From an uncultured Bacteroidales bacterium (GTDB taxonomy: Bacteria > Bacteroidota > Bacteroidia > Bacteroidales > Bacteroidaceae): a stretch of DNA of 35,377 nucleotides. The position numbers and the translations under genes were made by a program. Numbering within the stretch: position 1 is the stretch's first letter; the number at the start of each line of letters is the position of its first letter. The stretch lies in contig CACYQI010000045.1 in NCBI GenBank assembly GCA_902776455.1, forward strand, positions 1 to 35,377. The letters run 5' to 3'. This document shows positions 1-35,377 of the stretch, one piece after another. The notes under the pieces were generated by a model. It was not told where the DNA came from. It worked only from the letters and a program-made list of their open reading frames with translations, and ran no database searches.

Positions 1-716
1 TCGTAGCTTCGGATGTCCTTCACCATGTAGGACGGCATGTTGTCGAGGAGCAGCTCGCGGTCGTTGTCGAAGAAGTCCTTGCCGTTGAGCAGCAGGGCAT
101 CCACTTTGCGGCCGTTCACCGTTATCTCTCCGCCGCCATGCAGCTCCACGCCCGGCAGCTTCTTGATGAGTGCGTCGAGCATCGAACCTTCTGCCATCGA
201 GAAGGCATCCGCGTCATAGACCAGCGTGTCGCCGTCCATGTAGAACTTCAGCTTTGTGGCCTTCACCACAAGCTCGTCCATGATGGTGGTGGAATCACCG
301 TCCAACATGAGGCTTTGTTGCTTTGCCTTCGGTGCTCGATGCAGGTAGATGGGCTTCAGTTCGCGGTAGCTTTCGCGTTTGTACATCTTCTGGATCTCGA
401 AGGGAGTAAAGCGTGTCTGGTAGCCCTTTGCTTCGAGGCGCAACAGGTACTTGCCCGCCTCCTTGACAGTCGCATCGACATAAGTATGGAGCTTGTCGTC
501 GTATTTATAGCTCTCAACGTGAACAGTATCGACAAAACTGCTGTCGGCAGCACGGAGGAGTGTCGCTTTCAGGCTGTCGATGCCGTCATGCGTCAAGTGG
601 TCGGCAACTGAGGCATAGACGCTAAGCTCCCGCTTCTTCGTCTTTGTCGAGTCTGTTTGGCCATAAGCTGCCATGCTGAAGAGGGCCAGCAGGAAAGTGA
701 TGATGGTTTGCTTCAT
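1..716 (-). CDS. Outer-membrane plug/beta-barrel protein, TonB-receptor-like (3' part missing)
   Basis: The reading frame starts at 716 and stays open for 238 codons to the left edge, so only the N-terminal part is present. It opens with a signal peptide (MKQTIITFLLALFSMAAYGQ), followed by a carboxypeptidase-regulatory-like or CNA-B-like segment (about residues 30-120) and then a plug-like region at about 155-238 with the motifs KLPGVEL, VNGRKVDALLLNGKDFF and DNMPSYMVKDI. That order is typical of Bacteroidetes outer-membrane proteins with a TonB-receptor plug and a large C-terminal barrel. The transported ligand cannot be told. An ECF-type promoter word shared with the sigma gene of this window lies 29 bp upstream of the start, which suggests that this is a target of that sigma factor. 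The alternative is a non-transporting barrel protein of the same fold. Confidence 0.85.
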   Translation of the reverse strand, partial: MKQTIITFLLALFSMAAYGQTDSTKTKKRELSVYASVADHLTHDGIDSLKATLLRAADSSFVDTVHVESYKYDDKLHTYVDATVKEAGKYLLRLEAKGYQTRFTPFEIQKMYKRESYRELKPIYLHRAPKAKQQSLMLDGDSTTIMDELVVKATKLKFYMDGDTLVYDADAFSMAEGSMLDALIKKLPGVELHGGGEITVNGRKVDALLLNGKDFFDNDRELLLDNMPSYMVKDIRSY

Positions 717-744
717 ATTATTCACGATTCACTTCCTATATATA

Positions 745-770
745 TATAACGTTTGAGCAGGCGAAATGTT
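745..770 (-). promoter_or_regulatory. Candidate ECF sigma promoter of the outer-membrane protein gene
   Basis: Read on the minus strand, the site has AACATTT, 12 bases, then CGTTATA. Counted the usual ECF way this is AAC, 16 bases, CGTT, which is the canonical ECF spacing. The same two words at the same distance occur upstream of the ECF sigma gene at 5957-5982. The start codon at 716 is 28 bases past the -10 word, leaving a short normal leader. Confidence 0.6.
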
Positions 771-916
771 AACTTCAGGAGCGAATATTTAAGTTTTATT
801 TGCAGAAAACCTTTCTGTTTTCATTGTTTTATGATTAATGTTACATGAAATATTGTAACTTGACCTACAGTAGAGCTACTTCCTTCGCTCGAGAAATAAG
901 AAAATCGAGTTTTTCT

Positions 917-947
917 TTTGTGTTCTGCTCACTTATTCGTACCTTTG
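917..947 (+). promoter_or_regulatory. Bacteroidetes sigma-ABfr promoter of the toxin-antitoxin pair
   Basis: TTTG at 917-920, a 19-bp spacer and TACCTTTG at 940-947 match the Bacteroidetes -33/-7 consensus exactly. The predicted start of transcription near 954 leaves about 24 nt before the ATG at 978 and makes the longer reading frame beginning at 918 implausible. Confidence 0.75.
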
Positions 948-977
948 CAGGCAGAAACCAATAAAAAGAAGCGCATT

Positions 978-1235
978 ATGACAAGTGTTGCAATGAATAA
1001 TCTTTGGAACTACATTCAGGGGCTTTCTCTTTCGGCACGCAATCAGGAATGGCTGGCAGCGCGGTTGCGCGAGGCATCGCAGATGAAACGTGCAAAAGCC
1101 AAGAAGGATGAGACGTTGATGACGAAGGAGGAGTTCTTTGCTCAGGTGGATGAGGCCAGAGAACAAATCAAACGGGGCGAAGGTATTACCTTCACCAACC
1201 TTGAAGACATGAATGCTTGGCTTAATGCTCTTTGA
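978..1235 (+). CDS. Antitoxin of a YoeB-type toxin-antitoxin module
   Basis: A protein of 85 residues encoded 3 bp upstream of a YoeB-like toxin. It should bind and neutralise the toxin and repress the operon. The N-terminal half carries LWNYIQGLSLSARNQEWLA and a basic helix (about residues 1-40). The C-terminal half, with EEFFAQVDEAREQIKRGEG and ending in NLEDMNAWLNAL, resembles the amphipathic toxin-binding tail of small Bacteroidetes antitoxins. The start at 978 was chosen because the promoter -7 box lies at 940-947. I assign the role mainly from position and size; the exact antitoxin family is uncertain. Confidence 0.75.
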   Translation: MTSVAMNNLWNYIQGLSLSARNQEWLAARLREASQMKRAKAKKDETLMTKEEFFAQVDEAREQIKRGEGITFTNLEDMNAWLNAL

Positions 1236-1238
1236 CGG

Positions 1239-1511
1239 ATGTACATCATTACTTATTCCCCTCGTGCCAAAGAAGGGCTTGCCAAGTTGAAGAAGAGCGA
1301 GCCTGCTGCTTTCAAGAAGGCCACGAAGTTGCTTAATGAAATAGCATTGCATCCTTATACGGGTACAGGTCATCCAGAGCCTTTGCGCGGCGACAGGGCT
1401 GGTCAATGGTCGCGAGCAATCACCCAAAAGCATCGTATTGTTTACGAGGTCTTTGAGTCGGAAGTGCATGTGGATGTTCTGTCTGCCTATGGGCATTATG
1501 ACGATAAATAA
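1239..1511 (+). CDS. yoeB: YoeB/Txe-family mRNA interferase toxin
   Basis: A 90-residue RelE-superfamily toxin of the YoeB/Txe type, expected to cleave mRNA in the ribosomal A site. The segment from PYTGTGHPEPLRGD to HRIVYEV aligns by eye with the E. coli YoeB segment containing KGKPEPLK and EHRLVYAV. The likely catalytic residues are Glu47 (in PEPL), Arg66 (in HRIVY) and His86 (in GHYDDK), equivalent to E46, R65 and H83 of E. coli YoeB. The tail has three extra residues after the HY. The gene follows the antitoxin after 3 bp and is presumably co-transcribed. It converges on the secreted protein gene at 1528 with only 16 bp between the ends. Confidence 0.9.
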   Translation: MYIITYSPRAKEGLAKLKKSEPAAFKKATKLLNEIALHPYTGTGHPEPLRGDRAGQWSRAITQKHRIVYEVFESEVHVDVLSAYGHYDDK

Positions 1512-1527
1512 TGTGATGCTTTTTGCA

Positions 1528-2640
1528 CTAAGGCGTGGAACCAAAGCCTTCGAAGTAAGTCTTCTTGCCATTGACGAAGGACTTGAGGCTATACCATTCG
1601 GTGGGAATCCATTCTACGCCTCTGGTCTCAAGGACAAGGAAGTGATACCCGCCATCGGCATGTTGGACTTGGATGGAGTTGCCTGATGGTTTGCCGGGGG
1701 CAAATGTGCGTAGCAATTCGGGAGTAAAGCCATCGAAGGAGACGCCATAGTTGTATTGATAGTAATACCCCTGCAGTTGGTCGGTGTACTTCTGTGCCAA
1801 GCTGTCTGTCTTGGCGAGCAGCCTGTCGGCAAGCGGCTTGTTTGCTTCGGGCACGGAATATATCGTGGCCTCTGTCAGACCTGCGTTATTGTGGTCGCCC
1901 GCATAGCCTTTATGAATCCATTCTCTGTTTTCCTCTTCCCAAATTGAGTCGGAGTAAGCCATGTCATGCTGCCATAACGCATCCCGATGACCAACACCGT
2001 GCTCGTCCATGAGACGTGCGATGTCTTCTTTCAGGCTATGCCAGGAATACAAGTCGGATGTGGCTCCAGGGTTGACGCGAGGCAGAGAGACGGTATAGCT
2101 GAGACGTCCCTCGAAGGTACCTTCCTGCTTGCCTGATTCGAGGACGAAGTCGAGGAACTCGTCGGAATTGTAGTATGTGTGGTTGCCCTCCTGCAGCTTA
2201 TAGACTCTTGTGGTGTCGTGGCTGAGGTTCATGGCGTAGTAGATGGTGTCTTTCCCTTCTTTATGGCTTTCGTAGAGCGACTTGTCCTGAGCCTCTTTTG
2301 CCAGTTTGTCGAGGGTGCGCCGGATGGCTTTCACCTGCTTCTCGAAGCTCGTCTTCTCTGCCCGAAGCAAGCTGTCCAGGACACTCGGCTCTTCCTTTCG
2401 CTGTCTGGAATACCACAAATCGGGTCTGAACCAAAGCCAGACGGAATAGTTCAGCTGCGGAGGATTGCCCCATTGCCCCATTCCGCCAGTCTTCTGAACC
2501 ATTGGCGCTCTGCCAAGCTGCGTGAGCTCTTCGAAGAGTTTGCTCATTTCGGGGTTTACTGAGGCGTGGCTCACCTTCACCTGAGCCAAGGATGCCGCAC
2601 TCATGAGTGCAGCTATCAGGATTGACATTACCTTTTTCAT
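1528..2640 (-). CDS. Secreted protein of unknown function
   Basis: 370 residues with a clear signal peptide (MKKVMSILIAALMSAASLA, cut near residue 19-20) and no lipobox, so it is probably periplasmic. I do not recognise the family. The mature part is rich in Tyr, Trp and charged residues, has a predicted helical stretch at about 85-120 (LLRAEKTSFEKQVKAIRRTL) and no membrane segments. It is the last of the minus-strand genes that begin with the ECF sigma factor at 5949, although a 366-bp repeat-bearing gap separates it from the gene before it, so it may have its own promoter. A role as an effector or accessory protein of that sigma system is only an inference from position. Confidence 0.8.
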   Translation of the reverse strand: MKKVMSILIAALMSAASLAQVKVSHASVNPEMSKLFEELTQLGRAPMVQKTGGMGQWGNPPQLNYSVWLWFRPDLWYSRQRKEEPSVLDSLLRAEKTSFEKQVKAIRRTLDKLAKEAQDKSLYESHKEGKDTIYYAMNLSHDTTRVYKLQEGNHTYYNSDEFLDFVLESGKQEGTFEGRLSYTVSLPRVNPGATSDLYSWHSLKEDIARLMDEHGVGHRDALWQHDMAYSDSIWEEENREWIHKGYAGDHNNAGLTEATIYSVPEANKPLADRLLAKTDSLAQKYTDQLQGYYYQYNYGVSFDGFTPELLRTFAPGKPSGNSIQVQHADGGYHFLVLETRGVEWIPTEWYSLKSFVNGKKTYFEGFGSTP

Positions 2641-2689
2641 TGTCTTATTTCATTAGTCTTGTTGTCGGATATATGCAGTTGTGTTTGTT

Positions 2690-2755
2690 GCTCCTACATG
2701 TAGGAGTGATTGCTCCTTCATGTAAGAGCAATTGCTCCTTCATGTAGGAGCAAAG
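2690..2755. repeat. 22-bp tandem repeat, three units (locus 1)
   Basis: Three units begin at 2690, 2712 and 2734, exactly 22 bp apart, each opening with GCTCC. The inner core of each unit is palindromic (CTCCTACATGTAGGAG in the first). It lies in the gap upstream of the secreted protein gene at 2640. In the rest of the gap, 2756-2877, I see no gene; a short minus-strand frame ends in RREMRRQILFN and could be a gene remnant. Confidence 0.85.
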
Positions 2756-2877
2756 GACAAAGCCAGCCTAGTTGAACAGAATCTGCCGCCGCATCTCGCG
2801 ACGCAGCAGCAGAATGGCGCCTTTTATTAACTACAAAAACTAAAACTAACATGTGTTCTGTCTTTTGTCTCGTTCAT

Positions 2878-2942
2878 GTGGATTTGTCGCTTTGTTCGGG
2901 TGGATTTGACCTCCGACCGTGTGGAATGCAGGGATTTGCAAT
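2878..2942. repeat. Degenerate 21-22-bp tandem repeat (locus 2)
   Basis: GTGGATTT begins at 2878 and again at 2900, and a diverged GTGGAATG begins at 2921, so the period is 22 then 21 bp. The word sequence differs from the locus 190 bp away but the period is the same. Confidence 0.55.
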
Positions 2943-2987
2943 CCCGAAATGTCTGTTTCATCACGGAACGGCGGGTCAGTAACTTTG

Positions 2988-3022
2988 ATTTTTCACTTTT
3001 CACTCTTCACTTTTCACTTCTT
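2988..3022 (-). repeat. Heptamer array spanning a stop codon
   Basis: On the minus strand this reads as repeats of AAAAGTG (with an AAGAGTG variant) every 7 bp. The stop codon and the last few codons (SEK-stop) of the secreted protein gene ending at 3007 lie inside the array. Confidence 0.8.
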
Positions 3023-4569
3023 TCTGGCAGTTCTCCAACCCTTTCGAGCTTGAAATCGACGGCTGAGAGCCAACGCCCCGTGAAGAGACGGCCCGTGAGG
3101 TCCTTGTCGCAGGTGACGCCGTAGGTGAGTTTGCCGTCGCGGACAACGATGCCTTCCACTACGCACTTGCTCCAGCCGTAGCCCATGCCGCCATTGGCAA
3201 GGGCGATGCGGACGTCGCCCGGCGAGATTTGTTGTCCCTTCTCGTCGGCTTCCTTGACGCGTATCGCAGCATCCCTCCAGATGTCGCCTCCGCGGTCGTC
3301 GCAGGCGGGAATCTCTCTCAAGAACAGGTCGTCGGCCTTTGCAAAGATGAAGGCTCCCGTGTTGCCGCTAAAGGAGGTACGTCCTGCGGCAGTCAGTCTG
3401 TAGATGCCCGGCTTGAGGTTCGTCTCTTTGTGTTCGGCCGTGTATCTCAGTACGCCGTCCTCGTCGGCACAAGCATCGAGGTACTCCAGCTCGGGATTGC
3501 CCGTGTAGTGCTTGCCCGAAACGGCATAGTACCAACGTCCGCCGTCGTTCTTCGTCACGGTGAAACCGATGTCGCGCAAGAACTGATGACGCTTCGTGTC
3601 GTGGTATTCCAGCCGGACAGACTCGTTGACCTTGTCCTTGAGGATGCTTTCCGAAGCCTTGAAATAGTCTTGTATCTGTGGGTCGCAGCCTTTTGCCTTG
3701 GTCTCCATAGCGTAGAGTCCCTTCCAAATCAACGCATATTCTTCGGGCGTGAGGAGTCGTTCGTAGCGCGAGGCCTCGCGTTTCAGGGCGAAACCAATCG
3801 AGGCGAGTTCCGTTTCGCCGGCTTTCTTGCTGAGTTTCACAAGCTCATTAATCTTGTTGCTCAGGCTGGGAAATCCGTCGTAGTAGTCGCTGACGTGGTC
3901 CATCGCCCGCAGGACATCCCGATGATACTTCGCGCTGACGGCCCACTTGCCGTCAATATAAGTCGTGTCGATTTCCTGCTTCGGGTTGTTCTTCACCGTT
4001 TCGCCCACCTTGATGGCCGTGCGGACGCTGTCCATCGTGACGCGGTCAACTTCATCCACGAGCGTAACAAATTCGGGGTTGTAACCCAGGAACTGGGTGA
4101 AGTAGCCCTGTTTCGTCCCATCTTCCGAGTCGCTCCAAGACAGGATGAAGCCATATACGAGTCCGTCTTCATCAGGGAAAACAATCATATATGTATTGCA
4201 TTCGTCGTATAGCGGAAACCACACATCCGTCCCATTCACCTTTTGGCCTTCGACGAGATGAAGCGCCTTCATGGTTTGCATCTTATAGGGCAAGGAGTAG
4301 CAGTAGTGCAGGGAAGCCTTGTCGAGATGTTCCATGTAGCTTTGCAGGAAGTGTTTGATGGGCTCTTCCCCACGGCAGGCGAACAGCTCCGTTCTTGCGC
4401 TATCGTCTTGTTCCCAAGGATGATCGAGGATTTTCACTTGCTTGTCCTCGAGGAAACGTTGTGAAGCCTTTTGCATAGCAATTGCGTGCTCGTTCTTCTG
4501 CGCTTGGAGCGGCAAAGCCGTCAGAAGCAAGCCGAGGAGCAGGATGCTGAGTTGTGTGAGTCTTTTCAT
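3007..4569 (-). CDS. Secreted protein of unknown function with a C-terminal beta-rich domain
   Basis: 520 residues starting at the ATG at 4569; the open frame reaches to 4686 but only the internal Met is followed by a signal peptide (MKRLTQLSILLLGLLLTALP, cut after LQAQ). I do not recognise the family. The N-terminal two thirds is mainly helical, with Tyr- and Asp-rich stretches. The last 120 residues or so look beta-rich and resemble a carbohydrate-binding-like fold: the motifs LKPGIYRLTAAGRTSFSG and, near the end, LFTGRWLSAVDFKLERV recur in Bacteroidales extracellular proteins. It lies third after the sigma and anti-sigma genes and is separated from them by 161 bp, so it is a plausible member of that regulon. 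The last codons come from a heptamer repeat. Confidence 0.8.
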   Translation of the reverse strand: MKRLTQLSILLLGLLLTALPLQAQKNEHAIAMQKASQRFLEDKQVKILDHPWEQDDSARTELFACRGEEPIKHFLQSYMEHLDKASLHYCYSLPYKMQTMKALHLVEGQKVNGTDVWFPLYDECNTYMIVFPDEDGLVYGFILSWSDSEDGTKQGYFTQFLGYNPEFVTLVDEVDRVTMDSVRTAIKVGETVKNNPKQEIDTTYIDGKWAVSAKYHRDVLRAMDHVSDYYDGFPSLSNKINELVKLSKKAGETELASIGFALKREASRYERLLTPEEYALIWKGLYAMETKAKGCDPQIQDYFKASESILKDKVNESVRLEYHDTKRHQFLRDIGFTVTKNDGGRWYYAVSGKHYTGNPELEYLDACADEDGVLRYTAEHKETNLKPGIYRLTAAGRTSFSGNTGAFIFAKADDLFLREIPACDDRGGDIWRDAAIRVKEADEKGQQISPGDVRIALANGGMGYGWSKCVVEGIVVRDGKLTYGVTCDKDLTGRLFTGRWLSAVDFKLERVGELPERSEK

Positions 4570-4589
4570 AGTTTTTTGTTTTATGGAGT

Positions 4590-4728
4590 TAAATGGGGAG
4601 TTATGGAATGAAGTTAATTCGCTTCGCTCATGGAAGTTAAAGCAGCAGAATATGGTGACGTCCAGCACGAAGTGCTTAACTTCCACTTTAACTTCTTCCG
4701 ATTACTTCCTTTTTAACTTCTGTTTTTA
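4590..4728. repeat. Gap with GAAGTTAA repeats and inverted pairs
   Basis: On the minus strand, just after the anti-sigma stop, the DNA is a purine-rich run of AGAAGTTAAAAAGGAAG type, followed by GGAAGTTAA and its complement TTAACTTCC about 45 bp further on. These enclose a small hairpin (GCACTTCGTGC). It could fold in the transcript between the anti-sigma gene and the secreted protein gene. No gene is seen in it. Confidence 0.55.
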
Positions 4729-4730
4729 AT

Positions 4731-5444
4731 TCATAATGGGATGTAACGTGTTGTGGTATCTACGAGGTATTCCTCTTGGTAGGCGGTCTCCACTTGCTTG
4801 TGGATAATCTTGTTCACCAAGTCCTTGATGCGTTCGTCGGCTCGCATGAGGCCCGTCAGCTCAGCCAGGCAGGAGCTGTCTCGGCAGTCGCCCATCTGGT
4901 TCTCGAGTTGCGTGAGGTAGTAGTAGAGACTGTCCGCGGCAGAGGCAAGCACGACGGCTTCGGTCGGGGGTTGAGGCTCTTCGGCAGGCTTCACTCGGGT
5001 CGTCTTCGAACGTGGCACGTTAACTTTGTCAACTTCACGTGTTAAGTTGGCCAACTTCACGTGTTTAGTTTGCGATTCATCCACGTCATCTTCTTCGATG
5101 ACCTTAGGCGTGTCTTTCTGCTCGACAGGCTTCTCCGTCTTTTCAGCGAGTTGCGTGGGTTGCTGAGGCTTGAAGTTCCACCAGGTGAAGAGTGCTACAA
5201 CTGCGATCAAGACTGCGGCAATTGCCAGAAGAGCCTTTCCCATCGACCTCGTGAAGCGAGGGCCATTCTTCTTTTCGTCCAGCAAAGCTTCGAAGAGCGC
5301 CTCGTCGCGGTCCAGCTCGCTTTCGGTAGGCAGTTCCCACTTCTCCTGCTCTATCGGGTGCTTCCCTTGCAAATAATCGTCGAGAAAGGAATCAATTCTT
5401 AATTCTTCTCTCTTCTTTCTTAATTTCTTGGTGTAGTTATTCAT
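4731..5444 (-). CDS. Single-pass membrane protein, probable anti-sigma factor
   Basis: 237 residues. The N-terminal 67 residues are charged and likely cytoplasmic, one membrane helix spans about 68-89 (GKALLAIAAVLIAVVALFTW), and the remainder is a periplasmic Pro/Glu/Lys-rich linker and a helical tail. The gene overlaps the ECF sigma gene by 8 bp, the classic coupling of a sigma factor and its anti-sigma. It lacks a recognisable zinc anti-sigma motif, so the role rests on topology and position. Residues about 124-146 are encoded by three 22-bp repeat units (5008-5073), the same repeat class found between genes elsewhere in the window; three units make 66 bp and keep the frame. Confidence 0.8.
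   Translation of the reverse strand: MNNYTKKLRKKREELRIDSFLDDYLQGKHPIEQEKWELPTESELDRDEALFEALLDEKKNGPRFTRSMGKALLAIAAVLIAVVALFTWWNFKPQQPTQLAEKTEKPVEQKDTPKVIEEDDVDESQTKHVKLANLTREVDKVNVPRSKTTRVKPAEEPQPPTEAVVLASAADSLYYYLTQLENQMGDCRDSSCLAELTGLMRADERIKDLVNKIIHKQVETAYQEEYLVDTTTRYIPL
5008..5073 (-). repeat. 22-bp repeat inside the anti-sigma gene (locus 3)
   Basis: CAACTTCACGTGTT begins at 5030 and again at 5052, exactly 22 bp apart, and a diverged unit begins at 5008. The 13-mer CCAACTTCACGTG also occurs, in reverse complement, in the gene-free DNA at about 34094-34106. Confidence 0.75.
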
Positions 5445-5949
5445 CGATATATCCTCCTTTCTTTAACATATTATATATAATGTGTCGGGCGTGACTCAAC
5501 ATCGCGCTGACCGTCCTCGCGTTGATGCCTGTCGCAATCGCTATTTCGCGTGTGTCCATCTGTGCTTCGGCAAACATCCGCCAGAGCCGTTTCTCCGAGC
5601 GTCGGAGCGTTCCGGTGGCCCGTCGGAGGGCTTCCTTGAGTTCGCTTTCTTCGAGCGTCTGGCCTTCCTCCGAAGCGGGGAGAGCGGTCTCGTGACTGGT
5701 GGTGAGTGGTGAATGAGGTCGCCGCTGCTCCCTCCGCCACACGTCAATGCACTCGTGTTTGGCTATGCGGATGGCCAGCCGCTCAGCCTCCAAAGGCGAG
5801 GACAGCGAAGGCCAAGCCTTCCAGAGGCGTATCATCGTCTCCTGCGCCACATCCTCTGCCTGCTCCGCCGCCGAGAAGAAATCCTCGCCGACACGCTTTG
5901 CCCGAGTCCGCAAAATAGGCGCCAAACGTTCAAACTCTGTGTGCTCCAT
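5437..5949 (-). CDS. ECF-family RNA polymerase sigma factor
   Basis: 170 residues, normal length for an ECF sigma factor with only regions 2 and 4. Region 2 is at about 5-75 with AEDVAQETMIRLWKAW as the region 2.2 core and CIDVWRREQRR as the DNA-contacting end. Region 4 is at about 105-160, with a helix-turn-helix in TREIAIATGINARTVSAMLS. The anti-sigma gene overlaps its last codons. Upstream lies a word pair AACATTT, 12 bp, CGTTATA that also precedes the outer-membrane protein gene, which points to self-activation. That -10 word is only 7 bp from the start codon, so the transcript would be leaderless or nearly so; no convincing later start exists, since the next Met is inside region 2. Confidence 0.92.
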   Translation of the reverse strand: MEHTEFERLAPILRTRAKRVGEDFFSAAEQAEDVAQETMIRLWKAWPSLSSPLEAERLAIRIAKHECIDVWRREQRRPHSPLTTSHETALPASEEGQTLEESELKEALRRATGTLRRSEKRLWRMFAEAQMDTREIAIATGINARTVSAMLSHARHIIYNMLKKGGYIDE

Positions 5950-5956
5950 ACACCCT

Positions 5957-5982
5957 TATAACGTCGCAAAAGGTCAAATGTT
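5957..5982 (-). promoter_or_regulatory. Candidate autoregulatory ECF promoter
   Basis: Minus-strand AACATTT at 5982-5976, 12 bases, CGTTATA at 5963-5957. Both words and the spacing equal those at 745-770. The expected start of transcription (about 5950) coincides with the ATG at 5949. Confidence 0.55.
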
Positions 5983-6022
5983 ATGCGAAGTTGTAAATAA
6001 TTAACTTTTTTTTTCATTTTTC

Positions 6023-6053
6023 TTTGTCGTTTGGATAAAAAAAAGTAACTTTG
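6023..6053 (+). promoter_or_regulatory. Promoter of tRNA-Leu
   Basis: TTTG at 6023-6026, a 19-bp spacer and TAACTTTG at 6046-6053 match the Bacteroidetes consensus. Transcription would begin near 6060, just ahead of the mature tRNA 5' end at 6065. Confidence 0.8.
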
Positions 6054-6064
6054 CTCCCAATAAT

Positions 6065-6146
6065 GCGCTTGTGGTGGAATTGGTAGACACGCCAGACTTA
6101 GGATCTGGTGCCGAGAGGCGTGTAAGTTCGAGTCTTATCAGGCGTA
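6065..6146 (+). tRNA. tRNA-Leu (anticodon UAG)
   Basis: An 82-nt class II tRNA. The acceptor stem GCGCTTG pairs with CAGGCGT using two G-U pairs. The D arm contains TGGAATTGGTAGACA, the anticodon stem CCAGA/TCTGG carries TAG at 6099-6101, a long variable arm follows (TGCCGAGAGGCGT), and the T arm is GTAAG-TTCGAGT-CTTAT. The discriminator base is A and CCA is not encoded (the next bases are CTA), as is common in Bacteroidetes. It should read the CUN leucine codons, chiefly CUA. Confidence 0.95.
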
Positions 6147-6150
6147 CTAT

Positions 6151-6192
6151 TAGAAAAGGTAAAAAGTTAAAGGGTTAAAAAGTGAAAGTGTT
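6151..6192 (+). repeat. Heptamer-like array after the tRNA
   Basis: Directly after the tRNA the sense strand reads as purine-rich repeats of about 7-8 bp (AAAAGTTAAAGGGTTAAAAAGTG). It lies between the tRNA and the lipoprotein start at 6212 and no terminator is seen, so the two may be co-transcribed. Confidence 0.6.
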
Positions 6193-6211
6193 CAGAGATA
6201 AAGTGTCAGAT

Positions 6212-8284
6212 ATGAAAAAGTTGCTGTTTTGCTGCCTGTTGATGGCTGCATTCGTCGGTTGTACTGAAACGATTGATACTTCAGCACGCTATGTGTTCCG
6301 GGAGCGTACCATAGCCAGCTACCTCGCCGATCACCCGCAGTTCAGCGAATACGTCAAGCTGCTGAAGGAACAGAGAGTGAGCGAAGTGAGCGAGACCTCC
6401 GTCTATCAGCTGATGACGGCATACGGTTACTACACCTGTTTCGCTCCCACCAACGAGGCCATCCAGCTTTATCTTGACTCGCTCGTCATCAAGGAAATCA
6501 TTCCCACAGCCAGCTGGGACGCCTTCCCCAACGAGCGGACAAAGGACAGCATACGTTCCGTGATTGTCCTCAACAGCATCCTCGACGGCACAAAGCAAGA
6601 GATGAAGTTCATCACGGCCGAGTTTCCGAAGACCAACGAAGAGTTCTCCATCAGCACGATGGCCGACCGCAAGATAAGCGTCACCTACGACAAGAAGGAC
6701 CTCGACAGCTGCCTCATCGACGGCATCTGCCCTGTCTCGAAGCGCAACCGCGACATCGAAGCCATCAACGGATACATCCATCAGGTGGGATACGTCATTA
6801 ATCCCAGCAACGAAACGCTCGGCAGCACGCTCCACAAGTTTGCCTACGACTACAACTCTGGCCTAAGTGTCATGGCCCGACTCGTAGAGGTATGCGGCCT
6901 CACGGACACCCTCAGCCAAGTGAAAGACGAGCGCTACGAGTCGCTCTACCGCAACAACGCCTTCCCCAAGTTCCATTGGAACCTGCTCAACGTCGATGTA
7001 GAAGCCCCCGAGCACCGCAAGTACGGCTTCACCCTCTTTGCCGAAACCGACGAGTTCTGGGAGAGGGAACTGCACAAGGACCGCAAGGAAATCACCATAC
7101 AGGACGTGGTTGATTGGGTCGATGCACAGGGTTTCTACCCCGAAGCTGTCAAGAACGACAAGTACAAGGAAGTGGACAATCTGCTCAACCAGTTCGTCAC
7201 CTACCACTTGCTGCCTGAGCGCATCCCCGTCGATAAGCTGGCGCTTCACTACAACGAGAAGGGTTATAACTACAAGGTAAAGAACACTCCGCCCACCATT
7301 CCCGTGTGGACTCACTACGTTACGATGGGCAAGCGCCGCCTCCTCCGCATTTGGGAAAGCCTTGAGAGCGGTGGTCCTTACCTCAACCGCTTCCCCAAAC
7401 TCAACAACGGACGACGCGAGGACTACCACGAACGCGAGTGTTCGGAGGAGAATACGGGCATTCGCCTGAACACCGATGAAGGCTCCGGCGTCATCAAGCT
7501 CATTAATTCCATGATTTATCCTATCGATAAACCGCTTGCCTATACTGAGCATGTGCGCAACGAACTCGCTAAGGTGCGCCTCCGATACGACGCTTGGGAG
7601 CTTCAGCCCGAAGCCATGAACAACGACATGCGCATTATGAGCTACTTCATGCGCTACTATTTCTCCAGCGACCCCGACAAGCAGTACTTCGACAACCTCA
7701 CGGTCAACAGCAAGGAGACAAACTTCATGCTCCTCAACGGCCGCGACCAGAACTGGCCCAACTATCAGGCCGACGAGGTGCTGGCCGAAGGTCTCTACGA
7801 CATCACCATCACGCTTCCGCCCGTCCCCAAATACGGCATCTACGAGATTAGAATGGGCGTTTCGACCTTCAGCGGCACGCGCGGCATCTGCCAGGTCTAT
7901 TGGGGACCGCGCAAAGACCAACTCGTTGCCCAAGGCATCCCCGTTAATATGCAGCTCGGAGGACAGGACAAGATGCTCGGCTGGGAACGCGACACCGACG
8001 ACGACGACTATAATGCTGAGGTCGATAAGAAGATGCGTAACAACGGATTCATGAAGGGTCCCGAATACATCGTTGCAAGTGCTGGAGGCCGAGAGACGAA
8101 CCGTCTCAGCGCAACCTCTACGCGCCGAATCATCGTACGCGAACCCATGTCGCCCGACGTCACCTATTACCTCCGCTTCAAGACCGTGCAGGACTACCTT
8201 GAGAAACAGCTCTTTGTCGATTACCTCGAGTGGTGTCCCAAGGAAATCTACGACAATCCCGAGACGCCGGAGGACATCTGGTAG
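6212..8284 (+). CDS. Fasciclin-domain (FAS1) lipoprotein
   Basis: 690 residues from the ATG at 6212, chosen over 6182 because it opens a lipoprotein signal (MKKLLFCCLLMAAFVGC, lipid-modified at Cys17). Two FAS1-like regions follow: the first at about 25-190 with TIASYLADHPQFSEYVKLL, YTCFAPTNEA and INGYIHQVGYV, the second at about 200-370 with YGFTLFAETDEFW and FVTYHLLPERIP. The C-terminal 250 residues are probably a beta-sandwich (GLYDITITLPPVPKYGIYEI). Bacteroidetes proteins of this build are surface lipoproteins often linked to SusC/SusD-type systems, but no such pair is next to it here. It follows the tRNA by 65 bp and ends at a strong convergent terminator. Confidence 0.85.
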   Translation: MKKLLFCCLLMAAFVGCTETIDTSARYVFRERTIASYLADHPQFSEYVKLLKEQRVSEVSETSVYQLMTAYGYYTCFAPTNEAIQLYLDSLVIKEIIPTASWDAFPNERTKDSIRSVIVLNSILDGTKQEMKFITAEFPKTNEEFSISTMADRKISVTYDKKDLDSCLIDGICPVSKRNRDIEAINGYIHQVGYVINPSNETLGSTLHKFAYDYNSGLSVMARLVEVCGLTDTLSQVKDERYESLYRNNAFPKFHWNLLNVDVEAPEHRKYGFTLFAETDEFWERELHKDRKEITIQDVVDWVDAQGFYPEAVKNDKYKEVDNLLNQFVTYHLLPERIPVDKLALHYNEKGYNYKVKNTPPTIPVWTHYVTMGKRRLLRIWESLESGGPYLNRFPKLNNGRREDYHERECSEENTGIRLNTDEGSGVIKLINSMIYPIDKPLAYTEHVRNELAKVRLRYDAWELQPEAMNNDMRIMSYFMRYYFSSDPDKQYFDNLTVNSKETNFMLLNGRDQNWPNYQADEVLAEGLYDITITLPPVPKYGIYEIRMGVSTFSGTRGICQVYWGPRKDQLVAQGIPVNMQLGGQDKMLGWERDTDDDDYNAEVDKKMRNNGFMKGPEYIVASAGGRETNRLSATSTRRIIVREPMSPDVTYYLRFKTVQDYLEKQLFVDYLEWCPKEIYDNPETPEDIW

Positions 8285-8304
8285 CAGCTTAACGAACAGC
8301 AAAA

Positions 8305-8338
8305 AAGAATCGGAGCTTTGAGAAGGCTCCGATTTCTT
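8305..8338. terminator. Bidirectional intrinsic terminator
   Basis: AATCGGAGC at 8308-8316 and GCTCCGATT at 8326-8334 form a perfect 9-bp stem with a 9-nt loop, flanked by A-rich DNA on the left and T-rich DNA on the right. It sits between the convergent lipoprotein and kinase genes. Confidence 0.85.
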
Positions 8339-8353
8339 TGTATAATCAGAATA

Positions 8354-8455
8354 CTCAGAACACTCTGAATGCTCTGAGAACTCTGCTGAATGCTCTGAGT
8401 ACTCAGAATACTCCGAATACTCAGAGCACTCTGAAAGCTCAGAATTCTCTGAGTG
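8354..8455. repeat. 9-bp tandem array overlapping the kinase 3' end
   Basis: Nonamers of the type CTCAGAATA or CTCTGAATG follow each other from 8354 (8354, 8363, 8372, 8381, then one 12-bp unit, 8393, 8402, 8411, 8420, 8429, 8438, 8447). Units alternate between CTCAGA and CTCTGA and so can pair with one another. The last two units encode the C-terminal residues of the kinase (TLREF-stop). Confidence 0.85.
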
Positions 8456-9545
8456 TCTTGTCGATGAAGGCCTGCATCTCGGCCCAATGCTTCTCGATGC
8501 TCAGCAGGAGATGGAACTGGTTGTTGGCGCGGACGAAGTTGTGGTCGGGGTACTGGCACTTCCAGTATTTGTCGCCGCTCAGGTAGTCCCAAAGGAAGCG
8601 GACGCACTGCATGTAGGGGAAGAGAGCAGTGGCGTAGGGCAGGTTCTCAACCTCGACGGGCAGAAGGAAACTCTTTGCGCTTTCGAGATACCCTTCGGTG
8701 AAAGCCTTGAAGATGTCCATGCGGAACTTCACCTTGTCCATCTCGGGGCAGTCCTCAGCAACCTCGTTGGCTCCGGTGCGCAGGAAGTCGCCGTAGTCGG
8801 AGAAGATGAAGTTGGGCATCACCGTGTCGAGGTCGATGACACAGAGCACGTTGTCCAGTTCGTCGAACATCATGTTGTTCACTTTCGTATCGCAGTGGCA
8901 GACGCGCTTCGGCAGCGTTCCTTCCCTGCCCATGCGTTCCGCCTTGCACATCTCCTCGGCGCGTTTCTCTATCTCGGCAAGCATCTTCTGCACCCGTTCT
9001 TCCTTCACGCGGCCCACCGGGTCGCTCTTCACCACCTCTCGCAGTTGCTGAAGCCGGAACTCCATGTTGTGGAAGTCTTTGATGGTCTCGCCCAGCTGCA
9101 CTGGGATGTCGGCCAGCATTGCCTGGAAGTTGCCGAAGGCACGGCCTGCAGCACGGCTGCTCTCGGGGTTGACGGCTTGCTTCGTGATGGCATTGTCGAT
9201 GAAGACCATCATGCGCCAATAGCCTCCGTCCACCTTGATGTAGAGCTTGCCGTCGGCTTTCGACGGGATGAAGCGCAGCACGCGGCGGTCGATGTCCTTC
9301 ACGCCCTCTGCCGCAAGCTTCTTGCGGATGTGGGATGTCACGGCGTCGATGTTGCGCATCACCATGTCCACGTCGGGGAAGACGACGTGGTTGACGCGTT
9401 GCAGTACATAGTCGGGCTTGTCCTGCTCGGCCGTCTTCACTTTGTACGTGTCGTTGATAAGTCCTTCGCCAAGCGGTTTAATCTCGCTGACGGTTCCCTC
9501 GTAGGCAAAGCGGCCCACGATGTCGGTTAATTGTTCCTGTTGCAT
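8439..9545 (-). CDS. Phosphotransferase-family sugar kinase (N-acetylhexosamine kinase-like)
   Basis: 368 residues with the aminoglycoside phosphotransferase / protein-kinase-like fold. The ATP-binding N lobe is at about 20-120 (LGEGLINDTYKV, VLQRVNH). The catalytic loop is HCDTKVNN at 217-224 (Asp219 as base, Asn224 for the metal), and the metal-binding IDLDT is at 237-241. Close relatives in gut bacteria are N-acetylhexosamine 1-kinases (NahK type), which act in host-glycan salvage; some Bacteroidetes homologues carry the old label mucin-desulfating sulfatase. The substrate is not proven here. It is a stand-alone gene with its own -7 box at 9675-9682. The last codons are part of a 9-bp repeat array, so the natural C-terminus may be altered. 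Confidence 0.85.
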   Translation of the reverse strand: MQQEQLTDIVGRFAYEGTVSEIKPLGEGLINDTYKVKTAEQDKPDYVLQRVNHVVFPDVDMVMRNIDAVTSHIRKKLAAEGVKDIDRRVLRFIPSKADGKLYIKVDGGYWRMMVFIDNAITKQAVNPESSRAAGRAFGNFQAMLADIPVQLGETIKDFHNMEFRLQQLREVVKSDPVGRVKEERVQKMLAEIEKRAEEMCKAERMGREGTLPKRVCHCDTKVNNMMFDELDNVLCVIDLDTVMPNFIFSDYGDFLRTGANEVAEDCPEMDKVKFRMDIFKAFTEGYLESAKSFLLPVEVENLPYATALFPYMQCVRFLWDYLSGDKYWKCQYPDHNFVRANNQFHLLLSIEKHWAEMQAFIDKTLREF

Positions 9546-9674
9546 AGTCTTAGATGTTTTTGTATGATTGTATAGGCAAGATTTTGATTTTCAGCGTTCT
9601 TCTCGCGCCATCCGTTGCTTCTGTGGCGCTTGTGTCGAAGCCCTTGTTCTACCGCTTTAGCGGCGTTCACACCG

Positions 9675-9682
9675 CAAAGGTA
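9675..9682 (-). promoter_or_regulatory. -7 box of the kinase gene
   Basis: Minus-strand TACCTTTG; no good TTTG lies at the expected upstream distance. It implies a leader of about 120 nt before the ATG at 9545. Confidence 0.5.
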
Positions 9683-9986
9683 CAATAATTTTTTTAATTT
9701 TCGATATGATTTGTAGAGTTTATCGTAATGTCATAGCTATTTTTTGTGCATCCCATCATTATCGATGCCCGCTCGAAGCTTCGCCATAAACAGCAAAACC
9801 CTGGCAGGTTCCCGCTGCCGATGAGGGAATTGAAAACTTGTAATATCATCAGCCAAGACGAGGCTTTGAACTTTATTCCCTTCCCATTGAGCCGTCTCTG
9901 AACATGGACTTGTTCTGAAAAATCACGACATCATTTTGCCGCCCAACACAAGGAAAAGGTTTGCTCAAAACGGGGCGCCGGCTGAT
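9683..9986. other. Gene-free stretch
   Basis: I see no gene, RNA or clear repeat in this stretch. At about 9600-9630, just before it, a minus-strand run containing GCCACAGAAGCAA resembles the middle of the 93-bp repeat described at 10177. Confidence 0.5.
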
Positions 9987-10054
9987 GCTCCGTGCTGTGT
10001 AGGTCGATGCTCCACGTTGTGTCGGCTTTTGCTCCATGTTGTTTTCACCGCTCC
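9987..10054. repeat. 22-bp tandem repeat (locus 4)
   Basis: GCTCC begins at 9987, 10009 and 10031, exactly 22 bp apart, and again at 10050 (19 bp). The second unit, GCTCCACGTTGTGT, matches in reverse complement the units at 33813-33856. Confidence 0.85.
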
Positions 10055-10176
10055 AATATGCAGATTTCTTCGATAAATTATGTTGATTTTACCTTGAAGG
10101 TACGAGGAGGTGGTACTTACTTTGCTTCGCGTAAAACAAAACCCCATTCTAACGTACTGATTATCATATAGGATTC

Positions 10177-10269
10177 AAAATAAGCCCTTTTCCTGTCTCC
10201 GGCGGTACAAAGTGCCACAGAAGCAAAAACATGCCGTCAGAACGCGTCGCGATGCGAAAAGATTTGACA
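10177..10269. repeat. 93-bp dispersed repeat, copy A
   Basis: By eye it aligns without gaps to 17034-17126 with about 77 of 93 positions identical (shared words AAAATAAGCCC, CAGAAGCAAAAA, GCCGTCAGAACG, ATGCGAAAA). It lies between the tsf terminator and the kinase gene. A short minus-strand frame runs through it and continues to about 10360 (GFSYLKRKYLKGDARDDV), possibly a gene remnant. Confidence 0.8.
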
Positions 10270-10369
10270 GAAAGAGTGGCATCTGTTTGCCCTTGCAGAA
10301 CACGTCGTCCCTCGCATCCCCCTTCAGATACTTCCTCTTGAGGTAGGAGAAGCCGTGGCTACATACAAA

Positions 10370-10403
10370 AAGTGCCCCGCAAGCAGTTGCTCACGGGACA
10401 CTT
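10370..10403 (-). terminator. Intrinsic terminator of the rplM-rpsI-rpsB-tsf operon
   Basis: On the minus strand AAGTGTCCCG pairs with CGGGGCACTT, with a second inner pairing GAGCA/TGCTT, followed by TTTTTG. It begins 20 bp past the tsf stop. Confidence 0.85.
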
Positions 10404-10422
10404 CTGAAAAAAAGAGTTACTA

Positions 10423-11400
10423 TTATTCAGCGCGGAGTGTGAAGCGCTTAAAGTCGGTGACAGTCAGCTCCTTGTCGATGCTCTTGAGGTAAGCCTCGAC
10501 GGTGAGGTTCTTGTCCCATATGTATTCTTGGCTCAGCAAGCAGTTCTCTTTGAGGAACTTGTTCACGCGACCCTTGGCGATGTTCTCAATCATGCCAGCG
10601 TTGAGGTTTGCAGCCTTCTCGGCAGAAACGGTGGCGATGATTTCCTTCACCTTGGCAACGTCCTCGGCTGTAATCCAGCCCTTGGCCTGATTGCTCTCCA
10701 TGTGGTCCTCGCTGTCGAAGTGTGCGGGGTTGAAGCCAGCCTTCTTGATGGCAGCCTCTACAGCCTTCTGAATCTGCTCAGCCTTAGACTTCTCGACGGC
10801 AACAGCATACTCGTTGTCCTTCACGCTCTGGGGCACGCCGCTTTCGTCGATAGCCACTGGAGCAGCACTTGCAATCTGCATGGCGATGTTCTTGCCGACG
10901 GTCTCGTCCTCTACCTTCTTGCTCAGGTTGAGCATGGTGCAGAGTCCGTTGCGGTTCATGTGGTTGTAGGTAGCGATGTTCTCGCCCTCGATGGTGTCCA
11001 TCTTCTCGCCCGTGATACCGCTGCGAGCAGTAACAGCGTCGGCAACAGTGCCTTCGCCCATGGGAAGAGCCTTCACCTCGTCGAGAGTCTTGCACTTTGC
11101 AGCCACGGCAGCGTCGAGGATGCTCTGCGTGAGAGCCACGAAGTCGGCGTTGTTGGCCACGAAGTCGGTCTCGCACTTCAAGGCGATGATGGCAGCGAAG
11201 CCGTTCTCAGCCTTCACGAGCACGCAACCCTCGGCAGCCTCGCGGTCGCTACGCTTAGCGGCAACAGCCTGACCCTTCTTGCGCAGGTATGCTACAGCAC
11301 CGTCCATGTCGTCGCTTTCTGCCAGAGCCTTCTTGCAGTCTGCCAGACCAGCACCCGTCATTTCGCGGAGCTTCTTGATGTCATTCATTGTAACTTCCAT
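10423..11400 (-). CDS. tsf: Translation elongation factor Ts
   Basis: 325 residues, the longer form usual in Bacteroidetes. It exchanges GDP for GTP on EF-Tu. The N-terminal UBA-like domain (about 1-60) has LREMTGAGLADCKKAL, and the EF-Tu-contacting TDFV motif appears in CETDFVANN at about 78-86, followed by the two-part dimerisation core. The ATG at 11400 gives MEVTMNDIKKL; the second Met (residue 5, at 11388) is an equally likely start. It is the last gene of the translation operon, 130 bp after rpsB, and is followed by a strong terminator. The gap before it holds inverted heptamer arrays that could regulate it. Confidence 0.97.
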   Translation of the reverse strand: MEVTMNDIKKLREMTGAGLADCKKALAESDDMDGAVAYLRKKGQAVAAKRSDREAAEGCVLVKAENGFAAIIALKCETDFVANNADFVALTQSILDAAVAAKCKTLDEVKALPMGEGTVADAVTARSGITGEKMDTIEGENIATYNHMNRNGLCTMLNLSKKVEDETVGKNIAMQIASAAPVAIDESGVPQSVKDNEYAVAVEKSKAEQIQKAVEAAIKKAGFNPAHFDSEDHMESNQAKGWITAEDVAKVKEIIATVSAEKAANLNAGMIENIAKGRVNKFLKENCLLSQEYIWDKNLTVEAYLKSIDKELTVTDFKRFTLRAE

Positions 11401-11425
11401 AGTAGTATCTGTTTTTAAAAGTTTT

Positions 11426-11524
11426 GGATTAAGGATTAAAGATTAAGGATTAAGGCTTGATACCAGTAGGTTTGTCAGTCTCCTAAACAACCAAACTTTA
11501 ATCCTTAATCTTTAATCTTTAATC
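11426..11524 (-). repeat. Inverted pair of heptamer arrays between rpsB and tsf
   Basis: The left arm, 11426-11455, is four GGATTAA-type heptamers; the right arm, 11496-11524, is the complementary TTAATCC/TTAATCT type. In the minus-strand transcript they can form a stem of nearly 30 bp around a loop of about 40 nt. It begins 6 bp after the rpsB stop, with the purine-rich arm first. Confidence 0.85.
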
Positions 11525-11530
11525 TGTAAA

Positions 11531-12337
11531 TTATTCCGCTTCGGGAGCTTCTACTTCTTCCTCTTCTTCGCGAGCCTTGCCGCTGCGACGTCCCTTCTTC
11601 ACGGGCTGGTCTTCCTGCTCGGCAGCAGCATCGCTGTCGGCCTTCTCAGCCTTGCGCTCTTCGAGACCCTCGTTGATGGCTGTGCAGCAAGCCTGAAGGA
11701 TGACCTCGATGCTCTTGCTTGCATCGTCGTTAGCGGGGATGACGAAGTCGATGTTGTCGGGATTGCTGTTCGTATCGACGATACCGAACACGGGAATGCC
11801 CAGACGGTTTGCCTCACGAACTGCAATCTGCTCCTTCAGTACGTCAACGACGAAGAGTGCAGAAGGCAGGCGGTTGAGGTCGGCAATAGAGCCGAGGTTC
11901 TTCTCGAGCTTAGCACGCTGGCGGCTCACTTGCAGAATCTCGCGCTTAGAGAGGTTGCTGAATGTGCCGTCGGCAATCAGCTTATCGATGTTGCTCATCT
12001 TCTTCACAGCCTTGCGGATAGTGGGGAAGTTGGTGAGCATGCCGCCGGGCCAGCGCTCGATAACGTAGGGCATGCCTACAGAAGTAGCGAGGTCGGCAAC
12101 GCATTGCTTGGCCTGTTTCTTGGTAGCGACAAAGAGGATCTTCTTACCGCTCTTGGCAATCTGCTTCAAAGCTTCAGCAGCTTCGTCAACCTTGGCAACA
12201 GTCTTGTGCAGGTCGAGGATGTGAATGCCATTGCGCTCCATGAAGATGTAAGGAGCCATAGCGGGGTTCCACTTTCTCTTGAGGTGGCCGAAGTGACAGC
12301 CGGCCTCCAACAGTGTATCAAAATTAGTTCTTGACAT
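11531..12337 (-). CDS. rpsB: 30S ribosomal protein S2
   Basis: 268 residues. The conserved S2 start is present (LLEAGCHFGHLKRKWNPAM, then YIFMERNGIHILDLHKT), as are the later motifs FVATKKQAKQCV, RWPGGMLTNF, PSALFVVDV and GIPVFGIVDTN. S2 binds 16S rRNA late in assembly and holds S1. The C-terminal 40 residues are an acidic/basic low-complexity tail (KKGRRSGKAREEEEEVEAPE) common in Bacteroidetes S2. It is the third gene of the operon, with a 155-bp gap after rpsI that may hold an extra promoter. Confidence 0.98.
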   Translation of the reverse strand: MSRTNFDTLLEAGCHFGHLKRKWNPAMAPYIFMERNGIHILDLHKTVAKVDEAAEALKQIAKSGKKILFVATKKQAKQCVADLATSVGMPYVIERWPGGMLTNFPTIRKAVKKMSNIDKLIADGTFSNLSKREILQVSRQRAKLEKNLGSIADLNRLPSALFVVDVLKEQIAVREANRLGIPVFGIVDTNSNPDNIDFVIPANDDASKSIEVILQACCTAINEGLEERKAEKADSDAAAEQEDQPVKKGRRSGKAREEEEEVEAPEAE

Positions 12338-12492
12338 TGTTCTTGTTTGTTTTGTTTGTTGTTTACTTTCTTTGTTAATTCTTTGTGTTTTAGAACCAAT
12401 CTGCGAGTAGTCCCCAATAATATATAAGGAAAGGGAGTCAGGCAGATTTAGATGCTAAACAGCTTTTTGTGGTCCAGTATGTTATGCAGCGA

Positions 12493-12888
12493 TTAACGCT
12501 TGCTGAACTGGAAGCGACGACGTGCCTTTGGACGTCCGGGCTTCTTTCTCTCGACCTCGCGGCTGTCGCGTGTCATAAAGCCTTCGGCACGGAGTGCCTT
12601 CTTGTCCTCAGCGTTAATCTTGACCAGGGCACGTGCGATAGCCAGGCGCAGAGCCTGAGACTGACCGGTGTAGCCACCGCCATAGAGGTTCACGTTGATG
12701 TCGTACTTCTCGGCCACGTCGAGCAGCGTGAGAGGCTGCTTCACGACGAACTGGAGTATGGAGCTGGGGAAGTACTCTGTCAGGTCGCGCTTGTTGATGG
12801 TAATCTTGCCAGTACCTTCGCTGACATATACGCGGGCAACGGCGCACTTGCGGCGGCCCAGCGCATTAGCAATGTATTTCGTATCCAT
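12493..12888 (-). CDS. rpsI: 30S ribosomal protein S9
   Basis: 131 residues, of normal length. Diagnostic parts are GRRKCAVARVYVSEGTGKI near the N-terminus, GGGYTGQSQALRLAIARAL in the middle and the basic tail KKPGRPKARRRFQFSKR that reaches the P-site tRNA. It follows rplM after 8 bp, the near-universal rplM-rpsI pair. Confidence 0.98.
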   Translation of the reverse strand: MDTKYIANALGRRKCAVARVYVSEGTGKITINKRDLTEYFPSSILQFVVKQPLTLLDVAEKYDINVNLYGGGYTGQSQALRLAIARALVKINAEDKKALRAEGFMTRDSREVERKKPGRPKARRRFQFSKR

Positions 12889-12896
12889 GTTTGGGT

Positions 12897-13358
12897 TTAT
12901 TTATACTGGTTAATATCGATTGCCTTGGGGCTTTGTGCCTGCTGCTTGTGTTCTGCGCCTCCATAGATGTAGAGGTTGCCGAGCAGTTTGTCTGCCAGCT
13001 TGTTCTTGGGCAGCATGCCCTTCACTGTATGACGGAGCAGTTTCTCGGCGCCGTTGGGCTTAGCCAGAATCTCGGCGGGAGTGGTTGCACGCTGGCCGCC
13101 GGGGTAGCCCGTGTAGGACAGATAAGTGCGGTCTGTCATCTTCTTACCAGTGATGATAATCTTGTCGGCGTTCACGATGATGACGTTGTCGCCGCAATCT
13201 ACGTGCGGAGTGAACTCTGCCTTGTACTTGCCTCTCAGCAATTTTGCCACCTTCGTGCAGAGACGACCGAGAACCTGGTCAGTAGCATCCACTACTACCC
13301 ATTCCTTCTTCACGGTAGCCTTGTTCATCGAGATGGTCTTGTAGCTCAAAGTATCCAT
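12897..13358 (-). CDS. rplM: 50S ribosomal protein L13
   Basis: 153 residues. Recognised from WVVVDATDQVLGRLCTKVA near the N-terminus, GDNVIIVNADKIIITGKK, TYLSYTGYPGG and VKGMLPKNKLADKLLGNLYIY. L13 is an early assembly protein of the large subunit. It is the first gene of the operon. The leader of about 140 nt upstream holds a palindrome (minus-strand CCCCTAAAAGGGG), which could be a control element; no known leader could be confirmed. Confidence 0.98.
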   Translation of the reverse strand: MDTLSYKTISMNKATVKKEWVVVDATDQVLGRLCTKVAKLLRGKYKAEFTPHVDCGDNVIIVNADKIIITGKKMTDRTYLSYTGYPGGQRATTPAEILAKPNGAEKLLRHTVKGMLPKNKLADKLLGNLYIYGGAEHKQQAQSPKAIDINQYK

Positions 13359-13506
13359 TCTTTGTCTTGTTTTTGTTTTTTGTTTCTACCTTGTTTATTT
13401 CTCATTGTCGAAGCGATTCACGAACCGTCCGTACAGGCCAATGATGTGGACTATTCACACGCCTCTTTTTGCCCCTTTTAGGGGAGCTTTGATAATAATC
13501 GGCGTG

Positions 13507-13537
13507 CAAAGGTACAACTTTTTCCTTAATCTGCAAG
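13507..13537 (-). promoter_or_regulatory. Promoter of the rplM operon
   Basis: Minus-strand TACCTTTG at 13514-13507 with CTTG (one change from TTTG) 19 bp upstream at 13537-13534. It gives a leader of about 140 nt before rplM. Confidence 0.65.
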
Positions 13538-13568
13538 CTTTAGCTAAACTTTTTTCTTCTTTAAACGT

Positions 13569-14594
13569 TTATTTTTGCGTTTTGGAGGACTTTATTACGT
13601 TTCTAACGAAACGCATTATCTGCCAAATTGCAGGAAGGAGTAAAACTTTGGCTAAGCGGATTTGACGATTGTCTGCTACGTTCATCTCCTTTTGCATCGC
13701 CAAAGCCTTTTTCCTGAGCGACGGCTTGCCGCTGCGGAAGGCATGCATCAAGAGCTTGTGGATGCGGGCTTGGAAGAATCGGTCAAGCTGGTCGTCGTGT
13801 ATGTCGAAGGCTTGTGCCAAATCAAAAGACAAGCGAGAGGTGTTAGCCCAGAATAGGAACTGTTTCTCCTCGGTATTGGGGTTCGAGATGGTTGTGCTGC
13901 CGCAAGTGTAGGCGAGCGTTGGCTTGTCGATGTAAGCAACTCGACCCATGCGAGCGAGGAAGAAGGCTATCTGAACGTCTTCGCATTGATAGGTGTCGGG
14001 GTCGAAGAAGCGAGGGAAGTCTTGCATCGCTTGCCTAATCCAATCGTTGCGATAGAGCGATGTGCAAAGATGAATGGCGGGTCTTTCGATGGGCATCAAG
14101 ACAGCTCCCTCTAAATCTTGCTGAAAGGAGATTTGCGGGCTTTCAGTCGTTCTCTCTCTCTGAGGAGAGTCGGAGGAGGACTGTAGTTCCCCCGTCTCTT
14201 CATAGTGCCTGAGCCAATTGGTGTGGACTATTCCGACGTCTGGATTGCTGTCCAGAATCAGGGATTCCTGCTCGAGTTTCAGATTGTCTATCCAGAAGTC
14301 GTCGCCCGAGCAGTCTGCAATATATTTCCCTCGGCAAGCGCGAAGGCAGTCGAAGTAGTTCCTGACGAACCCTTTGTTTGGCTTGTTTGCCAGGATGCGA
14401 ATCGTGTCGGGATGTTGCTCTTGGTACTGCTGGCAGACGGCGAGTGTGCGGTCTGTGGAGCCATCCTCCCCGATGACGATTTCGATGGGCAAGTGGCATT
14501 CCTGCGACAAGATGCTGTCGAGCGTTCGACTTATCGTGTCCTCTTGGTTATAAGTACAGACGATGACGGATATAATGTCCTTGAATTCCTGCAT
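13569..14594 (-). CDS. Family 2 glycosyltransferase
   Basis: 341 residues. The N-terminal GT-A domain (about 7-240) has the family 2 hallmarks: ISVIVCTYNQEDTISRTLDS at the start, the nucleotide-binding GEDGSTDRT, and the metal-binding DCSGDDFW near residue 95. The C-terminal 100 residues are helical and basic, suited to lie on the membrane. It should transfer a sugar from a nucleotide donor to a surface glycan; donor and acceptor are unknown. It is transcribed divergently from a flippase gene, which suggests that both act in polysaccharide or O-antigen export, though no larger cluster is seen. Confidence 0.9.
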   Translation of the reverse strand: MQEFKDIISVIVCTYNQEDTISRTLDSILSQECHLPIEIVIGEDGSTDRTLAVCQQYQEQHPDTIRILANKPNKGFVRNYFDCLRACRGKYIADCSGDDFWIDNLKLEQESLILDSNPDVGIVHTNWLRHYEETGELQSSSDSPQRERTTESPQISFQQDLEGAVLMPIERPAIHLCTSLYRNDWIRQAMQDFPRFFDPDTYQCEDVQIAFFLARMGRVAYIDKPTLAYTCGSTTISNPNTEEKQFLFWANTSRLSFDLAQAFDIHDDQLDRFFQARIHKLLMHAFRSGKPSLRKKALAMQKEMNVADNRQIRLAKVLLLPAIWQIMRFVRNVIKSSKTQK

Positions 14595-14623
14595 TCGTGG
14601 GATAGTATCTGCTGATTATCCTG

Positions 14624-14703
14624 CAAAGTTAATACTTTTTCCGATATAATAACCTTCTTTGAATTTAATTTTTTTGAATTTTGAATTATATGTTGTACCT
14701 TTG
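14624..14703. promoter_or_regulatory. Divergent promoters of the glycosyltransferase and flippase genes
   Basis: For the flippase (+): TTTG 14673-14676, a 19-bp spacer, TACCTTTG 14696-14703, an exact consensus match. For the glycosyltransferase (-): TAACTTTG at 14631-14624, with no good -33 box. Confidence 0.75.
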
Positions 14704-14725
14704 CAGCCCGAATGATACAAAAGCG

Positions 14726-16246
14726 ATGACAGAACTCAAGAATCTACATAACCCCGAGACGAACGACACCTCCTACGACCATGTGCTGAAATACACCGGC
14801 ATCTTCGGAGGCGTACAGGGTTTGAAGATGCTTGTCAGCGTGGCTCGTGTGAAGCTTACCGCCAAGATTCTCGGCGGCACAGGCATGGGGCTTATCTCGG
14901 CCTACAACGCAGTTTCCGAGTTTCTCATCAGCGCGAGCAACATGGGCATCCCCTTGAATGCTACGCGCAAGACCAGCGAACTGTTCGAGGAAGGCACAGA
15001 GGCCCAGATAACCCATCAAGTGATGGTCATTCGCACTTGGGTGCTTTGGGCAGCGCTTCTCTCGGTGTTCATCTGCCTGTTCTTCTCGCCTGTCATCAGT
15101 TATTACTTCTTCAAGCACGACTGGCATCGCTGGCCTGCCGTGATGCTCACCTCGATTGTGGCGGCAACAAACATCATAGCCGAGGGCGAATGTGCCATTC
15201 TGAAAGGACTGCGACAAGTGCGGAAAGTGGCTATCCTCGAGACCATTCTTGCCGTCGGCACCTTGCTTTGCACCATCCCCATGTACCTTCTCCTGGGCGT
15301 TCATGGCGTCATCCTCGGACTCATCGCCTGCGGAGTCCTTTCGGCCGTGCTGCACTTCTACTTCTCGCTCCCATTGGTGTCGTACAAAGTCCGACCCTTT
15401 TCCCAGAAAACCTTCTGCGAAGGTCTGCCCCTCATCAAGGTAGGCATCCCCTACGTGCTAGCCGGAGTCTCCAACTCTTGTCTTCGCATGGTCATTCCGG
15501 CCATCATACTTGCCCATCACACCATGTCCGAGCTGGGGCACTTCAATGCCGGATGGCTGCTCATGGTCAGCTATTCGGGACTCCTGTTCATGGCCTTGGA
15601 GTCCGACTACTTCCCGCGGCTCTCCTCCGTCAACAACGATAGGGTGCGCATGAACCACACCATCAACCAGCAGATAGACATTTGTACGCTCATCCTCAGC
15701 CCCTTTCTTATCCTGCTTGTCGTGCTCATGCCTCTCGTGCTCCAACTGCTCTACGAAGACGAGTTTCTCGCAGTCACGGGGATGGCAACCCTTTCGGCCT
15801 TCTATCCTTTCCTGCGTTGCATGTCGTTGCCGATGGCCTATAGCATCCTTGCCAAAGGGCACAGCATATCCTTCATGGTGCTGGAGATTGTTTACGACGT
15901 CTTTTTCGGAGTGCTCATCTGGTGGCTCTACAACTCCTTTGGCCTCATCGGAGCGGGCATAGCGCTGTCCGCCGGAGCCATATACGACGTGGTGGTCTAT
16001 TTCATTTACTGCCATGTCCGCTACGGTTTCGTGTTCCGTCGCAGCACGTTGCTCTTCTTCTTCGGGCAGTTTGTCTGCCTGGTTGTAGCCGTAGAGTACT
16101 GCTACCTCGTCTCTCCCTCCCCGGAGCAGAAGTACATCATCGGCGGCCTTGCCTTCCTCGTCGCCTTGGCCCTGAGCCTCTACCAGCTTCTGAACCATTC
16201 GAGCCTCGCCAAGCGGCTGGCCGGCAAGTTCCGCTTCCATCGGTAA
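14726..16246 (+). CDS. Polysaccharide flippase (Wzx-like, MOP superfamily)
   Basis: 506 residues from the ATG at 14726; a longer frame starts at 14681 but the promoter -7 box lies inside it. The protein is an integral membrane protein with about 12 predicted helices (for example LLSVFICLFFSPVISYYFF and LILLVVLMPLVLQLLY). The early segment ARVKLTAKILGGTGMGLISAYNAV is typical of O-antigen translocases, which flip lipid-linked oligosaccharides across the inner membrane. The exact substrate is unknown. The gene is divergent from the glycosyltransferase, and the transcript has a leader of only about 15 nt. Confidence 0.88.
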   Translation: MTELKNLHNPETNDTSYDHVLKYTGIFGGVQGLKMLVSVARVKLTAKILGGTGMGLISAYNAVSEFLISASNMGIPLNATRKTSELFEEGTEAQITHQVMVIRTWVLWAALLSVFICLFFSPVISYYFFKHDWHRWPAVMLTSIVAATNIIAEGECAILKGLRQVRKVAILETILAVGTLLCTIPMYLLLGVHGVILGLIACGVLSAVLHFYFSLPLVSYKVRPFSQKTFCEGLPLIKVGIPYVLAGVSNSCLRMVIPAIILAHHTMSELGHFNAGWLLMVSYSGLLFMALESDYFPRLSSVNNDRVRMNHTINQQIDICTLILSPFLILLVVLMPLVLQLLYEDEFLAVTGMATLSAFYPFLRCMSLPMAYSILAKGHSISFMVLEIVYDVFFGVLIWWLYNSFGLIGAGIALSAGAIYDVVVYFIYCHVRYGFVFRRSTLLFFFGQFVCLVVAVEYCYLVSPSPEQKYIIGGLAFLVALALSLYQLLNHSSLAKRLAGKFRFHR

Positions 16247-16251
16247 GATTC

Positions 16252-16324
16252 CACATCTAAATAAATGAAAAGCACGGAGGGGTGGGGTGTATCACACAGA
16301 AAGCACGGAAATCACGGAAAGGCT
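16252..16324. repeat. 73-bp direct repeat, left copy
   Basis: Matches 16672-16744 with one mismatch by eye. It contains short inner repeats (CACAGAAAG, CACGGAAAT, CACGGAAAG). It starts 6 bp after the flippase stop. Confidence 0.9.
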
Positions 16325-16444
16325 GGCGCGGAGATTTTCTCACATCTAAATTGTTGATGTCCTGATTGAAATCATGAGCACCTCTCTATATATGCCGATC
16401 TATCGGCTTTTTTAATGAAAAGCAGCTTATGGGGTCTTACTCTA

Positions 16445-16655
16445 AAGTCCCAAAGGGACGAAAGACCACAGACGGGGGCGTAGCCCCCGGTAATACTGCA
16501 ACGGCAGATAAAGCCCCGAAGGGGCGACAGAGACTAAGCATGTTGTTATTAAACACGTTACATATTCTGTCGCCCTTTCGGGGCTTTTGTTTTGTTGATA
16601 CTCCTGTACCGGGGGTTCACACCCCCGTCTGTGGTCTTTCGCACCTTCGGTGCTT
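16445..16655. repeat. Large palindromic element made of small hairpins (copy 1)
   Basis: An imperfect inverted repeat of about 210 bp centred near 16548. From the outside in, the left half has hairpins GTCCC-AAA-GGGAC (16447-16459), GGGGGC-GTA-GCCCCC (16474-16488) and GCCCC-GAA-GGGGC, and the right half mirrors them (GCCCTTTCGGGGC, CGGGGGTTCACACCCCCG, GCACCTTCGGTGC). The word ACAGACGGGGG and its complement flank the second hairpins. The open frames inside are by-products. A relative lies at 29331-29632. Confidence 0.85.
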
Positions 16656-16671
16656 ATTTGCCGGACAGCAA

Positions 16672-16744
16672 CACATCTAAATAAACGAAAAGCACGGAGG
16701 GGTGGGGTGTATCACACAGAAAGCACGGAAATCACGGAAAGGCT
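16672..16744. repeat. 73-bp direct repeat, right copy
   Basis: The partner of 16252-16324, 420 bp downstream. The two copies bracket the palindromic element. The remaining DNA to 16822 shows no gene. Confidence 0.9.
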
Positions 16745-16822
16745 CCTTCGGTAAGTTTGTGTATTGCATGCCCGAAAACTCTTGACATGATTTTCTTCCT
16801 CTCTGTAGGGAAATCGCCGCTG

Positions 16823-16910
16823 CTCCACGGCATGTTTTCCAACACTCCACGTTGAATTGGCTTACACTACGTGGAGTGTTGCCAAATCCTCCATGTAGTT
16901 TCCACCGACT
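16823..16910. repeat. 22-bp tandem repeat (locus 5)
   Basis: Units begin at 16823, 16845, 16867 and 16889, exactly 22 bp apart, with CTCCAC or its complement GTGGAG in each. The stretch GGCTTACACTACGTGGAG is nearly the same as the one at 33822-33840. Confidence 0.85.
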
Positions 16911-17033
16911 AAACGTGCCGTTTTTGACGCAATTCTTTGTTCTGTTTGATTGCATGCCATGCAATCCACATACTTTCTTAACCCTTCTTTGCAAATTGCT
17001 CCTTTGTAACTCATTGACTATCAGCAGCCATTA

Positions 17034-17126
17034 AAAATAAGCCCATTTCCTGCATTCGGTGGACCAAAGTGCCGCAGAAGCAAAAAAAGGCCGTCAGAAC
17101 GAGTCGAAATGCGAAAAAACCTGACA
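17034..17126. repeat. 93-bp dispersed repeat, copy B
   Basis: Gapless partner of 10177-10269. A minus-strand open frame runs through both copies, but the two proteins differ about as much as the DNA does, so coding is not supported. No gene is seen from 17127 to the GH92 promoter. Confidence 0.8.
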
Positions 17127-17327
17127 AATCCTCTTCACGTGTTGGCACTTTTACACACATTCGGGCGCTCTTTCGACCCTTCGAGACGCCGACACGCCCC
17201 TGCAAGAACCGGCTTTGCAGGCGGCATCTTCGACATCTCGGCAAGCATTTCGGGCACCAAAGAAGGCAAATCCTGTATCTTTCACTATTTTCTTTGCCTG
17301 TTCGGCTCGTATTTCAGTATTTTTGTG

Positions 17328-17335
17328 TACCTTTG
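17328..17335 (+). promoter_or_regulatory. -7 box upstream of the GH92 gene
   Basis: TACCTTTG, without a TTTG at the usual distance. It implies a leader of about 115 nt before the ATG at 17456. Confidence 0.5.
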
Positions 17336-17455
17336 CGGCGCAACTGAACATTATATTATAATGTAGTCAACTTTCAGAAGTGAAAAGGGAAGTGAATAAG
17401 GCTCCGACCGAACCTGCTTAACCTCATCCGATGACTCTTGAAACACAAAAAAGAT

Positions 17456-19885
17456 ATGAAAAGAAAACAGCTTCTGGCATTGCTTCTTGCATGCATGGCC
17501 TTTGAGGGCGCACCTCTGTTGGCAGAGAACACAAATTCCCTCTCGGAGGGACAGTCCCTGACCCGCTATGTGGAACCGCGAATCGGCACGGCTCATTGCC
17601 GCTCGTTCCACTTCGCCCCCGGCTCCATGCCCTTCGGCATGGCTAAGCCCGGCCCTTCCACCAACGGCTCGCTGGGCAATGCCGACGGCTGGCAGGCCAC
17701 AGGCTACGACTATCGCGACACGTCCATCGAGGGCTTCGTCTGCACCCACGAGTTCCAAGTGGGCGGCATCACCGTGGCTCCCTCCACAGGCCTCCTGCTC
17801 ACCACACCCGGCAACCCCGACGGAACAGGGCCGCGCGGCTATCGTTCCAGCTTTACCCACGACGATGAGGAAGCCACAGCCGGCTACTATCGGGTCATGC
17901 TCAACGACTACGACATCAACGCCGAGGTGACGGCCACACAGCGCGTCGCCTTCATGCGCTTCACCTATCCCGAGACGCAAATGGCGCACCTCATCTTCGA
18001 CATCGGTCATCAGCAGGGAGAAAGCGGCAAAGTGAAAGACGCCGAAGTCTGGGTCAGCGAGGATGGAACCGTCGAGGGATGGGTCGTAACGCTCCCCGAA
18101 TACATCAAGAAGTACCAGCGCGGCGCAGACCAGCGCATCTACTTCTCGGCCGTGGTGGATAAGAAGCCCGTCTTCGTCGGCACGTTCAACGGCGACGAAG
18201 CCTACGAAGACCGCACCTACGCCCACGGCAAGGGAGCAGGCGCCTACCTGAACTTCCATACGAAAGACGGCGATCAGATAACCGTCAAGGTGGGCATCTC
18301 CTATACTTCCGTCCAGAATGCCCGCATCAACCTCAAGGCAGAGGCAACAGGTGTGAGCTTCGACCAAGCACGTGCCGCCTCGCAAATGGCTTGGGAAGAG
18401 GCACTCAGCCGAATTAAAGTGGAGCAAGGAGCATGGGGCAAGGTGCAAGAGAAAACCAAAGGCACCAAGAATTCTCCTGCCTCCAGCCCCTCGTCCCTCG
18501 CCCCTGATATAGTGAAGTTCTACACGGGTCTCTATCATGCTCTGCTCGGCCGTGGCGTGATGAGCGACGTGAACGGCGCTTATCCCAAGCACGACGGCAC
18601 CATCGGACAAGTGCCTATGAAGGACGGCAAGCCGCTCTATCGCATGTTCAACACCGACGCGATGTGGGGCGGCCAATGGAATCTGACGCAACTCTGGGCG
18701 TTGGCTTATCCCGACCACCTCTCCGAATTTGTCTCTTCCACGCTTCAGGAGTACAAGGATTGCGGTTGGCTGGCCGACGGACTGGCTAACTCGAAGTACG
18801 TCTCAGGCGTCGGCACGAACCAGTTGCCCCTGATGATTGACGCCGCCTACCAGTGTGGCATCCGCGACTTCGACCTCGACCTTGCCTACGAAGCTTGCCT
18901 GAAGAACGAGATGGACGGCGAGAACCGTCCCGAAGGAGCAGGTAAGGACGACACAGCCGACTTTGTGGAGCTGGGCTATGCGCCGCATAAGAATCCCGGC
19001 GAACGCGGCGAGGACTTCTACTTCTCCGGCTCGCACACCCTCGAATACTCCTTCTCGGCCTACGCTACAGCCATGCTTGCCAAGAGCCTCGGCGAGACGG
19101 AGTACTACGACAAGCTGATGTGGATGGCTCGCGGTTGGGAGCGCATCTTCGACGAGAAGACGGGCTACATGCATCCGCGCCTCAAGAACGGCGAGTTCAT
19201 CGCTAACTTCGACCCCATGCAAGTCTGGCGTGGCTTCCAGGAAGGCAATGCCGTGCAATACACCTTCTACGTGCCCCACATGCCCGAAGAGCTTATCAAG
19301 AAAGTCGGCGCCGACGAGTTCAACAAGCGTCTCAACGACATCTTCACGGCCTCGCAGCCGCAAATCTTCTCCGGCGGCAAGGAGATAGACGCCTTCGCCG
19401 GCCTGCGCACCTACTACAATCAGGGCAATCAGCCTTGCCTCCACATCTCGTGGCTCTTCAACCACAGCGGGCGTCCCGACCTCTCGCAGAAGTGGGTGCG
19501 TGCCATCTGCGACGAGTTCTACGGCACCGACGGCATTCATGGCTACGGCTACGGACAGGACGAGGACCAGGGACAACTGGGCGCTTGGTACGTGATGTCC
19601 GCGCTCGGACTCTTTGCAGTCGATGGTCTGACCTCGCCCGAACCTGCCTTCAGCATCGGCAGCCCCGTCTTCGACAAAGCTACCATCAAGCTCAACAAGG
19701 ACTACTACAAGGGCAGCGAGTTCGTCATCACCACGAAGAACAACTCGAAGAAGAACGTCTATGTGCAACCCGCCAAAGTCATCAATGGTCAGGAGAGCAC
19801 GGCAGGCAGCATCAAGTTTGCCGATGTCGTGGCCGGCGGTTCACTCGAAATGACGATGAACAAGAAACCTCAATTATCCAAATAG
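17456..19885 (+). CDS. GH92 family alpha-mannosidase
   Basis: 809 residues starting at 17456, where a signal peptide begins (MKRKQLLALLLACMAFEGAP). GH92 enzymes are calcium-dependent exo-alpha-mannosidases that trim host and yeast mannans and N-glycans. The N-terminal beta-sandwich covers about 35-300 (NADGWQATGYDYRDTSIEGF) and the alpha/alpha barrel about 355-790. The conserved TLEY holds Glu530, the probable general acid, and GQDEDQGQLGAWYVMSALGL holds Asp702 and Asp704, matching the paired catalytic Asp of characterised family members. Residues about 322-351, between the two domains, are a Ser/Pro/Lys-rich insert encoded by a repeat-like DNA element. It lacks a lipobox, so it is probably periplasmic. 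The BspA-like gene follows after 33 bp. Confidence 0.93.
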   Translation: MKRKQLLALLLACMAFEGAPLLAENTNSLSEGQSLTRYVEPRIGTAHCRSFHFAPGSMPFGMAKPGPSTNGSLGNADGWQATGYDYRDTSIEGFVCTHEFQVGGITVAPSTGLLLTTPGNPDGTGPRGYRSSFTHDDEEATAGYYRVMLNDYDINAEVTATQRVAFMRFTYPETQMAHLIFDIGHQQGESGKVKDAEVWVSEDGTVEGWVVTLPEYIKKYQRGADQRIYFSAVVDKKPVFVGTFNGDEAYEDRTYAHGKGAGAYLNFHTKDGDQITVKVGISYTSVQNARINLKAEATGVSFDQARAASQMAWEEALSRIKVEQGAWGKVQEKTKGTKNSPASSPSSLAPDIVKFYTGLYHALLGRGVMSDVNGAYPKHDGTIGQVPMKDGKPLYRMFNTDAMWGGQWNLTQLWALAYPDHLSEFVSSTLQEYKDCGWLADGLANSKYVSGVGTNQLPLMIDAAYQCGIRDFDLDLAYEACLKNEMDGENRPEGAGKDDTADFVELGYAPHKNPGERGEDFYFSGSHTLEYSFSAYATAMLAKSLGETEYYDKLMWMARGWERIFDEKTGYMHPRLKNGEFIANFDPMQVWRGFQEGNAVQYTFYVPHMPEELIKKVGADEFNKRLNDIFTASQPQIFSGGKEIDAFAGLRTYYNQGNQPCLHISWLFNHSGRPDLSQKWVRAICDEFYGTDGIHGYGYGQDEDQGQLGAWYVMSALGLFAVDGLTSPEPAFSIGSPVFDKATIKLNKDYYKGSEFVITTKNNSKKNVYVQPAKVINGQESTAGSIKFADVVAGGSLEMTMNKKPQLSK

Positions 19886-19918
19886 AACGTTGAAAATAGG
19901 CTAAAAATAAACAATAAT

Positions 19919-21718
19919 ATGAAACACAAGATTTTAACAGTTCTCTTCCTTGCCCTTATGGGCGGAACAACTACTTTGCGTGCCTCCTTCGACTTCGAGG
20001 CAGATGGTCTTTACTACAGCATCGCAGACCAGAATGCTGGAACCGTTGTCGTCACAAGCGGCGAAAACAAGTATGAAGGCGACATCACCATTCCGGAAAG
20101 CGTCTCCAACGGGGACAAGACGTATGCCGTGACGGGCATCGGCGACAATGCCTTCAGGATGTGCGCCGACCTGACTTCCGTCACCTTTCCCAGCAGCTTG
20201 AAGACTATCGGCAGTAATGCCTTTTCTCTTTGCTCCAAGCTGACCACCGTTGCCATCCCCGAAGGCGTGACCAGCATCTCAGACTATTCCTTCTCTGCTT
20301 GCTCAGGGCTGATTTCCGTCACCATCCCAAGTAGCGTGACATCATTCGGCAGGGAAGCTTTCAGCCATTGCAGCTTTCTGACTTCTATTGCCATCCCCGA
20401 AGGCGTGAAGAGCCTCGGCGCGGCGGCTTTCTCCGGCTGCAGCAGCTTGGAGTCCATCACCATTCCTGCCAGCGTGACAAGCATCGGCGAGCGTGCCTTC
20501 GCCAGCTGCAACGCCTTGACCTCCATCGTGGTAAAGAGCGGCAACAAGACCTACGATTCGCGCAACAACTGCAACGCTATCATCGAAAAGGCATCGAACA
20601 CACTCCTCTTCGGCTGCCAGAATACGGTCATTCCCGATAACGTCAAAGCCATCGGCGACGAAGCCTTCTACTCCTGCAGCAGCTTGGAGTCCATCACGAT
20701 TCCTGCCAGCGTGACCAGCATCGGCGAACAGGCCTTCATGGGCTGCATGGGCTTGAACACGATAAAGGTGAACGAAGGGAACAAGACCTTCGACTCTCGC
20801 AACGACTGCAACGCAATCATCGAAACGGCAACCAACACCTTGATCGTCGGCTGTCATGCCACGGTCATTCCCGAAAGCGTGACGCATATCGGCGACAATG
20901 CTTTCCTCGGTTGCGGCAGCATGACCTCTTTCACCATCCCCGAAGGCGTGAAGAGCATCGGCGACAATGCCTTCATGAACTGCGGCCTCTTGGCAACACT
21001 TTATCTTCCCAAAAGCCTGACCACAATCGGCTCTCATGCTTTCTTCTTTTGCTACGGCCTTGCCGAAGTCTATTGCTATGCCGCGAATGTGCCTGCCACG
21101 AGTGCCGATGCCTTCGAATACTCGAACATCGATAAGGCTACGCTCCACGTCTATGACTACACCTACGATGCCTACAGCACGACAGAGCCGTGGAGCACCT
21201 TCGGCGAAATCGTCAAGGAAAGGGAAATACTGCCCTGCGCTACGCCCACCATCAGCTTCGTCGATGGAAAACTCGTCTTCAAGAGCGAGACAGAAGGCGC
21301 AACCTTCACCTACGACATCAAGGACGACGATATCAAGAGCGGCACAGGCAGCGAGGTAGCTCTCACCGCTACCTACCAAATCAGCGTCTATGCCTCGGCC
21401 GAATTCTGCTACGACAGCAAGGTGGCAACGGCTACGCTCTGCTGGATTGCCGTAGCGCCTCAGACGGAAGGCCTGACCGACGAAGATGCCGTGACAGAAG
21501 TGAAGGCTCTGCCCGTGCTGATACAGAACGACGGGAATGCCATCAGCGTACAGGGAGTAGCCAATGGCACCGAAGTCTCAGTCTTCAGTTCCGACGGCCG
21601 TAAGCACGACGCTATGGTGTCGGTGGGCGGCAGCGTCACCCTTCACACCTCCCTTCAGCCCGGTTCAATCGCTATCGTCAAGATTGGCGAAAGAGCCGTC
21701 AAGGTGATGATGAAATAA
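19919..21718 (+). CDS. BspA-like leucine-rich repeat surface protein
   Basis: 599 residues with a signal peptide (MKHKILTVLFLALMGGTTTL). About ten to eleven LRR_5/BspA-type repeats of 23 residues lie between residues 60 and 390, built on IPxxVTSIGxxAFxxCxxL. Two of them are followed by near-identical longer insertions (GNKTYDSRNNCNAIIE and GNKTFDSRNDCNAIIE), a sign of internal duplication; the DNA around 20441 and 20679 is almost identical over about 60 bp. The C-terminal 70 residues (NGTEVSVFSSDGRKHDA to ERAVKVMMK) resemble the sorting tail of type IX-secreted Prevotella proteins. Likely a surface adhesin or binding protein; no partner is known. It follows the GH92 gene by 33 bp with no terminator. 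Confidence 0.88.
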   Translation: MKHKILTVLFLALMGGTTTLRASFDFEADGLYYSIADQNAGTVVVTSGENKYEGDITIPESVSNGDKTYAVTGIGDNAFRMCADLTSVTFPSSLKTIGSNAFSLCSKLTTVAIPEGVTSISDYSFSACSGLISVTIPSSVTSFGREAFSHCSFLTSIAIPEGVKSLGAAAFSGCSSLESITIPASVTSIGERAFASCNALTSIVVKSGNKTYDSRNNCNAIIEKASNTLLFGCQNTVIPDNVKAIGDEAFYSCSSLESITIPASVTSIGEQAFMGCMGLNTIKVNEGNKTFDSRNDCNAIIETATNTLIVGCHATVIPESVTHIGDNAFLGCGSMTSFTIPEGVKSIGDNAFMNCGLLATLYLPKSLTTIGSHAFFFCYGLAEVYCYAANVPATSADAFEYSNIDKATLHVYDYTYDAYSTTEPWSTFGEIVKEREILPCATPTISFVDGKLVFKSETEGATFTYDIKDDDIKSGTGSEVALTATYQISVYASAEFCYDSKVATATLCWIAVAPQTEGLTDEDAVTEVKALPVLIQNDGNAISVQGVANGTEVSVFSSDGRKHDAMVSVGGSVTLHTSLQPGSIAIVKIGERAVKVMMK

Positions 21719-21750
21719 GGAATGTATAGCAATCAGTAAACAAACAAGAC

Positions 21751-22704
21751 ATGGGACTCTTTAGCTTCTTTACCAAAGAGAAGAAGGAAACTTTGGATCA
21801 GGGTCTCGAGAAGACCAAAGAAAGTTTCCTCGGCAAACTGACGAGAGCTGTTGCCGGAAAGTCGAAGGTTGACGACGAGGTGCTCGACAACCTGGAGGAA
21901 GTGCTCGTGACGAGCGATGTGGGCGTCGATACCACGCTCAACATCATCAAGCGCATCGAGGAGCGTGTGGCCCGCGACAAGTATGTGACCACCGGCGAAC
22001 TCAACAACATCCTTCGCGACGAGATAGCACAGCTGCTCACCGAAAACAATACCGACGACACCGAAGGCTTCCAGATTCCGACCGACAAGCGGCCGTACGT
22101 CATCCTCGTGGTCGGCGTGAACGGCGTTGGCAAAACCACTACTATCGGCAAACTCGCCTACCAGTTCAAGGAGGCGGGGCTGAAGGTGTGCCTCGGAGCT
22201 GCCGACACCTTCCGTGCCGCTGCTGTGGAGCAAATCTGCATCTGGGGCGAAAGGGTAGGAGTGCCTGTCGTCAAGCAGAAGATGGGCAGCGACCCTGCCA
22301 GCGTGGCCTACGACACGTTGAACAGCGCTATGGCCAACGGCATGGACGTCGTACTCATCGATACGGCTGGACGACTGCACAACAAGAAGGGACTGATGGA
22401 CGAGCTTTCCAAAATCAAGCGCGTCATGCAGAAACTCATGCCCGATGCTCCGCACGACGTGATGCTCGTGCTCGACGGCAGCACCGGCCAGAATGCCTTC
22501 GAGCAGGCCAAGCAGTTCACCTCAGCCACGGAAGTCACCAGCATGGCGATTACGAAGCTCGACGGCAGCGCCAAGGGTGGCGTGGTCATCGGCATCAGCG
22601 ACCAGTTCAAGATACCCGTCCGCTACATCGGACTGGGAGAACGGGCTGAAGACCTCCAACCATTCAATCGCAGAGAGTTCGTCGACTCCTTATTCAAGAA
22701 TTAA
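21751..22704 (+). CDS. ftsY: Signal recognition particle receptor FtsY
   Basis: 317 residues, with a short acidic/basic A region (about 1-25), the helical N domain (about 25-110) and the SRP GTPase G domain. G1 is GVNGVGKTT at 122-130, the closing-loop motif is DTFRAAA, G3 is DTAGR at 204-208, G4 is TKLD at 268-271 and the C-terminal GLGERAEDLQPF is typical of FtsY. It docks SRP-bound ribosomes at the membrane. The stop codon lies in a heptamer array that runs into rimO 16 bp later, so the two are surely co-transcribed. Confidence 0.97.
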   Translation: MGLFSFFTKEKKETLDQGLEKTKESFLGKLTRAVAGKSKVDDEVLDNLEEVLVTSDVGVDTTLNIIKRIEERVARDKYVTTGELNNILRDEIAQLLTENNTDDTEGFQIPTDKRPYVILVVGVNGVGKTTTIGKLAYQFKEAGLKVCLGAADTFRAAAVEQICIWGERVGVPVVKQKMGSDPASVAYDTLNSAMANGMDVVLIDTAGRLHNKKGLMDELSKIKRVMQKLMPDAPHDVMLVLDGSTGQNAFEQAKQFTSATEVTSMAITKLDGSAKGGVVIGISDQFKIPVRYIGLGERAEDLQPFNRREFVDSLFKN

Positions 22705-22730
22705 GAATTAAGAGTGAAGAATGAAGAATC
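22697..22730 (+). repeat. Heptamer array joining ftsY and rimO
   Basis: Repeats of AAGAATT/AAGAGTG/AAGAATG/AAGAATC every 7 bp. The array contains both the stop codon of ftsY and the start codon of rimO. Confidence 0.8.
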
Positions 22731-24073
22731 TGCTACCGCCAAAGGTTTTCCCCCTAAAGGGGGTTAGGGGGTCTATTGACCTCATTACTCTCGGTTGCAG
22801 CAAGAACCTTGTTGACAGCGAGAAACTCATCCGTCAGCTCGAACTGAACGGCTACAACGTCACGCACGATGCCGAAGAGCCTAACGGGGAGATAGCCATC
22901 GTGAACACCTGCGGCTTCATCGGCGACGCCAAAGAGGAGAGCATCAACATGATCCTGCAACTCGCTCAGCGCAAGCAGGAGGGCAAGCTCCGCCTGCTCA
23001 TCGTCATGGGATGCCTCTCGCAACGCTACCTGCACGAGCTGCAGACCGAACTGCCCGAAGTGGACCGCTTCTACGGGAAGTTCGACTGGAAACAGATTGT
23101 CACCGACCTTGCAGGGACTTACTTCGCCGAAGCACGCAACGAGCGGCGGATAACTACCCCTTCCCACTATGCCTATCTCAAGATAAGCGAGGGGTGCAAC
23201 CGCCGTTGTGCCTATTGTGCCATCCCTATCATCACCGGCAAGCAGAAGAGCCGACCCATTGAGGACGTCGTCGCGGAAGTGGAAGGGCTGGTCGCAAAGG
23301 GCGTCAAGGAGCTGCAGGTCATCGCGCAGGAACTGACCGGCTACGGCACAGACCTCTACGGAAAGCAGATGATAGCCCCGCTCATCGACCGTATCGCCCA
23401 AGTGCCAGGCGTCGAATGGATACGACTCCATTACGCCTATCCCACCAGCTTCCCGATGGAACTGCTGGAAGTGATGAAGCGTCGCTCCAACGTCTGCAAG
23501 TACCTCGATATCGCCCTGCAGCACATCAGCGACAGCCAGCTCTCGGCCATGCATCGCAACATCACGCGGCAGCAGACCTACGACCTCATCGAAACCATCC
23601 GTCAAGAAGTGCCCGGCATTCATCTCCGCACAACCTTGATAGTAGGCTTCCCCGGCGAGACCGACGAAGACTTCCGCCAACTCCTCGACTTCGTGAAGTG
23701 GGCAAAGTTCGAGCGGATGGGAGCTTTTGCCTATAGCGAAGAAGATGGAACCTACAGCGCAGAGCATTACAAGGACGATGTTCCCGACGAGGTGAAGCAG
23801 GCGCGTCTGAGCAAACTGATGCTTGTGCAGCAGCGAATAAGTGCCGACTTTCAGCAGAGCAAAGTAGGGCAGGAACTAAGGGTCATCATCGACCGCGAAG
23901 AAGGCGACTACTTCATCGGCCGCACCGAATACGACTCGCCCGAAGTTGACCCCGAAGTGCTCATCTCAAAGCAGCAGGCTCCTGGCCTTCGCCCGGGCAT
24001 GTTCGTGCAGGCAAAGATAGAAAGCGCCGACGACTTCGACCTATATGCAAGGAAGTTGAAAATTGAAAGTTGA
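22721..24073 (+). CDS. rimO: Ribosomal protein S12 methylthiotransferase RimO
   Basis: 450 residues. It adds a methylthio group to an aspartate of ribosomal protein S12 using two iron-sulfur clusters. The N-terminal UPF0004 domain has Cys26 (TLGCSKN), Cys64 (NTCGF) and Cys98 (MGCLS) for one cluster. The radical SAM domain has Cys159, Cys163 and Cys166 (CNRRCAYC) for the other, and the C-terminal TRAM domain is at about 385-448. LGCSKNLVDSE and the NTCGFIGDAKEESI motif mark RimO rather than MiaB. Residues 4-18 (LLPPKVFPLKGVRGS) are extra and encoded by a palindromic repeat (CCCCCTAAAGGGGG). The last residues, KLKIES, come from a heptamer array. Confidence 0.96.
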   Translation: MKNLLPPKVFPLKGVRGSIDLITLGCSKNLVDSEKLIRQLELNGYNVTHDAEEPNGEIAIVNTCGFIGDAKEESINMILQLAQRKQEGKLRLLIVMGCLSQRYLHELQTELPEVDRFYGKFDWKQIVTDLAGTYFAEARNERRITTPSHYAYLKISEGCNRRCAYCAIPIITGKQKSRPIEDVVAEVEGLVAKGVKELQVIAQELTGYGTDLYGKQMIAPLIDRIAQVPGVEWIRLHYAYPTSFPMELLEVMKRRSNVCKYLDIALQHISDSQLSAMHRNITRQQTYDLIETIRQEVPGIHLRTTLIVGFPGETDEDFRQLLDFVKWAKFERMGAFAYSEEDGTYSAEHYKDDVPDEVKQARLSKLMLVQQRISADFQQSKVGQELRVIIDREEGDYFIGRTEYDSPEVDPEVLISKQQAPGLRPGMFVQAKIESADDFDLYARKLKIES

Positions 24074-24090
24074 AAATTGAAAATTGAAGA
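24053..24090 (+). repeat. Heptamer array at the rimO stop
   Basis: AAGTTGAAAATTGAAAGTTG and further AAAATTG heptamers. The rimO stop codon at 24071-24073 lies inside it. Confidence 0.85.
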
Positions 24091-24280
24091 GCCTCCTCTA
24101 AATCTCCCCCTAAAGGGAGAGACTTCCCCCTCTCCCACGGGAGATGGTTGGGGAGAGGCCTCACTCTTCACTTCGCCGAAGGCGACCCCTCAGCATCCCC
24201 AACTATCCTCTAACCCCTAACCTCTAACCTCCAACCTCCTTCCGCCTGCGCCTGAGCGAAGCGAAGAACTACCAACGAAA
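24091..24280. repeat. Palindromes, CTAACCT heptamers and a 28-bp word upstream of HU
   Basis: It holds palindromic runs (CTCCCCCTAAAGGGAGAG, CTCTCCCACGGGAGA), a pyrimidine-rich heptamer array at 24207-24239 (CTCTAAC, CCCTAAC, CTCCAAC) and a word beginning TTCCGCCTGCGCCTGAGCG at 24240 that recurs at 24653. The heptamers are the reverse complement of the array that follows the HU gene, so the gene is bracketed by an inverted pair. Confidence 0.7.
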
Positions 24281-24571
24281 ATGAACAACAAAGAATTTAT
24301 AACCGACCTCGCGAATCGCACCGAGATGAGCAGCAAGGAAGTGTCCTCGCTCGTCAGTGCTACAGTCTCAGCCATAGTGGACGAGCTGTTGGATGAGAAC
24401 TCAGTAGCCATCCCTGGCTTCGGCACCTTCGAGGTGAAGAAGAAGCTGGAGCGCGTCCTCATCAATCCCACCACCAAGCAGCGCATGCTCGTGCCCCCGA
24501 AAATGTCCGTCACATTCAAACCCAAAGCCCCCCAAAAGGAGTATATTAAGAAGTTAGAGGTTGGTGGTTAG
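24281..24571 (+). CDS. HU/IHF-family DNA-binding protein
   Basis: 96 residues, of normal length. The helical dimerisation half (FITDLANRTEMSSKEVSSLV) is followed by the signature VAIPGFGTFEVKKK and the DNA-gripping arm (RVLINPTTKQRMLVPPKMSVTFKP). It bends and packs DNA as a dimer, either with itself or with the HU-like domain of the next gene. The C-terminal LEVGG-stop is encoded by the beginning of a GGTTAGA heptamer array, so the natural end of the protein was probably changed by the repeat. It belongs to the ftsY-rimO-HU-HU/LysM group. Confidence 0.93.
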   Translation: MNNKEFITDLANRTEMSSKEVSSLVSATVSAIVDELLDENSVAIPGFGTFEVKKKLERVLINPTTKQRMLVPPKMSVTFKPKAPQKEYIKKLEVGG

Positions 24572-24613
24572 AGGTTAGTTAGTGGTTAGAGGTTAGTGGT
24601 TAGAGGTTAGAGA
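24551..24613 (+). repeat. GGTTAGA heptamer array
   Basis: About eight heptamers of the type GGTTAGA/GGTTAGT, purine-rich on the sense strand, beginning inside the last codons of the HU gene. Confidence 0.85.
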
Positions 24614-24862
24614 ATACTTATGGCCCCTAATTAGCACCCAGAACATTCCTCTTTCCGCCTGCGCCTGAGCGAAGCGAAGAACCGAAAGTAAATGGTAAAT
24701 GATTAAATGGTAAATGCAGAGCCTCTCCCCATCCCTCTCCCAAACCCTCCCCTAAAGGGAAGGGCTTGAAGGGAGGGAAACAAATGGTAAATGGTAAATG
24801 ATTAAATGGTAAATGAGAGATGGTAAATGGTAAATGATTAAATGATAAATGGTAAATGAGAG
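24614..24862. repeat. AAATGGT/AAATGAT arrays with a palindrome between them
   Basis: Gene-free gap before the HU-LysM gene. The 28-bp word seen at 24240 recurs at 24653. Two AAATGGT/AAATGAT arrays, 24688-24718 and 24782-24862, flank a palindromic stretch (CCCTCCCCTAAAGGGAAGGG). The second array ends at the start codon of the next gene and holds many out-of-frame ATG triplets. Confidence 0.8.
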
Positions 24863-25981
24863 ATGTCTAAGATAACCCTCCAACAGTTAGCCAAAGTGCT
24901 GGCACAGAAGAAGCACATAACGCAAAAGGAAGCCGAGGCTTTCCTTCGTACCTTCTTCGATGCCATCCTACAGAATGTCGCCGACGACAAGATAGTCAAG
25001 ATAAAAGGTCTTGGCACCTTCAAACTCGTAGAGGTCCTCGACCGTGAGAGCGTTAATATCAACACCGGCTCTCGCATCGTCATACCCGGGCATGTCAAAC
25101 TATCCTTCACCCCCGACACGTCGCTCAAAGACCTGGTCAACAAACCCTTTGCCGACTTCCAGACCGTCATCATCAACGAAGGCACAAGCCTGGAGGAAAT
25201 GGAAAGAACTCCCGTCGAACCCTCCCCCGACATGACCGAAGAGGAAGGACCTCTCTCCAGTTCCCCCTCGGGGGAGCTGGAGGGGAGTCTTGCTGCGGGA
25301 GCAAGGGGCAAGGAGCAAGGGGCAAGAGAATACCAACAGCCAGAGCAATCCTCCTGCTCCTTGCCCCCAGCCCCCTGCCCCTTAAAAGGGGAGCTGGAGG
25401 GGGGGCTTTCGGGAGAGGCTTCGACCGTCCAGCTTCGTGCCATGACAACGGCCGAGAAGTGGGCATTGACACTTGGCGTCGCCCTGCTCTGCATCGCCAG
25501 CTATTTCGTCGGCTACTATCGACTGTTCGGCTCTTTTGGTGACGCAACCCCAGTGGAAGATGCCTGGCAGAACGAAATCACTTCCGGCGACATAGCCGAC
25601 ACCATGTCCGTCTATGAGGACACCACTCTGCTCCCTGTCGCCGATGAAGACACCGTCCTTTCCCTTCCTGCCGACGAGGACACCGTTCAGACCCTTCCCG
25701 CCCAAGAAGAAGCTCGCTCTGTCGCTCCCGCTTCATCCTACAGCCCGAAGACAGACGTCGCCCCCCAGCCCAAGCTCGACCCCGCCAAGACCTATCGGAT
25801 AACAGGAACACGAAAAACCCACATAATGAAGTCAGGCGACTACCTCACCAAAATCGCCTTGCAGGAATACGGCCACAAAGACTTTGCCCGTTACATCATC
25901 CATCACAACAACTTCCGCGACCCCGATAACGTCCCCATCGGTGCAGAAGTCAAACTTCCCGAATTGAAACTCGCAGAGTGA
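24863..25981 (+). CDS. HU-domain protein with a membrane segment and a LysM domain
   Basis: 372 residues. Residues 1-92 are an HU-like DNA-binding domain (QLAKVLAQKKHITQKEAEAF, KIVKIKGLGTFKLVEV, NINTGSRIVIPGHVKLSF). A low-complexity linker follows (about 93-195), then one membrane helix at about 198-218 (KWALTLGVALLCIASYFVGY), an acidic repeat region (DEDTVLSLPADEDTVQTLP) and a LysM domain at about 319-368 (HIMKSGDYLTKIALQEYG to IGAEVKLPEL). The build suggests a tether between nucleoid DNA and peptidoglycan, with the N-terminus in the cytoplasm. Residues about 128-188 are encoded by palindromic and GGGGCAAGG-type repeats also found between genes, captured in frame. Linked to ftsY, rimO and HU. 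Confidence 0.9.
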   Translation: MSKITLQQLAKVLAQKKHITQKEAEAFLRTFFDAILQNVADDKIVKIKGLGTFKLVEVLDRESVNINTGSRIVIPGHVKLSFTPDTSLKDLVNKPFADFQTVIINEGTSLEEMERTPVEPSPDMTEEEGPLSSSPSGELEGSLAAGARGKEQGAREYQQPEQSSCSLPPAPCPLKGELEGGLSGEASTVQLRAMTTAEKWALTLGVALLCIASYFVGYYRLFGSFGDATPVEDAWQNEITSGDIADTMSVYEDTTLLPVADEDTVLSLPADEDTVQTLPAQEEARSVAPASSYSPKTDVAPQPKLDPAKTYRITGTRKTHIMKSGDYLTKIALQEYGHKDFARYIIHHNNFRDPDNVPIGAEVKLPELKLAE

Positions 25982-26079
25982 ACGCGGCTTTTAGCCTCCG
26001 CATAGAGAATAAATTAATGCTTGAAGCACCCCTAAAGTTAGTTGCTTTGCGGCTGGTGTTGGTATCAAAGAACAAATAA

Positions 26080-26835
26080 ATGAATAAGACTGTATTGATA
26101 ACAGGTGCAACAAGCGGCATCGGGCTTGGTTGCGCAAGGAGGTTTGCCAGGAACGGCGACAGACTGATCCTGACTGGAAGAAACGAGGAAAGGCTCTCTG
26201 AAATCTGTATGGAACTGAAGGACGAGGGGGCTGAGGTGGTTATGCTTGTCTTCGACGTGAGAGACAGGGAGGAGGCAAGGAGGCTTCTCGCTGAACTGCC
26301 CGAGGAATGGCGGAAAGTCGATGTGCTTGTCAACAATGCAGGACTGGCGCTCGGTCTTGAACCCGAACAGGTGGGCAACCCCGACGACTGGGACACGATG
26401 ATTGACACGAACATCAAGGGCTTGCTGACGATGACGCGGCTCGTGGTGCCTGGTATGGTGGAACGCAACCGCGGTCACGTTATCAATATCGGTTCGATTG
26501 CGGGCGATGCGGCCTATGCGGGAGGCAATGTCTATTGTGCCACTAAAGCTGCTGTCAAGGCCATTACGGACGGTCTTCGCATCGATGTGGCCGATACCGC
26601 TGTTCGCGTGACGAACCTCAAGCCCGGACTGGTGGAGACGAACTTCAGCAATGTCCGTTTTCATGGAGACACAGACCGCGCCGCCAAGGTGTATGAGGGC
26701 ATCAAGCCGCTCACGGGCGACGACATCGCCGATGTGGCCGTCTATGTGGCTAACGCGCCCGAGCATGTGCAGATAGCCGAAGTGACGATTCTTGCCACCC
26801 ATCAGGCCAGCGGCAGCGTGATTAAACGGACTTAG
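26080..26835 (+). CDS. Short-chain dehydrogenase, YdfG-like
   Basis: 251 residues of the classical SDR family. The cofactor motif TGATSGIG is at 8-15, NNAG at 85-88, and the catalytic residues are Ser139 (INIGSIAG), Tyr152 and Lys156 (YCATK). TGRNEERL after the second strand fits NADP(H). DTMIDTNIKGLLTMTR, VPGMVERNRGHVINIGS and FSNVRFHGD closely resemble E. coli YdfG, an NADP-dependent 3-hydroxy acid (serine/allo-threonine) dehydrogenase, so that activity is the best guess. The stop codon overlaps the stop of the convergent GH51 gene by 3 bases, and no terminator is seen. Confidence 0.9.
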   Translation: MNKTVLITGATSGIGLGCARRFARNGDRLILTGRNEERLSEICMELKDEGAEVVMLVFDVRDREEARRLLAELPEEWRKVDVLVNNAGLALGLEPEQVGNPDDWDTMIDTNIKGLLTMTRLVVPGMVERNRGHVINIGSIAGDAAYAGGNVYCATKAAVKAITDGLRIDVADTAVRVTNLKPGLVETNFSNVRFHGDTDRAAKVYEGIKPLTGDDIADVAVYVANAPEHVQIAEVTILATHQASGSVIKRT

Positions 26836-28469
26836 GGGAGGGACGGGGAGAGGCTTACGATAGCTACGGAACAGGGGTTGAGGGAGAGCGACGCTGATTT
26901 CATGGAAATCTGCTTTGCCGTGATGTTGTAGCGGTCGTCGGCTGTGTTCTTGGCACAAACGTCTGCATGGTCGATGGTCCATGCCTCCACTACTTTATAG
27001 CCAGAGGGTACGGAGAGCTTCACTTTCTGCTTCTCGTCGTATGAACGATTGACGAGCGAGACAACCAGTCGGCCTTCATCATCTATGACTGCTGCACTAC
27101 CGATGAAGCACAGGTCAAGTTCTGCTTTGGTCACAGAGGTCTCGTTGTCACCTTCCACCAAGAGTTTGCCCATGCTCCACCCCTTGATGCCAGGACCTTT
27201 CACGTCCAAGCCGACGGCACTACCGTTCATAAGTCGCCGATAGAGGTCGAAGACGTGGTAGCATGCCGAGGCATAGACGTCCTGTTCGCCCACCGTCTTG
27301 AGCAGTCCGTGACCGTTCACAGGGAAGATGTAGTTGGCCATTGCTACATGTGGGCTGGTGCGAATGAATACGTTCAGCATGGAAGCCATTGCGGCCACGT
27401 CGTAGAGGCGGCGGTCGTCTGTGCGGCTGAACACGTATCTGTTCCCGTCGAAGACGCTGTGACGGCAGTTCCATTCGTCTATGCTGAAGCGGACGGGATT
27501 GGCTGAGCGGCTGGCCGAGGCGTTGTAAGCCGACAGCTCGGCTATGAGGTGGCGCAGGTTGGCCTCCACTCTCTCAGAGCCGAAGAGTGTTGTGGCCGGA
27601 TTCTGAAGAACCTGATTGTTGACCTTTGCGGTAAGATAGAAATGGAGCGTCAGATAGTCGAGATAAGTTCCGCATTTGTTCAGGACTGTAGTGTTCCAAC
27701 CTCCGTTGTGTCCTACGCCTAAAAGACTGATGTCGGGGAAGTTTGCCTTGATGGTCGAGGCATACCGCAGGAGCTGTTCGGCATAGGCCGAGTCTGTTTC
27801 GCCCTTGTGGAAACGGTTAGGCAGATAGTTCTCGTTGCCCAGACACCAATACTTCACCCCATAAGGCTCTTTGTGACCGCAGCGGGCTCGATAAGCCCCC
27901 ATGGGCGTGCTGGCTGCTCCGTTGACGTATTCCACCCAGTCGAGTGCCTCGCCAAGCGAGTGGGTGAAGGTGTTGTTGTTGCCCATTGGGATGTTGATAT
28001 AGGGTTCGGTACCGATTTCCCGACACCAGCGGATGAACTCGTCTGTGCCGAAGGTGTAGTACTCGGTGCCTCCCCATATCTTCTCGCTCTGAGGCTTTCT
28101 GTCGGGACCGACTCCACGCCTCCATTCGTAGTCGTAGATGGCTGTGCCGGCAGGCCATCGGACGATGGGTATCTGCAGCCCAAGCAGCCAGTCGGTAACG
28201 GCCTTGTTCTCCTTGCCGGCTGTGCTCACCACGCCTCCGTAGATGACGTGGTCGTTGCAGTCCTCCAGCATCTGTCCGTATATCATCGGATTGACTGGAA
28301 CGCGATGCTCGAGGTCGGTAATGGAAACGACCGTAGTGCCCGTAGCTACTGTTTGGGTGAAAACAGGTGCTTGCGCCAACAGCAGCTGCGGACAGACTGC
28401 CACAAGCAACATGGTAAACGCAAGCTTCTGGGCCATAAGAATAGTAAAGGAGGAGGTTGTGTCTTTCAT
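26832..28469 (-). CDS. GH51-type alpha-L-arabinofuranosidase
   Basis: 545 residues; a Met at residue 12 is an alternative start, and either gives a secretion signal (MAQKLAFTMLLVAVCPQLL). The TIM barrel covers about 55-380 with the family motifs PIVRWPAGTAIYDYEW and EFIRWCREIGTEPYINI. The acid/base is Glu213 in WCLGNENY and the nucleophile is Glu332 in FSIDEWN. The C-terminal beta-sandwich is at about 430-540. It should release arabinofuranose from arabinan or arabinoxylan oligosaccharides, in the periplasm or outside. No other pectin or xylan genes adjoin it. The -7 box at 28505-28512 favours the upstream start. Confidence 0.93.
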   Translation of the reverse strand: MKDTTSSFTILMAQKLAFTMLLVAVCPQLLLAQAPVFTQTVATGTTVVSITDLEHRVPVNPMIYGQMLEDCNDHVIYGGVVSTAGKENKAVTDWLLGLQIPIVRWPAGTAIYDYEWRRGVGPDRKPQSEKIWGGTEYYTFGTDEFIRWCREIGTEPYINIPMGNNNTFTHSLGEALDWVEYVNGAASTPMGAYRARCGHKEPYGVKYWCLGNENYLPNRFHKGETDSAYAEQLLRYASTIKANFPDISLLGVGHNGGWNTTVLNKCGTYLDYLTLHFYLTAKVNNQVLQNPATTLFGSERVEANLRHLIAELSAYNASASRSANPVRFSIDEWNCRHSVFDGNRYVFSRTDDRRLYDVAAMASMLNVFIRTSPHVAMANYIFPVNGHGLLKTVGEQDVYASACYHVFDLYRRLMNGSAVGLDVKGPGIKGWSMGKLLVEGDNETSVTKAELDLCFIGSAAVIDDEGRLVVSLVNRSYDEKQKVKLSVPSGYKVVEAWTIDHADVCAKNTADDRYNITAKQISMKSASLSLNPCSVAIVSLSPSLP

Positions 28470-28504
28470 GTCGAAATGTTTGTTGTCCGATAGTTTTTAG
28501 ACTG

Positions 28505-28512
28505 CAAATTTA
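28505..28512 (-). promoter_or_regulatory. -7 box of the GH51 gene
   Basis: Minus-strand TAAATTTG. A weak CATG stands where the -33 box should be. The leader is about 28 nt. Confidence 0.5.
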
Positions 28513-28576
28513 CTAATAATCGTCCCATAAACATGCGATACGACTGCTTTTTAACCTTTTTTAAACAGACTCAGCC

Positions 28577-28606
28577 TCTGCCGACAAGGACATTTTTGTA
28601 ACTTTG
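28577..28606 (+). promoter_or_regulatory. Promoter of the carbonic anhydrase gene
   Basis: TCTG at 28577-28580, an 18-bp spacer and TAACTTTG at 28599-28606. The leader before the ATG at 28627 is about 14 nt. Confidence 0.65.
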
Positions 28607-28626
28607 CATAACGAAAACGATGTATT

Positions 28627-29166
28627 ATGATAGACCAGATTATTGAATACAACAAGTCTTTCGTCGAGCAGAAGGGCTATGAGAAGTATCTTACGGATAA
28701 GTACCCGGACAAGAAGCTAGCTGTGCTGTCCTGCATGGACACGCGTTTGACGGAGCTGCTCCCAGCCGCTCTAGGACTGAAGAATGGCGACGCAAAGATT
28801 ATCAAGAACGCTGGCGGCTTGGTGATTTCTGCTTTCGACTCGGCCATGCGTAGTCTGATTGTCGCCATCTACGAGTTGGGGGTGCAGGAGATTATGGTGG
28901 TGGCTCATTCTCATTGTGGTGCCTGCCACATGAGCTACGACCATTTCCACCATGAAATGATTGCTCGTGGCGTGACAGATGCGACACTCGAAACCATCCG
29001 CAAGTGTGGCATAGACCTCAACCAATGGCTGGAGGGCTTCAAGGACACGCCTACTTCTGTCCGCAAGACGGTTGAGACCATCAAGACACATCCGCTGGTG
29101 CCCAAGGATATAGTGGTCAGAGGCTTCATTATCGACTCTGAGACAGGTGCTTTGGAAGAGATTTGA
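28627..29166 (+). CDS. Beta-class carbonic anhydrase
   Basis: 179 residues, the short type. It interconverts carbon dioxide and bicarbonate with a zinc ion. The ligands are Cys36 (in SCMDTR), His94 and Cys97 (in AHSHCGAC), and Asp38-Arg40 is the catalytic dyad. NAGGLVISAFDSAMRSL between them is typical of the family. It is a single cytoplasmic gene with its own promoter, divergent from the GH51 gene. Bicarbonate supply would fit the carboxylation-based succinate metabolism common in Bacteroidales, which is an inference. Confidence 0.95.
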   Translation: MIDQIIEYNKSFVEQKGYEKYLTDKYPDKKLAVLSCMDTRLTELLPAALGLKNGDAKIIKNAGGLVISAFDSAMRSLIVAIYELGVQEIMVVAHSHCGACHMSYDHFHHEMIARGVTDATLETIRKCGIDLNQWLEGFKDTPTSVRKTVETIKTHPLVPKDIVVRGFIIDSETGALEEI

Positions 29167-29179
29167 AGGATTATCTTAA

Positions 29180-29302
29180 ATTAACGTGAATTCTTCGGCA
29201 AGCCTCAGGCGCAGGCGGAAGCGTGTTTTATCTTTAACATATAATTGCCATGTAATTGCCCATTAATTTCCAATAATTATTTTTCCTCGAATTCACGTTA
29301 AT
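29180..29302. repeat. Inverted repeat after the carbonic anhydrase gene
   Basis: ATTAACGTGAATTC at 29180-29193 and its perfect complement at 29289-29302. Between them lies a CTCAGGCGCAGGCGGAA word, the complement of the word at 24240 and 24653. Confidence 0.7.
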
Positions 29303-29330
29303 CTTAAATTCTTGTCCTTGTTGTCCGCCA

Positions 29331-29632
29331 AATAAGCGCCGAAGGCGCGAAAGAACACAGACGGGGGTGTAACTCCCGGTAATTGCGCAACAACACAAAA
29401 AGTCCCGAAGGGACGACAGAGACATAAGCAATATGATATTAAACAAGTTAGATATTCTGTCGCCCTTTGACTTCGTCGACCTTTGGTTCAGGGCTTAGTT
29501 TTGTTGATGCTCCTGTACCGGGGGCTTGCGCCCCCGTCTGTGGTCTCTCGTCCCTTCGGGACTTTTGTATGTTGATGCCCTTGTGCTGGGGGGGTACCCC
29601 CGTCTGTGTTCTTTCGCACCTCCTGTGCTTTC
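29331..29632. repeat. Large palindromic element made of small hairpins (copy 2)
   Basis: Same plan as 16445-16655. Hairpins from left to right are GCGCC-GAA-GGCGC, an ACAGACGGGGG hairpin, GTCCC-GAA-GGGAC, the central AT-rich loop, a CGCCCTTT...GGGCTT hairpin carrying an extra 20-odd bases, CGGGGGCTTGCGCCCCCG, GTCCC-TTC-GGGAC and GGGGGGGTACCCCC. The stem words differ from copy 1 but pairing is kept, and the right side has one more unit. Confidence 0.8.
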
Positions 29633-29674
29633 CCCCTGGACAACAATAATAAATTCCTGCATGTATCACGAAAA

Positions 29675-29706
29675 AAGGTGTCCGCCGGAAGACCGACGAA
29701 CACCTT
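29675..29706 (-). terminator. Intrinsic terminator of the large secreted protein gene
   Basis: On the minus strand AAGGTGT pairs with ACACCTT and is followed by TTTT; the inner part (GTCGGTC, CCGGCGG) adds pairing. It lies 63 bp past the stop codon. Confidence 0.8.
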
Positions 29707-29768
29707 GTCGTTGTGCTTTCCTTCTCTATTGGGAGAAGGAGGGCTTTTTAGGGTTGTAAGCTGAGTTC

Positions 29769-32700
29769 TTACTTGATGACAACCTTCTTGCCGTTCACGA
29801 TGTAGAGACCCTTCTGAGCCTTCTGTACGCGCTGACCGGCGATGTTGTAGATAACAGCATTCTTCTCGTCCTGACGGAGAGCGTCAATGCCAGTACCTGT
29901 CTCAGCCCAAACGATGTTCGACTTGTTGCACTCGCCGCCACCGTAGTAGATGCTCTGTACGCCGAGCTTTGTCCAGGTTGCGGGTTCGTCAGACGGGTTG
30001 AAGTAGAACCTGCTGCCGCCCTTATAGATATCGTAGTTGTCCTCGTAGTTATAAGGAATCTCAACCATATCCTCTTCTACGTCGCGATAGTCAGCTGCTG
30101 TAACAGTGAAGGGCTGGATCTGTCCGTCCTTCTCAATCCAGACGGTGTAGAAGAGCTTCGATGCGAGCAGGTCGTTGCCGTCCACATCCGTAGCGGGGAT
30201 GATGAAGGAGGCGTTGGGAAGGCTTGTACCTTCAATCTTTAAGTTTTCGATAGTAGGATCGGCAGGCGTAGCAGCAAACTCTTCCAGCTTGGTGATGGTC
30301 ACGTCTGTGAAGGTCTGGTAGGGATAGGACATGAACTTGCTGCCGTTGATTACCATAGTCTGACTTGTGCTGAAGGTCTGAGTCTGAGCATCATAGTTCA
30401 GTACAAGGTCGGCGAACTGGCCTGAGGTAGCATCGGATGCGGTAATGTAGTAGGGGAACTCGTATGAACCGAAGACCGATTCGATCTCGAGCTTGCCGAT
30501 GTACTGGTTGGCGGGGATGGTGACGGTCATGCCGTCTTCGCTCAGAGTACCCTTAGCCCATAGCTCGGCTGTGTTGTCGGAGAAGCCTTTGAAATAGACA
30601 TCGTTTCCGTCGAAGCCGACTTGTGTCTGATAGGTATATTCCTTCAGCTCGTAAGCCTTGCGGATGTTCTTCGTGAAAGATATTGCACCGGGCAGCTGCT
30701 CGTCCTCATCCTCTGTCTCCACCAGTTCGTTGGCCTTGAAGAGGAAGGTCTCGGTTGCCAGTTCGGCGGGAGCTGTCACGGGTTCGACTACGATGGGTTC
30801 GCCCTCGTAGAGTGTTGCCAGTGTCCAGAAGCCCCATGCCTTGATTTCTCCCTCTTCATTGAGGCCGGTCTCTGTCGGGCTTTCCAGAATGTACGGAGTA
30901 ACTTGTGTCAAAGTCTTAGCCTCGGCATCGTATGCGAACTGGAAGTCGCAAGTGTTTTCACCGTCGAAACCAATCATGAACTCCATTCCATAATCGTCCT
31001 TGCCGACGAACTGGCTTGCGGGGAAGGTGGCAATGCCGGTTTCGGCATCAATGGTACCCTTCACCCATGCTTCGGGGAAGTAGATGGGGAGACCCTTTAC
31101 ATAGACGTCGTTGCCGTTGAAGGCCACTTCGGTAGCAATCTGCTTGTCTTGGTAGTTGCCATTGCCATCGCTGTAAACACCTTCCAGGGTCCATGCCTGA
31201 GCTTCAACGCCTTCGGGCAGTTCGACGAGGTCGGGCAGAACAAGTGCGCCGGGAGTATATACTGCGCTTTCGAAGTAATCCCAGAGGCTTGAAGCATCCT
31301 TTGTGCCGGATTCACCGTAGTAACCTTCGAGTGTCAGTACGCCTGTTTCTGTGTCGAGGTTGAAGACGATGTTTTCCTCGTTGGTGAAGTTGTTTTGTTC
31401 GTCAACGCCAATAGCAACGAGATACTCTACGCCATAATCGTCCTCGCCAACAAACTGTCCAGTGGGAACGATGACTTGATTCTCTTCGGTCAGGGTACCC
31501 TTGACGTATGCTTCGGGGAAGTAGTATGCGAGGCCCTGGAGATAAACGTCTGTGCCGTCGAAGGCCACATTCTTTGTCTCCTCAATGCTGATGTTGCCCT
31601 GGCTTGTTGCGCCGGAAGCCGTCAGCGTGTATTCAATGGGTTCTACGCCCTCGGGCAGTACGACGAGTTCGTCCTCTTCTCCTTCGCCGCCGCCTTCGCC
31701 TGCCTCAACAGTTACTGTGATGCTGTTAATCTGGGTGTTGCCGGCAATGGTGACGATAACGGTCTGTGCTTCGCCTGTCCAGACGGCACCTTCGAATTCG
31801 CCACTGTCAGCGCTGTTGCCTTCGTTCCACTTTCCATTGTTGCTGAAGTCAATCTTGGTGATGACAGAGCCTTCGGGAACTGTAAACGTCAGTGTGCCGC
31901 TATATACGCGAAGTTGCGGGCCGTTCTTGGTGCTCCAGAAGCGGTTGGGCGTGGTGGCGCTGTCGTCCTTCGGAGAGATGGTCAGTGTAACGCCGCTTTC
32001 GGTCAGTGTCTTTGCCTCGTTGATGTCGCCATCGGTTGTCACGCCGCTTGATGTCGGCACGTCCATCGCGTTGAAGTTGAAGGTAGCTTCTGTCGGGCCG
32101 CTGTAGTTCTTGATTTGGAACCACTGAATTTCGGTTGCATTTGTCTCGCCGCCGCCATAGTAGATGCTCTGGATGCCCAGGCTATTCCATGTTGCGGAGT
32201 AGAGGTCGTTGAGGAAGATCTGGCCGTTGTAGAAGTCATAGTTCTCGGTGAAACCGTAGGGAATCTCCGTCATGTTCTCGGTCAGTTTCGCATGTGTGGC
32301 GGGTGTAAAGGTCAGGGGAGCTATCTCTCCCTCTACGTCGGTGTAGATCATGTAGTAGAGCTTCGAGGTGATAAGGCCGTCACCATTAACGTCTACAGTC
32401 GGGACGTTGAAGTTGAGGTACCAGCCATAGTCGCCGTTCTCCAGAGAGGCGATGGCGGGATTGGCGGGCATGACTGCCTTCTCGACAGCTTTCTTGAATA
32501 CTGCGCTGCGATAGGAATCGAAGTAGTACTGGGAGTTGTCGACAAGGAAGAACTCGTTCTGTGCCGTGAGTGTGCCTGCCTCGGCATCGTAGTTGAATAC
32601 GACATCTGCGGATACCAGGGTATTCAGGTACATGTCGTAGGAGCCTCCATAGTTACCGAGATACTGGCCGTAGGGGAATGTGATGGTCGTACCGTCAAGG

Positions 32701-33542
32701 GTTCCCTTTACCCATGCATCAGGAAGATAAGTGCTCAGGCCTTGGATGTAAACGTCGCTGCCATCGAATCCGATATATACAGAGCCGGATACGTCGCTGT
32801 CATCTTTGTAGTTTCGTGCTGTGACAGAGTACTCTTCGGTCTCCAGTCCTTCGGGTGCTACGACTACCGAAAGGGGATCTGCAGGGGTCAGCGTACTGCC
32901 TTCTACCCAGTAGGGTGTCAGGTTGTAGCCGTCATACTGGCCTCCGGTGAGAACACGCGCGAGCCAGGGTTGGATGGAAATCGTGCCGTCCTCCTGGATA
33001 TAGCCATAGATGTCGCTGAAGTACCAGCCACCTGCACTCTCTTCGTCGCCCTCATAGAAGAACAAACCATTGAGGACGTAGTCGCCATAGGAGGATGTTC
33101 CTGCTACCTGGCCAGCTGCAATCTGGAAGTAGTCGCCGTCCTCGTCGCTTACCAATGTTGCCTCCAAGCTGTTGGGGAACATGCCGCTGATGGTGATACC
33201 GCCATCGGTGGTGGTAGAGAGGGCAATGGAGACACGCGATGAGCCTTCCGTCTTTTCGAGGTTCTCAAGGTCGGTCGAGCTCTCATTTGCCGTTTGATAG
33301 CTCCAGGTGTAGTCGCCTACGAGGTCAGCTGCAGCCACGGCCTTCTTGGGAGAACGCGCCCTGCTGCTCTGAATCTTGCCTGCCAACTCTTTCGGAGCTT
33401 GCTTGATGCTTGCCTTCTGACCCAGACTGATCTGCTTCAGGAAGGGAGCCTCCTGAACTGTGGAAAGACGCTTTTGAGGGCCATCAGCCATTGCTGCGAC
33501 AGCTATAAACGCTGCCAAAAGCATGAATGTAAACTTTTTCAT
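29769..33542 (-). CDS. Large modular secreted protein with a type IX-like C-terminal tail
   Basis: 1257 residues with a signal peptide (MKKFTFMLLAAFIAVAAMA). I do not recognise a named family, but the build is clear. Four copies of a module with the core GFDGNDVYxxGLxxYxPEAWVKGTL occur near residues 253, 660, 805 and 975. Two copies of another module end in GIQSIYYGGGE and GVQSIYYGGGE, near 455 and 1195, each preceded by a fibronectin-like stretch (DVNGDGLITSKLYY, DVDGNDLLASKLFY). One inserted beta domain at about 490-630 has SVITKIDFSNNGKW and NTQINSITVTVEAG. The C-terminal 40 residues (AVIYNIAGQRVQKAQKGLYI, then VNGKKVVIK) are a typical Prevotella sorting tail. Probably a surface or released binding protein; function unknown. 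Confidence 0.85.
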   Translation of the reverse strand: MKKFTFMLLAAFIAVAAMADGPQKRLSTVQEAPFLKQISLGQKASIKQAPKELAGKIQSSRARSPKKAVAAADLVGDYTWSYQTANESSTDLENLEKTEGSSRVSIALSTTTDGGITISGMFPNSLEATLVSDEDGDYFQIAAGQVAGTSSYGDYVLNGLFFYEGDEESAGGWYFSDIYGYIQEDGTISIQPWLARVLTGGQYDGYNLTPYWVEGSTLTPADPLSVVVAPEGLETEEYSVTARNYKDDSDVSGSVYIGFDGSDVYIQGLSTYLPDAWVKGTLDGTTITFPYGQYLGNYGGSYDMYLNTLVSADVVFNYDAEAGTLTAQNEFFLVDNSQYYFDSYRSAVFKKAVEKAVMPANPAIASLENGDYGWYLNFNVPTVDVNGDGLITSKLYYMIYTDVEGEIAPLTFTPATHAKLTENMTEIPYGFTENYDFYNGQIFLNDLYSATWNSLGIQSIYYGGGETNATEIQWFQIKNYSGPTEATFNFNAMDVPTSSGVTTDGDINEAKTLTESGVTLTISPKDDSATTPNRFWSTKNGPQLRVYSGTLTFTVPEGSVITKIDFSNNGKWNEGNSADSGEFEGAVWTGEAQTVIVTIAGNTQINSITVTVEAGEGGGEGEEDELVVLPEGVEPIEYTLTASGATSQGNISIEETKNVAFDGTDVYLQGLAYYFPEAYVKGTLTEENQVIVPTGQFVGEDDYGVEYLVAIGVDEQNNFTNEENIVFNLDTETGVLTLEGYYGESGTKDASSLWDYFESAVYTPGALVLPDLVELPEGVEAQAWTLEGVYSDGNGNYQDKQIATEVAFNGNDVYVKGLPIYFPEAWVKGTIDAETGIATFPASQFVGKDDYGMEFMIGFDGENTCDFQFAYDAEAKTLTQVTPYILESPTETGLNEEGEIKAWGFWTLATLYEGEPIVVEPVTAPAELATETFLFKANELVETEDEDEQLPGAISFTKNIRKAYELKEYTYQTQVGFDGNDVYFKGFSDNTAELWAKGTLSEDGMTVTIPANQYIGKLEIESVFGSYEFPYYITASDATSGQFADLVLNYDAQTQTFSTSQTMVINGSKFMSYPYQTFTDVTITKLEEFAATPADPTIENLKIEGTSLPNASFIIPATDVDGNDLLASKLFYTVWIEKDGQIQPFTVTAADYRDVEEDMVEIPYNYEDNYDIYKGGSRFYFNPSDEPATWTKLGVQSIYYGGGECNKSNIVWAETGTGIDALRQDEKNAVIYNIAGQRVQKAQKGLYIVNGKKVVIK

Positions 33543-33599
33543 AAGCTAAAGTTTTTTAATTATTAATAATGAAGTTAACTGTATAAGCATATTTGGGCA

Positions 33600-33631
33600 C
33601 AAAGATACAATTTCCTGCGCAATAATGCAAG
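33600..33631 (-). promoter_or_regulatory. Promoter of the large secreted protein gene
   Basis: Minus-strand TATCTTTG at 33607-33600 with CTTG 20 bp upstream at 33631-33628. The leader is about 50 nt. Confidence 0.6.
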
Positions 33632-33760
33632 AAAAGTCCTTGTTTTCTTCTCTACATATCGTATTTATTGTCGCAAAAACCCGCAAAACGGGTCGAAATG
33701 TCCGTCGACGATTAGCCATTCAAACCTGATTTCATAGAACCCACCTTAATTGAATCTGCT

Positions 33761-33805
33761 TGAAAAAGACCTGTAACGACTAAAAGCCCTTAGCCAAGGA
33801 CATGG
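33761..33805. repeat. 45-bp direct repeat, left copy
   Basis: Begins TGAAAAAGACCTGTAACGAC and differs from 33973-34017 at about five positions. The copies contain small palindromes, such as AGTCCTGTAAGGACT in the right copy. Confidence 0.85.
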
Positions 33806-33812
33806 CTGCTTC

Positions 33813-33966
33813 GTGGAGCGTGGGCTTACACAACGTGGAGCGTGAGCCGATGCTCCGTGGAGTGTGGGCCGAAGCTCCGTGCTGTGACTTAACGTGTAAA
33901 GTTGGATGACTTAACGTGTAGAGTTGGCTGAATTAACGTGTAGAATTGGCTGACTTAACGTGTGAG
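33813..33966. repeat. 22-bp tandem repeat, seven units (locus 6)
   Basis: Units begin at 33813, 33835, 33857, 33879, 33901, 33923 and 33945. The first units carry GTGGAGNGTG, the later ones TTAACGTGTAGAGTTGGCTG, yet the 22-bp phase never slips. The array fills the space between the two 45-bp direct repeats. Confidence 0.9.
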
Positions 33967-33972
33967 TCCATT

Positions 33973-34017
33973 TGAAAAAGTCCTGTAAGGACTAAAAGCT
34001 CTTAGCCCAGGGCATGG
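33973..34017. repeat. 45-bp direct repeat, right copy
   Basis: The partner of 33761-33805, 212 bp downstream. It is followed by CTCTGTAAGAG and GGGCATGGCCC type palindromes up to about 34060. Confidence 0.85.
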
Positions 34018-34146
34018 CCCTGAGTAGTAATCAAACGGTTATGTTTCGCTCTGTAAGAGCAAAAGCAGACATCTGAACTTTTCAAGTGGACTCACGTGAA
34101 GTTGGATGATGCCGGAAGGAAAGTGTACCTTCACCCAAAAAGAATC

Positions 34147-34260
34147 GCCACAATCTGCAACAATCTGCCACATTTTCAACAATCTGCCACAAATCTGCCA
34201 CACGCATATCCGTTTGTACTTCAACGCGATAAAGCCCATCTGTGGCAGATTGGCAGATTT
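34147..34260. repeat. AATCTGCCACA repeats with an inverted pair
   Basis: CAATCTGCCACA-type words of about 11-17 bp occur four times in 34147-34202. At 34239-34260 the complement (TGTGGCAGATTGGCAGATT) follows, so the stretch can fold into a hairpin with a loop of about 40 nt. No gene is seen. Confidence 0.8.
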
Positions 34261-34309
34261 TCTTTTGAAAAACCCTTGTGTACGCGCGTGCGCGTAACAT
34301 TATTATATA

Positions 34310-35377
34310 TACCTCCTTTTACTCCTTGGCTCCGTAGAGTTTATTAATGTCTAAGGAGTATAGGAGTAAAGGAGTTTTAGACGCTGGGAGGGGGCTACAC
34401 TTCTCCTTTGACTCCTTGACTCCTTAGAGTTGTTTTCTACGGAGCACATGGAGTACATGGAGAAGGCCCCGCTTCCCTCCTTTCACTCCTTGGATCCGTA
34501 GAGTTTATTAATGTCTAAGGAGTATAGGAGTAAAGGAGTTTTGGAGGCTGTGAGGGGCTTCACTTCTCCTTTGACTCCTTGACTCCTTAGAGTTGTTTTC
34601 TACGGAGTACATGGAGTACATGGAGAAGGCCCCGCTTCCCTCCTTTCACTCCTTGGCTCCGTAGAGTTTATTAATGTCTAAGGAGTATAGGAGTATAGGA
34701 GTTTTGGATGCTGGGAGGGGGCTTCACTTCTCCTTTGACTCCTTGAGTTTTGGAGGCTGGGAGGGAGTTTCCCTTCTCCTTTTACTCTTTGGCTCCTTAG
34801 AGCTTTCTACGGAGCACATGGAGTACATGGAGAAGGCCCTGCTTCCCTCCTTTTACTCCTTGGCTCCGTAGAGTTTATTAATGTCTAAGGAGTATAGGAG
34901 TAACGGAGTTTTGGAGGCTGGGAGGGGGCTTCACTTCTCCTTTGACTCCTTGACTCCTTAGAGTTTTTATTTCTACGGAGTACATGGAGTACATGGAGAA
35001 GGCACTCCTTGGCTCCGTAGAGTTTATTAATGTCTAAGGAGTACAGGAGTTTTGGAGGCTGGGAGGGGGCTTCACTTCTCCTTTGACTCCTTGGCTCCGT
35101 AGAGTTTATTAATGTCTAAGGAGTATAGGAGTATAGGAGTTTTGGAGGCGGGGAGGGGGCTTCACTTCTCCTTTGACTCCTTGACTCCTTAGAGTTTTTT
35201 ATTTCTACGGAGTACATTGAGTACATGGAGAAGGCCCTGCTTCCCTCCTTTTACTCCTTGGCTCCGTAGAGTTTATTAATGTCTAAGGAGTATAGGAGTA
35301 AAGGAGTTTTGGAGGCTGGGAGGGGGCTTCACTTCTCCTTTTACTCCTTGACTCCTTAGAGTTTTTATTTCTACGGA
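34310..35377. repeat. Tandem array of about 164-bp hairpin units, running off the window
   Basis: The anchor TCCGTAGAGTTTATTAATGT occurs at 34331, 34495, 34658, 34865, 35014, 35096 and 35263, giving intervals of 164, 163, 207, 149, 82 and 167 bp. Each full unit has an outer stem (CTCCGTAGA with TCTACGGAG) and an inner stem (CTAAGGAGTATAGGAGTAAA with CTCCTTTGACTCCTTGACTC), around a G-rich loop (GGAGGCTGGGAGGGGGC). The stems consist of 8-9-bp words of the GGAGT type. Short open frames in it are chance products. Confidence 0.92.

Follow-up and report, generated by a model that had tools for sequence, protein, structure and literature searches.

The nearest described system is that of the BrickBuilt MITEs of P. 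gingivalis, which consist of a 23-nt repeat of a single word, number 19 copies in ATCC 33277, carry a leader and a tail with IS5-like TIRs, and are reported in P. gingivalis and P. gulae (PMC4596501). The arrays described here resemble them as spacer-free tandem repeats of a Bacteroidales genome that lie mostly between genes, with predicted stem-loops and a MITE nested in one element, and perhaps in the gain and loss of whole units known for BrickBuilt between strains, but differ in being mostly 22 bp long, in using many words, in occurring in several genera and in having no common leader or tail that could be found. The 22-, 23- and 41-nt direct repeats of P. gingivalis W83, for which no exact locations had been given according to PMC4596501, have equal unit lengths and come from the same bacterial order. 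REP, BIME and REPIN sequences are likewise intergenic short palindromes with lineage-specific words that form clusters, whereas the canonical ones have a foot of the GTAG type and are paired with a cognate Y1 transposase (PMC6006769, PMC3733652) and the arrays here have a near-constant pitch and no consistent transposase partner. The units are contiguous, with no separate spacer class visible by eye, unlike CRISPR. To our knowledge, a length near 22 bp held across genera by unrelated words is unusual for bacterial intergenic DNA. Titles, abstract openings and parts of five articles (PMC4596501, PMC6006769, PMC3733652, PMC7366714, PMC5771137) yielded no description of an order-wide 22-bp class, which is weak evidence of absence.

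The window, i.e., the whole stretch of DNA analyzed (35,377 nucleotides), is the complete contig C45, one of the 94 that make up a 3.39-Mb draft genome (G000), whose closest named relatives in an EF-Ts comparison are uncultured Bacteroidaceae/Prevotellaceae MAGs, several of them from herbivore guts. A preliminary description had listed six loci with a 22-bp period in this window. A lag-22 test with a score cut-off of 11 or more recovered three of them clearly (2688, 5019, and 33812) and a fourth more modestly (9984). The array at 16823 escaped the test because one of its units is flipped, yet it stands on hand reading, its dyad centers (16827.5, 16849.5, 16871.5, and 16893.5) being exactly 22 bp apart. 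The locus at 2878, also missed at this cut-off, does not by itself stand out from chance, since GTGGANTT has three matches in the window against 4.3 expected. A fifth segment returned by the test (24782–24859) is a 7-bp array. The cores said to be shared among the loci are indeed present, and the core copy noted near 34094 turned out to belong to an array unit that a 132-bp MITE has cut in two, of which it is the second half. The array at 2688 displays a full-unit dyad at 20 of 22 positions (p = 0.003 versus shuffles). In the 237-aa ORF, the array at 5019 falls after a single hydrophobic stretch seen by eye; a protein family search gave no family above its cut-off, and the position beside a sigma-factor gene suggests a possible anti-sigma role. 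BrickBuilt ends were not found at the window arrays, as the sole match to the GAGACCTTTGCA-like TIR (up to two mismatches, window only; 3.7 expected) lies off the arrays, at 15416–15427.

Table 1 Features of the window; positions count from its first nucleotide.
Position	Strand	Feature	Basis
2688–2753		22-bp array, three units of the near-palindrome TTGCTCCTTCATGTAGGAGCAA	Lag-22 test; clear
2876–2925		Possible degenerate array: two copies of GTGGATTT at a distance of 22 bp	Sequence reading
4731–5444	-	ORF of 237 aa adjoining a sigma-70-family gene (5437–5949)	ORF call
5019–5073		22-bp array, 2.5 units, dyads CACGTG and TTGGCCAA 11 bp apart, within the ORF	Lag-22 test; clear
9984–10042		22-bp array of TGCTCCACGTTGTG type between the EF-Ts gene and an APH-family gene	Lag-22 score 14.5; modest
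16823–16900		22-bp array, four dyads, one unit flipped	Hand reading
33812–33884		Compound array, part 1: CTCCGTGGAG-type units	Period 22, clear
33885–33962		Compound array, part 2, past the word switch: TGACTTAACGTGTAGAGTTGGC units, the final one cut by the MITE	Period 22, clear
33963–34094		MITE TGAGTCC...GGACTCA within an array unit; CGTG at each border (33959–33962, 34095–34098)	
34095–34111		Remainder of the MITE-interrupted array unit, CGTGAAGTTGGATGATG	

To survey the genome, 400 kb of its 3.39 Mb was sampled as 20 stretches of 20 kb from contigs without listed CACGTG-N16-CACGTG matches, so that this word is under-sampled and the bias runs against the result. Raw lag segments numbered 50 at 22, none at 19, one each at 20 and 23, 31 at 21, and 77 at 14. 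After removal of segments explained by a shorter period, the primary periods were 43 at 22, four at 21, two at 14, one at 24, and none at 20 or 23, and no period from 13 to 60 other than 22 rose above six. A period of 22 bp is the sole strong long repeat period in this sample, far above the neighboring lags, against the possibility raised beforehand that it might be no stronger than they are; the arrays occur about once per 9 kb. Allowing up to one mismatch, CACGTG-N16-CACGTG was found at 40 places in G000 compared with two for the reversed control. Permissive TRF runs gave 83 arrays with a 22-bp consensus (49 indel-free) next to 18 at 20, 67 at 21, and 17 at 23, noisy counts on which the main claim does not rest. 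About 101 kb in 20 further stretches around pattern matches were left out of all counts. Heptamers, i.e., 7-bp tandem arrays, are abundant as well (window 2990–3019, 24053–24088, 24782–24865, and others) and the 400-kb sample has a strong signal at lags 14 and 21.

The sample and the window together yielded 55 segments, of which six short-period repeats were dropped and 49 arrays kept. By crude gene calls (77% coding), 47 of these lie outside called genes and two inside, one being the window array at 5019–5073, whereas BrickBuilt repeats are described as always intergenic; 27 occupy gaps between tandem genes, 11 convergent and four divergent gaps, and five fall at stretch ends. They group into 11 word families with 32, five, three, and two members plus seven singletons, among them several that resemble simple low-complexity repeats. 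The main unit, as read by eye, combines a 10-bp block CNNC-AC-GNNG (or with a GT core) and a 12-bp block of type CATCGGCTTACG, in either orientation and with halves mixed. In 41 of the 49 arrays the best dyad falls between bases, and 119 of the 161 unit cores of these arrays have AC/GT as their core dinucleotide, compared with 14% of dinucleotides. A serine-recombinase-like 2-bp core (AC/GT) was ruled out as a general feature by odd-length loops in Bacteroides units. Full-unit dyad symmetry (p < 0.05) was detected in 9 of 43 period-22 arrays of G000 versus 1 of 19 at other periods, in 12 of 42 arrays at 22 and 1 of 8 at 23 among named Bacteroidales loci versus 10 of 102 at other periods, and in 4 of 13 in same-genus samples (22 and 23 pooled). 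A local test with 6-bp arms was barely above shuffles (4.49 vs 4.28), and many units, most of all those of the commonest family, CTCCACGGAG, have short dyads only. Dyad symmetry is real in a minority of arrays (about 20–30%) and weak or absent elsewhere. A candidate link of the arrays is to PM2, a near-palindromic promoter motif of B. thetaiotaomicron.

Using a fixed list of core words, we then measured how far apart cores lie in the window and the G000 sample, for distances below 40 bp. These distances were 22 bp in 86 cases, 20 in four, 24 in ten, 26 in one, and 37 in one. As the distances of 20 and 24 fit flipped units (in one case the second core is palindromic), 100 of the 102 neighboring pairs have their dyad centers separated by 22 bp. 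Adjacent units nevertheless differ at several positions, with 444 substitutions over 117 pairs (mean 3.8). Noncoding alignments of relatives contain 82 gap openings per 458 mismatches, a ratio at which about 80 indels would be expected in the 117 unit pairs; the unit set being ungapped by construction, the core-spacing count, with two of 102 off the pitch, is the fairer comparison. Unrelated words in Bacteroides hold the same spacing. When whole genomes were searched for GTTTC-N7-GAAAC pairs with gaps left free (17–47 bp allowed, listings counted by hand), B. faecis had 37 places (26 at 22, 11 at 44), an irregular middle unit being present in two of the 44-bp steps; G215 had 37, with 30 at 22, three at 44, and four at 45; and B. 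xylanisolvens had 44, with 39 at 22 and five at 44. Pooled, 114 of 118 places lie at 22 or 44. Two more genomes, G206 and G198, had 37 and 22 places, with spacings listed in part, and controls gave zero in all five. A similar test for CACGTG (11–41 bp allowed, listings counted by hand) gave 47 places in G027, of which 44 at 22, one at 20, and two at 24. The first 50 of 534 places in G036 comprised 37 at 22, ten at 21, two at 24, and one at 20, and spacing was mixed in G018, with many 30-bp steps. The pitch is not absolute, as 21-bp steps in G036, 30-bp steps in G018, and species at 23 show. The 534 CACGTG pairs of G036 sit in 2.7 Mb, and a 21-bp unit type recurs among the 50 places listed.

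The period extends beyond G000, with words that change. CACGTG-N16-CACGTG with up to one mismatch occurs 1 to 642 times in 36 other genomes of the same genus (control 0 to 38), although in 15 of these it is not above control (G011: 17 vs 38), and 0 to 2 times in 24 genomes from the order's other families. Its exact form is present in 4 of 118 genomes of the phylum including G000, once in each of the other three. Lag 22 (score 14 or more) was found at 28 of 80 named EF-Ts loci, some of low complexity, after two with N runs only had been dropped. Primary periods at these 80 loci (1.42 Mb) were 42 at 22, 16 at 21, 12 at 24, eight at 23, and one at 20, and in 20 same-genus stretches (311 kb) 11 at 22, three at 21, and two at 23; the 23-nt unit of BrickBuilt differs from the period of G000, which is 22, and 23 appears only in some other species. 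Small samples gave one period-22 array in other orders of the class (165 kb) and none in other classes (188 kb) or E. coli (100 kb). That sole array from another order (L202, 10593–10653, AAAACCTGCTCAGGTTTTTGAT) also has inverted arms. The word is GTTTCAAGCCTTGAAACAATTT in B. faecis and GGGAATCATGCACGATGATTCC in L097. Of 10 named genomes, three have the GTTTC word with up to two mismatches (B. faecis 64, B. xylanisolvens 39, G185 4); it is absent from two B. fragilis, P. vulgatus, and P. plebeius, and found in 15 of 41 genomes of the B. faecis genus. A Bacteroides-type GTTTC/GAAAC array also lies on contig C87 of G000 (L262), by either horizontal transfer or contamination. Many gut Bacteroidales carry intergenic arrays with a unit of about 22 bp, with words differing between species and within an array, and this suggests that something reads or fixes their spacing.

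The near-fixed pitch, the changing words, the tolerated flips, and the scarcity of indels make selection on spacing the best explanation, in line with the length constraint proposed in the preliminary description. The pitch, the word switching, the flips, one whole-unit change between orthologous arrays, the dispersal of one composite, and the intergenic placement are observed directly. From the constraint we infer a reader with cooperative binding and any benefit to the cell; the simplest such reader would be a cooperative DNA-binding protein acting at two turns. Our preferred reading, to which we give a probability of roughly 0.45, is therefore that the arrays are protein-binding sites at a two-turn pitch, carried by MITE-like elements. 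Each 22-bp unit would carry a conserved core, which in some families is a dyad. Neighboring units, two turns apart on nearly the same helix face, would be occupied by one or several DNA-binding proteins that vary between lineages. Loss of pitch would break the cooperative complex, so that length would be kept while the word may change with its reader. The arrays, which lie mostly between genes and least in divergent gaps, would grow and shrink by local unit duplication and be partly dispersed in MITE-like elements. Against protein-binding sites, a genome with so many word families would have to possess either numerous readers or a single reader of great tolerance, and an old 22-bp unit, inherited and homogenized, could also keep its length.

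The main rival, serious but somewhat less probable, is a functionless satellite, in which a 22-bp minisatellite residing in MITE-like elements, as BrickBuilt repeats do, spreads by transposition and slippage and retains its founder length by mainly in-register exchange. It covers the dispersal and the decay of the arrays equally well. With word switches counted in, arrays that have at least four units show an identity of 0.82 between neighboring units and of 0.60 between units five apart, and flanking 22-mers are weakly in phase (0.32 and 0.35 vs 0.25–0.26), a pattern that looks like local duplication of a 22-bp unit already present. The suggested alternative, in which the copying mechanism would itself set the length, found no direct support. 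Dispersal is documented for the MITE TGAGTCC...GGACTCA, with 19 matches and 11 near-complete copies, four of which (window, L254, L255, and L256, the last with an altered left end) are nested within an array unit with CGTG on each side. The CGTG borders, the similar word order, and the same right flank identify an array-MITE composite at four loci, whereas other copies have 4-bp duplications (L258 TTGT, L260 AAGG, L261 TGAC). One composite copied to four loci does not make a single known mobile element the cause of the arrays, the alternative entertained in the preliminary description. Among 12 pattern-picked B. faecis loci, many arrays by eye resemble copies of one short MITE-like element, with units mostly ordered and ends TAGTTCC/TTGAAACA. 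A TA target duplication for the GTTTC elements was not upheld: their ends are often TA|GTTYC by eye, yet no clean empty site was found.

Presence and absence of arrays between species, like their uneven load in the 36 species of one genus, also favor the satellite. A B. faecis array within ~250 bp is absent from B. xylanisolvens, with no clean target duplication, and L101 and L102 keep a 23-bp array of 57–58 bp at one place. Orthologous loci L052 and L054 share CTGCAG units, L052 having an extra 44 bp (two units) and AACGTG in its later units; this, the one clean whole-unit change, is in favor of the protein-binding reading. Most other orthologous gaps compared differ by lengths that are not multiples of 22, and L291 and L299 differ by 25 bp inside a GTTTC element, an off-period change that counts for the satellite and against binding sites. 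What the satellite does not cover is the common length of unrelated words, both in different genera and within one genome, and off-period steps are nearly absent from arrays although their units are several substitutions apart.

An unlikely third reading takes the arrays as tandem small hairpins, i.e., RNA or single-stranded DNA stem-loops serving, for example, transcript protection or ending, 22 bp being two turns of an A-form helix. The dyad excess is in its favor, and array density is highest in convergent gaps (11 per 12.6 kb), followed by tandem (27 per 47.1 kb) and divergent gaps (4 per 16.6 kb). Hairpins fit the GTTTC units, since GTTTC-N7-GAAAC can form stem-loops, but the CTCC units do not suit this reading. 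Pairing is poor in many units, CTCCACGTTG being an example, and the array downstream of tsf lies, by eye, past the likely terminator. A known RNA family was rejected for the arrays of the window and those of 14 loci, as none in Rfam scored at its gathering level on them.

Plasmid iterons and MuA/TnsB end sites are ~22-bp sites repeated in phase, but they belong to one origin or to element ends, whereas the present arrays occupy many chromosomal places with changing words; with 43 arrays in 400 kb of chromosome-like contigs, an iteron origin is unlikely. A phage or plasmid origin was rejected, as array patterns are almost absent from viral contigs (exact patterns in IMG/VR: the GTTTC array pattern matched a single viral contig and a CTCCACGGAG pattern matched none) and one B. 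xylanisolvens array had no plasmid match in PLSDB. The same array matched three unannotated fecal “Bacteriophage sp.” records, one of them 99.4% identical to it, which may be host DNA. Manufacture and spread of units by a RAYT-type Y1 (HUH) transposase is very improbable. The arrays do resemble REPs in being short, palindromic and intergenic and in having words specific to a lineage (PMC6006769), and a clear PF01797 match exists in array-rich G027 and G035 and also in G013. This family nevertheless does not track array load: it has no match at E 0.001 in the richest genome, G036, or in G018, G005, G012, and G008 (80–89% complete drafts), and three weak matches in G000 (two over the cut-off). 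No GTAG/GTGG foot was visible by eye in the units.

If a protein does read the pitch, dominant gut bacteria would have an unrecognized layer of control over genes or the chromosome, which tractable Bacteroides strains make it possible to test at once. A bolder and rather doubtful extension would have phased 22-bp dyad arrays form a network across whole Bacteroidales chromosomes, in which a putative fast-evolving family of DNA-binding readers co-evolves with the word while the two-turn pitch stays fixed; such a network would be the bacterial equivalent of a satellite DNA that serves chromosome structure. If no protein reads them, the arrays are a clear example of satellite DNA in bacteria and can supply markers for strains.

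Other repeats accompany the arrays in the window. Large tandem repeats with TRF periods of 46 to 207 bp, composed of CTCCTT/AGGAGT 8- and 9-mers, run from 34312 to the contig end at 35377. A direct repeat of ~73 bp containing CACGGAGGGGTGGGGTGTATCACACAGAAAGCACGG (16252–16324 and 16672–16744) flanks a stretch that by eye is rich in stem-loops. The Rfam Acido-Lenti-1 RNA has two matches in the window, at 16609–16654 and 29518–29563, and another in L108 (7769–7814) near a 22-bp array.
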